Shown: positions 1 through 64,000 of the stretch, in pieces
How positions within the stretch are numbered: position 1 is the first letter of the stretch
How the letters are laid out: each line of letters begins with the position of its first letter
DNA from: Clytia hemisphaerica
Lineage: Eukaryota > Cnidaria > Hydrozoa > Leptothecata > Clytiidae
NCBI GenBank assembly: GCA_902728285.1
Contig: CACVBU010000237.1
Location: 2,044,565 to 2,108,564 of the forward strand
Length of the DNA: 64,000 nt
Direction of reading: 5' to 3'
Notes under the pieces: model-generated
What the model saw: the letters and a program-made list of their open reading frames with translations, nothing else
Told to the model about the DNA's origin: nothing
Databases searched by the model: none
Translations under genes and position numbers: made by a program

Positions 1-911
1 AAATGACACCTACATTTTCACACTGGTCATTCAAGCAAAACTTAATTATGGACTGAAGAGGTGATTTCCTTTTTGAATATCATGGTTTTCATGGACCAAT
101 CGCATGATAAAGTTATGGTAGAAAATTGTAGAACATTCTTCATTTTCTTCAATTGACATTGAAAGGGTGACATGGTTCGGCACGTCCTTGTGGAATTCAA
201 TACTATACCCTCATGTTTGATATGTGATTGTAACGTATGAAATAGTTTTCTGTTGGTATCTTCGATCAGCAGTAGGACAAATATCTCCTTGGTGCTTAAG
301 CTCTAGCTTAAACGGCCGACTTTTGCCTTGCCTTCCCTTAATTTTTGACGAAAGTCGGCAGAAAGTTGACTGGCTAAAGTCAATGCGATGCCTTCTTTTG
401 AAGTCAAGGACTCTTTCTTTGTTAGTGATTGTGACATCTAATCTAAGGATACTATTGTCGAGTTGCGGATTGAGTGGATTGGATGCTATCTTATAATTTC
501 TACTTTGTTTTTCATAATATAGTGTTTCCTGTCGATATTTAGACTAGATTATACTCCTGGCTGAACTTTGTTTTCTGATAATTTTGATCACTCTGAGTTC
601 GGTAGCGTCATCCAGTCTATCGACCTAAGTGGCCTCCAGGCTAGTCGATATTTTATTCGAGATGTTTTGGTAGTCTCGATTTTCCACAGCAGCATGAAGA
701 AAATAAAATATCTAACGGATTATTTAGCGATTTTTTTCCTGTGTTGCTTTGGAGAATAATTTTCTGAAAAGAAAATGTAAACGTTAAAACAAATCTCTTT
801 TCATTCACAAATTAGAATAACGAACAGAAAACGAAAACATGCGTAATAGTCTCCGTCAATCCCCAACTTTGAGCTAGTGATTGTTTTATTACAGATACCA
901 TTAATTATACT
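1..911. other. Intergenic, no gene seen
   Basis: AT-rich sequence with only short chance open frames. The stretch near 295-410 resembles one half of the small TIR element at 12085-12282: a GCTCTAG-type end, then AAACGGCC and the later TTTTGAAGTC word. It is therefore probably a decayed member of the same MITE family. Nothing else is recognised. Confidence 0.5.
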
Positions 912-1548
912 AAAGTCTATTCACGATAAGTGTGCACTCTTTTTTCATTTACCTATAACTTTTGAAGGAATTCTTCAATCTTTATAAATTTGGTATCATT
1001 GGAAAGATATTAGTGAGTGGAACAATTTGAAATAAAAAAAACTTTAAAAAGATTATAAAAATGAAGATGAAAATGAAGAAGAAAAAAATGAAGATCTTGT
1101 AGAAAAGTGCTATAACTATCATTTTCACTGAAGTGAATCCTTAATCATCGAACGTCATCACTGGGAAAAAAATTCTCAAAAATAATCATTCAGTCAAAAG
1201 ATATCAAACAAAGTTATAAGCTGATTGACGTCTAAAAACGCTGTTTTCTGCAGTTTTTTGCTGTTTTTTAGGGTCAATCACTTATTAACTTTGTATCATA
1301 ACTCACAATGATGATCTCCTAAGATCAAAAAATATCTCCAGTGAAAATGAAAGTTATAGCACTTTTCTACAAGATCTTCATTTTTTTCTTCTTCATTTTT
1401 AGAATTTTTTTAAAGATTTTTTTATTTCAAATTGTTCCACTCACTAATATCTTTCCGATGATACCAAATTTATAAAGATTGAAGAATTCCTTCAAAAGTT
1501 ATAGGTAAATGAAAAAAGAGTGCACACTTATCGTGAATAGACTTTAGT
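912..1548. mobile_element. Foldback (palindromic) element, copy 1
   Basis: Almost the whole 637 bp is one imperfect inverted repeat. It opens with ACTAAAGTCTATTCACGATA and closes with the reverse complement. Both arms carry GTGCACTCTTTTTTC, a GAAGGAATTCTTCAATC palindrome and an ATGAAGATCTTGTAGAAAAG block. The centre, around 1225-1265, has TTTCTGCAG and GCTGTTTTTT words. A second copy lies at 23327-24016. No TSD is certain. There is no coding capacity, so it is a non-autonomous foldback or MITE-like element. Confidence 0.85.
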
Positions 1549-1973
1549 TAAATTTACTTAATCCTATTTACTTCAGACGCTAGTAGAATCCACCCAGACT
1601 TGAGAAATTTGATTTTAAAGTGTAAAAGTTCTTCTTAAATAGCTTTCAATAGATTATTCTTTTAAATAGATAATATTATCAAAATATTTTTACAGTCAAT
1701 GATAGCTGTTACTTGTATTTGAGTATCTTTTAATTTTTTTATTATTGAATTTCATTGAAAGATCGTGAACACAGCATTAATTGAATTTAATCTTATGTCT
1801 TGACTCTAACTCATCTGAATAGTTCTGAGTTTGCGCATTGCGGTTATGTGGTCAAAAATTGGCTATTTTTACCCACTAAATAAAATGAACAAATGGCCTA
1901 TATTTTATTAGAAAAAAAATGAAGAAGTATTTTTTAATTTAGTGCGGTCGATTAAATAATTATTTTGGAGCTG

Positions 1974-2275
1974 AACACCACAGATATCTGTAAAGCCCGA
2001 AGGGCTAGATAGACAACTTTAAGCTTTCTCCAGCAAAAAAAAAGTGAAGCAAAAATTTGACTTTTTAAATTTCGTGCTGATGGATAAGATCTAGCATTTT
2101 AATTGTTTTCGGAGCGCGAGATAAAAAAAGTAGGCGGTAAACGCTATTTCACATCTCTCAAACCGGTGAAATTGCATATTTTAGTCACGTGACTTTGGTA
2201 GGAAATCCTTCCAAACATAGGCTTCACTTTTCGATAAAAGCCGCAAATCTAGCCCTTCGGGCTTTACAGATCTGT
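1974..2275. mobile_element. 302-bp TIR element with 9-bp TSD
   Basis: The ends are inverted repeats of about 30 bp (CAGATATCTGTAAAGCCCGA at the left, its complement at the right with small differences). They are flanked by the 9-bp direct repeat GAGCTGAAC at 1965-1973 and 2276-2284. The element is non-coding. A 9-bp TSD is typical of Mutator-like elements, so a MULE-derived MITE is the best inference. Confidence 0.75.
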
Positions 2276-2284
2276 GAGCTGAAC

Positions 2285-3914
2285 TTTCTAAAAATCACCG
2301 GAACAGCCGATTATCACCGGAAAATTGATTTTTATTGAATTTCTCGAGCTGTACTTTATATTTCATAAAATTTTGCACACTGATGTAAAATGGCAAAATC
2401 TAAAATGTGACAGAGCTCGATTTTCGAAAACTTTTCCGGCTGAAAATGAAGGAAATATCCCGGAAAAACTGGTTTCTTGGTTTTCTCACGAGATTTCATC
2501 ATAAGTTTGTTGTTTTGTTTTTTTGTTTTTTTTTTCACAAGGATGCGTATTAGCATTTCCCCAAAAATAGCCGAGTCCTATTTTTGAGGAAAAAAATTTC
2601 CGGCCAAAAATGTCGGATATTGCCGGAAATCGCCGTTTTTGCTGATTTTATTGGACTTTTTCCTCGAATTGCTTTGTTTTTTCACACAAAAACATTGATA
2701 ACAATGCCTACAAGTGTGATTGCAATCGTCAAATCAACTGATTTTTAACGCTGGAACTTTCTAAAAATCGCAGGAACAAACGGTTATCACCGGAAAAGAG
2801 GGGTTTTCTTGAATTTCTCTAGTTTTTTTTTCATGAAATTTTGCATACTTGATGCAAAGTGACACTACCAATGTGACCGATTTTCGAGAAACATTTTTCT
2901 AATGTCCGAAAAACCTTTTATTTGTTTTTTTTTCTATGGAGATCTTACATTTCCAGAAACTGGTTTGTTAGGTAGAGCTTAGTCCGAGGACTACCTCTAA
3001 CCTTATTACTAGTCATAGCTTTCACTAAATGCCCCCACTGAAAGGTCATGTCATGCACTTATAAAGCTTTTAATGCTTTCAAGATTGAAACATAAAAAAT
3101 AATCAGGAATAATTAATTGATTTGATTACTGATTGATTTAATTATTGATTGATTGATTCTCTATTGCTACTTTGCCTAATAAACAATAGTCAAGAGGATA
3201 CTGCGGATAAAATTTATCAAAAAGTTCTGCGCCATCTTAAATAGGGCGAAATAGAAACTAATCCTAGCTAAGGCCCGGACTCCACTCCCCTACGCTGTGA
3301 TTGCACTTCTCAAGCAAAATCTTTTATGGCCCTTTTATGTTGTTGGTCAAAAGAAAAAATAAAGGAATGCCATTGTGGTCCATTCATACGTACAGTCAGT
3401 AGAGAAAAGTTGAAATGCGCCTAATTTTTTTTAAAGTGCATAGTACTTTTTCATGATGCAATCTTTTCTCCAAGCTGAAAGGATTGAATTCATTAAGATG
3501 ATCGCAGCACAGACAATGAAGAGACGTGCCTTCAGGAAGCTAGACTTTTTGAGTTTATAGCTATATACTTTCACGTTATGGTGTTTCCGTATGACTGTCT
3601 GTGTGCCTAGTCTAACCACCGTTAAATGCCTTCGGGAAGGTCACTCCTAACTTGGAAAGCCAGAATTGGAGCTATTTCACCAAACTACCTATCATTCGTA
3701 TATTTACATTACAGACATCAATTTTTCACTCTTGCTTGTGACGTCATCAATTGTCGAAATATTCTCGGACGCGTCCGGTAAGTATTTTTTTAAACGCTGA
3801 GTAAAATTTTCAGGTTCAGGGAGGTTTACTAAGTTCAAAATCATTAAGCTATAATTGTCCCTAAATTTTGCACTGTTTCACTTTTTTTGATGTCATCATC
3901 TGCCTGTCCTAGTA
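2285..3914. other. Non-coding, CCGGAAA word cluster, then plain intergenic DNA
   Basis: Between 2285 and 2960 the word CCGGAAA or TTTCCGG recurs many times in AT-rich sequence, like the other short-word clusters of this window. From 2960 to 3914 I see no gene, only short open frames without similarity that I recognise. Confidence 0.5.
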
Positions 3915-4190
3915 TCGTCTACTCCAGACGGTGCTAGTAGTAAAGTGGTCATCAACCTTGATTCCTGTACGGGAGATCAAGGTTTCGATTCCCACTCACG
4001 GCAGCTCGCACTTGGCAAGTGAGCGAACCCTCGCCCGGGTCTACCCATGCCATATGAGGGGAATTGGGTAGTCCAGTCCAAGGTACACTAAAGCTCCAGC
4101 CAAACGATGAAAATATACCATCTGACGAATTTGCCTTTTGTTTTGTGCGGGCGGGCTGCGCTATTTTCACAAAACCCTGGCTTTCAGATT
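3915..4190 (+). repeat. Possible tRNA-derived SINE
   Basis: The head contains TAGTAAAGTGG, like a pol III A box. About 40 bp downstream comes GGTTTCGATTCCC, like a B box, in the spacing of a tRNA. A stem between CCTTGAT and ATCAAGG lies between them. A 200-bp non-tRNA body follows. No tail or TSD could be fixed. Confidence 0.45.
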
Positions 4191-4576
4191 ATTTTGTTAG
4201 TACTTTTATAACCAAAAATTGAAAAATTATACCTTGCCAAACTTCATCAGAAATTAATTTTGATTTTATTATATCTTCTTTTATCTCGTCCTTTCATTGT
4301 TATGTAAAAACTCTGTTCATAGCTAAAGAATCCTTGAACATAAGGCTTTAAAAGGAAATAAGTAGTTTCTTACAAACTTCAGATAAAACTCCAGAGGTAT
4401 GTCTTCTTCTTTTTCCTTCACAACCAAACAACCTAACGTGCATCTACAATCCATGCTCCCCAAACAGTCCAACAAAAAAACAAGAAAATTAAAACCATGC
4501 TGGATATGGCAACTTGCTGCGCAAAGTGCTGCGCATGCGGTCTTTACTTGTTGCCATGGTTATGGCGGGGCATGGG

Positions 4577-6206
4577 GATGAGAGAATAAGATGGGAATAC
4601 GGGAATAAGGGAATACGGGAATAAGGTAATACGGGAATAAAGGGAATATGGGAATATGGGGATAAGGGGGTAAGGGAATATGGGAATATGGGAATATGGG
4701 GAAGACGGGAATAAGGGAATATGGGAATATGGGGATATGGGAATATGGGGATATGGGAATATGGGGAAGACGGGAATAAGGGAATATGGGAATATGGGGA
4801 TATGGGAATATGGGGATATGGGAATATGGGAATAAGGGAATATGGGAATAAAGGGAATAAGGGAATATGCAGAATATGGGGATATGGGAATATGGGAATA
4901 TGGGAATAAGGGAATAAAGGGAATAAGGGAATATGGGAATAAAGGGGATAAAAGGGAATAATGGGAATATGGGAATATGGGAATATGGGGATAAGGGAAT
5001 ATGGGAATAAGGGAATACGGTAATAAAGGGAATATGGGAATATGGGGAATAAGGGAATATGGGGAATAAGGGAATAAAGGGAATAAGGGAATATGGGAAT
5101 ATGGGAATAAGGGAATATGGGGATATGGGGATAAAGGGAATATGGGGATATGAGGAATAAGGGAATATGGGATAAAGGGAATATGGGAAATGGGGAATAA
5201 GGGAATAAAGGGAATATGGCAATACGGGGATAAAGGGAATATGGGAAATGGGGAATAAGGGAATATGGGAATATGGGAATAAAGGGAATATGGGAATAAG
5301 GGGGATGAGGGAATACGGGAATATGGGAATATGGGAATATGGGAATATGGGGAATAAGGGAATAAGGGAATAAGGGGAATAAGGGAATATGGGGAATAAA
5401 GGGAATAAGGGAATATGGGAATAAGGGAATATGGGAATATGGGGATATGGGAATAAGGGAATATGGGGATATGGGAATATGGGAATGTGGGAATAAAGGG
5501 AATAAGGGAATATGGGAATAAAGGGAATAAGGGAATACGGGAATAAAGGGAATAAGGGAATATGGGAATATGGGGATAAAGGGAATAAGGGAATATGGGA
5601 ATAAGGGAATATGGGGATAAAGGGAATATGGGGATATGGGGAATATGGGATAAAGGGAATATGGGAAATGGGGAATAAGGGAATAAAGGGAATATGGCAA
5701 TACGGGGATAAAGGGAATATGGGAAATGGGGAATAAGGGAATATGGGAATATGGGAATATGGGGAATAAGGGAATAAGGGAATAAGGGGAATGTGGGGAA
5801 TAAGGGAATAAGGGAATAAGGGGAATAAGGGGAATAAGGGAATATGGGAATAAAAAGGGAATAAGGGAATATGGGAATACGGGAATAAAGGGAATATGGG
5901 AATACGGGATAAAAGGGAATATGGGAATATGGGAATAAGGGAATATGGGAACAAGGGGAATAAGGGAATATGGGGAATAAGGGAATAAGGGAATAAGGGG
6001 AATAAGGGGAATAAGGGAATATGGGAATAAAGGGAATAAGGGAATATGGGAATACGGGAATAAAGGGAATATGGGAATACGGGAATACGGGAATAGAGGG
6101 AATATGGGAATATGGGAATAAGGGAATATGGGAATAAGGGAATATGGGAATAGATGAGGATATGGGGATAAGGGGAATAAGGGAATATGGGAATACGGGA
6201 ATGAGG
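4577..6206. repeat. G-rich minisatellite, GGGAATAT/GGGAATAA units
   Basis: About 1.63 kb of short tandem units, mostly GGGAATAT, GGGAATAA, GGGGATAT and AAAGGGAATAA, with slippage variants and some long higher-order duplications: the stretch near 5160-5260 recurs near 5645-5740. One strand is almost pure purine plus T, with GGG every 5-7 bases, so it could form G-quadruplexes. The other strand lacks stop codons in several frames, which produces two long overlapping open frames of Ile-Pro-Phe-Pro-Tyr-Ser peptides. These are artefacts of the repeat. Confidence 0.95.
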
Positions 6207-7580
6207 AAAATGATAGGAATATTGTATAAGAGTATTATCTCCTTAATGTAATAGGCGCGTTAGATGAAGAAGAAACCAGAAAATCGGTAATTTCGGAAAT
6301 ATCCAATCGGAATGCATCACGCCTCCGCCCATCGCGGCCCGCCATTTTTAGTAGTATTTTTAGTCCCCGCCCAAAAATCGAGGACGTTGTAAAACAGTCA
6401 AGAACACCTTCAAATTAGCCTATCATAGGCTGATTAGCCTATCATAGGCTGATTAGCCTATCATAGGCTATTTAGACTATTTTATATAAGCTATTTAGCC
6501 GAAAATCGATAAAAACCTCGATTTCTGACGAAATATAAATAGTCGCGTCTTCTTTAAGGAATATACATGGTTTCTCATTGTCAGAGAAATGTTCATGACA
6601 AATTTTGACTTTGGGTCAATTTTGGTTTAGGAAATATTCCACTTTTTGGTACTGCGCATGCGTGCGCATGCGCAGGGTAAGAAAATCGGGCTTTTTGAAA
6701 CAAACATGTGTTTTTGTACACGGCACTTCATTATCAGAAAATTAGCCTATAATCGGTTAGTTAGCCGATGGATAATAAATTTATTCATATTTCTGTTTCC
6801 AAAATTGAATGTTATTTCACAGTTTAAGTGAAAAAGATTCATTTGGCTTTGTTGGGCAATGAAGTAATGGTGAAAAATAGACGATTGTTCAGTGCCAGAT
6901 CTGAGATAATTGACGAACCAGATTTTAATCAACTTTACAAAATGCAGAGTACCACCACAACATTAACATGAGGAAAAGTTCTTCCATGTGTGGCGCCGCT
7001 TCATTGGGGACATATTCGGTCCTCATGTTGCCCATGGATCCCTGAAAAGACGTTGTTTGCAGTCGTTGCACCATGGAACAATGCTTTTTTAATTCTTCCC
7101 TGGACTTCTATAGGACTATCAAACTTATTGTGGATCATCAATATCAGACGAAAGCGAATCATCACCTGAAAATTTGACTTGCATGTACGTGTACCATCCA
7201 ACATACAAATCAAATAGGTCGTGCGTCATCAACCACCAGTCAACGTTAATGGGGAGCGTGTATAAAGCTCTTCCATCGGACGGTTTGGTTTTGATAACTA
7301 CAGATGAGCCAGAGGTGGATAAGGTATTCATGGAGATGAAATCAGTTGATATTTTGAAGAACAAAGTCTTTCCTGAACTAGTTGCTTACATTATGTAAGC
7401 ATAGAAGAAGGAGAGAAGACTTACCCAGACTGGGAAAAACACGGATTTCATGCAATTTGCTTGTTTCCAAATGCAATAGCGCTTCGTCATGCAAACGTCA
7501 TGATTATTACTTCTCTCATTTGACCGAAATTCAATCCCACAAACCTTTTCGTCTTAATTCAAAAGTCGTGAAAGTTATTA
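6207..7580. other. Intergenic with a 19-bp tandem repeat
   Basis: A 19-bp unit with the palindrome AGCCTATCATAGGCT is repeated three times at 6414-6470, and degenerate TTAGCC words continue to about 6770. From 7010 to 7398 one plus-strand frame is open, with a reasonable splice donor (AT|GTAAGC) at its end. I recognise no domain and cannot support an exon. Confidence 0.45.
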
Positions 7581-7581
7581 C

Positions 7582-10500
7582 TTGTTCTTTGTAATTGAGT
7601 GTAATTTGCGTGCAAGCGTAATAAACGCAAAGGGTTATGGGATTGAATTTCAGGGGCCGGTGGAGAGGGAAAACACCTTGTCTGTTTGTCATTGGAATCT
7701 AAATAGCGTTTGGGTTGATAACTTTGCGAAGATTGCTCAAATCACAGCTTTTTTAAATGTTCATAAGTATGATATTTTTTGTGTTGGTGAATCCTTTCTC
7801 GATTCTTCTATCGAGACGGATGATCTAAGGCTAAAGATTGATAACTATGAACTCCTTAGATCAGACCACCCTTCATATTCTAAAATGGGTGGAGTGTGCC
7901 TATATCGCAGATTTGGTATCTCTGTTGAGGAAAGACCTGATCTGTCCTCTCTTGATGAGTGTCTTGTTTGCGAAAGTTAATTCTGGTACTAAAAAACTTT
8001 TTCTTTGTCTTCTCTATCGTTCCCAAAGTCAAGATGCGGATGAATTCGCAGACTTTAAGCATAAATGGGAGGAAACAATTATAAATATAAGCAATATTTC
8101 TTCTGCTGGCACGATTCTACTTGGTGATTTCAATGGGAGGAATTCGGAATGGTGGGCTGGAGATGCAACAAATTCCCAAGGTGAGGACATTAGCGATATT
8201 GCCTTACAGCATGGTTTATATCAACTTAGTGACGAGCCGACTCACCTTCGCCCGACTGTTCACCTACTTGCATAGATCTTATTTTTACATCTTCTCAGGC
8301 TCTTGTTTTTAACTCCGGGGTCTTGACTTCACTCCATGCCCGTTGCCACCACCAGATAACCTTTGTAAAACTTAATTTTCAGGTTAAATTCCCTCCAGCA
8401 TACAAACGAAAAATTTGGGATTTTACTAGGGCTGATGAGAGGGGAATCATGCTTGCTCTAAATGCCATTGAGTGGGATACTTCTTTTCGAGGTCTAAATG
8501 TGGATGAGCGTGTTGCCCTGCTTTCTGAATATATATTAAACATTTTTTCTAATTTGTTCCCAATAAAATAATTACAATCAGGGATAAGGATGCGTTGTGG
8601 ATTACTCCTGAGCTTAAACAAATGCTCTTCGACAAAGCTAAATTTTATCGCCGGTGGAAAAAGCGGGGGGATCTCTTGGATGAACACGCACTCGATGACA
8701 TCTCCAGAAGATCTAGACTGGCTATCAAAGAAGCCAAGGAAAACTATTTTACTCGTCTTGGCAATTCTCTTAACGATCCGAACATTGGAAGTAAGAAATA
8801 CTGGTCTACCCTTAAACAATTTTTAGGCATGCGCAAAACACCAAAAATCCCACCCATACGTGATAACAGAGACATCCTCGTATCTGATGTTTCTGAGAAA
8901 GCCAGCATCCTTAATTCTTTTTTCGCCAAACAATGTTCTCTTATTGAAACTGGCAGTGTTCTGCCAGCTGAACAATTCCTTACCGACTTGAGGTTGGAAA
9001 ACTTGGAATTAGATAAGATCGAGTCTTTAATAAAATCTTTAAACATAAACAAGGCTCATGGATGGGACGATATTTCTACACGTATGGTTAGAATTTGCGG
9101 TAAATCTTTAGTAAAACTTTTGTGCAATATTTTCAATCTTTCAATTCACTTAGGTATCTTCCCTTCCGAGTGGTAGAAAGGCAATGTTGTTCCTGTTTAT
9201 AAAAAGGGGGACAAAAGCATTGCTAAAAACTACAGACCAGTGTCTCTTCTTCCAGTGTTTAGCAAATTATTTGAAAAGTACATTTATGATGTACTTTACA
9301 AGTATTTTGCAAGCAACAATCTTTTTACTTCGTGCTAGTCAGGTTTTCGGGAGGGTGATTCTTGTTTCTCTCAGTTGTTGTCCATAACGCATGACATCTT
9401 TACAGGGTTTGACACTGATCCACCTTCGGACACGAGGGGAGTGTTTCTTGATATCTCAAAGGCATTTGATCGAGTCTGGCATGAGGGTTTAATTTACAAA
9501 CTCCAATCCTATGGGGTAACTGGTCCCTTACTTTCCCTTTTGAGAAATTTTCTATCAGGTAGGTATCAGAGGGTTGTTTTGAATGGGAAAACCTCTGAGT
9601 GGAAACAAATCAAGGCAGGAGTTCCTCAAGGCTCAATTCTTGGTCCTTTGTTTTTTCTAATCTACATCAACGACCTTCTCAACAATCTCGAGACCAAGGC
9701 TAAAATCTTCGCTGATGACACGTTTTTATTTTCATTAGTGGTTGACCAACTTTTGAGCAGTGAGGAATTAAACAGAGATCTTGCAAGAATAAATGAGTGG
9801 GCTCGTCAATGGAAGATGTCTTTTAATCCTGATCCCACAAAACAGGCTGTGGAAGTTTACTTTTCCAAAAGGCTCCTACCAGCTAATGCTCCTGTTTTAT
9901 CTTTCAATAATACTGACATAAGAACTACTGAATGTCAGAAGCATCTAGTTCTTATCTTGGATTCCTAACTCTCATTCAGTCACCATTTAGACGAAAAAAT
10001 AAAAAAGGCCAACAAAGGTATTGGCCTCATTAACAGACTTCGCAAACATATACCAAGAAAATCTCTGCTTACTTTATACAAATCTTACATTAGACCACAT
10101 TTAGACTATGGGGATATTATAAACGACCATCCTGGAAATTCGACTTTTGTTCGTAAGCTTGAATCCATCCAATATAATGCCTGTCTTGCTATAACAGGTT
10201 GCTTTCGTGGAATGTCTCAAGAAAAACTTTATTCTGAACTTGGTCTCGAGAGTCTTGCTGATCGTCGATTTAGTAGGAGAATGATCTTTTTCTACAAAAT
10301 TTTAAACAATTTAGCCACCTCTTATTTACGTAACTACTTACCAGCAAGACTTACGGCACCGGGTAATCTAAGAACAAGAAATCCTATTTATCAACTTAAT
10401 ATTCGAACTGAGCGTTCCCGGAATTCTTTTTATCCATACTGCATAACACAGTGGAATATTCTGGCTGGTCGTATAAGAGATATGCCTTCAGTATCTACCT

Positions 10501-10919
10501 TTAAAAAAGCAATCCTCGAGTTTCTAAGGCCCAAACTTTCTCCTGTTTTTGGAGCTCGTGACAACCAGGGTGTGATCCTTCTCAATCGTCTTCGAGTAGG
10601 ATTTAGTCATCTCAATGAACATAAATTTAGACACGGTTTTCGTGACACCTTAGATCCATTTTGTGCGTGTAGAACAAATTCCATCGAAAACTCTCAACAC
10701 TTTCTTTTGCACTGCTCTATTTACTCTCAGGCAAGACATCTTTTGTTCAACAAACTTCTGAACCAAGACATAAATATTTATCCACTAAACCCTCCTAAGC
10801 TCTTCAACCTTTTGTTGTACGGTGATCCAGAATTACCTTTCAACATAAATAACAAAATAATTAATCTTGTCATTGAATTTATTCTCGACTATGAAAGGTT
10901 TAGTGGTGCCTTATTTTAG
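7582..10919 (+). pseudogene. LINE ORF2 (APE endonuclease - reverse transcriptase), broken
   Basis: Reading across frames gives an APE-type endonuclease followed by reverse transcriptase. Endonuclease: LSVCHWNLNSV near the start, LLGDFNGRNSEWW near 8120-8160, and a CHHQITF block near 8345. Reverse transcriptase: NYRPVSLLPVF near 9230, GVFLDISKAFDRVWHEG near 9440, AGVPQGSILGP near 9620, catalytic FADD near 9707. A C-terminal thumb and a Cys/His knuckle (CACRTN...HFLLHC, near 10665-10715) follow. The frame breaks near 7978, 8275, 8570, 9175, 9335-9370 and 9966. The longest intact pieces are 8595-9176, 9375-9968 and 10212-10919. In an active element this enzyme nicks the target and primes reverse transcription; here it cannot be made. 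Confidence 0.92.
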
Positions 10920-11148
10920 TTTAATGATCTTCTTACACAGCTCTATAATATTTTTTAATATTTGTGTTTATCCTTTTAGTGATGGTTTTCCCTTTTAGTT
11001 TTTTATCTTATTCAATAGCTTAGTACCCTTGGCGATATCACTTAGTGCCTTGCAGGGGGATGAGCTATTTATTTTTTCTGTGTTTGTTTTTGTAAGTAGT
11101 ATATGTTCTTAAGTGTAATGTAGCTTCTCAAATCATATAAAAAAAAAG
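7600..11148 (+). mobile_element. Decayed jockey/CR1-like LINE, copy 1
   Basis: The non-LTR retrotransposon body runs from the endonuclease domain to an A-rich tail (nine A at about 11139-11147). Its product resembles that of the much fresher copy at 51422-54755 throughout, but is clearly diverged. Several frameshifts and stops make it dead. No matching ORF1 is visible upstream, so it is either 5' truncated or its ORF1 is too decayed to see. Confidence 0.9.
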
Positions 11149-11300
11149 ATGTTTTCTTCGTGATTGCGTGATTAGAGGTCAAAGCGTGATCGTGCTTTGA
11201 AAGATTTTGAGCCGTGATACGTGATTCTGACTTTTTCAAAGAGATGCGTGATTATCCAGGTGATATCGTGAACAGAGTTACCGCTGGGAGAGCCTCATAT
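11149..11300. repeat. CGTGATT word cluster
   Basis: The heptamer CGTGATT or close variants occurs about eight times in 130 bp, ending near CCGCTGGGAG. A short echo (GCGTGATTGCGTGAG, then CCGCTGGGG) lies at 20323-20356. It is probably the subterminal repeat zone of a DNA element. No clear TIR is seen. Confidence 0.5.
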
Positions 11301-12084
11301 ATTGACTTAACATTTGGCACAAATCTTTCACAATCAAAAGATACTCTATAGATAATACCCGTCATAATGTAAGTTTTGTTCATTTATTTGCAATAACACT
11401 TATCACGGCGATCTTTGATTGGATTAATCGGATTCAAATTTCCTTGTTTTAGCCAATTTTTAGGATAATAACTGAGAAGAAATGCTATCTTTTTCTTTTA
11501 TCCTTTAGAGGACAAATATAAGTACATTATGTGAAAATTTTAAGTCTCTAGCACTTTCCTAACCGGAATTATCTTGAGGGCGGGATAGAGGGATCTCTCG
11601 AAAACGAAAGTGCCCAATAACTGGTGAACAGTTTGATGTATCAAAAACCTTTTTTCCTACTTTTACATTGCTATAAGGAGACTTTATATACCAAATTTCA
11701 TCTCCTTATGAGCACTACTTAAGGAAATACAAGGGATATTAGCCAAAATCACTATGTGTAAATCTATAAACATTCAAACTACATGGAGGTTTGTGAGTTT
11801 GATAGACGCGAGAAATATAAATATCATATATAAATATCAAGATTTTTATATCATCGAAGGTCTATTTTTAAAAATATATATTGTTCCTAAGGTCGTGTGA
11901 AACCTACCCGATTAAACTTTCGCTAATTCGAAATTCTTATCATTGGAATTATTTCTACAATTCAAACTAATTCTATCGGTTCCCGTCAAAGGAAACCCTT
12001 GAAAAACACTCTTCATTTCTCGAATCTCTCCGGTGTTTCGGACATACATGACTTGCCACTGGAATTCGGATAAGCGAGAGTTAG

Positions 12085-12282
12085 TTCTAGTTTAGACGGC
12101 CCACTTTTCGCCCTGCCTATTCTAGTTGTGAATTAAAGTGGTCTGATAGTTGGCTGTCTAAAGTTAATGCATTGCCCTCTTTTGACGTCTTCCAAGAAAA
12201 GGTTTACTAACTTTGCATCCACTTTTCGTCTACGCAAACAACTAAAATAGACAGGACAGAAAGTTGGCCGTCTAAACTAGAG
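12085..12282. mobile_element. Small TIR element (MITE)
   Basis: Inverted ends of about 40-45 bp: TTCTAGTTTAGACGGCCCAC at the left and the complement (GGCCGTCTAAACTAGAGC) at the right. A Cys-rich-looking CCTGCCTATT block is present in both arms. About 200 bp long, non-coding, and just downstream of the GPCR stop codon. A half copy seems to be present near 295-410. Confidence 0.7.
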
Positions 12283-12299
12283 CTTGATTGTTCACAAAT

Positions 12300-13523
12300 T
12301 TACATAACAGTTGTGACAGTACTACAAGTCGATTTTAACGTACTGTCTTCCGTAGCACGTAACGGAGTCTTACGTAAACACAAAAACACTTTCCGTTTAT
12401 GAACCAATAACGTAAAAGGGGTCAGTATGGATTTCAAGTAAACAATGATAAGAGTATAATGGCGCATATCCGAATAGTCATACCACGTGTCATCAAATCC
12501 GATAACGTGGAACATTTCAACCAATGAGAGCGGTAACCAGCAAATCAAAAAAGTGAGAACTTCAAAACGTAACAAGGAAATATCTTTAGTGCTGAATAAG
12601 GCTTCGACTTGACGCTTACAGCGTTCCTTATCCATCTCATATTGAGTATTCAAGTCGAGTTTTTGTTTACGTTTATTGTTGGTATCACATACGTAATGAT
12701 TTTCGATAATAACATTGTTTTTGGATTTACTTTTTGGACCAGAATCAATGACAATAGGTTCTTTAGCTTTCTTTTTGATACCTTTCCCAGCTGAACGACC
12801 AAAAGTCGCAAAAATGTTCCAAGTATTTTTCTTCTTAGACGTTCGCGTATTGTTATAGCTACGTAAGGTTTCTATATATGTTTGCATAGACATCCCGTGT
12901 ACGTGAAGGATACGTAAGATAGCGCAATGGCATCCCGTAAGGACGAAGACTGACGGGAACAAAATTATCGGTACGAATAACTCCTCATATTTTCCGTGAC
13001 CATTTTTGGAAAGGTAAAACTCAAAAATACATTTATGGGTGCCTGCTAAAAGTAAGGCAGCTACCCATACCGTGGCGTTGATGTTGATGACTATGGCTCG
13101 GTTTACACGATACCGAAAATATGTTTTTGTTAAAGCCATTATTCGTATAAGAGTCACAATAAACAATACCAGCGATGAGACAATCAGAGATATGCGTAAG
13201 ATCATTGCTTCCAAGATCTCCATAGATCTTACAATATCCTGGTTTTTGTTAACTGGATTATCGGAATTATTGACAACCGGATTTTCAGGATTATCGAGAA
13301 CCCGATTTAGGATTGTATTGATAATGAGAACAAAGCCTACGGCAATATCACAAAAACATAAATTCCAAAAGAAGATTAGCAATAATCGGATTAAATGATC
13401 CCGGTCTTTCCGTTTCCGATGTAACCCGATCATAGCTAATGCATTGAATAAGAATATAAACCCGATAATTATCGGAATTAGATATTTAAAACGGTAGCTT
13501 GAAATTTCTTCCATCTCTTTCAA
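12300..13523 (-). CDS. Rhodopsin-like (class A) G protein-coupled receptor
   Basis: 407 residues in one exon, a seven-transmembrane receptor of the plasma membrane; the ligand is unknown. TM1 is about residues 13-34. TM2 has the class A N-L-x3-D pattern (WNLCFCDIAVG). TM3 ends in TLIRIMAL, where the D/E-R-Y box keeps only the Arg. TM4 has its Trp (TVWVAALL). TM5 follows FVPIILF. The third intracellular loop is about 95 residues, very Lys/Arg-rich and low in complexity. TM6 carries FLICWLPLS, the classic CWxP motif. TM7 has TPFTLLV where NPxxY is expected. The tail is short, rich in Ser/Thr and ends in TVTTVM. The first Met leaves a short N-terminus before TM1. Degenerate DRY and NPxxY motifs are common in lineage-specific invertebrate receptors. 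The open frame is intact, so I take it as a functional gene. Confidence 0.85.
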   Translation of the reverse strand: MKEMEEISSYRFKYLIPIIIGFIFLFNALAMIGLHRKRKDRDHLIRLLLIFFWNLCFCDIAVGFVLIINTILNRVLDNPENPVVNNSDNPVNKNQDIVRSMEILEAMILRISLIVSSLVLFIVTLIRIMALTKTYFRYRVNRAIVININATVWVAALLLAGTHKCIFEFYLSKNGHGKYEELFVPIILFPSVFVLTGCHCAILRILHVHGMSMQTYIETLRSYNNTRTSKKKNTWNIFATFGRSAGKGIKKKAKEPIVIDSGPKSKSKNNVIIENHYVCDTNNKRKQKLDLNTQYEMDKERCKRQVEALFSTKDISLLRFEVLTFLICWLPLSLVEMFHVIGFDDTWYDYSDMRHYTLIIVYLKSILTPFTLLVHKRKVFLCLRKTPLRATEDSTLKSTCSTVTTVM

Positions 13524-14363
13524 GAGGGTCTCAGCAGTTACAGTTACTGAACAGCCATTTAATGTACTTCACAATTCTTCATGCGGGCTATTTTCCTGTC
13601 AATTTTTTTTTTTCGAATTCTTACAAATTTTTTCAATCTTCATATGATTCTCAACTAACCAAAATTACAATTTGATAGAGTTTAGAGGTTCTCTATGATC
13701 TATTTTCTTCCTTTTGTTTTATCAAATCTGAAAGAAGAACATTATATTAAAATGTGAGAGAGAATATGAAATTATTTTAAAACCACATTTAGTTTACAAT
13801 AACTGTTTTGTAAAATATCTCCTGAAAAAAAGATTACCTAAATAATAAAGATGGTTTTGAATTTCATTGGAGTCTATGATATGATAATGCTGCCCTTTCG
13901 GAAACACTGAAACCCGCCCCTGACATTTGTTAGTTTCTGTTTTTACGAAATCTTCGCCTTTTGAAGAATGAAGAGAGTCTGGAACTATTTGAAAAATCTT
14001 CATTTTTGGCCTGCAAAATCGAGGATGACATAAGCACCGACTTACGAATGAAATATTAACCACATCAACGCCACAGAAATCTTAGGGTTCATAAACTTGC
14101 TAAAACTCTTTAGCTTTTGTTACCCTATCTCATACCCAGAGATATTTATACCACTTTAAGTGAACAAAGGAACTGGGTTCGAGTTCGTTTGCTACCTTTG
14201 TCCCGTACAACCACCCTGGAGGAAAATTAATCCAAAATCTTTCATCCAAAAACAATGAAAATTGATCACATTTCGATCCCCGGGTGATTTAAACCCTGCA
14301 AGAAGTTTCTTAATTCTCCAAAACCCAGACTGGAAAATAAAGGAAAAATGATAGCGGGATAAC
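13524..14363. other. Intergenic upstream of the GPCR
   Basis: AT-rich sequence holding the presumed GPCR promoter. No core promoter element is convincing. A minus-strand open frame at 13794-14063 (89 codons) shows no recognisable domain and is not called. Confidence 0.4.
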
Positions 14364-14664
14364 CCCGTTTTTTATGAGAACATTCAAAAAGCCTTGTTCT
14401 AAACCTTTTGAGTTTTAAGCTTTAAAATGTTCTTAAAGTGTTCTTACTTTCACCATTTTGTTAATTTTTTACCTATTTTCCTAAGAAATCGGGTGTTTTA
14501 GGGTCTGCATAGACTATGCTATAGTCTAAGACAAATTCGAAAATAAAGAAAAACCTCAAACACGCAAATTAGCAGTCGGGCGGAACTTTGTCCGCAAGGG
14601 CGAAAAATAGTCGGAGGTGCTCAAGCCTTATGTTCTTATATAGTTTGTTCTTATAAAAAACGTG
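14364..14664. mobile_element. TA-type MITE with TGTTCTTA word, copy A
   Basis: The right end reads TGTTCTTATAAAAAACGTG followed by TA. The left end reads CGTTTTTTATGAGAACA and is its degenerate inverted copy. The octamer TGTTCTTA or close forms is repeated five times near both ends. AAGCCTT words precede it (14396 and 14627). Non-coding, about 300 bp. It belongs to the family described at 16582, 16960 and 41541. Confidence 0.75.
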
Positions 14665-15552
14665 TACCTTGTTACAGGTTCCCGTACAGAAAGAAAAAAT
14701 AAAATGGACTCGTCAATTTGAAACTGCCAGTCCCCACCAAGCAAAAATGCAAAATACTTTAACAAAAGTCGACAGTAGAAATATCTTTATCACTAACTGC
14801 TCCATCTCTTTCTTCAATTAACTTCCAAATGAAGATAAAGCAAACGAGACATAAAAGCCTTACGTAACGAACCTTCAATATTCTATATCGAAAAACAAAA
14901 TGACTCAACGAATAAAGATTTCAACATTTTCAATTCCTATCAACAATGATATGGCATCAAAGCCGCAAGTTTTTAATCATTTTAATTTCTTGTAATTGTT
15001 TCTCTATTAAAATGAAAACAAAACAATTAACTTTAAGAATAATTTTACTTTGTAAGAACTTGTTTATAATGTAATCTTTCCCTCGGGCATGACTTCAGAA
15101 TTTCGTGCAAACAAAAAACTATGATTTTTCTCACTAAAGATGCAGTGCAAATGCTTTCGAGTGGGTTAAACCATATTATGGGTTTTAAACCATCCAGAAC
15201 GGCAGCGCGTGGTTTTTACACAAACGCCGGATTGAAAGTAAAATCTATCGCTATATTTCAAAAAATTAATGCAGTCTTCAAAGACAAAGGAGTCACTAGA
15301 TACAATCCGTCGTCATGATTGCGACGCGTTCTAGGCGCGTTCTGGGTGGGAAATGAGTGGCTTCACTTTTTCTTGACTGGGAAAGGTTAGAGATTCTACT
15401 CTAGTCTTTCGGGCTTTAAACGCAATGGGTTTTCCCCTCAAAAAATTTAAATCTTATTGGTCAGCAGGTGTATCACGTGACATACTGACTCGCCAGCAGG
15501 CTCTTTTGATGAGTTAGAACCAAATGAGATGTAGCAACAAATTTTCAAACTT

Positions 15553-15915
15553 TTACCAGATTAGCGAAACAAAGTCTGAAGAATTTGTCCCATACTCTGG
15601 CGAAAAACTGTTTCTTTCACGTAGCTGTTTTTTTTTCTCTTCAAAATCTGATGGCAATTTCGCTTCCAATCTAGCGTTTGTGTAAAAATCACACAGATCA
15701 TGAGTGACACTGAAATCCACTGCTTCTGGTCTTTTTCTGTTTTTTTTACCCTTCATAGGACTTTTGGACCTCTCCACCAAGGAGAGATCCATTAAAATAT
15801 TTTCTCTCTGCAAAAATTTGAGCAAATAAGATTTTCCAATCAAGTTCGAATAAGCAAGAGTCAACTCTCTCATTTTCATGAAACTTTTAAAATTTTCCAC
15901 CCAATACGTCGTCAC
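15553..15915 (-). CDS. Hypothetical protein, 120 codons, possibly not real
   Basis: An intact open frame of a charged peptide (EEKKKQLRERNSF, SPMKGKKNRKRPEAVDFS) that starts inside the left end of the 15913-17623 repeat. I recognise no domain, no membrane segment and no signal peptide. It could be an old transposase exon or chance. The codon pattern is unremarkable and no splice sites are obvious. Confidence 0.25.
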   Translation of the reverse strand: MTTYWVENFKSFMKMRELTLAYSNLIGKSYLLKFLQRENILMDLSLVERSKSPMKGKKNRKRPEAVDFSVTHDLCDFYTNARLEAKLPSDFEEKKKQLRERNSFSPEYGTNSSDFVSLIW

Positions 15916-15951
15916 TTAAACAATAGAAAAAGTGACGTATTGGGTGGAACA
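15897..15951. repeat. Perfect-stem hairpin
   Basis: TCCACCCAATACGTC at 15897 pairs with GACGTATTGGGTGGA ending near 15948, with a loop of about 22 bases that holds CACTTAAACAATAG. The same TTCCACCCAATACGTC block recurs at the far end of the repeat near 17587. Confidence 0.8.
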
Positions 15952-16581
15952 AACACAGAACAGTTGCATAATTTCGTGTCATTAAGTCGTTGCAGTGGTG
16001 CATATCATGAATATAAAATTGACGAATGTAAAATTCACTTTAACAAACCCAAGGAGATAAATTAAATTTCTTTGTTCTTATAGAAAAGCTTAAGAAATTA
16101 TTTCATCATAACAAATTAGAAGCAATTTTTTGTAATTCATGACGGATATTCTAAACGGTTCGGTTTGTGACAAGTTCTTTTTGAGAAGACAAAAGAAATG
16201 GATTGACATCTAAAACAAACAGGTTATAAAAATCAGTAAAAGACGCTCTGATTGGTTTAAAAATTCAAACAATTCATTTCTATTGGCTGATCCATTTTTT
16301 AATGATTGCGTCATTAATTTTGAGTTTGAAATTTGTGGTCAGTAAAGTTTTGATTAATGATTTGAGAAAAAAATTGATATACTTCCTGTAAAAAATTAAC
16401 CAAGCATTATAGTTTCTCTCCCCTCTACTTATTCTGTCTGACATAAAAAGAGATTTTCAGACAACTCGACTGTAGGTTAATAAAGCAGATTATAATGTGT
16501 AAAAGCTCCCGCCGAAAAACTTGAAGAATGGAGTATTTGACATGTACTTATGTAACCTTTAAAGTCTACAAAATAGACTTA

Positions 16582-16863
16582 CACTGTTTTTTAAAAGAAC
16601 CAGTATAATTTTGCTTAGGCTATCGGCTGTTCTTATTTTGTTTGTCTCTTTGAGCCTCAGATTATTCTTATCCTGTTCTTTTTCATAGAATGTAATTGAG
16701 GTATTTTAGGCATTTAGTTAGTTATTCCAATTTTTACTACTTTGACCCCTGAATTGCTTGAAATTGGGTAATTTCAGGCTCAGCATTGTTCTTAAATTGT
16801 TCTTAGTTTTTGGAGGTTTTGAGCCTCATTGTTCTTATAAGATTGTTCTTATAAAAAAAGTGC
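16582..16863. mobile_element. TA-type MITE with TGTTCTTA word, copy B
   Basis: Flanked by TA at 16580-16581 and 16864-16865. The left end is CACTGTTTTTTAAAAGAAC, the right end TTCTTATAAAAAAAGTGC. The octamer TGTTCTTA or a close form occurs about seven times, several next to GAGCCTCA or CAGGCTCA. Non-coding, 282 bp. Confidence 0.85.
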
Positions 16864-16959
16864 TACTGTCAAGAAGCCAATCAAATTTAGGCATCTTCCA
16901 ACGAAAATATTAGCTGGACACTCTCAGATGTTTTCACATTTTTTGTGATATAAGGAATA

Positions 16960-17193
16960 CACGTTTATAAGGAACTCGAGGCTGAAAATGGTCCAAAAAA
17001 TACGGAATTGTTAAGGAACTGCTCAGGCTGAGAATAAGAAAACAGGTTTTAAGGAATCCAATTTTTGCGAATCCAAACTCAGCAGCTATGTAAATAAGGA
17101 ACTCGATAAGGAACTTTGAGGCTGAAATTCTCTGTAAAAATAAGGAACTCCAGGCTCAGAGCAAAGTTAAGGTTCCTTATTAAAAAAAACGTG
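16960..17193. mobile_element. TA-type MITE with TAAGGAACT word, copy C
   Basis: Flanked by TA at 16958-16959 and 17194-17195. The left end is CACGTTTATAAGGAACT, the right end GTTCCTTATTAAAAAAAACG plus TG. The nonamer TAAGGAACT or a close form occurs about eight times, four of them next to GAGGCTGA, CAGGCTGA or CAGGCTCA. Non-coding, 234 bp. It has the same termini as copy B but a different private word. Confidence 0.85.
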
Positions 17194-17623
17194 TACTAGC
17201 TAGACTTTCAACCAAAAAATAAGAGTTTAAAATCAAACCTTTCCGCAAAGCAGGAACAGAGTTATACTAACATCAACATTTATACATAATGCGAATTTCA
17301 AAGTGTTTTACTATCTAGGATGAAAATAATTCCTTCTTCTATTCTGCCCCGAAATAAATGAGTGCAAATTTCTCCCAAATCGTGTGTTTGTCAAAATATT
17401 GTGCTTAAATTAAAGGAAACACGAGTCTCATAAATGAAAAAAGGAAGACAAATTAATTAACTCCTGATAGAAAAAACTTCTAACCCGGTCAGTACCTTGA
17501 ACAAAACGTCCAAAAAATGTTAGTTCAATTCATGATATGCACCACTGCAATGACTTCACGAAATTGTGCAATTTTTTTGTTTTTGTTCCACCCAATACGT
17601 CAATTTTTTTGATTGTTTAAGTG

Positions 17624-17919
17624 TTAATTTCAAAAAATCTCAGAAGACTTTCCAGTGGTGTATATTAAGCAGTTATTGGACAAAGAGACTGCGTCCAAAT
17701 AAATGGTTTATTATCCGTTCATCGCTAAAATATTTCACGTTTTCAAGCATAATTCCAATTTATAAGCTCGTAAATTTGATTTCTTGGTAGTTGTTTATTC
17801 AAAAGTCTTATTTTTATTTTGTGACGTGACGTAACGTCAAAAAGAAGATGCTCAATTGTCATTGAACTCGTTGTGTGACGTCAATTTTTGAAATATGTAG
17901 CCTCCATGGAAGCTATATA
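17624..17919. other. Intergenic, nothing recognised
   Basis: AT-rich sequence between two repeat elements, with a short run of GTGACGT words near 17820-17845. Confidence 0.4.
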
Positions 17920-17929
17920 TTCGAAAATA

Positions 17930-18318
17930 TTGGACAGCAAAGAAGCCAATCAAATGTCGCTATTTACGCGCGTCGGATAATAATCGAAAATATCGGACAG
18001 CAAAGAACCCAATCAAAGCGAGATTATGTATCTGGAATTCTCTACGGCTACGGCTAAAGTGGCGAGGGAAATGGCGAGTAAGGCAAGTAATGGCGGGTGA
18101 AAGCAAGTTCGATATTTGACGCACGGCATTATGTCGACTTTGCTTATACGGTGTTTTGGTGTTTTTCCCGTACAGAGCAAAGTAGACAACAACGTGTCGC
18201 CTTTATTGACGACCCGTACAGGTAGCCCCGCAACCGTAGCCGTAGAATGTCTCCGATACATAATCTCGCTCAAATGTCGCTATTTACGCGCGTCGGATAT
18301 TAACATGAATTATCGGAT
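17930..18318. repeat. Tandem duplication, about 65-bp unit, second copy interrupted
   Basis: The unit starts GGACAGCAAAGAA, continues CCAATCAAATGTCGCTATTT and ends near GGATAATAATCGAAAATATC. It is present intact at 17930-17995 and again from 17995. The second copy is split by the MITE at 18018-18269 and resumes at 18270. Confidence 0.85.
18018..18269. mobile_element. 252-bp MITE with 5-bp TSD TCAAA
   Basis: The ends are inverted: GCGAGATTATGTATC at the left and GATACATAATCTCGC at the right, then CTACGGCTACGG and CCGTAGCCGTAG further in. The TSD TCAAA is at 18013-18017 and 18270-18274. The intact sister repeat unit at 17930-17995 shows the empty site CCAATCAAATGTCGC. Non-coding. Confidence 0.9.
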
Positions 18319-19789
18319 CAAATCGAATTCAAACAATGTCAATCAAATAAAAAACTACCGCTAGCACCGGGCGCTGGACTAATAACTTTCATTGTCTCGT
18401 TTCATTGGTGATCTTTGAATCTTTAAATGCACATCTATCAAATGGTAAAAAAAGTATATTTATAGGGTTTTCAAGTTTTTTTTGTTGAAATCAGCACTTT
18501 GTATGATGTCGGCACCTCGTGCAAAGATGCTATCAATGTTGATAAAAATTCGCGTGTTTTTTCATGCTGTTATAAATATTCGTGTTTTTTTCGCCGGTAG
18601 AAAAATATTACGTCACGAATATTATGAATATTATGATTTCCGAGGTTTCAAGTGGACGGTTATTCCAGCGGGAAATCACAACGGGACGATTTTTCATCTA
18701 CAGAAACGTTAGACTATGCTTAAGTCTAAGATAACTCACTATCTAAGAAATAAGCCCAAAGCCGAAGAAAATTCGCAAACAAGCTTTTTTGCCGAAAAGA
18801 GTTTACAGCCGGTAGAGTTTGCCAGTCTTCAAAACTTTCCCGCCAATTTTTCCATATACCGCCATAACGCCATCCGCCATATTTTCCCGCCTTTACTATC
18901 ACTATAATGGAGGATAACATCGTCCAGAAACGTTTGCAACATTGTTTTTGGCTCACCAAACCAAAATGGGACATAACGTTGTTTCAACATCCATCTAACG
19001 TTATATGGACGTTGTGAACGTTAGATAAACGTTAAAAGAACGTTGTGTTCCAGCTGGGAAATAACGGACTGCGAATCGCATGAATAAAATGTTGTACTTT
19101 TAACAAAATATTTTGGCATTTAAGATCCCTCCACAAAGGCATGTGCATATCGCTACTAAACAGATGAAAAATATCTTCGAGCACGTGGTGCATCATGCAT
19201 CAAAAAACCTTATCATTGATTGAAATTAATTGTTTTACTGTCCGAAATGTGTACGTCAGTACTTTTAAATACATTGCCCTTGAAAGAAAAAAAAACATGT
19301 TTCATAGCAATGGCTTATTGAAAAGATAATTCGATGTTGGTTAATTAAAAAAGGCTTTTATATTTTTTTCACACTTCGAATCCAAACATGAAAATATGAA
19401 GAAAAAAGGGGGCGTACGGGGTTTGCGATTTCCGAAATACCGAATAATTTTACCAAAATTTCCGAAATTCTGTAAAAAACACTTGCAATTCCGATACCGA
19501 TTTTTCTGGGCCTTTTTCCTTGTTTTGACTAATTTTCCATCAAATTTGATTTTTCATGTATGAATTCCGAAAAAGGGGGATAAAAACTTCATAATACCGA
19601 AATTTCAAAGCAAAAATTCATGGATTTCTGATACCGAAACAATTTCAGAATTCCGAAATACCGAAGAAATTCTGCCCGATTTCCGAAATTCTAAAGAAAA
19701 AACGGTCGATTTCCACAATTCCGAAATTTATATATAATATCCTTTCTGAAACTTTGAGTTTCCCCCTGATTTCAAATATATTCTTTGAT
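18275..19789. other. Non-coding, AACGTT and CCGAAAT word clusters
   Basis: At 18975-19061 the word AACGTT occurs about eight times and ends in GTTCCAGCTGGGA. At 19390-19730 the words TTCCGAAA and CCGAAAT recur many times in degenerate form. No gene is recognised. Confidence 0.5.
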
Positions 19790-21769
19790 ATCTATTTTAC
19801 TTTTGATCAAAAGTTATATCTCTCCAAGCCCCCCCCCTCCCCAGCGGTTTATGTGAAATGTCCGCAAAGAATCGGTAAAGTTCGGTAAAAGATACACCAT
19901 CTACTACAAAAAAATTTTCAAAATGTTTTTTCTTCGCCGAAACTAAGCTCTTCAAAGTTGAAATACTCTTCCCACTCTTCCTCGCAAAAGTCTTTATTTT
20001 CGTCTTCATCAAATTTTTTCAATGCAATTTTTAAATTTTCAGATTCAGGAATAGTTTGTCTAACAGAAAATGTATAACATGCCATAGTTTTGTTGGTTAC
20101 ATCAGTCAGAAAACACATATTAAACACGGCAATTATGAAAAATTCACTATGGTCAGAGCCCTTAAGCTTGCAATGTGCTCAGTCTTTCCAAACCACTCTC
20201 CTGCGGAAATCTCTACTTTTTATATAAACTCTTTACAAGCACTTTTCCCGCGTTCCTGTGCCCAAGGAAAGACAGACGCTTGCCTACTACTTGAATGTGT
20301 GAATTTGGAATGGAAGGATTTTTGCGTGATTGCGTGAGTTGAAGGTCCGCTGGGGTGGGGCTCTTCCAAAGTAAATAAAAATAGATTCAAACAGACAGAT
20401 TAAACCGAAGTCATTATTTTTCATCATTCTGAAATTATAATCACGAAATTATATTATATATAGGCACTGAACGGTGGAGAGCGATCGATATATCGCCTGT
20501 CTAATGTTTAAGACATCAAACAATGTGCAGGTTATTTTTACAAGTAGACTTGAGTCCACTTTTGACTGAACTTTGCTTTCTGATGATTTTGATGAAGCTG
20601 AGTCCAGTGAAGTAGACTAATTTCGCCATTTTCCATTTTTTCACTTTCGTTCTCAACAATTATAATATATAACATATTCTAAAACCCCGTCAGAGTTTAT
20701 GAAACTATAATAAAACATGAAAATACCTAAAAAATTTGAAAACAATTGGTCTCATGGTCATTGATTTCTGTTATTTTTTCTTCAAAAAGCGACTGAATCT
20801 AGTGGCATGTATTTGCTACCACCTCAAGCAAAGCCAAAAAATGCCAAATTATACCGGGCCACTTATCAGCGCCATCCAGTCGATCAAAAAGCTATAAGTG
20901 GCCCCCGGGCTAGTTTGCAAGGGACTACAACTGTTACAACTGTGTCGTTTTTTTTAAGAAACGGTGCTTTGTCTATTCAAGTTCATTTTAAAAGAAACGA
21001 CTCTTTGTCGTTTGGGGAATATTGAAGATTCCTCTCTAGCCCCTTCATGGCTTTAACCTCAAATGGTTCAAGCAGGACTGTTCCGTTTCGCTCCGGTATT
21101 ATTTTCATTACGGATGGAGTGTGTTCATATTAGTTTCGGAACACTGTATCACAGACCCACTGGGACTCCACATCACTGTAAAATTTGGCCAAAAATTTCG
21201 TCTCCAGTAAAAAAAATACCCTGGAATTCTAGCCCAACTGGGAAATTGCCTTTGATTTCACCCCCATTCAAAATTCAATGTCTAAAAATTGCACTCCAAA
21301 ACCATCCCAGACCCACTTTTATTTAACAGGTTTCAATAAAGCGAGATTGCCAACAAATTTTTGAACTCGGATTTCTAAACAAAACCTCAATTACCAAACA
21401 TCAAACCATTCCAAATTTTTCAGTTAGTATGAAAAACATTCATGACAATTTGTTTCTGATGTTGAACTTAAGTGTTAAGACTGCATAAGATTATTAGAAA
21501 GAATCATTTGTGTATTTGCGTGTAAGTGTAAAAAACCGAGAAAACTTTTTTTTAAATGGGTCACCCTTTGAGAAACCTCTTTAGAATTTTCCCTCGAAAT
21601 CAAAAAAAAATTCCTAAAAATCGTGAATTTTTCGACCCCTAAAGGGTCTTTGGAAGGTGGGAAAACTGACCTTTATTGTCCGCAAATAGCCAGCACCCAT
21701 TTTGCCTAAGTTATTCTAAGAAAGTTCGGTAAACTCCTAAAATGTCTTGGTTCGTCAAACAAACTGGAA
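19790..21769. other. Intergenic, no supported gene
   Basis: Several short open frames overlap on both strands at 19797-20337. The minus frames contain an acidic stretch (KKFDEDENKDFCEEEWEEYF) that looks protein-like, but no domain, start or splice context supports a call. The rest is AT-rich sequence. A repeated pair (AGTGGCC, near 20855 and 20897) looks like a small hairpin repeat. Confidence 0.4.
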
Positions 21770-21774
21770 CTTAC

Positions 21775-22060
21775 ACTGTAAGTCACTGTAAGTAGTGAGT
21801 CTACGACCGCAGTCTTAGGCGACCCAAAGGCTCCTCTTTTGATAGCTATTTACTCATAGATAGGAGAGAGCGCCACTCTTTGTCCCTTAATTACTCCAAT
21901 TACTCTTGATCCTTCTTTTAATTGCTGAGCATCAAGCAGAGAGGCGTCTAGTATCATTTTGAGAATCTTTGGTATGACCCGGCTGGGGGTTGAACCCACA
22001 ACCTTGCGATAACCGTAGCCGGATGCTCTGCCACTGCACCACAGTTCGCTCTACTGTGAA
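21775..22060 (-). repeat. tRNA-derived SINE
   Basis: On the minus strand, from 22060, GTGGTGCAGTGGCAGAGCAT resembles a tRNA start with an A box. GGTTGTGGGTTCAACCCC, a canonical B box, follows at the right spacing, and an acceptor-like CCAGCCGGG closes the tRNA region. A body of about 200 bp follows to near 21775. A body this long and non-tRNA argues against a plain tRNA gene. Confidence 0.75.
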
Positions 22061-23326
22061 CCATCGAATGTGTTCCACCGCCTAAGGATAGTTGGACAAA
22101 TAGCTCAATAACTCATCTTATATCGGTTAAATGGTTAACCGGTTAAATAGTAGTCTTTTTCTTTATTCCTAGAGAATTAATGAATCTAAAGTCTGTCCAA
22201 ATATAATTGGCAGTGGAAACAAGAATGCCTGTAACTTTTGATATTCAAATATAATTATGGAATTTCTTTTTGCTGGTTTTGGTTGAAAAATTCGCGATTT
22301 TTAGCGGTTAAATTTGCGATTGCCAAAATTGAGCTTTTTTTCTACTTATGCTATAACGTTCATTTTTACACCAGTGGTAGTTCAACCTTAGGTTAAGAAG
22401 TTTGTAATATTTCAAGGCAATCAGAAAAGTCCTTCGGAAGATATGGGACCCGAAATACCCCTTGGTAGCACTTTTCTGTGAAATATCAAATCTCCAACTT
22501 ATTACTAAATCCCTTAATTCCATGGTTTCATAGTTGGCGGAGGAGCGGAATCGGCCCTTTTTTCGGACGGAGTGGTAGCCTATACTAGACGTCACCCGCG
22601 TTTTTTCTACGCAATTAACGGGATAAAAAATCTCGGTTTTTAGTGAGGCACTCGCTAACGGAGTGGCGGAATTTGGCGAAAATTTAGACGGAATTACGGA
22701 AATTGGGGTCTCTGACGGAGACGGAAAATTAGACAATTTTAGTACGGAAAAACGGAATTTAGCAAAAAATTTTGCGGAATTTCGGAATTGGTAAAAGATA
22801 TTCAAAATCTGCGGAATTTTCGACAAAAATATTGAATTTCAAAGGAATTTTCGGTGACGGAATTTTGGTTCAATTTAAGACGGTTTGACGGAAATTGGAG
22901 AAAAATTGGTGGAATTGCGGAATCGGGTACCCCCTCCCTTAATGTCAAAGCCTACTCGGACTTTGCCTTTCACCATACACCGAGCGCGTTGAATTTGGGT
23001 TTTGGGATGCGCTTTTCACACCATCTTTAAGCCCGGTCTCCACTTGTCGAGCGAATCGCGCAAAAACTTATCTTGGTTGAAATTGCTTGTAGAAAAGATT
23101 ACGTCATTGAAAAAAGTTCGTGCGATTCGCTGAAAAAGTAGACGAAAGCTCAACTTTTCAGCGAACTTTTGAAAAGTAACGTCATTTTCAACCAATCGAA
23201 TGGCTTCATTTTTCTTTAAGCGAATGGTGGTTTAGTATTACGTCATTTTGTTGAAAAAAAGTCACGCAATGCCAAAAAGTCAAGATGGAGATGTTATTTG
23301 CAGAGTCTGGCGGTATTGAAACTGAA
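22061..23326. other. Non-coding, CGGAATT word cluster
   Basis: Between 22530 and 22930 the words CGGAATT, ACGGAAAT and GACGG recur many times. A minus-strand open frame over it (22308-22826) is a product of this repetition (Ser/Phe/Asn-rich) and is not called. At 23050-23280 GCGAAT and AAAAAGT words recur. No gene. Confidence 0.5.
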
Positions 23327-24016
23327 TACTAAAGTCTATTCACGATAAGTGTGCACTCTTTTTTCTTTTACCTATAAGTTTTGAAGGAATTCTTCAATCT
23401 TTATAAATTTGCTATCGTTGGAAAGATATCAGTGAAAACAATTTGAAATAAATAAATCTTTGAAATAATTCTAAAAACAAAGATGAAAATGAAGAAGAAA
23501 AAAATGAAGATCTTGTAGAGAAGGGCTATGACTTTCATTTTCACTGGAGAGATTCTTTGATCTTAGGAGGTCATCAGTGTGAAGAAATTTTACTAAAATA
23601 TTCATTCAATATAAAGTTATGATACAAAGTTGATAAGTGATTGACCCCAAAAAACAGCAGAAAACAGCAGAAAACAGCGTTTTTAGAAGACGTCAATCAG
23701 CTTATAACTTTGTTTGATATCTTTTTACAAAATGATTATTTTTGAGAAGTTTTTTCACAGTGATAACGTTCGATGATCAAGGATTCACTTCAGTGAAAAT
23801 CATAGTTATAGCACTTTTCTACGAGATCTTCATTTTTTTCTTCTTCATTTTCATATTCATTTTTAGAGTTTTTTAAAAGATTTTTTTATTTCAAATTTTT
23901 TTACTCACTGATATGATATCTTTCCAATGATACCAAATTTATAAAGATTGAAGAATTCCTTCAAAAGTTATAGGTAAAAGAAAAAAGAGTGCACACTTAT
24001 CGTGAATAGACTTTAA
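23327..24016. mobile_element. Foldback (palindromic) element, copy 2
   Basis: Starts CTAAAGTCTATTCACGATAA and ends with the complement ...GTGAATAGACTTTA. The arms match copy 1 at 912-1548 in the same order: GTGCACTC block, GAAGGAATTCTTCAATC, ATGAAGATCTTGTAGA and GTTTGATATCTTTT. The centre has tandem GCAGAAAACA words. Non-coding. Two copies with the same ends support a mobile family. Confidence 0.85.
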
Positions 24017-25555
24017 AATATCGTATATAATGTTAATGGTTCACCCCACTTCAAAGGGAGAAAGCTTTACAAAGTACGACATGCTTGCACTCTGCTACAA
24101 TGGATGATCACACACAGGAGTGGGGAGCCTACCGTTTTTCGGAATTGTAGAAATCAGTGCATTCTCCTGTGGGGGGGGAAACGTTTTTGCTAAACTTGAT
24201 TTAAACGTGATTTTGAGCAACGTTTTTTAAACGTCTATAAAACGTTTTTTTGTGACGAAACTGTAGTGCCCAATATTTATATTTGAAATATATAAATATA
24301 ACTTCATATAACATTTCTGAGACTTTACCTACCTGCTCTGAGATATAGCAGAGATATTCTATATATTTTTTTCTCTTTTACTTTATTGATTTCTCTTTAA
24401 GTTTAAAAAAATATATTTTAATAAAACGCCCACTCCCTGTTTGAATACCTCGTAAGATCGCCCACCCGTACGTAGAATATAAACTTGTAATAGAAACACC
24501 CACTCGCCGCCCCCATCGTCCGCCGAATAAACAATGGAATGACTTCTTTTCTGGACAGCTTTCGAACGTTCGAACGTTCGAACGTTCGAATTCGAAATCA
24601 CTTGTAGTTCAAAACAAAAATCAAACAAAGTTGGATATTTCATGCACAAAGACTGGAAGAAGCTGGTTCTTTTACAAAAATAGATAATGTAAGTAGTTTA
24701 TATACATTAAACTGAAAATGCTTTTGATATTTAAGTTAATTCTTAGAGGCTTTATCGGTGTAGCTTATTTCAGGTTTCAATTTCTGATGATATTTATTTT
24801 TGAGAGCAAACCTTGGAAAAATTACATAATCTTCGGTAAACTTTATGTTAAAACTTTTTATTTTAACTTCTTTTCCCTCAGATTCAAGCTGGAGTGTATT
24901 ATTGGTTTCCTTATTGCGACTATCCTCAGCTGACTTTGTGTGGTCGCCAGCAGAAAGTACCGAAAATATGCTAGTAAAGGTAGGTGAAATGTAACAAAAC
25001 TTTAATAATATCTTTCCAAAACTATGCTAATTTCTTGTTAATACCCCTGCATCACTGAGTGAGCTTGGTACTTCAAACTAATGAAATTTGTCTTGGAAAC
25101 ACCCCTGTCTCAACGACAATAATTTAGCAAAGTCCCTTATAGAATACATTTCGTGAAACATAAAGTTGGCCATGAAATGTAAGAAGTTTTTTCTTTATCC
25201 TTCTAGAGCATTCTTTTTCCCGTGGAAAGAAAAGATAGTTTTCAACGTCTCAACTGCAGCTAAAAAATCTTTAAACATCAAATTTACTATTCGTCTTTTA
25301 TTTTTCAGGATCGCAAATGTGTGAAGGAGACCAAAGAAATCGCAATCAAGATATCGTTTTTTAACACTTCGAATAGCAATCATACTGGAAACGTTTGGAA
25401 TGATTATCACAAAGATGTCAGAAAGGAAGGACGGAAGAGAGAAAGAACATTAAATTTTTGATTTCATTGCGTTTAATTTATACTGATTGTAGATTATCAT
25501 ACCCAGAAATTATATAGAAAAGAGCATTCAAAGAAAATTCAAATGTGTGTACGGT
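24017..25555. other. Intergenic with a GTTCGAAC palindrome run
   Basis: A perfect run of GTTCGAAC units occurs at 24565-24592. AACGTTTT words occur at 24180-24255. Short open frames at 24383-24649 and 24718-24933 are not supported by any domain or splice evidence. Confidence 0.4.
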
Positions 25556-25579
25556 CTTTCTCATAATAGTGCAATGAAT

Positions 25580-26146
25580 AGGAATTATTTTGGCAAAGAA
25601 CGTCTTAGAGACGTGTTAAAACTAATCTAAAACAACTTTTAAAGACGTTTTTAAGTCGTCTCAGAAACGTACCATACCGAAATTAATAAAATTAGAACGT
25701 CTCGGAAACATCCTAGAGACGTCCATAATTAGTTCCAAAAAGACGTCTTTCAAGTGGCTAGAAGAAAACGTAGAAACAACGTTTTTTAAACGCCTTGCAA
25801 AAACGTAATCTATAAACGTTTGAAAAACGTTTTTTTGACGTTGTGAAAAAACGTTTTAAAGTGCGACAAATACAACCTGAAAAAAACGTTTTCCAAACGT
25901 TGTGAAAAACGTTTTTTAAACGTTTTTTAAACGTTTTTTTGCCGGCTGGGAACCACCAGCTGCAGCAGAGCAAACTTTGTAAAACAGTTTTAAATCAAAT
26001 ATATTTCATTAACAAGTTAAAAATGTTCTACACATTAGTTTCATGCTGCTTACAGCAACAATCATCAATCATCATGTAACGTTATATGGACGCTGTGAAT
26101 GTTAGAAAAACGTTGAAACAACGTTGTGTGCCAGCTGGGATTAGAA
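25580..26146. repeat. AACGTTTT word-cluster elements ending in C-A/G-GCTGGGA
   Basis: From 25585 to 25952 AACGTTTT, GACGTCTT and close forms occur more than fifteen times, ending TTTTTTTGCCGGCTGGGA. From 26065 to 26141 AACGTT words end GTGTGCCAGCTGGGA. The latter matches the tail of the cluster at 18975-19061 (TAACGTTATATGGACG, then CCAGCTGGGA). They are likely MITE remnants of one family. Confidence 0.6.
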
Positions 26147-27074
26147 GAGAATCGAAGTAACGAAAGTGCCAAATGATTTTCAAATTTTGAAATTTGAAAT
26201 GAAGTAAAAATTTTCAAATTTCAAAATTTGAAAAATGAAAAATGGAAAATTTTTAGTATTGCTTAAAATTGGACAAAGCTCGTTGTAATAAAAGTGCCAA
26301 TTAAAGGTTTAAATTTTAAAAATTATATTTGTCACACCTTTTTCATTTATCTGAAATTTAAGAAGCAAACTAATAGAATTATCTTTGAAAAAACATATTC
26401 GTGAAATTGAAGGGACAAAATATCCACCTGTTTTTTGCCTATTGTCTCAGATATCAGGCTATATTTTGCCTTATATGGTAAAGTTGATTACCTAAACGTT
26501 CTTAAGGTCAAATTATGATGTTACAGTGTGTGCAAATCACACTTCTGTATACTAGGAACAAAAAGTCTATTGACGGGTCACGTGACATTAATCAACCAAT
26601 CAATTCTCTCAAAGATAGAATCACTCGAATTGCAGGGCTTTAGGTAATTATTGCACTTTTAGTGTACCTCCCGTTGACGTCAACACAGATTGCTAACCTT
26701 CTAATGGGCTATTCTAAAAAAAATTATACAGGGGTATTGACGAACTTTTTTCACTAGCCCCCCTGGAAATATTGAATAGCAAATTATCCCCTGGAAATTG
26801 GGATACAAACCCTCTGGAAAACTAAATTTTGTGAAAAAGGGCTGGAAAACAACTGATGTCAGTTTATGAGGGGAGAACCCCCTATAAACCTTGAATAACC
26901 CCCTTGGAAAAGCTGAAAAAGGAACAACTAGTGTATATGTATAAGAATTGCGAAGCGATCCAGGCAAGTCACTCGATTCGCAAGTTGCAAGCAAAATATC
27001 TATAGGGTCACACACTAGAAATTAGGCTTTCCCAGAAAAAATTTGAATATGTGGGGTGGAGGATATAACAATTT

Positions 27075-27265
27075 TCAGTGATTTACCCCCCGGACAAAGT
27101 GACTTTTGGCCCCCCCGGGCAACAGGTTTTACCCCCCGGACAAGCATCAGTTGACCCCCCGGACAACCCAAATTACCCCCAGACCAAAGACCAGACAGAG
27201 CAAATTTATCCCCCGGACAAGGCAAATTTTTATGATTTTTGGCTACCCCCCGGACAATATATCCT
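27075..27265. repeat. CCCCCGGACAA minisatellite in an inverted-repeat arm
   Basis: About seven degenerate units of CCCCCGGACAA separated by short spacers. The mirror copy (TTGTCCGGGGG units) is at 33285-33460 in the opposite arm. The frames open across it are low-complexity Pro-rich peptides, not genes. Confidence 0.85.
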
Positions 27266-28036
27266 CCACCCCCCCATGTACGAACATTTTCTGGAAGAGC
27301 CCATTGCAAGTTAAAATAGATTCATAATCAATTCGTAAATATAAACCCCGCGAAACCCCGACAACTACTGCTCAGGTTCAGTAAGACCGAGCCTCTTTAG
27401 AGATGTACTCAAACACTTCAGGTGTACAAACTTACGACGTTTACTTCTACGGATTTGAGGAAAATTATATGATTTTTTTCATTAATCGTTGTAAAAAGTT
27501 CAATAATCATTTGTCCGCCCTCCTGAGCCTTGAGTATTTTTATTTCTTAGTTTTTGTTTTAGACTCGTTTTACTTCCGGTTTCGAACTCCTTGCGTTCAA
27601 AATCGAACTTTCGAATTTTTCTAATTTTAAATTTCGAACGTTGGAATAAAAATAACATTCGAAAACTTTTTGCGAAGCGAATATACATGAGCGAAGCAGT
27701 TTTGCTATCGTGTATATGTACCTTTAAATCTCACCTACGCTGGGGAGCGCAAATGAAAAATTACTATATATATCCAATCTTTCAAACGCAGAAATGATTG
27801 AGAAAGCCGTCCGCCCTTCCTTAGATCAAACCTAGAATCGCGGCGGAGAGACCTGGAATTACGGATGGTTAGATTCGTTTTTTTCAAAAAGTGTCGCCTC
27901 GTGCGTTTAGATATACCAATTCTTAAAAGCTACGGAGATAATACACATGGTTACCGGTACTAGATAAGCCTTGTTTTTATCTCCTTAAGGTTTAAATTAG
28001 GAAATCTAAAGAAGAGATCGGAAAATCAGCGCGGGC

Positions 28037-28864
28037 TGGAAGCGTTCAAAAAGCGTTCAAATGGCGCTCATTTTTCAAGAAGTCATTGCATTGACTCGAG
28101 CTTAGGGCTTTCGAACTTTTCCAAATTCGAATTCGAACTAAAAACAACAAACAAATATTTATTGTTGTTTTGAAAGAGAGATTGGTGTTTTGAAAAGAGA
28201 TGGTGCTTGATGAAAAGAAACGAAGAAACCAGCTGAACTTGAGGAATGAGAAGAAAGAAGATCGAATTCTTATTCTTTCATCGACAGGCAAGGCTCAACA
28301 GAGTTGTTGCTTCATTGCAAGAAGAGGATCTAAGCTGAAGAAATGAACTGTATACATATGGTGGGAAAGCCATTCCTTTTGGTTTAGATTGAATCTTGGT
28401 AGTATGTTGAAGTGAGCATCACTGGACTTGTTGTATGTTTTGAATTGATGGGAACAAAAACATTTTGCGCTTTTGGATATGGCTAACCTGGAAGAATTTA
28501 TTCCTCCCCTTATTCAGTGGAAGGAGAAATTTTGTTTGTCGTTGTTTTTGAATTTTGGCTTGACCGACCCTCGATGATGTGGGCTCTTTGGTTGTTTGTT
28601 TTTTATGAATACGCATCGATGGTCAGAGATATAGAACATTGACATGTGACTGTATTATAAAGGATTTTATTGTTGGTATAATGGTATGATTAATGGTACT
28701 GTAATGACTTGTAAAATGTCGAAATACAACGACAAAACATGACATTATGTTTATGAATGCATTTTAACTGTTTTAAATTCCTGTGCTACAGCCGAGAAAA
28801 AGTCACAGATTTTTTACTTTTATGTGAAGAATTTGCTCCTGTTTGTCAACAACTCGAGTAAGAG
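28037..28864. other. Segment absent from the sister arm
   Basis: In the right arm the junction AAAATCAGCGC is followed directly by GGTAAAAGACTGCC (near 34100-34130, read on the minus strand). Here the same flank is separated by this 828-bp segment plus the composite element. The segment has no recognised gene. It is either an insertion here or a deletion in the other arm. Confidence 0.6.
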
Positions 28865-28888
28865 TATGGCGCGCCAAAAGGCTTTTTA

Positions 28889-29101
28889 ATACCAACTTTT
28901 TTTTTTGGTACCAACTTTTTTTTTTATACCAACTTTTTTTTTTTTGGTACTAACGTTTTTTTTTTAAACCAACTTTTTTTTTTTTGGTACCAACTTTTTT
29001 TTTTGATACCAACTTTTTTTTTTTTGATGTGATACCAACTTTTTTTTTAAACCAACTTTTTTTTTTGATACCAACTTTTTTTTTTTTACCAACTTTTTTT
29101 T
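28889..29101. repeat. TACCAACTTTTTTT array, left
   Basis: About ten units of GGTACCAACTTTTTTTT or TACCAACTTTTTTTTT with slippage in the T run. The mirror array (AAAAAAAGTTGGTATC units, six to seven) is at 31268-31395. Confidence 0.9.
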
Positions 29102-29104
29102 TGA

Positions 29105-29510
29105 TATCAATGTTTTGTACAATCCCAGTCTATTTGGATTTTTGGCATTTAAGCAAATATCAATCTTTCAGCCTCTTTCGGCTCGTTTTTTTTGTGTGGC
29201 GTTCTGGTCTGTACGTTTCTTCAAGTTTGATCCGTAAATATCTTTTCCCAGCCTCTTTGTTTGATCCAGTTAAGAATTCTAGCTATGATGGTGCTGGTCA
29301 CACTATGTTCAATATGATCAAATATCTTTTTATTAGGGATAGGATAGGGTTTTCGACTTTACAAAAATGATATAGTTAGTAGATTTTATTTCATTTTAAA
29401 AAAAAAAAAGAAAAGTTGTAACATTTTATTTTTACTTGTATATATTTTTTAGTAGATATACCGAGATTTTTGGTGATTAAAGAGACATAAAAAAAAAAAA
29501 AAAAACAATA
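29105..29510 (+). mobile_element. Probable retroelement 3' end with poly(A)
   Basis: An open frame ends at 29370 (tail peptide NMIKYLFIRDRIGFSTLQK). A 3' UTR with A-rich runs near 29400 follows, then a run of about 17 A at 29490-29507. This looks like the 3' end of a LINE, but no RT motif is left and the family is not known to me. Confidence 0.35.
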
Positions 29511-29892
29511 CCAAATTTTGCCTCGATGTTTAATTGTTCAAGTGTAGAAGGGCCCTTAAATTTAAATTTAAAGTAAAGACAGTATTTTCTGTAAATTAGA
29601 GGTAGGTCGGGATTAGAAAGGGGTGACGGTACGTAATCAAACTCTAATTGCATTGTATTGAACTAAACTAGAATAGGCATTGAAAATTGTTTAATCTCAC
29701 GAAAGCAACTCTCAAAGCATCTGACAAGGAACTGAAGTGAAGAGAAGCCACAAAAACCACAACAACAAGATCACATTACATTCCAACCACAGGACAAACA
29801 TATATAACAGGCAGGAGAACTAGGAAGAAAGGAGGAACCACGCTCGATTTGAAAGCAGCGAGCGTTGATTTTTACGCATACGCGCATTATTA

Positions 29893-31085
29893 AATAATAA
29901 TATAATAATAATAATGTTTTACAGATTTCCAGGCCACCGTGCATGCACATGGGCCTCTATAAATCGCTCATACATTGGTTTGGTTTATTACAAGGTTACT
30001 AAACCGATCTTGTTTTACAAAATATCTTTTTTAAATATAATCCTCCTTGAGGACTTCCTCGCACTCTCCATTTGTAATCGCTCTGCGGCATTGCTCGATT
30101 TCTCTCGTTTGCTTTACTTCTCCATTCCTTTACTTGGTCTCTTTCCATTATTGTTAAATCGTCTGTGATGCTCATGTTGGCGTACTTGTCGTACTGCTTC
30201 AATTCCCTTAAGTTTCTCATAAATTTGTATTTTACATGCCCGCCATTAAATACAACTTTGATTGGTCGTGTACGATTTGATTCTTTACCAATACGGGAGA
30301 CGTAAGTTGGCTCTGTGTTTATTTTAACGTCGTTTAGGAGTTCGTTTACGAAATCATTTTCATCTCTATTGCCATTCTCTTCCACTCCATGGATGATGAT
30401 GTTAGCTTCCCTTGATTGCTTTCTCCGTTCTTCCATTTGTTCTTCGACCTTTTCGCTGCGAAGTATTTGTTTCATTCTGGATATATTTAAATCGTCATTG
30501 GTTTTCGTGATTTCGGCAAAACTTTTCTTTGAATTTGTTTTCGTTTTGTTATCTGTAGGTTTCGCATTCATTGTATCTTCGATTTTAGTGGTAAGTTTAG
30601 TTTCCAACGCTAAAAATTGAGCTTGAATTGTATCGGCAACATGGTTCCTTTCTTTAACGTATCCCTGACATCTAGCTTGTAATTCTTTAACCGCAACATT
30701 CAACTTCCTTTCATTCTCGTTTTTCACCTTGATAATATTTTCGCACGCTTCAATTTCTTTACGGCTATGTGTGCAGCTTTTGATTTTCTCTGATTGGTCC
30801 AAGATTTTTCGGTGTAGCTCTTGATCGATGGAACAGCAATTTATGCATTGGTATTTTCGATAGCCCTTTATTCAGGAACATTTGTATTTGGTAAGATGGT
30901 AGTCCTGTGCATGCATAATGCAGTGTTCGTTGACATTTATGACATTCTAATCTCATTTTGTCGTCATCTTTTATGCAATTTTGTTCTGTACATCGATTTG
31001 CAACATTTTCGATTTCATCTCTTGTTGAAATTCTGCTAGGCGATACCGTTTTTTGTTGAAATTTGGTCGTTTTTTTCATTTTTTT
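29893..31085 (-). mobile_element. LINE ORF1-only element, copy 1
   Basis: Contains the ORF1 at 29999-31079. On the minus strand its 3' end reads AGAGGCC, a loop, GGCCTGGAAATCT and then an ATT/ATA run (29893-29918). The same end layout occurs in the copies ending near 43185 and 48505. No reverse transcriptase is attached. Confidence 0.7.
29999..31079 (-). pseudogene. LINE ORF1 with PHD finger, one frameshift
   Basis: Two overlapping frames (30765-31079 and 29999-30802) make one ORF1 split by a frameshift near 30840-30890. The N-terminus is a PHD-type finger with Cys pairs CTEQNC, LECHKC and HYAC; its last pair (QCINC) is in the shifted frame. A charged helical region follows, then SFAEITK. 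Next is an RRM-like L1-ORF1-type domain with NIIIHGVEENG, RIGKE, RPIKVVF, SITDDLTIMERDQ and WRVRGSP. In LINEs this protein binds the element RNA. The paralogues at 42037 and 47376 are intact. Confidence 0.85.
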
Positions 31086-31166
31086 GTATTTTATTGCCCC
31101 ATTAAAGCCCCATCTACATCACACAAAAGAAAATAGGAGTAAACGAGACAATAATGTTGATGTTAT

Positions 31167-31262
31167 AAAACAAGGTTAGTATTACGTCGGTATTACGCCA
31201 GTACTACGTCGGTATTACGTCGATATAATGTCGGCATTATAAAAATAAATTGGCATTGTAAA
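31167..31262. repeat. GTATTACGTCG tandem words
   Basis: Five to six degenerate units of about 11 bp (GTATTACGTCG, GTATTACGCCA, GTACTACGTCG) just inside the right array of the composite element. Confidence 0.75.
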
Positions 31263-31518
31263 AAAAGTTGCTATCAAAAATAAAAAAAGTTGGTATCAAA
31301 AAAAAAAAGTTGGTATAAAAAAAAAGTTGGTATCAAAAAAAAAAGTTGGTATTAAAAAAAAAAAGTTGGTATCAAAAAAAAAAGTTGGTATTAAAAAGCC
31401 TTTTGGCGCGCCATATAAGAGGGTAAAAGACTGCCAAGTACTTGCCTCCAGCAAACTTAAGATAAGAGTTTCCCAACTTTGAAAAAAATCACAGTCAGTA
31501 AAATTTTGAGGTTTTATT

Positions 31519-32453
31519 CGGTTAGTGTAAAACACAGGTCACAGGTCACAGGTCACGGGTCACAGGTCACAGGTCATACAAATTACAGACCGGAAAACTG
31601 TAACGCACTCGTAACATACAACCCATAACATACAACTCATAACAAAAGTTCCTGAAAATAATAGATGTAATGGAAATGTAATATCAAAATATGGTATTTA
31701 GAAGACTTAAACGACAAATCATCAACCCCAAAAATTGACAACAAATGACACTTAAATTATGTAAATAATGATGTTATCTCGAAGTATGAGGTTTTGTACA
31801 CCAATTAACAATAAAATATCTATCATGCATAATAGGATGCCAACGCTGCAAGTGGATATAGATTGACAGGTTTTGAAAACAATAAATACTCCAAGAGAGC
31901 TGTTTTAGAGAGATGAAAATAGTGACGTCATTTTATCAAAAATACGAAGCAGGGGATAAAAATAATAAAACATTGACGCTATTTTCATCAATTCTTGTTA
32001 TCATACCCAAGGTGATGCAGGAGATAAAATGAGATATGACATTAGTGATTGTGAAATAGCTATTTTCCTGTTAGGGGCTGTATAAGGCAAAGGTGAGATC
32101 GATATTCGAATATTTCTTTATTCTTTGTATATAACATTCGTAACATGCGTATAACATTGAAAGGATAACTTTTTTGCATGTGTGATATAGATGTAATATA
32201 TAATACAAGTATCACAGGTCCGTGTTATACACGGCATAAAACGCGAAATCACGTGGTAAACACGTGGGATGATTTTTAGCTTTAAAATAGTTCTAGATCA
32301 ATAAAATACCTTTGGAATTATATCATTGACATTAACAACTGTTTTTCAAACATTTTTTTTGTGTTTCACAGTAATCAACGCTGACCTGCCAACACTGACC
32401 TGTGACCTGTGACCCGTGACCTGTGACCTGTGACCTGCGTTTTACACTAACCG
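31519..32453. mobile_element. 935-bp element with AGGTCAC subterminal repeats, 9-bp TSD
   Basis: Begins CGGTTAGTGTAAAACACAGG and ends with the complement GTTTTACACTAACCG. Inside both ends lie six to seven direct copies of the heptamer AGGTCAC (ACAGGTCACAGGTCAC...). The TSD GGTTTTATT is at 31510-31518 and 32454-32462. The inverted sister sequence near 34000-34025 has the uninterrupted site (GGTTTTACT in the same context). Non-coding. The 9-bp TSD suggests a Mutator-like origin. Confidence 0.93.
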
Positions 32454-34470
32454 GGTTTTATTTAGTGGAATCGTTGAAGAATACTTGCTATATCTAAGTT
32501 TTTTTAATCTGGTTTTCTTTATTTTTATCTCAGGATTTTACAGCGCTAATAGTTTAGATATAATTTTAGAACTTTGTTAAATTTTTCAGAATTTACGATG
32601 CAAAATGATACAATATTCCTAATTAATATGGTTATTGAATTTTGAAACTACATAAGTCAACTTATTTCTATTAAACTCTAGTCTTGATATCCTCTGTATT
32701 TCACATCCCTGTCTCAATAAACCGAGTGATGTTTAAAGTTTGTTTGACTTTTTTTTGATTCTTTGGGCTCTTTGCAAAGAAGACCTTTTGAAGAGGCTAG
32801 AGAGGTACAGTATTTTCCCTCCCGGGACGAAATTTTGCCAAGTTTGCCAGCGGGTCATGACACAGGGGTGTTTATGTTAGGAAAAAAGCTTTCGATTGTT
32901 GTTTTTATTCGAACGTTCGAAATTTAAAATTAGAAAGATTCGAAAGTTCGATTTTGAACGCAAGGAGTTCGAAACCGGAAGTAAAACGAGTCTAAAACAA
33001 AAACTAAGAAATAAAAATACTCAAGGCTCAGGGCGGACAAATGATTATTGAACTTTTCACAACGATTAATGAAAAAAATCATATAATTTTCCTCAGATCC
33101 GTAGAAGTAAACGTCGTAAGTTTGTACACCTGAAGTGTTTGAGTACATCTCTAAAGAGGCTCGCTCTTCCTGAACCTGAGCAGTTGTCGGGGTTTCGCGG
33201 GGTTTACATTTACGAATTGATTATGAATCTATTTTAACTTGCAATAGGCTCTTCCAGAAAATGTTCGCACATGGGGGGTGGAGGATATATTGTCCGGTGG
33301 GGTAGCCAAAAATCATAAAAATTTGCCTTGTCCTGGGGGTAAATTTGCTCTGTCCGGGAGTAATTTGGGTTGTCCGGGGGGTCAACTGATGCTTGTCTGG
33401 GGGTAAAACCTGTTTTCCGGGGGGCCAAAAGTCACTTTGTCCGGGGGGGGGGGTAAATCACTGAAAATTGTTATATCCTCCACCCCACATACTCAAATTT
33501 TTTCTGGGAAAGCCTAATTTCTAGTGTGTGACCCTATTGATATTTTGCTTGCAACTTGCGAATTGAGTGACTTGCCTGAATCGCTTCGCAATTCTTATAC
33601 ATATACACTAGTTTCCTAACATAAACACCCCTGTGTCATAGACCCGCTGGAAAACTTGGCAAAAATTTCGTCCCGGGAGGGAAAATACCTCTCTAGCCTC
33701 TTCAAAAGGTCTTCCTTGCAAAGAGCCCAGAGAATCAAAAAAGTTAAACAAACTTTAAACATCACTCGGTTTATTGAGACGGGGATGTGAAATACAGAGG
33801 ATTTCAAGACTAGAATTTGATAGAAATAAGTTGACTTATGTAGTTTCAAAATTCAATAACCATATTAATTAGGAATATTGTATCATTGCATCGTAAATTC
33901 TGAAAAATATAACAAAGTTCTAAAATTATATCTAAACTATTAGCGCTGTAAAATCCTGAGATAAAAAAAACTGAGATATAGAAAGTATTCTTCAACGATT
34001 CTACTAAGTAAAACCTCTAAATTTTACTGGCTGTGATTTTTTTCAAAGTTGGGAAACTCTTATCTTAAGTTTGCTGGAGTCAACACAAGTACTTGGCAGT
34101 CTTTTACCGCGCTGATTTTCCTATCTCTTCTTTAGATTTCCTAATTTAAACCTTAAGGAGATAAAAACAAGGCTTATCTAGTACCGGTTATAACGTGTAT
34201 TATCTCCTTAGCTTTTAAGAATTGGTATATCTAAACGCACGAGGCGACACTTTTTGAAAAAAACGAATTTAACCATCCGAAATTCCAGGTCTCTCCGCCG
34301 CGATTCTAGGTTTGATCTAAGGAAGGGCGGACGGCTTTCTCAATCATTTCTGCGTTTGAAAGATTGGATATATATAGTAATTTTTCATTTGCGCTCCCCA
34401 GCGTAGGTGAGATTTAAAGGTACATATACACGATAGCAAAACTGCTTCGCTCATGTATATTCGCTTCGCA

Positions 34471-36180
34471 AAAATAAAAAACAAACTGTACCCTTATAAT
34501 CATAAAGGTTGGTGAGTCCAGTCAGAACACAGATTTGATCTGTAGCGTCACGCTTCACCTTCACAAAAAATTTCATAATTGTCATTTTGCATTATCATAA
34601 TATACTAATAATGTTAAAAAAAGGAAAAAACTTTCAAAACAGGACAAAGCAACTTCATATTCATAATTTCCAACAGATTGCAAGGAGGGAAAAAAATCTT
34701 ATGGGAAACATTTTTGTAATCTGAAAGAATGACCTTTAAAGGGAAAAAAACGTATGTGGAAGAAAACTTCAAGTCGACAACAAAAGTTCCCATACTCTTG
34801 GGTACCTAATACCGTAAGTTGGTCTAATATCGACATGCCATAAAAAGGGTGTCGGAATTAGAGGAGGGATGTTGACATTAGACCAAGTTACGGTAGCCGG
34901 GGGGTGGGGCTGCAAATTAATTTTTCCAAAATTCTCCGACCCCCCCTCGCTTATTAAATTTTGAAATTTCTTCCAACCCCCCTGCACCCTACTTATTCCA
35001 AACCCCCCGACTAACCGAGAGTATTAGACAAACGTGGAAGAAAATTTCCAAATACAGCTTTCCACATTCAAAACACAATTATATACCGTGAGATGGGGTA
35101 ACTTGCATCAGTGGAGGCTAACATGCATAGCCCTCAAATAAATGACCTGACTGGTCATTAAAACACAAAGTTAATCAAAACAAATTTGTAAGGTATGCGA
35201 ACAAAAAGGAGAAAAGAGACTGTTTTAATCTAACGTTTCCAGTCCATCTAAAAAGAACGACAAATATCTATTAAAAAGCAACAAAAAAAGAACAACAAAC
35301 CCTAACTAATCAAAGAACAACATATTTTGCCATTCACAACTCCGACCGAAAGTGACTGTACCACCCCTACAGATTCATTCATCATTTTTTGTAACAGGAA
35401 TTAACTACATATGGTTTAAAAGAACGCAAAATTATGCATGCGAATAAGTCTCTATTTGGGTGAGCTGGAAAGATTATATGAACTAACTCATAAACAACAA
35501 AGGTTTTTCAAAGTTTTTATAGTTGACGACAAAAGGCATGTCAAAGAAGGTTCAAAAGTTCACGGCAAAAGTTAAGAAAATTTTCAAGTATGTTTGACAA
35601 CAAAACTTTTCCACATTCAAAATGCACAAAGAACATTTCAAAGTAAGTTCTGCAGAAGCTGGGTTCTGGGTTCACCTCGATTCAGCCGGTTTACCAGATG
35701 AGTTCATCTCGGTTCCATCCCCCGGTTCACCTTTTTCTAATTTATGTTTTCACTTGCCAGTTAAGTCAATGTTGTATAAGAAGAAGAACTCAGTGAAATC
35801 CAATTATCAATCAGTCCATCTTGCTCCAAGGTTGAGTTAAAACTAACCTAAGTCAGTGAAAGTTATAAAATTGTCCTGTTTTCGCAATCAAGAAATTGAA
35901 TCTCTCAACCATCAAAATGGAAACAAATTTAGATTCCCTAGTAATGCATTTTCAAAATGAGTTTCAATATTGAGGTTGGGAACTAGTTTTCTTGAAGTGT
36001 TTGATGCCTGATCATAGCAAAATGTTTTTAGTGAGACAATCAAATATTCAGATATGTTGATAATTGTTTTACTTTTCGTAGCTATTGTGCGAGATGGACA
36101 ATTTGCAGAATCATACCGTGAGAAAGGGTAACTTTCCTGAGTTACCACAGTTAATGTCAAAATTATAAACAAAGTCACGA
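34471..36180. other. Non-coding, small TIR element at 34811-34894
   Basis: TACCGTAAGTTGGTCTAA at 34812 is mirrored by TTAGACCAAGTTACGGTA ending at 34894, an 84-bp hairpin element. Related TACCGTGAGA...GGGTAACTT words occur near 35085 and 36115. No gene is supported. Confidence 0.55.
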
Positions 36181-37100
36181 AAACTTTCGACAGAATATAA
36201 TGCTTGAATAACAGAATTTTGGCCCAAATTTTTTGGCCCCTAGTGGAAAAAGTCTTGATTGTCCTGACATTTTGACGAACACGATGAGAGAAATATAGAA
36301 ATAGTGGATATTTAGGACTGCTCTGTTTTAGTCGGACGTCAAATTTTTTATTTAAAAAGTGTCGGTGTTGATATTTCTTAATCAGATCAAATAGTTACAG
36401 ACAGACAGGATGCTGGGAAATTTAACTCTTGTGTCAAGAAAAATTTCTCTCAAGTGAAAAGAAAACTATGACTGTAAAAGGTGGAGTGCAATTTCCTTCC
36501 CACTGCTAAAAGTGAGGAAAAAGTCAACAAATATATACTTCCCTGACCCTGTTGGTGCACAAAGTTATGTGTTGTGTTTTGTTGAATCCAAAATGTTATG
36601 GTGGATAAAACTGATTATATGATTTTTCCAAATGATAATCGCCACAGCAGAGCAATAAATTCACTAAACTGGTAGCTAGTTGGTAGAGATTTCCAAAAGC
36701 TTCCAGGTCGATAAAATTCTTCCAGTAAATATTCTTCGAATAAAAAATTCACAAAATGGTTTCGAAAAATAAAAATAAAAAGATCAAAACCATAACAACG
36801 AAAATATCAACCAATCAGTTGTCTGATAGTACGAAAATATCAACCAATCAGCTGTCTCATAGGTGAAGGAAGAGATACAAAATATGCGGAAACGACGAAA
36901 TGTCTCTTTTGGAAAAAAGCCCTAACTCGGACAATTTCGGTGCCGTAAAGATCAACTTTATTAACGAAATCATCTACCAAACCGAGATTGATACCTATAT
37001 CTGGAAGAGAAACACAACCTTGAACGAAATAATTATCTACATTCAACAGATGGGAACTAAATTTTCATTTTCCTTCTGCGCTCCCCTGGTATATAGAGTT
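36181..37100. other. Intergenic, nothing firm
   Basis: A short tandem duplication (CGAAAATATCAACCAATCAG twice) occurs near 36785-36860. Opposed open frames at 36840-37103 have no recognised domain. Confidence 0.35.
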
Positions 37101-38120
37101 TAAAGGTACGCACACACTATAGCAAAACTGCTTCGCTCATGTATATTCGCTTCGCAAAAACCCCTTGGAAAATCAAGGCTTAGGCCCCCCTTGAAAATTT
37201 CGTCAATACCCCTGTACAGTTTAAAAATGGAATAGCCCAATTTATTCATACTTAAAATTTAAAACCTCTTTTGGCACTTTTATTACGTCGATTGGGGTAT
37301 AAACAATTTTTTTAATTTCAAAATTTGAAAATCAAAATTTTTTTGTATTTTTCATTTTTCAAATTTTGAAATTTGAAAATTTTTACTTCTTTTCAAATTT
37401 CAAAATTTGAAATTCATTTGGCACTTTCGTTACTTCGATTGAAGAGCAAAGTAATGAACAAAAATTAAGTGAAAATAAAATTAAATGAAAGTTAAAAATG
37501 CTAAAACTCACTTGCAAGACGATGATTCGGTGTAATGTCTCTTCGATATCATCGCTGGTTACTTTATTGGGATAAACTTTCGCGGCGATTAAATTTCGCG
37601 GATTTGGGTCCCATCGCGAAAATCTGCAAAATTAAGTCCCATTGGAAATTTGGAAGGGCGTCATCCACGAAGTATTTCTAAACAAAACTCAAATAAACCA
37701 GCTGCACTTGAAGGTCACCTGAATAAAAGAGCTGAAAAGTTTGAAAAAGGTAAAAGACGAAAAGCTTAACAGTGTAACGCGTGATTTGCGAATGTGCAAA
37801 ATCGATAAAAAGCAACGTGCTTTTGATTCAAAAATGTCAAAATTGCCGAAATTGACTTTAAGTTAATGTTAGAAAAGATAAAATAAGATTGGAATCAGCC
37901 TGAAAAATATTCTTCAGAAACAAATATGTAATATAATATTCCTTTTGTCATTCCTAAAATCTTAAAGATTTTCAGAAAGTTATCATTTTTTAAAACTAAG
38001 GTTAGTTAGTGAACTAATTAACTAGTGAACTTTGGTGAACTGTTGCAAGCGACTCTAGAAGCTTTGAACGACGTTTGAAGAGGCATGCAAAAATCTACCA
38101 TTTTAAGACCATGCTTCATA

Positions 38121-38270
38121 ATAGACCTGATCGGAGTTTTTGATTGTTTCGAGTGTATTACAATAGAAATCTCTTAGGAATTCCTCGAGGGAATTCTATT
38201 GTAATACTCCCGAAACAATCCTACAATGGATCGCTTTTTTAGAAAAATCAAAAACTCCGATTAGGCCTAT
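38121..38270. repeat. 150-bp palindromic element
   Basis: ATAGACCTGATCGGAGTTTT at the left pairs with AAAACTCCGATTAGGCCTAT at the right. The inner arms GATTGTTTCGAG...TTACAATAGAA and TTCTATTGTAATACTCCCG pair as well, around a central CCTCGAGG. Non-coding foldback sequence. Confidence 0.8.
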
Positions 38271-38337
38271 TGATAAAATGAAAAACCCTTAAACGCCTCT
38301 ACCCAAACAACGCCCGAATTGCCGAACACAAAAACTA

Positions 38338-38588
38338 CAGGGTGTCCCTAATAAAAGTATCGAGTTTGAACATGCGATTGAGTAGAAAAGTTTGTGTGTG
38401 TTATCGCTAAAATATAAGAACGTTCTCCATCACACAGGCTTATTACAAAAGGTAATTACAACGTATAAATTAATCATAATGACAAAGAAAAAAGAGGGAG
38501 AGCTTAAAATACAATTTTGTGAATACACACTTAAAACTTTCTACTCAATCGCATGTTCAAACTCGATACTTTTATTAGGGACACCCTG
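38338..38588. mobile_element. 251-bp Tc1/mariner-type MITE
   Basis: Starts CAGGGTGTCCCTAATAAAAG and ends with its exact complement, flanked by TA on both sides (38336-38337 and 38589-38590). The TIR is about 55 bp and near perfect (TATCGAGTTTGAACATGCGA and onward). The interior is AT-rich and non-coding. TA target sites and CAGGGTG-type ends are typical of Tc1/mariner elements. Confidence 0.92.
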
Positions 38589-39005
38589 TATATTACTATT
38601 AAACTATCTATTATTATTTATAGGTTCTTTTGAAATTTCACCATTAAAATTTTCGACGGTGCAATCATTCAATATTTTCATTTAGAAATTCATAGCCACC
38701 TTTCTTTAGCGCTTTATTAAGCATTTTCCAGATTGCGAGAAAAGTCGTCTATGACGACGTCTGGGACCGCTATTCAAGACATAAAAACGAAAATTTTCAC
38801 ACGAAAAAAATGACACAGAAGGACGACTTCTTCTTGAATTCAATTAAAACTATTGTCTTTTGATTTTTGAGGCATAAGTAGACTAAAAATTGCCATAAAT
38901 TTTATTCTTAGTTAACATTTTTTACAGATTTTCTTTTTTTGTTTTCAAAAATTTCTCGCGAGCATAAACTTTCACAAATAGCCCTTTCAAGAATTTTCGA
39001 AGATA

Positions 39006-39218
39006 CCTTATCGGCCAAAACTTAGGCGGCCCTAAGTGACTAAATTTTGGCTTGGTGACTAAAATTAGGGCCGACTAAAAATTTGGGCTAAATTAACTGT
39101 AAATAGAACCGCTTAGGCGGTCCTTAGTGACTAAATTTTCACGAGGCGACTAAAATAAGGGTCGACTAATAATTAAGGCCGACTAAAATTAAGGCCGGCT
39201 AAGTTTTGGCCGATAAGG
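39006..39218. mobile_element. 213-bp TA-flanked MITE with GACTAAAATTAAGG words
   Basis: The left end CCTTATCGGCCAAAACTTAG and the right end (complement) are flanked by TA at 39004-39005 and 39219-39220. Inside, the words GACTAAA, GGCCGACTAA and TTAGGCGG recur about ten times. Non-coding. Confidence 0.8.
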
Positions 39219-39355
39219 TATTTACTTTCAAGGTATTTACTTTCGCGAAAAGGGATAAAGTTTGATATTATTCAACTATGAAAAAAGTATGAATGATTAT
39301 AAAATAAACTTATGTTCCGCTTTCAAAATTTTGAAGCGTCTTGTTCTTGACGTAT

Positions 39356-39948
39356 TTAACCATCATTTTTAAACAGAACTCTCCCTTTAATCAAGAACTG
39401 TGGATTCCAATCAGGTTGCAAAGTACGATTGGAAACGGCACCGAATCCATTTGCAGTAAAATAACTACTGTCATTACCTGCACGATAAATTGTTACAAAA
39501 GCATCTGCACCAGTGCCTTCATCATTCCAAACATATTGCCAATCAGACATTGCTCCCTCCTGTACGTAATTTTCTTTTAAACAATAGATTTCGCCAGACT
39601 GAGGGTCACTTCCACCAGTGACAACATTGCCAAGACCTTTATAACCCGGTGGACAAATTGTCTTCCAGATAGATAGATCAGAAGAAGCGAATGATCCACT
39701 ATCATCCCAGATCAGGTCGTATGATTGAGGGTCTTTCAGAATGTCATCCTTGGAATGTGTCTGCACTCTAAGTAAATAACCATATTCTGGTTGGGTTCGT
39801 CTTCCAGCTATAAAAATGTCACCGAGGTTGTAGAATCCATTTTGTGCTGCTCTAGTCCGCCATACACTACAACGAACGTTGGCACTTGAACGTGTGTCGT
39901 CCCACTTTTTATCAAAACTGTTGAATTTTTGAAGATAGGGGACTTGAA
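39356..39948 (-). CDS. Vps62-like (DUF946) protein, last coding exon
   Basis: The exon runs from an acceptor (CTTTTTTTCTAG, AG at 39949-39950) to a stop at 39356 and codes for about 196 residues, entering in phase 2. It holds three related units: KKWDDTRSSANVRCSVWRT, then LIWDDSGSFASSDLSIWKT with PPGYKGLGNVV, then YVWNDEGTGADAFVTIYRA. The W-D-D/W-N-D, aromatic and GYxxLG pattern is that of Vps62/DUF946 proteins. These are known in fungi, plants and invertebrates; the family name comes from yeast vacuolar sorting and the biochemical role is unclear. The first exons must lie at higher coordinates, but I could not identify them among the repeats. The last residues (GRVLFKNDG) are plausible as a C-terminus. 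No defects are seen. Confidence 0.75.
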
Positions 39949-40900
39949 CTAGAAAAAAAGAGTAGAAATTTAATGTGATAAATATTTGTGGGAATTAAAT
40001 TTCGCGGATTTCGTGGATGATTGGGTGTCATCCGCAAAATTAAGTCCTTTAGGGAATTTGAAAACCCACCTGCAAAAATAAAATTCTCACCAAAAAAAGG
40101 AACTTTTTTTGCAATCTACGAAATTGTATGATTTTATTGTATTATGTTGTTTTGTCTACGCAAGGAATTAGTCTACGTGAGGGCACGCAGCAGTCGAAAA
40201 AGATGACTTTTTATTCGATTTGAAAGAAAGTTTTATGATATCATGATATGTAACACGCTGTAATACTCACGTTTAAGTTGCGTAATTTCAACTGTTATGA
40301 AAGGAATGATTCAAATTTTCGTAGAAGAACTGTGTTTTTATGATTCTGACTGGTATGTCTGTTATAGCTACTGTGGCTGATATTGGAAACCCTGTTCCTA
40401 TCTCAGATGGGCGGTCAAAATTAGGTGGCCGCCTGACTTAACATAATCGGCCACCTATCTTAAGTTAGCTCCAATACTACGCAAATTTCAATATTATGGT
40501 CACGTGTCTGCGATTTGATTGGCTGTGCTCGAAAACAAGCTTGCCATGCTTGCCATTTGATTGGTCAAACAGGAATTTTACTTTCGTTTTCGTGATAAAA
40601 ACAAACCGAAAAAGATTCAAACTTATCTTTTTTTTCAAATTAAAGGTGTTATGGGAATCTTTTCGCAGTGTTGTCGTAACATTTCAATGTGTCCAATGAA
40701 AGGCAATGAAAAGCATTTCTTAGCAATCGATCAGATTATATTCTACAAGCTCTGTTCTGCTTCTAGTAGGGGGAAATTTGTTTGTTTTTTGAAGTCGCCG
40801 ATTGTTTTGGTCAAGCACTTGTTATTACTTAGGTTCCAATTTTTTTCAGACACTTTGGTGTGATTTTCGGACAAATATGACGGTATCAGGCAAAAATTAC
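39949..40900. other. Intron or upstream region of the Vps62-like gene
   Basis: No further exon was found. CGCGAAATTAA words near 40000-40045 recur from about 37580-37640. A GGTGGCC hairpin lies at 40418-40455. Plus-strand open frames at 40496-40863 are not supported. Confidence 0.35.
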
Positions 40901-41236
40901 AGGGTTAAAAATTAATGAAAATTTTAGCTTGAGAAAACGGAGACATGTTGTATATATTTGAAAAGCTCTCAAAAATTTAAGATTAGAGATATATTGCAAG
41001 TATAGGTGATTTCTGTACCTAACTCGAGATATTAACCCTTAAAAACAGTGTTTTTTCAGCAAGAAACAGCTGTTTTGTCCAGTTTTTGCGCTTTTTGAAG
41101 CTCAATATCTCAAGTTATAGCTACTGAAATCACCTATACTTGCAATATATCTCTAATCTTAGTTTTTTGAGAGCTTTCCAAAAATATATAACAGGTCTCC
41201 GTTTTCTCAAGCTGAAATTTTCATTAATTTTTGACC
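40901..41236. repeat. 336-bp palindromic foldback element
   Basis: GGGTTAAAAATTAATGAAAA at the left is mirrored at the right (TTTTCATTAATTTTTGACCC). The match continues through GCTTGAGAAAACGGAGAC, TTAAGATTAGAGATATATTG and CAAGTATAGGTGATTTC to a centre near 41070 with AACAGTGTTTTT and AAACAGCTGTTTTG. Non-coding. Confidence 0.88.
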
Positions 41237-41540
41237 CACTTGAACTGAAAACCTAAGGATTTTGATGTACAAAATGTAATAACATCGGTTCATTTCGGGT
41301 TGGTGTAATTTAAGATGCGCGATCTAACGATTTACAATGCACAATTCGCGATCCTTGCATAAAATATGTTAAACACAGAGAACAAAACAAAAGGACAAGA
41401 CAAATCACAACAAATTTGCGTTTTTTCTGAAGGGTTAGTAAATAAATAAGGTTATTTTCGGTTCAACGATTAGAAAATAACTAGAATGAATTTATATATT
41501 ATATGCATGAAAATATAAAAAAAAAACTCTAAAAGCAATA

Positions 41541-41926
41541 CATGTTTTTTTTTTATAAGCAAGTGTATGCCCCTTGGTCAGGCTCGAGTATGCTTAAGCT
41601 TTCAAAGCATCCAGACATAGAATATGCTTATTATATGCTTAAGAATTATTATGCTTTTGATTTACCCAACCAAATTTTTTAGTAAAATCTTTAAAATTTT
41701 GTTAATATTCGATTCAAAAAGCATTTAAATTTTTGAGCAGTGGAATGTGGCTAGGCGCGGAATGTATTTTTTTACTTGACCACTTGCAAACCTTTTTGAA
41801 TAGAAAGAGATTGGCTACTTGAAAAATATTTCAGGCTAGCGTATATGCTTATGTTATGCTTAGGAAATCTGCAAATCTGAGCCTTCATATGCTTATAAGT
41901 GTTATGCTTATAAAAAAAAAAACATG
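41541..41926. mobile_element. TA-type MITE with TATGCTTA word, copy D
   Basis: Flanked by TA at 41539-41540 and 41927-41928. The left end is CATGTTTTTTTTTTATAAGC, the right end GCTTATAAAAAAAAAAACAT plus G. The octamer TATGCTTA occurs about nine times, with CAGGCTCGAG and GAGCCTTCA beside two of them. Non-coding, 386 bp. It has the same end layout as copies A-C, with a third private word. Confidence 0.87.
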
Positions 41927-41994
41927 TACTTAAAACATACAAAACCACTAAAACGTTAAACGCTAGAAATACTTTGGTGAACTGATTTGACGTC

Positions 41995-43185
41995 AAATTT
42001 TTTTCTAGATGGTTGTGCTCGTCGAAATGCATCAAAATGGCGAAAACTAAAGAAATACCAAAAAAAATCGAAATTCAACAAAATAATGGATTCTGCACCC
42101 CTGACAACTGCTTCATGAACGAGATTGTGAAGGAAAATGATGTGCTACAATGTAGAAGATGCGAAAGGTTTGTCCATTATGCATGTACGGAGCTACCTGC
42201 CTATCAGATACAGCTGTGTCTCCAATACAAAAGCCGGCGCTTCGAATGTGCCAAATGTGTTACAGTCACGCCAATTCTTCTGGAAAAGATCAAAACAAGT
42301 ACAGAAAGAGTGCGTAAGGACAAGGCAACAAATACTGATAAGGTTAATAATGGAGAGCAACAAGGAGATAAATCTACAAACGCTCGATTGGACAGGCTGG
42401 AGAAGAAAATCGAGAAACTTTTAGATAAGGAAGATGTCGCTAAAGATAAAAAACAAAGGACATACGCAGAAACTACCAAAGAAGAACTGAAGAAGCAAGA
42501 GGTAACTATGAAACAACAGACATATGCTAGCATTACAGAGTTAAAGAAACAAGAGGTAACGATCAAGAACTTCATCAAAGAAGAGAAAGAAGAAGTACGA
42601 TGGCTGAACCTGACAAAGTGCAATATCATTGTTCACAACATTGATGAACTCAAACATGAAACCCTTGAAGAACAGCGAACAAGTGATAAAGATTACGTCG
42701 AAGAATTTGTGAGCAACCAAATGGGACTAAAGGTAAACATCGTCAGCGCAGAAAGAATAGGAGCTCGAAAGGACGAGATGTTCAGGACGAAACGTTGGCG
42801 ACCCTTAAAAGTTGTGTTAAGGAGTGAAGAAGAGAAACGTCAGATTCTAGCATCAGTCCACAAGCTAAAGAAAATTGTAACTGATTTACGAGTAACCGAT
42901 GATTTTTCTAAAAAAGAACGGGAAACCATCAAAGAATGGCATAGGAACGCAAAAGCGAAGACAAAGTTACAAAAGGATGGCAGTCAAATAAAGGTTAGAG
43001 GAAGTCCTCGGACTAGACTCTATTTCAAGAAGATCTGCTGTGACTTACGCGTTACTGAAAATGAAATATTGTAAAGACGACTGATTTAGAGGCCAACTGT
43101 GCGCCTACAAAATGTTAAATATGATTATTTCATAGAGGTCGATAGACCTGCGAAATATATTACTATAATAATAATATAATAATGA
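41995..43185 (+). mobile_element. LINE ORF1-only element, copy 2
   Basis: Carries the intact ORF1 at 42037-43074. Its 3' end has a hairpin AGAGGTCGATAGACCTGCG followed by GAAATAT and an ATA/ATAATA run that stops at 43185, where a LINE fragment on the other strand begins. Upstream it shares TTTGACGTCA with copy 3 (near 41989 and 47313). No RT is attached. Confidence 0.75.
42037..43074 (+). CDS. LINE ORF1 protein: PHD finger, coiled coil, RRM-like domain
   Basis: Intact, 345 residues from MAKTKEIPKK; an upstream in-frame start lacks an ATG. The PHD-type finger is at about residues 19-70, with Cys/His pairs CTPDNC, LQCRRC, HYAC and FECAKC. A Lys/Glu-rich coiled coil runs over residues 80-190 and includes a duplicated TYAETT/TYASIT-ELKKQEVT segment. 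The RRM-like L1-ORF1-type domain has NIIVHNIDELKHE, AERIGARK, RPLKVVL, VTDDFSKKERE and IKVRGSPRTRLY. In LINEs this protein binds element RNA in the cytoplasm and chaperones target-primed reverse transcription. The absence of a neighbouring ORF2 on the same strand means it would depend on enzymes from other elements. Confidence 0.88.
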   Translation: MAKTKEIPKKIEIQQNNGFCTPDNCFMNEIVKENDVLQCRRCERFVHYACTELPAYQIQLCLQYKSRRFECAKCVTVTPILLEKIKTSTERVRKDKATNTDKVNNGEQQGDKSTNARLDRLEKKIEKLLDKEDVAKDKKQRTYAETTKEELKKQEVTMKQQTYASITELKKQEVTIKNFIKEEKEEVRWLNLTKCNIIVHNIDELKHETLEEQRTSDKDYVEEFVSNQMGLKVNIVSAERIGARKDEMFRTKRWRPLKVVLRSEEEKRQILASVHKLKKIVTDLRVTDDFSKKERETIKEWHRNAKAKTKLQKDGSQIKVRGSPRTRLYFKKICCDLRVTENEIL

Positions 43186-44640
43186 TCAAGGATAAGGGAG
43201 AATATTGACGAGTCATTAGCAAAAATTTTGATCATGGAAATAATTCCTTCAGGGAGGTCGTTAATATATATCAGAAAGAAGAGCGGTCCTAGAATAGAGC
43301 CTTGAGGTACACCGGCCAAGACCTCCGTCCAATTGGAAACTTGGCCATCAAGAACCACCCGCTGCAACCTACCTGAGAGAAAATTTTGAAGTAATGAGAG
43401 AAGGGGCCCGGACACACCATACGACTTAAGTTTGAAAATCAGCCCATCATGCCAAACTCTGTCAAAAGCTTTGGAAATATCAAGAAATACTCCGCGAGTA
43501 TCTAGAGGTGGATTTGAATCGAAACCTACCAGGATGTCGTGCGTTATGGACAAAAGCTGGGACACACAAGAGTCACCCTTGCGGAAACCAGACTGGGAAT
43601 TAGTAAAGAGATTGTTGTTTTCAAAATAGGTGTAAACAGAGTCAAAGATGCATTTTTCAAAGATTTTACCAAAAATAGGTAGAAGAGATACTGGCCTGTA
43701 GTTTTTTAACACACTCTTGTCCCCTTTGTTTTTATAAACAGGGACAACATTTGCTTTTTTCCAATTCGATGGAAAAACACAAGAATCTAGGGAAAATTGA
43801 TAAACTTTCATAAGAGGTTTAACCAAGGATTCATCACAGATCTTAATCATCTGTATGGAGATGTCATCCCAACCATGCGCTTTGTTAGATGTAAGTGCGC
43901 GTATAAGGGCTAAAATTTTTGCTTCATCAAGAGCAATATTGTTTATTTCAAGATTTGTAGCAAGGCTTTGTTGTGGCAAAACACTATCAGTGTCTATGAT
44001 AGAGCACTGATTAGCAAAAAATTTGTTAAACATATATGTTTTTGCTGGAACATCAGCAATGAGATTATTGCTGGGGTCTCGAACAGGGGGAATCCTTGGC
44101 GTCTTCCTCTTATGAAGAAATTTATTTAAAATGGACCAGTATTTTTTCGTTCCCAGATTTGGATCACTAAAATTAGTTGCTAAACGAGAAAAATAAGAAT
44201 TTTTTGCCTCTCTGACTACCCTTCTACACCTAGACTGATGTTCATGGAGGGTTTCAAGATCTTCTACCCTCCTCCCATTTTTGACATACCGCTTATAGAC
44301 TTTAGATTTTTCAAGTAGGGCTCTCTTTATCCCAGCCGTCATCCATACTGCATCCTTGTTCCTGACGGTTATGACCTTATTTGGCACGAAATTTGACATG
44401 ATATTGATTATAGTTTCAGTCATAAGAGAAACCTTCCCGTCGACATCAAGACCATCAAAACATACATCCCAGTCTACCATGTCTAATGCCCTCCGAATAG
44501 GAATGGGGTTTGCTCTGGAAAAGTCCCAAATTTTACGTTCATAAGATGGAGCTAAAGGGATTTTAAAATTTAATTTGCAAAAGGTTATCTGGTGATGGCA
44601 TTTAGGGTGCAAAGAGGGAAGGATACCAGAATCCAAGACC
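43186..44640 (-). mobile_element. LINE fragment, copy 2, truncated at both ends
   Basis: Homologous to the fresh LINE at 51422-54755 from just after its GDFN endonuclease motif to just after the catalytic FADD. The 5' break is at 44640. The 3' part is missing and the fragment abuts the ATA-run end of the ORF1-only element at 43185. Confidence 0.9.
43188..44640 (-). pseudogene. LINE reverse transcriptase fragment, catalytic FADD changed to FAND
   Basis: A long open frame of about 480 residues (with a read-through tail into the neighbouring element to 43125) covers the end of the endonuclease (KCHHQITF), the linker and RT fingers/palm: NYRPVSLLPIF, GVFLDISKAFDRVWHDG, AGVPQGSILGP and then IFANDSS. 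The second catalytic Asp pair is FADD in the two other copies, so this RT would be inactive even if made. No stop or frameshift otherwise, which suggests fairly recent insertion. Confidence 0.9.
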
Positions 44641-47305
44641 AAGGCTCTAATTGGCGTTAGCCAAAAAATGGGCAGTGGCGACGTAAAATGGGCGATGAGG
44701 TAAATTAAAATGAACCGAATATTAAAGGAAAGTCGAGTCTGTTAAATTGTGCGCCCTGCGCGCCCACGCGCCTTCTAAAAAGTGGCGTTCCTTGCACTCC
44801 TTCACGCCTAGCGCGTCCACGCTCCTTGCGCGCCTTAATCTTTTTTGCGCGCCTTCTAATTTTTGGCGCGCCCTAATTTTTGTGTGCCTTTAATTTTCAG
44901 GGTGCCTTCGATTTTCTGTGTGTTCTGAAAAGCTTCTAGAGAGAGCTTTTAAACGCTGTATACAAATGCTACAAAAATATTTTTGATTTTCTGTTTGTGT
45001 CAAAAAAGAATTGGAGCGAGCTTAAAAGGAGTATGCACTCCTTAAATTTATACTTTGAAACAACTCACAACAATCTAAGACATAAAATTGGATGATTTTA
45101 ACTTCGTTAAAACTAGTATGTATGGTGACTAAATTTCTAGTTTTGAGCTAGAAGCGTTTTAATATTTTAGAGAGATAATCGTTTATTGAGAAAAATAATT
45201 TGTCGGCAATTTGTCATAATTTGAGAAAAGTTTAATTACGTTAAGGTGCAAAATAGCGCAATTTCCCTATTCAAACAGTTATTTGTTATAAATTAAAGAC
45301 CACTTACAATCTTTAAGATTCTGTAAAAAGCATCTGAAAGTAGTAAGAAGCACCTACAATCGTGTCAAGTTTCATGGTCTGTTTTTTACACACTCAAAAG
45401 TTACACACGGCAAATTTCGTGCATATTTTAAATGAAAACAATTTTTTCAAAATGGCGAATGCAAACGATGGATTTTTATGGATTTTCTCTTTGAAATTTT
45501 GAAACTTTGGGTATCTCTATGTTGATGATTGTTTAGATTTTCATTATTCAACTATATAGCATGGTTTTGGTGAAAAATTTGATTTTTCTTCTGATCTGGC
45601 ACCACTTTTCTTCAATTTCGGAGAAAATTTGTTTTAGGCAAAATTTTGAATTGAGCTATAGAAAAAACTGTTTGTTTGTACCTCTTTTTTTAATTCTATT
45701 TGAAATCAGACTTATTCTGGTTTCCAAAATGGGTTTACTTTTTACTTAAGCTTTAGTGGCTCAGATTTTATGACATTTTCCGTGAAACCTCTATTTTCAT
45801 GAAAAAAACAGCGGCAGCAGTGCGCGCTGTTTTTAAAAACAGTGGTGTCTAAAGGTTAACTTAAGTTTCAAATTCGATTCTATTCTTTGATTTACAATTT
45901 TGGCATGCAAAACTGCATGCACCATTATCTATAATCGTGCCAGAATTTAAATAGTAGAAAACAGTTTAACTCTTTGTGCGCCAGGGCCCTTTTTTGGGGT
46001 TTTTCTTGGTAAAATGAGCTAGGTCAAACTTTAAACGTCATTAATTCCTGAACCAAAGGGAATTAGAGGTTGGTTTATAGCTCGTTGGATAGCTGATAGT
46101 CTTCTTTTTCTTTTGGGACCTGACGGCAATTTGCCCGGTGGTGCGGCTTCAAATCACTCCTTTTTCAATTCTATTTGCTAGAGGACAGAATCTAGTATAC
46201 CTGAGCTGAGGCAAATTCTTTGGATTTTCGTCGGCGCGCAATTTAACAGACTCAGGAAAGTCTATTTTTAGTTTTTCGGACCTAGAGATTACACAAATGA
46301 ATTTAAGGTCATAAAACCTATACTTTTTAGGTACCTATACTTATGGTACGTACAAAAAAATCATTCTCTTCTCCGTGGTGACACCGGGTTACACCCCAAA
46401 GAAATTGTGAAGCTCTCAAAGTTCTATTTTAAAGCTCATTTATAGTAGTGGCCAGTAAAATCTGAAAATCGACTTTCTCAAAGCATGGTCATATTGCATA
46501 TCAAAAAATTGTCACAAATATGATGGAGATTTAGAAAAACATTAGTAATATACGTCAAAAATGAGGTGAATAAAAGTTTTGACCCTTCAAAGCCGTTTTT
46601 TGACTAAAAAGAAAGGCGCCATTGCATTATGGACATGAAATCCTGAAAAATACAAATATTGTTTTGGGAATGGATTTCTAGCAAGTATTTGATCAATTGA
46701 ATCACGGTTCAATACCTAAATTGCAATTTCACAGTTTCCGCAGTAAGTGAGACCAAGGGAATGTTTGTAGGTTTTAAGGTGTAATAGTATAGGTTTTAAG
46801 GTGTAATTTGGTTTCAACGTACAGTTTTGAAAATATTTAGGTAAAAATGATCTAATTGTAGCATTAGTAACTTTGCAGTGAATCACTGTTCAAAATTTGA
46901 GACGAAAAGGACTATTTTTTATTTAGTTATTCAAGAAACCAATTTTGTAGGTTTTAAGGGGTATATAGCTAAAATTGCTTTTTTTCACGAAGCAATAATT
47001 AGCAGCTTTTACAAAAAACCACACCCAGGGAACAAATTCATAGGTAGTCTTGACTCACCAGGAAAGTTTCCCGCCCTTATTGTTTTCTCTATCAGGATAT
47101 AGTGGGTACCTATTTTGTTGTAGGTTTTAAGGGGTATCCACTGGTATTCCATGTAAAGTCGACTCGTGGGGCTCGAAATGTCACAATTCAAGACATTTTC
47201 ACTCAATGTAAAGGCAAATATCTTTGAAATGTAATGAAAACTCATATTTACACTATATTTACAATTTGGAAATCTATGATTTCGCCCAGTGTAACACTTT
47301 TATTT
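44641..47305. other. Intergenic, GCGCGCC and TAGGTTTTAAGG word clusters
   Basis: At 44745-44915 GCGCGCC, GCGCGCCTT and variants occur about ten times. At 46765-47140 the word GTAGGTTTTAAGGGGTA recurs four to five times. No gene is recognised, although this is where the 5' exons of the NTPase gene might lie. Confidence 0.5.
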
Positions 47306-48505
47306 GACGTCAGTTAGTCAACACGCATTTTGTGTAGTTCTTTAAAAATGGTTGAAATTTAGCAATATCAAAAACATGAACGAAAAAGCCGACAAAAAGC
47401 AAGAAAAACAACCATTTGAAGAAGCTAAACAAAACCAAACATGCACTCTCACCTCCTGCTCAGATGATGATGACCAAAACCGTCTAAAATGCCGAAAATG
47501 CCACCGCATGGTACACTACGAGTGCACACAATTACCGCTTTATCAGCTGCAAATTTTTGCCAACACTTATAACGAACAATATCTATGTCAGAATTGCGTG
47601 CGGATAACACGATCTCTAATGAGTAAAATAGGTGAGAACTCGTATCATATGATGCAGAGGGAGATTGAGAAGAAGGACGACGTCATTAAAAAGCTCAAAA
47701 ACCAGCTAGCCAAGAACCGCAGCCTTAAGAACGATATCGAAAACATCTTAACCAATAAGATGGCTGACTTTGAAATAAAAACCAAGCAGATTATAAAAGA
47801 AGAAATAAAGCAAACGACGAATTACATAGAGAAAACATCAGAAAAAACATACGCTGAAATAACTAAGAAACACAAGGATAATTTCAAATCAGCAGTGAGA
47901 GAACACCAACAAGAAAACAAGAATGAAGAAAGAGACATCGAATCAAGAAAACGAAATATTATTATACATGGAATGGTGGAATTAGAGGTAGACAACAAAG
48001 AGGAACAACAGGAACAAGACAAAATAGATATTGAAGGTATACTAGGTAACATTGGCGTTCAAGATATCAAACCGTCCCACCATCATCGCATTGGACAAAA
48101 CCGAAAAGGGCTACATTGGCGTCCAATCAAGTTGATCTTAAAAAGTATAGAGGAAAAAGAACGGATAATGCAAAATCTGCATAAGCTGAAACGATTCAAT
48201 GAAATTGGTGGCTTTAGCATCACAGACGACTTCACCATCAACGAAAGAAAAATTATTAAAGATATGTGCCAAAAGGCGACAAAAATGAATTCAAAAAATG
48301 ACGATTTCGTTTGGCATGTAAGAGGAAGCCCTAGAACAAACCTTCGCCTAGTTCGAAAACCTAGGACAAAGACCAAAACAACGTCTTCTCTTCTGTCCAT
48401 ATCTTCTGACGACTGGACGACAGATGAAGAATTAGACAATTTATAAATCTAAAATTATTTCGTAGAGGTCGATAGACCTGTGAAATATAATTCTATGAAT
48501 AATAA
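47306..48505 (+). mobile_element. LINE ORF1-only element, copy 3
   Basis: Contains the intact ORF1 at 47376-48446. The 3' end has the hairpin AGAGGTCGATAGACCTGTG, then GAAATATAA and an AATAATAAA stretch. It lies directly upstream of the first visible exon of the NTPase gene and on the same strand. Confidence 0.75.
47376..48446 (+). CDS. LINE ORF1 protein: PHD finger, coiled coil, RRM-like domain
   Basis: Intact, 356 residues from MNEKADKK. The PHD-type finger is at about residues 23-75: CTLTSC, LKCRKC, HYEC and LCQNC. A basic coiled coil (residues 100-190) contains TYAEITKKH. The RRM-like domain has RNIIIHGMVELE, HRIGQNRKG, RPIKLIL, SITDDFTINERK and WHVRGSPRTNLR. A Ser/Asp/Glu-rich C-terminal extension (SSDDWTTDEELDNL) is missing from the copy at 42037. 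The three copies differ from each other at most positions yet two keep full frames, which hints at several living lineages. The predicted role is element RNA binding. Confidence 0.88.
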   Translation: MNEKADKKQEKQPFEEAKQNQTCTLTSCSDDDDQNRLKCRKCHRMVHYECTQLPLYQLQIFANTYNEQYLCQNCVRITRSLMSKIGENSYHMMQREIEKKDDVIKKLKNQLAKNRSLKNDIENILTNKMADFEIKTKQIIKEEIKQTTNYIEKTSEKTYAEITKKHKDNFKSAVREHQQENKNEERDIESRKRNIIIHGMVELEVDNKEEQQEQDKIDIEGILGNIGVQDIKPSHHHRIGQNRKGLHWRPIKLILKSIEEKERIMQNLHKLKRFNEIGGFSITDDFTINERKIIKDMCQKATKMNSKNDDFVWHVRGSPRTNLRLVRKPRTKTKTTSSLLSISSDDWTTDEELDNL

Positions 48506-48769
48506 ACACTTTAAAAATCGTATCATATTCTAATCCTCTACACGTAGTAAAGTATAGAACAGCGCTTAGCCAGATATAAGAAAAGACTCTTGTAAATAGT
48601 TAGACTGTAATAAGTTAATAGCTCCTGAATTCCTGAAATGGGAGAAGGGTGATCATCAGTGACCTAACAACCTGTGAATGGACACACAGTCACCCTTTTT
48701 AAGCTTGATATCACGTGACTATGAAGAGCCGATGGAAACAATAATAAATTAATTTATTTTCTTTTTAAG

Positions 48770-49020
48770 GGTCGAGAAGATTACACCAAAAGATGTTGCA
48801 TTCACAACTGAGGATACTTCCATCATCCCCCACTCTGTTCAATGTTGGAAGGTTCAAAATGAAACGAAAATGAAGGAAACCAATATAAATGTAACATCAA
48901 CAAACATAAACCAAAAAGCTTGGATACAGTGTGAAGTGGATATGAAAACAGGATATACATATGAATTCGTTTTCAATACTGACACAGCTGATGATTCCAA
49001 AATCACTGTTCAACTTCCAC
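48770..49020 (+). CDS. NTPase gene, first visible exon
   Basis: Acceptor CTTTTTAAG at 48761-48769, donor GTAAGA at 49021. Codes for VEKITPKDVAFTT through KITVQLP and enters in phase 1. No ATG fits as a true start near the acceptor, so more exons are expected upstream, beyond the ORF1-only element. Confidence 0.65.
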
Positions 49021-51415
49021 GTAAGACTGTCTGGAAAATTTATCTAGGAAAATGCTTTTGAAGATTAGAGGCTATACTTTTTTGATTTTTCCGTAATACA
49101 TTCAATAATATGAAATAATTTTTAAGGAAATATATAAGCAAAAGATTCAAGCAACGATATTACGGCCACAAACTATCGATTAACAACGCTAAATACAAAA
49201 ATAAAACAACTCTTTCTACCTATGTCTGGGATTTAAAAGAGAAGAATGTCATTCCAAATTTGAAATGGTCAATTATAAAGCGGGTAAAATCCTACTCAAA
49301 TATGTTAAAAGCTTGCCGCTTGTGTTTGCAAGAGAAATTGGAAATTCTAAGGTACGAAAACAAGTCTGAATTACTGAATAAACGCTCAGAAATTGTCGCC
49401 AAATGACGACGCATGAATAAGTTCATGTTAAAAAATTACAAGTTTTACGACCCTACGACTTCTAAAAATTTAAATTTCCTCCAACAAGTTAGAAGATTTT
49501 GTATGTAGCTGATTGTACGCATGAAACTAAGGAAATATAGATTGTACTTTAACTTTTTCTGGGATCTGAACTTATCATGGACTTTAAGAAACTCTTATTT
49601 CTTTCCAGGCAATCATCATCATACAAGTAGGAAAGGAGAAACATTAGTCTACGCTCATAATTGCGGAAGGCCTTCTAATATACACGCATTCGAAGTTTCG
49701 GACCAGAATGGAATCACAGATGACGATACGTGTATCCCAATCAGCACCGGTCCTTCAGTTGCCAATACTGTCAAAGAATTCAATCAAAGAGCAATGCAGT
49801 ATTACAAAGACCATATCGAAATCAAAACCTTCCCACCCTCGTATTACGTACGAAATGTAAACATGAAAGAAGTTATCGCCAGTCTTGAGGAACATTCATC
49901 ACTTCTTGGAGGAAAAATTCTCGTCGGATATAATCCCATAAGCCATCTCAGAATACTTGGACTCAATGATGAAAAGATCGAGAGTGTTCTGCATTTTTCT
50001 GAAAAGCCTGATCACTATGACAACACAATCGTTTGTATTTATCCCAATCATAGCTTGATGTTTGTTTACGTGGTTGGTGAAAACGAAAAACATCTTGACA
50101 AGGATTTGGCGAAAGTCAATGCAGTCTTGAAAACATAGTGTTATGTTCACAGGCAGATTCTCCAAAATGAACAGTTTACCATTGTTGGAGCTCTCGTCTT
50201 ACCGGCTTCAAGTGACTTGAAAAAAATGAAGCAGCATCCTTGCTTGAATCTAAACACAAAGAGTCAGGACTTTGTCATTTCTTTCGATGAAAACTTTGGA
50301 CAATGGTTGACCAGCTTCTTAAAATTAATTCGGGATAATCGAAAGCTTTCATCACCCTCAACACCAGAAGTAATGGAAAATATTACAGGCAACATGATGG
50401 CGAGCATGGCACAAACCAAAATCTACCTTCCTCGTGTTTCAGGAAATGACACTATAATCGTTAAGATGATCCTGCTAACTGAACCTCAAATCTCCTGCAT
50501 CGAAAGCCAGTCAAACTGGAAGCTGATCCAAGCTTCCTATGGCGCTGGCAAATCAATCACTTTACACAAAATTGCAAGGAAACTGCTGAAAATGAGCAAC
50601 CAAGACTTGATTATAAACGTTACTTTCGACCCTTTTAGTGCCCTTGATAAAAAAGTCGACCATTCATTTAACGAGCTTTGTGAACAAGAAAAATTGACAC
50701 GAAAACGAGAAAATCTCATCTCATTATCACTTTCTGAAGCTGTTGGAGAAAGAAAAAATGTCACCGATTTTTATAACTGTTCCTCGCTACCATCCAAAAA
50801 TATTGCTGACGTCATGCTGCTCTTAAAAAATAAATACAAACCTCGCAGAGTTCATTTCCTTTTCGATGAAGTGCCGCAAGAGCTGTTCACGGAGACCTAC
50901 TCAGAAACACTACGTGGCCGTTTGGAGAGTGAATTTCGAGAATCAGTGGTTGCGATTACCCTCCAAAGTGTACAGAAATCTCGAAAGATAACCGAGGAAG
51001 GCAAGGTCACCAATTCACAGGAGATTGATTTAAAAAGCTCAGGCATGGAACTTTTCAAACTACCAACCACAATGAGGATGAGCAGTTGCTTACATAAATT
51101 GAAAGAAGTTTTGGAATGTGAAATCGAAAGTTCGCCCTGCTCCTTAAACTTAGAAGTTCGATCAAAAGGTATTACATACCATTTACGTAACATTCTTTTA
51201 TAATCGTGTTCAATTGCAACAGTGTGCTAGTAAAATATGCTCATTTCCATTTATGACCGAAATATTTTCTTACATTTTAATTTTAATTTTTCAGGAAACG
51301 TTTTGCTAACAAAAGACGAATCTAACAAGGCCATAATCCACGAAACTCAACCAAATGGAGATAGGCCAGGTGGCGCTCAATCAACAACAAAAGTTGAATT
51401 TCAGGTTAATGAGGT

Positions 51416-51453
<38 letters not shown>

Positions 51454-54400
51454 CTATAGTGTATGTAACACGAACAAATAGTACAAAACTAAAGGTTCCT
51501 AACCTCCCGCAAAAGGACCTCCAGATCATACCGCCAGGAGGAAGGAACCCAAACTAAGCTAACAATAAATTACTAAATAAATTGATAAATGGAAAAAAGA
51601 AAAAACTTACTACAGAGGATAAATATACTAACAGAAATAAAAAACAAAAACAAAAAGAGCTAGGAGAGCAGTTAGAGTAAAAGACTAAAATAACGGTCCC
51701 CCAAAACGGCTTGTATCACAGATAAATTTTATTGTTATACTCAATATATCGTGATTTTGGACAATGCTAAAATCGGGGTCGCCATAAAGAAGTATTCTAC
51801 ACAATGTTTTGGGATTAAATGGAAACAAGGTTATGTCAAGTTGAAGAAGGCTGTCAAACATCACAAGTCTGTCGTTAGAGTAATCAGAGCAATGCATCAA
51901 AAAATGCTGTGTTGTTTCTACTGAATTTTGTCGACAATTGCAGAAGGGGTCAACTGTGTCTGCAAAATTATGCCTGAACTTATGCTCACGAAGATGACTG
52001 AAACCAACCCTTAATCGGTTAAGGAGAACAACACCATCGTTGTCACTAGCTCTGAAAATTGAGTTAGCACTGGGTCTGAAAAATCGGAGAATTGCTTGCT
52101 TGAAAGACTTAATAGTGGGAAGATTTCGTATATGGTCTCCGAGGTTATTCCATTCATTAATGCAAAAAGGAAAGAAAGAGGCACGATAACGCTCGGTTCT
52201 ACAGAAAGGTGCCTCGAGCGGTGGTTTAATCCTTCGCCCTGCATTGCGCTCTTCCTCTCCTCTCTGGGGAGGAAGAATATTCGTAAGATAAGCAGGAGCA
52301 AAGCCATTGATTATTTTATAAAAAAATACGAGTCTTCTAATTAACCGTCTGTCTGCCAGGCTTTCAAAGCCTAGCTCAAGGTATATTTTTTCTCTGGATG
52401 TTCCTCTGAAGCATCCAGTAATTGCAAGACAGGCATCATATTGAACAGACTCGAGTTTTTCAGAAAATGTAGAATTACCAGGACGATCATATACGATATC
52501 TCCATAATCTAGGTGTGGTCTAACATAGGTTTTGTATATGGTGACAAGAGATTCCCTGGGTAGAAACTTACGAAGTCTGCGAATAAGACCAATACCTTGA
52601 TTAGCTTTTTTTATTTTTTCATCAAGGTGACGGTCAAAGGCCAGCTTTTGATCAAGTATGAGACCAAGATGTTTTTGATGATCCTGAACTGCAATGGCTG
52701 CATTATTGAAAATAATTTCTGGGGGGTCAGCTGGATTTAACCTCCGGGTAAAGTACACTTCAACTGCCTGTTTAGAAGGATCAGGGTTGAAGGACATTTT
52801 CCATTGATGAGCCCACTCACTTATCTTCTGCATGTCACTGTTCAGTTCTTGAGAACAGCGAATATGGTCTAGGATAAGCGAAAACAAGGATGAGTCATCA
52901 GCAAAAATTTTGATCATGGAAATGATTCCTTCAGGGAGGTCATTAATGTAAATCAAAAAAAATAGGGGTCCGAGAATAGATCCCTGAGGTACACCGGCCA
53001 AGACTTCCGTCCAATCAGAAGCTTGACCATCAAGAACAACCCGCTGCCGTCTCCCGTGTAGAAAATTCTGGATTAATAAAAGAAGGGAGCCAGAAACACC
53101 ATATGACTTAAGTTTGAAAATTAAACCATCGTGCCAAACTCTGTCAAAAGCTTTGGAAATATCAAGGAACACTCCACGAGTATCTAGGGGTGGATCAACA
53201 TCAAAACCATTCAGGATGTCGTGTGTTATGGATAACAGCTGAGACACACAAGAGTCACCCTTGCGGAAACCAGACTGGGAATTTGTGAAAAGATTGTTGT
53301 TTTCGAAATAGGTGTAGACGGAGTCAAAGATGCATTTTTCAAAGATTTTTCCAAAAATAGGCAGAAGAGACACTGGTCTATAATTTTTTACCACGCTCTT
53401 GTCCCCTTTGTTTTTGTACACAGGAACAACATTTGCTCTTTTCCAGTTTGATGGAAAAATGCAAAAATCTAAAGAATATTGATAGATCTTCATAAGAGGT
53501 TTAACCAAGGATTCATCACAGATTTTAATCATCTGTATGGAGATGTCATCCCAACCATGCGCTTTGTTAGTCGTAAGTGCGCGAATGAGGGCTAAGATTT
53601 TGGCTTCATCAAGAGCGATATTGTTTATTCTAAGATTAGTTACATAGTTTTGTTGCGGTAAAACACTATCAGTGTCTATGAGAGAGCACTGATTAGCAAA
53701 GAACTGATTAAATATATTTGTTTTTGTAGCGACGTCAGCAATAAGATTATTGCTGGAATCTCGAACAGGTGGAATCCTTGGCGACTTCCTCCTATGAAGA
53801 AATTGATTTAGGATAGACCAGTATTTCTTTGAACCTAAGTTTGGGTCATTAAGGTTATTTGCTAAGCGGGAAAAATAAGAATCTTTAGCATCCCTGACAG
53901 CCCTTCTACACCTAGATTGATGTTCTTGAAGGTTTTTGAGGTCTTCTTTCCTCCTCCCATTTTTTACATACCGCTCATAAACTTTCGATTTTACAAGTAG
54001 GGCTCTCTTTATCTCAGCCGTCATCCATACCGCATCCTTATTCCTGATGGTTATGACTTTATTAGGCACAAAGTTTGACATAATATTAATGATGGTTTCA
54101 GTCAAAAGGGAGACCCGGCCATCCATATCAGTACCCTCAAAACACCTATCCCAGTCAACCATGTCTACCGCCCTTCGTATTAGAACGGGATCTGCTCTGG
54201 AGAAGTCCCAAACCTTTCGTTCATAAGATGGAGCGAAGGGGATTTTAAAGTTTAGCTTGCAAAAGGTTATCTGGTGATGGCACTTAGGGTGCAAAGATGG
54301 GAGGATACCAGTATCTAGAATCAAATGATCTGCTGAGGAAAAAATTAGATCAATGCAAGAAGTTGAATTATCAAGGAGATGAGTAGGCCCATCAATTAAT

Positions 54401-57400
54401 TGTTTCAGACCATGCTGGGTAGCTAGATTTTGAATTTCTCTACCTCCAGGATTGGTGACATCACCGCTCCACCAGTCAGAATTCTTGACATTGAAATCCC
54501 CAAGAAAGATTGTAGCAGTAGGAGAAAAATTTTGGATATTTATTATAGTCTCCTCCCATTTGCGAGAAAAAACATCGAATTCATCAGAAGTCTGACTGGG
54601 GGAACGGTAACAGACGCAAAGAAAAAACCGGTTCGCACCGGTTTTCTTCTCAGCTACAAGACATTCGTCCAAAGTAGTGAGTTGTGGTTTCACATCGAGA
54701 CCTAGATGATCTCGATAATATATACAAACACCACCTCTCTTATTATTAGAGGGATGGTAATTTTGTTAATGTACTGTTTATAATTAGCTTACCATTGAAA
54801 TTGAATAATGAAGCTATTTTCTCATTGTCAGAACCGATAATCTTTTTTGAAATTCTTTTAACAGATTTTTTGTTAAAGGTTTTATTTTTACATAAGTGTT
54901 CCCGTTTCATATCAGACACATATTTTATATACGGACAGTGTCTACCTATTGTTATATCATGTTGATATAAGCAAAAAGAAGTTTTTCTTTTCCTCTTTCT
55001 GACCAATCTTGCTCCACATCCGTATCAATTCAATGTGAAAAAGCTTTTGAATTAAAATTGATGAGTAAGCAAACGATGTCACTCTTATTCAAAAACAAAA
55101 CCTTTAATTCTGTTTTTCCAGACTAGAACAGGTTAACTTTTTATGTTGGATATTACAACTCATTTTTGAAATTCCGTTTATTAAATGATCTGATTCGGAT
55201 GTAATTTGCTTCTCTATAACTTGTGAAAAAAACCTGCTCTCCTCGGCAACACACCCTCCTCATAGACCCGCTAGTAGGATCTTTCAGGCAGTTGGGCGTG
55301 AGCCTCCTGGGCAATTATACAGTTTTAGCTCACAAATTTTATAAGAACTGGAAGTGCGTGGTGAGCCTTAGGGGTCATCGTACCTTCAGGGCTTCAAACT
55401 GAGTTCCACCACTTTACCAACTACAGAAGAAAAACAAGCAGTGAATTTTTTAATTCAATTTTTTCAATTAAACCTTACCTTTATGTTTTAACGAGAAATT
55501 TCAAATTACTTCTCATTTATTAGCGAAAAGAAGATCGAGAAGCAAGCGAATCATTTGACCCAACGAAGCTACGCGACCCTGAAAACGTTTTTAAGTCGCA
55601 GCCACAGATGAATGAAAATGAAGAAGTCGTGAAAGAACTGTCCACTACATATACCTATATGAAAGGGAAATGTGGACATTCTTTCGGGAGCTCCTTAAAA
55701 CCACGAATCTTTCGTTTCACCAAAGCCTTCGCACCTTTATTTGCTTGGTTCCTTCCGATACTAGCTGCCATCCTCCAGTTCTGTTTGAATGAGAGAAAGG
55801 AGGACGAAGTTGTGGTATTGTGCGAAGATATCTGTCAAGTAAAAATGGTTCAGTATGCCCTGGAAAGGATACAAAAGCGTCCAATCGCATACGCACCTTA
55901 CCTTACCGGAGAATATCCTCAAGACATCCACAAGATGAAGGAAAAATTCGTCAAAAATTTGGACGAGATGGAGACGGTTCTGATATCCGATTATCGGTCT
56001 GTTCGTGGATTGGAAATGGCCCATACAATCATCTTTGTGGATCCAGAAAACGAGGCCAACGCACATTTTCTCATCGAAGCAATTACACGAACCATAACAA
56101 ATCTTGATGTCATTTCAACGAAACCTTTTTCACAAAATGCTTCCACGAGTATCGAGAGAGCTTTCCAAAAATATGTCGATGGGACTTTAGCAATCAAAAC
56201 ACACGTTGAATCGAGCAAAGACGCAGATGATCTTCTGAAAGTACGATTCCAATACAACGAAAAGGACGGCTCAAAACAAACAAAATTTATTTCACAGAAA
56301 TTTACCGATTTCATTTTCGACGTTTCACAATCTCTAGATGATTTTAACAAAAATGAAGAGCTATGGCAAAACTATTTCAGGTATAATTTTTCTGTTGAAA
56401 TATTTAATTTTCAATTTTCAATTTTCAATGATCTTTATTATTGCAAAGAGCTCAATGAGAGGATATAAGTCATATTTTCCAAAATTAGGTGCACGCTAAT
56501 CCTTTAACCAAATATATTCCAGACTAAAAAAATACATTATTTTTTTTCCTTCAGGATTGCGTTTACTCTTTCAACTTCCATTTCATCTTTGGGAACGTAA
56601 GTCAATACAGTTGATGTCCTCTGATTCGGCATTCTGTTATTCGATAAGCTCCCATTGTCAATCAACTAACAGTCATTTGACAAATTTCTCCCTGGGGTTA
56701 GGGTAATTAAATTTCATGATTTAACGATTTAAGATTCACGATTTGCGATGCACGATTTGCGATCCATGTTCCATGCATAAATTATGTTGATTCATGACCC
56801 CCGGGATTCATGCGTAATCATGCTAATCATGACAAAATATTTTGGCAATTTACAAAGTTTCATTCGCAGAAAACAACGACAAACTCATTTTTAAAAACAT
56901 AATTTATGTAAGCATGGATTTATCATAGAACTCTGGATACACAACGAGCTGGTTTTTCATCGATTTCTCATGTTCTAGCCTTGTCCGCAGTAATGACATT
57001 ATTGTTCATCCTCCTCCATTCACTAATAATTTTTCGTAAATTTTTTTATTGCATTTTTCATCAAAACACAGGTATACAATTCCCAAATGAGACTTAAAGA
57101 TCTCTCAAGAGAGTCAAATGCATCAAATTGATTGCTAATGATATGTCGTTATGACGTTTCAAGCTGTGAGAAAGATGCGACAAACATGCTATGTATAAGA
57201 AATTGAATGTTGACACCAGAAAATTTCAAACTTCCACCTCGCCAAAACCACCGTGCCACCGCGTGCCTCAAAAAGATTTTCATATCACTATGAAGCCAAG
57301 ATACTCCAGTCTAACATATGTCAATCCTAGCTCTTCCCAGGAAAAAATTGGAAAGATATTGCCAACCTTATTTTCAGCGTCATTCTAGGCTTTTTACTCA

Positions 57401-57701
57401 ATTTTTCTTGTTTGATGAAGTTTTTTTCACATTTAATTTCATAAATGTATTCGTTAAGCTTTCTTGCTTTCATTTTCAAAGTTGCATCCGGTAAATATAC
57501 AAAAACAAGAAGTTACAGGACTTTTTAGAAATGGGATTATTAATCATTTTTCAAAATCAGGGACCTTCGAGCCGCCATGACAGTTGTCCTTTGCGGACAA
57601 AGCCTGTACATCGATTGTTTTCTAAAACAATGGAAAGACAATAGTTCGCTCTCCACCGTTTTATTTGATGTTTATCCAGAGTTCTATGATAAATCCATGA
57701 T
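48770..57701 (+). CDS. Multi-exon P-loop NTPase / SF1 helicase-like protein, 5' incomplete
   Basis: Six exons join in phase: 48770-49020, 49609-51168, 51295-51413, 55524-56380, 56555-56596 and 57561-57701, about 990 codons. Every junction has AG/GT borders and matching phase. The first visible exon (about 84 residues, VEKITPKDVAFTT...) has a beta-sandwich-like look. The long exon holds a Walker A (ASYGAGKS, near 50537) and a Walker B (RVHFLFDEVP, near 50850). FKLPTTMRMS follows near 51055, in the place of SF1 motif IV. The exon at 55524 has VLISDYRSVRGLEMAHTIIF (motif V-like) and LIEAITRTITNL (motif VI-like). This order resembles UvrD/DUF2075-type helicases; the substrate is unknown. A TAG at 50136-50138 interrupts the frame. 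Earlier exons are not found. Confidence 0.7.
49131..49448 (+). pseudogene. Penelope-like element GIY-YIG 3' fragment in an intron
   Basis: Intronic sequence translates to YYGHKLSINNAKYKNKTTLS, then YVWDLKE, LKWSIIKRVKSYSN, CRLCLQEKLEIL and LLNKRSEIVAK, then a stop (49404) and RRMNKFML. This is the hallmark C-terminal part of the GIY-YIG endonuclease of Penelope-like retroelements: a Cys-x2-Cys, the Glu in CLQEKL and the LLNKRSE block. The residue after VAK, normally Cys, is the stop codon (TGA). Only the last ~100 codons are left. It lies between two exons in the same orientation and is not part of the host message, because the phases do not fit. Confidence 0.75.
49609..51168 (+). CDS. NTPase gene, long exon with Walker A/B and an in-frame TAG
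   Basis: Acceptor CTTTCCAG, donor G|GTATTAC. The frame runs 520 codons with one TAG at 50136-50138. On both sides the protein quality is the same (AKVNAVLKT, stop, CYVHRQILQNEQFTIVGALV). The N-terminal part alternates beta strands and helices (KILVGYNPISHL, SLMFVYVVGENEKHL). The C-terminal part is the NTPase core. The TAG is a nonsense mutation or a sequencing error; an alternative short intron has no proper donor. Confidence 0.8.
51295..51413 (+). CDS. NTPase gene, 119-bp exon next to the LINE insertion
   Basis: Acceptor TTTTTCAG at 51287-51294. Codes for GNVLLTKDESNKAIIHETQP and onward to FQVNE, ending in phase 0 at GAG|GTAATT. The donor GT is the first part of the LINE target-site duplication and is followed by a 34-T run. 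Confidence 0.75.
51422..54755 (-). mobile_element. Fresh 5'-truncated LINE, copy 3, inserted at a splice donor
   Basis: Minus-strand element with a poly(A) tail of about 34 (T run 51418-51451). The 9-bp TSD GGTAATTTT is at 51413-51421 and 54756-54764. It is 5' truncated inside the endonuclease domain and has an intact remaining frame. The target site is the exon-intron junction GAG|GTAATTTT. Because the duplicated bases include the GT, the donor on the exon side survives. Confidence 0.93.
51685..54755 (-). CDS. LINE ORF2 (endonuclease C-terminal half, reverse transcriptase), 5' truncated
   Basis: Open from the truncation point to the stop, about 1,020 codons without a break. Order: end of the APE-type endonuclease (RGGVCIYYRDHLG, FLGDFNVKNSDWW, KCHHQITF); a linker; RT with NYRPVSLLPIF, GVFLDISKAFDRVWHDG, AGVPQGSILGP and the catalytic IFADDSSLFS near 52890-52920; a thumb region (LDYGDIVYDRPGNS); and a C-terminal Cys/His knuckle (FCNCRQN...HFLMHC). 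The jockey/CR1-type gene order and motifs are clear; the exact clade needs a tree. Lacking the first ~130 endonuclease codons and a promoter, this copy cannot retrotranspose, but its intactness shows the family was active very recently. Confidence 0.93.
54765..55523. other. Rest of the NTPase-gene intron
   Basis: AT-rich sequence between the LINE and the acceptor TTTATTAG at 55516-55523. The minus-strand open frame at 54746-55006 is basic and of no recognised family; it is not called. Without the LINE the intron would be about 770 bp. Confidence 0.5.
55524..56380 (+). CDS. NTPase gene, exon with motif V/VI-like region
   Basis: Enters in phase 0 (RKEDREASESFDP), ends TTCAG|GTATAA in phase 2. 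Contains a hydrophobic segment (FAPLFAWFLPILAAILQFCL), then DEVVVLCEDICQVKMVQYAL, VLISDYRSVRGLEMAHTIIF and FLIEAITRTITNL. The last two sit where SF1 helicases have motifs V (SxxGLE) and VI (AxxRA). An intact reading frame. Confidence 0.8.
56555..56596 (+). CDS. NTPase gene, 42-bp micro-exon
   Basis: Acceptor TTTTTTTTCCTTCAG, donor GTAAGT. Codes for (R)IAFTLSTSISSLG(T). Phase 2 at both ends agrees with its neighbours. Inferred from splice signals and phase only. Confidence 0.5.
57561..57701 (+). CDS. NTPase gene, last recognised exon
   Basis: Acceptor TTTTTCAAAATCAG. Codes for DLRAAMTVVLCGQSLYIDCF, LKQWKDNSSLSTVLFDVYPE and FYDKSM, a good protein-like frame that joins the micro-exon in phase. 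It ends AT|GTAAGA, or with ATG TAA if unspliced (stop at 57703). If spliced, the acceptor at 58461 would add only M-E-S-N and a stop. Confidence 0.5.
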
Positions 57702-57705
57702 GTAA

Positions 57706-59503
57706 GATTATACAAATTATATTCAACGAAGTATTCATCGCATTCTCCCGACTGTACTATGATCCTTAAAAAGAAAGTAAAGCACGTGCAGACATTTTCT
57801 CCGCTCTCTTTGTACATATCTGTTGTTTACTTCGTCCATTACGGTCCGCAAACCATGGTGCCGAATATTGTTCGTCAGTATATTGTGTAGTCTAAGTAAT
57901 ACCCAAAGGTGGTCAAAGGTGGTCTAATAGATTACGACGCCCCTCAAAACAACATCACAACTACTGTAGTCTAAGTAATACCCTTAATTAGTTGTAGCTT
58001 TATTACTTACTTATTAGTTTTTCAGCTGTGATGAAGTTTTTATAAGATGCGCATATAATTGGTTATTCAAAACGATAGAGATGACGCGTTCTTTAGAAAA
58101 ATATAATAAAAGTTTTTGTTTGAATAGTTAATGACCATTCCAATGACAAAAATTCTTGTAAAACAAAAACCAGAAAAGATTATGCCATTGTTTTGGAAAT
58201 GTGTTACATAATTGCCACCGCAGGAAGCCTAAAGCTTCCGAGGATGGCATTCATAGCTTCACGCATAATGAAGTTGGGCAAACATGTCATAATTTTGCGC
58301 GCGTTTTTCAGTATTTTAGTTCCGGTTAAATGATGTACCGGTAACATTCTTAGCTTGACTGTATTTCTATTGTTTTATCATCATTAGAAACACTTTTCCG
58401 GATTTTTTTTAATCTGATTACCCATTTTCAAAGCTCTATACGTCTTTTTTTATTACCACAGGGAGTCGAATTAAGGGAAATTCCTTTTTTGTTGGGAAAT
58501 TCCCTATTTAAACCACAAGTACAATCATGGTCGAAATAGAATGAGAATTCCGGTTATTTTAACGTTTTTCAAGATTTAAAGTTCTGGCGAGAAAGTCGAT
58601 TTTGGGCTATCTCTTTAACTTAATCGAATATTTCAATTTGGGAGGGGTTAGCAGACTTCCAGGCTATATTCTGAGCCTTTTTGGACTATTTTTGAACTTT
58701 TGGATCCTGAGTCTTAAGTCTAGTTTTAAAACTCAGAGTTATAACTCTACCCTTCAAACCTACTTTAGAGCACTTACAAATCGATTGTGGTTTCAAAACT
58801 TCCCGGTGGATTTCCCTTTTTTCTCAAATATTACGACCATGATTGTAGTTATTAACCGCTCTGAGCAACGCAAATTAGAAATTTTTATCCTTTCAAAAAC
58901 TTGTCGTTTGACAGTTTAGTACAGTAGCGTTTAGTATGATAAACAAAGCATAATATACCATTATTTTGGTAATAAAAGAGATGACAAAAAAATAAACAGA
59001 TAAATAACTTTACCTTATCTCTATAAGAAGATATTTATGAGATGGACACAAATTGCTAATATTTGTAGACTAAATTTTGCTTCAGATGAGATGCCATTCT
59101 AACAGAAGTAACGGCTATCAGTAACATTTTTTTCCAAAGTCAACAACTTATTTGATTGTTCTTCTGCGGTGACACTTTAATGAAAATTATGGCTAGTTTA
59201 AGTTTTATGTAAATCGTTAGATCGTCTATCTTAAATTGCACCCAAAAATAACGCCAATAAGGGCCGGTGTAAAAAGGGCCGATAACGTAATTCGGAAGGA
59301 GATAAATTTGAAAACGGAGTTTAGTTCGGGGGGTTCGACATTCTTGAAAGATTCCCTATAAAGATCGAATGTTCTGCTTCCTCGATTTTGCAATACTATA
59401 TAAACTTCAAGTGTAGAAAAAACTACCCTCGTTCGCAATGGAATGTAGTATTTCAATCTCCATAATTTTTGTTTTTGCCTTTCTGAAAGGTAAAGCTTCT
59501 ATC
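57706..59503. other. Intergenic, no gene recognised
   Basis: A short repeat (GTAGTCTAAGTAATACCC) occurs at 57886 and 57966 as direct copies about 80 bp apart. From 58600 to 58760 there are GGCTAT, GAGCCTTTTTGGAC and GAGTCTTAAGTC words. Short open frames only. Confidence 0.4.
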
Positions 59504-59512
59504 GATGATATC

Positions 59513-60227
59513 ATAGTATAAGAAAGCCGCGGCTGGAATATGTACAGCATTGTCTTTTCAGTTAATTGCTGTTCCATCTCTGTCTCCGAGCTTTATAAGC
59601 ACATCAATATGATCAGTTTGTTATTGGTAGATAGTTTTTGAAATTTTTCTCTTATTTTTCTTCACAAAAAGTTTTTTTGTCGTTAGATATCTTTGAATCT
59701 GTACCCAATAGATCACTTGAACAAATTTTGGACATATTTTAGGGGTATTTTGTGGAAACAATAGTTTTTCGCTAAAATTAAAATTATAAGAACTATATTC
59801 AAGATGACAACTTTCCTGTCAGTTTAAATGATAAATTTTGAAGGTGCTGGCTTGAAATTTTCACAGTATTATCTTGATGTACTTTTTCATTGATTTCTAA
59901 ATAGATTTCACTGAAATATTGCGAAGGCATTTCGAGGCACCTCATTAATTTTTGAGTTCTTTCAGCCCAGCCATTTTGTGCTTGTTTCAATTTCTTAGTT
60001 TTGATTTTTCCTTTACAATGATTTTATAATGCAAGTGTATTATCAAGAGCATATCATTAATGTCTAAAACGCACTGAGAAGTAAGTATTAACGACAAACC
60101 AATAAAATTTACCATTAAAGATGCTACATTACTGATTTCTTGATCAACAAATAGTCATCAAATACGACAGAGATAGAATAACAGAAATTCAGATGTTATC
60201 ATTCCAGCCGCGGCTTTCTTATACTAT
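59513..60227. mobile_element. 715-bp TIR element with 9-bp TSD
   Basis: The left end ATAGTATAAGAAAGCCGCGG (then CTGGAAT) and the right end (its complement) are flanked by GATGATATC at 59504-59512 and 60228-60236. The interior is AT-rich and non-coding. The 9-bp TSD suggests a Mutator-like origin. Confidence 0.92.
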
Positions 60228-60669
60228 GATGATATCTATTAATAATTTCTCCTGCATATAGCAACAAATGGGATGGCAAAACCATGAAAAGTTTGACCTT
60301 GAATGATGGAACTACGCTCAGTTTTGGTGGTAAGTTTGATTCGAAATTTTGTTTTAATATACGGTAAATTTTATAAATTTTCCACTATACAATCTAAAGC
60401 TCGCGAGTACCCAAAACGAAACATCCTTATTTTCTATTTGGTGTTCTATATTCTCCGAAAAAAAACCTTGGAATATATGATAATGGTAGGCCAATCTATA
60501 TCATATGATTTGTACATCTGCTACATAATATTTTCTATCCATGATTTAGTTTGATTTTATTTCATCATTCATTTGATTCAATGTTCAAATCATAATCTCA
60601 TTTCTTTGACAGTAGTGAACAAACAGACGATTAGACACTGCCAGACAACAAAGGGCTAACCATACGAGA

Positions 60670-61320
60670 TTTTATCTGTTTAAAAAGGTTTGGTAGAGAT
60701 GCCTGCTATTCCTGGATACTTTAAGAACTTAAGCATACACGAGCCTGACCAAGGGGGGGGGCACAGAGTGTATTGCATACACTTGCTTATAAAAAAAACA
60801 TGTATATCCGCCACGCGTATTTCACTCTTTTTCGGATATATCCGACACGTTTATTTTATCTATATTTGTCATCCATATGACGGGTATATCCAACATGCAT
60901 TAAATCTGTCTCCAAGCCCCAAATTGAAAATTTTCTATAAATGAAAATCAAGGGCCTCATCTATTGACCCAAGGACTGAGTATGCCAAATTTCAGCTAAA
61001 TCTGACCATTTTGGAAGTCTCCAGGCAGTCTCAAAGATAAAGCATCATTTGGCACTAAATGCTGGTCCCAAGTTCCCGTAGTGCCAATATTTTTCGGAAA
61101 AAAATTGTCGGATATATCTGACGTTGGCAAAATAGGAAACCTGTGAAAATTCCCATCTTTAAAAGCCGCAGCAAATAGATCGAGGTGCTAAAATAAGGTA
61201 TCAGTAGGGAAAAGGTTAATATTACAGCTTAAAAGTACACAACATGACTTCTCGAGGCGAAAAATGGAATGTGTGTTTTCTTTCTCTCAGCTTGCGTTAG
61301 ACATATCCACATTTGACAGC
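60670..61320. repeat. Partial TATGCTTA-type MITE end and GGATATATCC words
   Basis: 60730-60802 holds TTAAGCATACACGAGCCTGA and ends TTGCTTATAAAAAAAACATG followed by TA, matching the end of copy D. Downstream, GGATATATCCGAC, GTATATCCAAC and GGATATATCTGAC recur at 60825, 60887 and 61110. The left end of the element is not found. Confidence 0.55.
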
Positions 61321-62440
61321 CACTAGAAAACTGTATGTATGTATCAAACTTTCCCCTTTGATCATAACAGAAATATTAAACTTTCTCGCCATCAAACTCA
61401 TCTCTTCAAATATCACGTGTTAAATCTTTAAATGTTAGGTTCAATTCAATCGTCGATGTTGCCAACTCTCTCTAATTTCAACCTCCACTATTCTAATCTT
61501 TCTGTAATTCGAACTTAAACATTAGTCCGCTCAATTGGAAAGTTGATTAAAGTACTGTTCGTAATTATCAATTTTCTTTTTGATTTGTAGAAAATCCTTG
61601 GTCCCTCGAAGGTACGGGTCCTTATTTTACCCGAAATGCTCACTTTATTATTATCAATAGCTGAATCTTGTCAAAATGTTAAGTCAATAGCATTTTCCAA
61701 TCACTAGATACAGTATCCTAGGACTGATTTAGTTAAAAGGGCAACTTTGAGCCGGTCTGTAAAATACACGATACCAGCAGGTCTCAAAAATTGACCCTCT
61801 GTGCTGCCTCAAAAATACTAGACAGGAGACCCGCCCTGTATTTTTATAATCTGATATATACAGGACGGGTATGACCTGTGAGACAGATTTCTGCCTCAAA
61901 AAATTTACAGTGGGAAATTCGAATTTAGCGTTGTCCTCACTTACTAAAATAAAAGCCAAATTTCGGAAGTTGCGTTTTTTCTAAGAAAGTGTAACCAGTG
62001 AAAGAATAACAGATTGACTATGTTTTTAACCGTCTTTAAAATCTCGGAAATTCAAACTCACTACTACAGCCCAAACCATGCTATATTTTTCACCATCAGT
62101 ATATAAAATAAGAAATCATAGCATTGATCTCCAGGCTACAAAAATAAATGTCACTGGACAAAATTTGAGCAAAAAAAAATGAGCAAAATTAGAGGGGGTC
62201 CTATTTTCGGTATTCTCAGAGACTGATGACGTCACCCCCTCCCTCCAAGATGCTCAAGTTAAGGTTTAACGTTTTAGAAACAATTTGAGAATGTTTTAAG
62301 ACTAGAAATTTGAAAATTTTCCTAGGCCGAAGGTCGTAATCTCATTCAATGTTCAATTTTCTAACAGTTCTCGAGCCACGTAAGCATAGGATAGCTGATC
62401 GTAGCAATTAATACGAGAGTTTAGTTCTCAATAGTCGAAC
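61321..62440. other. Intergenic, nothing recognised
   Basis: AT-rich sequence with short open frames only. An ACAGGACGGGT and ACCCGCCCTGTA pair at 61830-61870 forms a small inverted repeat. Confidence 0.35.
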
Positions 62441-62459
62441 GTGCGCAACGCACTGGGCT

Positions 62460-62742
62460 CAACTTCAGTGGCTTCAAATTATCCATAGGTCCAATTGTAG
62501 ACCAGATATTCACCCAAGGAACAAGTGTGCAAAAGTTCAGCCAAATCAAACAATTTTTGAAGTCTCCAGGCTGCCCCAAAGTTTTAGCCTCGTTTTGGCG
62601 AATAACTCGTACCCAGGCCCCTAAAATCAATATTTTCAAAAAATGAAAAAACACCCCCAGATATTCACCCAAGGAACAAGTGTGCCAAATTTCAGCCAAA
62701 TCCAACCATTTTTAGAAGTCCAGGCTGCCCTAAAGTTTTTGT

Positions 62743-62774
<32 letters not shown>

Positions 62775-62787
62775 CACACACACACAA
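62460..62787. repeat. Two-unit repeat with GACA/CA microsatellite tail
   Basis: Two units of about 180 bp share GATATTCACCCAAGGAACAA and TTCAGCCAAATC...GAAGTC...CAGGCTGCCC. They are followed by GACAGACA about eight times and CACA (62741-62785). A third, diverged relative is at 60960-61045. This layout resembles the 3' end of RTE-type or similar retroelements that finish in ACAGAC runs; that is an inference. Confidence 0.6.
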
Positions 62788-63296
62788 AGAAATGAGAATT
62801 TTATGCGAAAAAAAGAGAGCCAATAAACCAATCAATATAAATTTTAAATAGGCATTCATTAGGAAGTGTGGAAGTGTTGCAAAAAACTGTGATGCTGAAC
62901 ATTAAAACTCATTAAAGCCCATTTCCCCTAAATATCTGTTTCCCTTTTCCAGGAGGGAGCTTTTTTTGAAAAATGGGGAAACAGATCCGACCTTAATTCC
63001 TTAAAACTATGGAGAAGCAGATCTTTTCTAGGAATAAGATTTTTGAAACTTTTGGCCAACAGATCAAATTTTCCAGGCTATGCTAGCAACTCCAGAAGAT
63101 TTTTCAAATTTTAATTTTTTTTTCAAAACCTATCCTTTTTGAAAAAGAAAGAAAATGAGGGGTCATAGGCCTCCAGAGGATAAGTGGTTGTAAAGATATT
63201 CAAATTTTAGTGTAAAAAATGTCAAAATAAGGTTAGGAAAATAGCTTGGAAAAATTCGAAAAATGTGTCAAAAAAAGGCTTCTTTAATTTTGCATA

Positions 63297-63615
63297 ATCG
63301 TAAATCCTCGAATAAACGCCCCCTCCACGGAGGGGGACTTATTTGAATATTGTTATTAATTGAATAAGATATTGAGAAGATACTTGTGTCCTAAAAAGAA
63401 AGAAAGCGATTAAGAATAAAATGATAAAAATTGTCAATTGGATTTTTCAAATTTTTTTTTTTATCCTTTTTTGAAAAATCAACCCTTTGAAACAGTTAAG
63501 TTTAAGCAGATTCCGAATTTGTTGATATACAAATTTCTGAAATAAAAAAATAAGCGCCCCCCTTAGAGCCTCAAAAATTAAATAAGTGCACGGGCGCTTA
63601 TTTGAGGATTTACGG
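63297..63615. mobile_element. TA-flanked MITE with CGTAAATCCTC ends
   Basis: The left end CGTAAATCCTCGAATAAACG and the right end (complement of CCGTAAATCCTCAAATAAGC) are flanked by TA. The interior is AT-rich and non-coding. Further CCCGTCA and AATACCG words follow to 63900. Confidence 0.7.
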
Positions 63616-64000
63616 TATCTTTTTTTCTAGTTTACCCATTTTCAAGGGGGGGGGGGTGTTTGTAGGGGTTCGAAATACTGTTTTCCCGTCAAAGTTTTTG
63701 CTAAATCCTGGAATCCCGAAAATTGAAAAAAATGATAACATCTTCACAACGGTTTTTAAAGGTTAAAATACCGGCATAATGGCAAAAAATAAGGCTAAAT
63801 ACCGTCACCGTCTTAAAAAAATACTGTTTTCCCGTCACTTTTTTCGTCAAATCCCGTAATAACGCACTAAAAAAGGGCCAAAAGTACAAACCCCCCATTC
63901 GAATCAAGGGGCCTCTGGAAATGGAGGAACAAAAAGTTATAAGTAAAGAATACCGTGAGTGGTCCTAAATCCGACAGCCCTGCCTAAATCCGATTGGGTC

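Follow-up and report, generated by a model that had tools for sequence, protein, structure and literature searches.

Four MITEs (A to D) in a 64,000-nucleotide stretch of the Clytia hemisphaerica genome, hereafter the window, follow one end plan that recurs throughout the genome: a tip shared between families is followed by repeated subterminal words whose other half differs from lineage to lineage. A first interpretation is partly supported: the data bear out a fixed terminus and TAAG half, a private other half and concerted identity at four homologous sites. The words likely function as binding sites, and the best overall explanation, which we consider reasonably probable, is that a diversifying DNA-binding domain reads the words of MITEs belonging to one radiation.

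All four copies reported in the first-pass annotation are present in the window (Table 1), and they share the terminus overall, with the exception that B ends in CACT and not CAYG. Counted as exact 8-mers on both strands, TGTTCTTA occurs four times in A and five times in B, GTTCCTTA six times in C and TATGCTTA seven times in D, so that the range of five to nine repeats given earlier is too high for A. Order-1 Markov simulations equalled the word count in 8 of 2000 runs for A and in none of 2000 for each of B, C and D. An equally frequent 8-mer was found in 126 of 1274 window stretches of equal length for A, 76 of 1275 for B, 49 of 1276 for C and 53 of 1273 for D; the words are thus less special against the rest of the window than against the simulations. 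The first 25 competing stretches listed for each element lie in or at the edges of a ATGGGAAT array near 4.2-6.2 kb. The start of C had been placed at 16960, which is probably an internal position: the tip there looks like the inner terminal unit of a tandem pair, and the element probably begins near 16934. Relatives of A elsewhere are about 210-256 bp long, and a search with A gave 39 other scored places, 36 of which match only its separate internal repeat or little more.

Table 1. Coordinates of the MITEs and their parts in the window.
Feature	Position	Strand	Remarks
Element A, T-type, word TGTTCTTA	14364..14666		Terminus CACG on the right, CCCG on the left
Separate repeat inside A (query about 147-261)	14510..14624		
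Double-word right end of A	14631..14666	+	TGTTCTTATATAGTTTGTTCTTATAAAAAACGTG followed by TA
Element B, word TTGTTCTTA	16582..16863		Terminus CACT; right-arm words at the register of other families
Element C, word AGTTCCTTA	16934..17195		8 TTCCTTA in the extended element
Element D, word TATGCTTA x7	41539..41928		Terminus CATG; TA on both sides
Four register words of D	41844..41928	-	Ungapped offsets 18, 33, 66, 77 from the end; all TAAGCATA read inward
Truncated D-like end	60722..60804	+	CTTGCTTATAAAAAAAACATGTA with CGAGCCTGACCAAGG

The fixed terminus extends well beyond the window. Its exact 18-base form occurs 1847 times in the 417 Mb genome, whereas the reversed 18-mer used as a control does not occur at all. 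The common end plan consists of CAYG (CACT in B), a T-tract and an ATAAG tip. Tips are mostly CACG, CATG or CACT, as opposed to the CCC of TRC elements. Paired copies are mostly 115-540 bp long, with inverted tips and many copies, as is typical of MITEs (coding capacity being judged from length only). Well-kept copies have TA on both sides, and these flanks fit a TA target duplication; TA-CACG is exact in 10 of 28 listed left ends. The GAGCC-type module noted in the window is also real, since AGCC or AGGCT lies within 60 bases in 61 of 75 ends, compared with 14% of random 60-base stretches, and in 47 of the 75 it is 23-31 bases from the A-tract. Most loci were picked with a pattern ending CTTA..TA, so that in these figures the selection already fixes the terminal word and the right-hand TA; words with another constant half would escape this pattern, and E and F alone came in unselected.

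At least 18 solo ends occur among the matches listed. They were considered as the ends of hidden long elements, an idea that was rejected, as most resemble other copies and look degraded or interrupted; two solo loci (L054 and L056) are not clearly family members. A candidate element of 2.2 kb with matched tips (C170:1963900-1966300) proved to be a separate end and a D1 copy interrupted by another repeat, and no transposase was recognised in it by eye. Nor was a transposase seen by eye among the 40 longest open reading frames at these loci.

Rather than being scattered at random, the words segregate among copies. Each copy among 50 paired elements has one dominant word: totals of GTTCTTA, TTCCTTA and ATGCTTA, grouped by dominant word, are 124, 6 and 1; 0, 6 and 0; and 1, 2 and 74, the C-type (middle) class comprising two elements, one of which has a single word. 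An alignment of eleven chosen ends places four homologous words in a fixed register (the double-word end), each word consisting of TAAG and a private triplet (AAC, GAA, CAT or AAT). At these four positions the CTTA/TAAG half next to the terminus is nearly constant and the other half varies, as had been proposed. The triplets are indeed private, but to lineages rather than to elements, since one triplet is common to five D subfamilies and another to A, B and E. All four triplets are identical in 8 of the 11 ends. Within rows, 55 of 66 site pairs agree, against a shuffle mean of 20.7 with none of 20000 shuffles as high, bearing in mind that related copies are not independent and that there are four triplet classes in all; when each class is represented by a single row, 21 of 24 pairs agree (shuffle mean 5.2; again 0 of 20000 as high). 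If the frame is moved by 6-9 columns upstream or by 3-15 downstream, the agreement falls from 0.83 to 0.18 or less. Furthermore, the base before CTTA tracks the tip, with CCTTA found at 19 ACGTG and 4 ACATG tips and GCTTA at 6 and 66, respectively (Fisher p 2.5e-11; hand count of 100 listed places, five ACTTA places dropped). A chance match of A-runs and AT-rich octamers could be entertained in an AT-rich genome in which other window stretches hold equally frequent 8-mers, but the tip count against its reversed control, the Markov simulations and the shuffles of triplet agreement leave this reading with practically no weight, and it was rejected together with low complexity.

Subfamilies D1, D2, D3 and the D4/D5 pair have a word in common and little common core; D1 no longer has words 3 and 4, and the shortness of its core does not allow a strong test. 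The data support one word being common to MITE subfamilies with mostly unrelated cores. If the words had been homogenised within their founder through gene conversion, slippage or gap repair and then inherited, with no protein reading them, the family differences would be founder accidents. Copies in a family do descend from one founder, and the double-word ends resemble a tandem repeat of the terminal unit, but the spacers separating the four words have not been homogenised, the register is kept across families whose cores differ, and the TAAG half hardly changes while the triplet varies, which makes this account unlikely.

We instead favour reading by a protein. A to D would be non-autonomous, TA-inserting cut-and-paste elements of one radiation with a common end plan, whose tip is presumably read by the conserved catalytic part of the transposase and whose repeated words would be recognised by another, faster-changing, TNPA-like DNA-binding domain or protein. 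A lineage with a changed binding specificity would move ends only if most words match, and therefore in successful lineages all words would be rewritten together, with the tip, register and TAAG half kept. The reader of the words might also be a host silencer or transcription factor in place of the transposon's own protein. This is rather improbable: near-exclusive word classes that track tip variants are better explained by several specificities encoded by the elements than by a single host factor, and in the available part of the soybean CACTA report the precedent is element-encoded (PMC2613891).

It has long been asked how a transposase can change in step with its many binding sites and keep its activity. 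Here, the conserved tip isolates the variable part and the four homologous sites offer internal replication, while very many copies and a mixed-word full-length element provide a fossil series; each word can be matched with a DNA-binding domain and the pair put to a direct test. MITEs of the Tc1/mariner (Stowaway) or PIF type are short, with inverted tips, a TA or TWA duplication and high copy number, and the elements studied here resemble them in these respects (with a TA-type duplication); to our knowledge, such MITEs are not known for many repeated, family-specific subterminal words.

A close likeness is seen in the soybean CACTA/En-Spm elements Tgmt* and Tgm1, which combine a conserved tip with a family-specific repeated subterminal motif (PMC2613891). 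As far as the available part of that report goes, TNPA recognises the subterminal repeats, the repeats differ between subfamilies with conserved termini, and coevolution with the DNA-binding protein was proposed; a TCTTA domain is common to the En-1 and Tgmt* motifs (PMC2613891), and TCTTA is also contained in the MITE word GTTCTTA. The claim that no described family has this pattern was therefore too strong, and the principle is not new. The soybean elements differ in being from plants, with 13-bp CACTA tips, a 3-bp duplication and two subfamilies, and the same part of the report describes neither a fixed four-site register nor MITE subfamilies sharing words (PMC2613891). Our literature search found no published description of a fixed-register concerted switch or of a mixed-word element.

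Scored candidates for the owner transposase include 106 Tnp2, 77 DDE_1 and 115 DDE_3 matches. Of these, 8, 5 and 2 were read, several in stretches that stop short of the element ends, and none was found in an element with A-F ends. By eye, none of 52 exact C-type ends has a listed PF02992, PF13358 or PF03184 match within 12 kb inward, and none of six Tnp2 loci, two of them also read in a second copy, is bounded by MITE ends within the stretches read (which do not reach the ends of L079, L089 and L090). A Tc1/mariner or pogo-type transposase, with the words as extra HTH sites, would agree with the TA duplication and with the abundance of DDE_1 and DDE_3 matches, 7 of which were read. However, the tips are absent from five pogo-like loci within the 2.6-3.0 kb read, which may miss the element ends, and from two DDE_3 (Tc1-like) array units that exceed one period; a large number of short subterminal words is, moreover, typical of CACTA elements. 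Such an owner has a fairly low probability.

The likeliest owner, with a little less than an even prospect, is a CACTA/CMC-type element, because members of this group carry CA..TG or CCC tips, make 2-bp duplications and bear arrays of subterminal words, and because a fixed tip with private words is also the design of Tnp2 elements in the genome studied here. CMCT lineages mostly have CA..TG tips and 2-5 bp duplications, according to the part of the source available (PMC12730594), and the MITEs have CAYG..CRTG with TA, as well as subterminal arrays of short repeated motifs. The full-length, TRC-like Tnp2 elements use another tip (CCCTTAAG), a point against this reading; their words are AGTATGC alone, AGTATGC mixed with AGTCTGC, or AGTACAC with AGTAAAC. 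C103 has 15 and 16 AGTATGC in its two end zones and none between; C860 has 10 AGTATGC and 8 AGTCTGC in one end zone and 16 and 12 in the other, with 2 and 0 between; L078, read at one end, has 9 AGTACAC and 9 AGTAAAC in 640 bp and 1 and 0 in the other 5.4 kb. All three carry a CCC tip. The animal CACTA element SmTRC1 (TRC) has a CCC tip and a 2-bp duplication, as in C103, and differs in its tip from the CAYG of the MITEs; the available part of the TRC paper does not use the word subterminal and mentions an internal repeated motif for one element (PMC1636069).

These elements lead us to suggest, tentatively and at somewhat less than an even chance, that specificity may switch as a whole set: the four-word template would be rewritten in concert (AAC, GAA, CAT, AAT) with the tip kept, the CCCTTAAG Tnp2 group would do likewise (ATG, CTG, ACA, AAA after AGT), and C860 would have been caught with two words. 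If true, fossil copies would preserve a readable natural record of how transposon DNA-binding specificity evolves via mixed-word intermediates.

Several Tnp2 loci are irregular. In L080, a ATTCTTATAA cluster was rejected as the right-hand terminus of its Tnp2 element, since a second copy continues past it to another tip with another word. No word array occurs in the stretch read of L079. The left tip of C860 has no TA, and in the stretches read, copies C852 and C739 do not share the 5' portion that the C860 and C103 elements have. In L089, the word array lies in the middle of the element and not at an end.

The MITE families considered here share a tip, a fixed register of four words at the double-word end (the element end with two terminal words), a near-constant half of each word and TA flanks, and their triplet classes are almost mutually exclusive. 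Each word is a short subterminal repeat with a near-constant TAAG/CTTA half and a private triplet (T-type GTTCTTA, C-type TTCCTTA, G-type ATGCTTA). In the 417 Mb genome (951 contigs), the terminal 18-mer CTTATAAAAAAACGTGTA occurs at 931 + 916 exact places; these 1847 matches, against 0 for the reversed control, show that the tip is shared beyond the chance A-run that the first-pass annotation had raised as an alternative. The variant pattern (a non-T base ahead of CTTA, with a CATG or CGTG tip) has 212 + 239 places against controls of 0 and 1, and C-type ends with TTCCTTATAAAAAAACGTGTA number 52 against a control of 0. In a hand count of 100 listed places, CCTTA occurs 19 times with ACGTG and 4 times with ACATG, and GCTTA 6 times with ACGTG and 66 times with ACATG, five ACTTA places being left out of this comparison. 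The Fisher p of 2.5e-11 for the word-tip association is a guide only, because the counts include both ends of one element as well as related copies. Of 75 ends, 61 show an AGCC/AGGCT module within 60 bases (14% by chance). Left-end TA-CACG is exact in 10 of 28 listed left ends, the remainder being degraded, spurious or different; the right-hand TA was built into the search pattern, and the left-hand TA was free. Five loci (L012, L023, L029, L030 and L033) have TA flanking both sides and no longer sequence in common.

The four window copies, A to D, were read directly and do carry repeated words as first annotated, with exact counts of 4, 5, 6 and 7; the claimed range of five to nine repeats does not hold for A, and C probably starts near 16934 instead of the 16960 first given. 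Markov simulations equalled these counts in 8 (A), 0 (B), 0 (C) and 0 (D) of 2000 runs each. An 8-mer at least as frequent was found in 126/1274, 76/1275, 49/1276 and 53/1273 equal-length windows, respectively, and the first 25 such windows listed per element all lie inside or edge a ATGGGAAT array. Since equally frequent 8-mers occur in other windows, A to D are not set apart by word frequency alone; what sets them apart is the tie of the word to tip and lineage. Element A also holds a separate repeat inside, and the tip of B is CACT.

The annotation had allowed that words might be scattered at random over copies. Per-copy counts in 50 paired elements, called by script in the window and in fetched loci (among the window's own elements D only), show a non-random distribution in which one word dominates per element: 45/50 hold one of the three words two or more times. 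Two words with two copies each coexist in a single element (in L015); its call overlaps a smaller one, and it seems to be a T-type copy nested in a C-type host, clear in its right half and unrecognisable in its left. Summed counts of GTTCTTA/TTCCTTA/ATGCTTA are 124/6/1 in the first dominant-word group (29 elements, among them the ties and also family F, where all three words are absent), 0/6/0 in the TTCCTTA-dominant group (2 elements, one carrying a single word) and 1/2/74 in the ATGCTTA-dominant group (19 elements). L015, L027 and L065 are each called twice among the 50, with alternative left ends. Because loci were picked by tip, preselection applies to the terminal word but not to the internal ones.

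Coordinates of elements and repeat arrays (bare positions count from the window start)
Feature	Location	Word or repeat	Tip	Remark
Family E	L014:923-1293	GTTCTTA		unselected, in locus flank
Family F	L030:1147-1417	ATTCTTA x8	CAYGC	unselected, in locus flank
Two-word element	L015:1301-1752			
C103 Tnp2 element	~C103:57095 to ~C103:69930		TA-CCCTTAAGAAAAA at first position, inverted partner at second	
Stretch within C860 element	L077 5851-5970	GTTCTAA, GTTCTTA, TTTCTTA	CACGTTTTTTTTATAAGAATA	120 bp, triple-word end
Pogo-like ORF	G000:C112:342729			nine further places
Tandem array L075	G000:C625:20600-25200			
Tandem array L076	G000:C254:3386600-3390800			
Array in L090	L090 5199-5447	GGCGGCCGCCTA		dense, adjoining an ORF
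Window array	4591-6222	ATGGGAAT-type		long
Window arrays	28883-29110, 31236-31397	GATACCAACTTTTT-type		inverted arrangement

The register emerges from an alignment of 95 bases of the double-word end in 11 of 15 elements (A, B, C, D1, two D2, D3, D4, D5, E and F, D1 to D5 being subfamilies of D), with A_L012, C_win, D1_L046 and D3_L067 excluded; single-word ends, built differently in these elements, lie outside this test. Four homologous words stand at alignment columns 20, 35, 72 and 83, each consisting of TAAG (with few substitutions) and then a triplet, which is AAC in the A, B and E ends, GAA in the C end (with GAG once), CAT in the D ends (words 3 and 4 lost in D1, one TAT in D3) and AAT in the F end. 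All four triplets are identical in 8/11 rows. Identical within-row pairs number 55/66, compared with a mean of 20.7 in per-site row shuffles, and 21/24 compared with 5.2 when one row per class is kept; in both cases 0/20000 shuffles were as high. With the frame slid 6-9 columns upstream or 3-15 downstream, agreement is at most 0.18; at 1-2 columns upstream it is 0.88, because the frame then includes the constant TAAG half. The spacers between the words are not homogenised, and it is not plausible that four sites per family reached the same new triplet independently without selection or homogenisation.

Furthermore, the G-type word is common to subfamilies of ~115-170, 370-390, 277, 324 and 357 bp. 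Among these, core matches (15 elements trimmed by 55 bp per end, E up to 1e-4) are pieces of 31-36 bp confined to the D3/D5 and D4/D5 pairs, the D1 cores of just 42-60 bp being a weak test of relatedness; D4 and D5 are related along their length (68%). Since the G-type subfamilies share so little core, the word is not merely a passenger of one founder's interior.

A second tip group occurs among Tnp2 (CACTA-type) elements. The C103 element has a 765 aa ORF, a 75% identical relative of which (L077) matches Transposase_21 and DUF1258; AGTATGC occurs 15 and 16 times in its two end zones, set after inspection as in the two other Tnp2 cases below, and is absent from the intervening 11.4 kb. Its relative, the C860 element, has the same kind of tips, the left one without TA, and is in a mixed-word state, with two words together in each end zone (AGTATGC 10 and 16, AGTCTGC 8 and 12; in between, 2 and 0). 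The L078 locus, with one end read, has one tip of the C103 kind, and AGTACAC and AGTAAAC occur 9 times each inside 640 bp and 1 and 0 times across the other 5.4 kb. These layouts indicate that the second group combines a fixed tip with a word that is only half fixed, AGT being followed by a half that changes. Sliding-window maxima for the arrays are 16, 16 and 9, versus Markov maxima of 5 of 440, 5 of 410 and 5 of 190. A sliding-window scan found no word array in the Tnp2 locus L079, and in L089 the array lies mid-locus; in the stretches fetched, the C852 and C739 copies have a 5′ part not in common with the C860 and C103 elements. CCC tips and 2-bp duplications are given as a hallmark of animal TRC elements in two reports (PMC1636069, PMC4298943). 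The stretch within the C860 element that ends in three words may be a nested, mixed-word MITE.

The switchable-word pattern is real, ordinary in kind and unusual in clarity. A putative conserved catalytic protein would read the tip, and an equally putative separate domain would read the words. A change in specificity would favour ends in which every word fits, and lineages that differ in word would stop mobilising, repressing or titrating each other. Rewriting of the words may pass through intermediate stages, as the mixed C860 element suggests. According to PMC2613891, the subterminal repeats of maize Spm/En are recognised by TNPA, and two soybean CACTA subfamilies have conserved tips and differing subterminal motifs, for which coevolution with a DNA-binding protein was proposed. 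The general idea is therefore already in print, and the initial statement that no such family had been described goes too far in view of the soybean case. Searches of open-licence papers turned up no account of a concerted switch at four sites in fixed register across MITE families, nor of mixed-word elements.

Scored candidates for the transposase that would mobilise the A-F MITEs include 77 profile matches to DDE_1 (pogo-like), 115 to DDE_3 (Tc1-like) and 106 to Tnp2 (PF02992). No A-F tips bounding a gene were found in five pogo-like loci (stretches of 2.6-3.0 kb, which may end before the element ends), in two DDE_3 array units or in six Tnp2 loci (two with a second copy; the L079, L089 and L090 stretches may end early). 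Inspection by eye placed no listed transposase match within 12 kb inward of any of the 52 C-type ends. The transposase may be dead, of another superfamily, or among the remaining matches.

The pogo-like ORFs with open frames of 470-511 aa have identical DDE_1 scores, which suggests recent pogo-like activity. The L075 and L076 arrays have units of ~4.0-4.4 kb. Judged by eye, the two units read pair a gene for a Rep-like protein (with an HUH-type motif and Walker A) with one for a Tc1-like DDE protein on the opposite strand, and each unit has its own iterated words close to a palindrome. Regularly spaced DDE_3 matches also occur on C353, C491, C248, C61, C672, C907, C924 and C303. The ORF beside the L090 array has, by eye, the look of an IS30 or retroviral-type integrase. 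The window itself has a GC content of 34-39% in 4 kb blocks, and LINE-type reverse transcriptase accounts for 1/6 of the scanned window proteins. Its ATGGGAAT-type array shows strong strand asymmetry (GC skew 0.41 at 4001-8000), and its GATACCAACTTTTT-type arrays resemble the iterated words of the Rep and DDE units.
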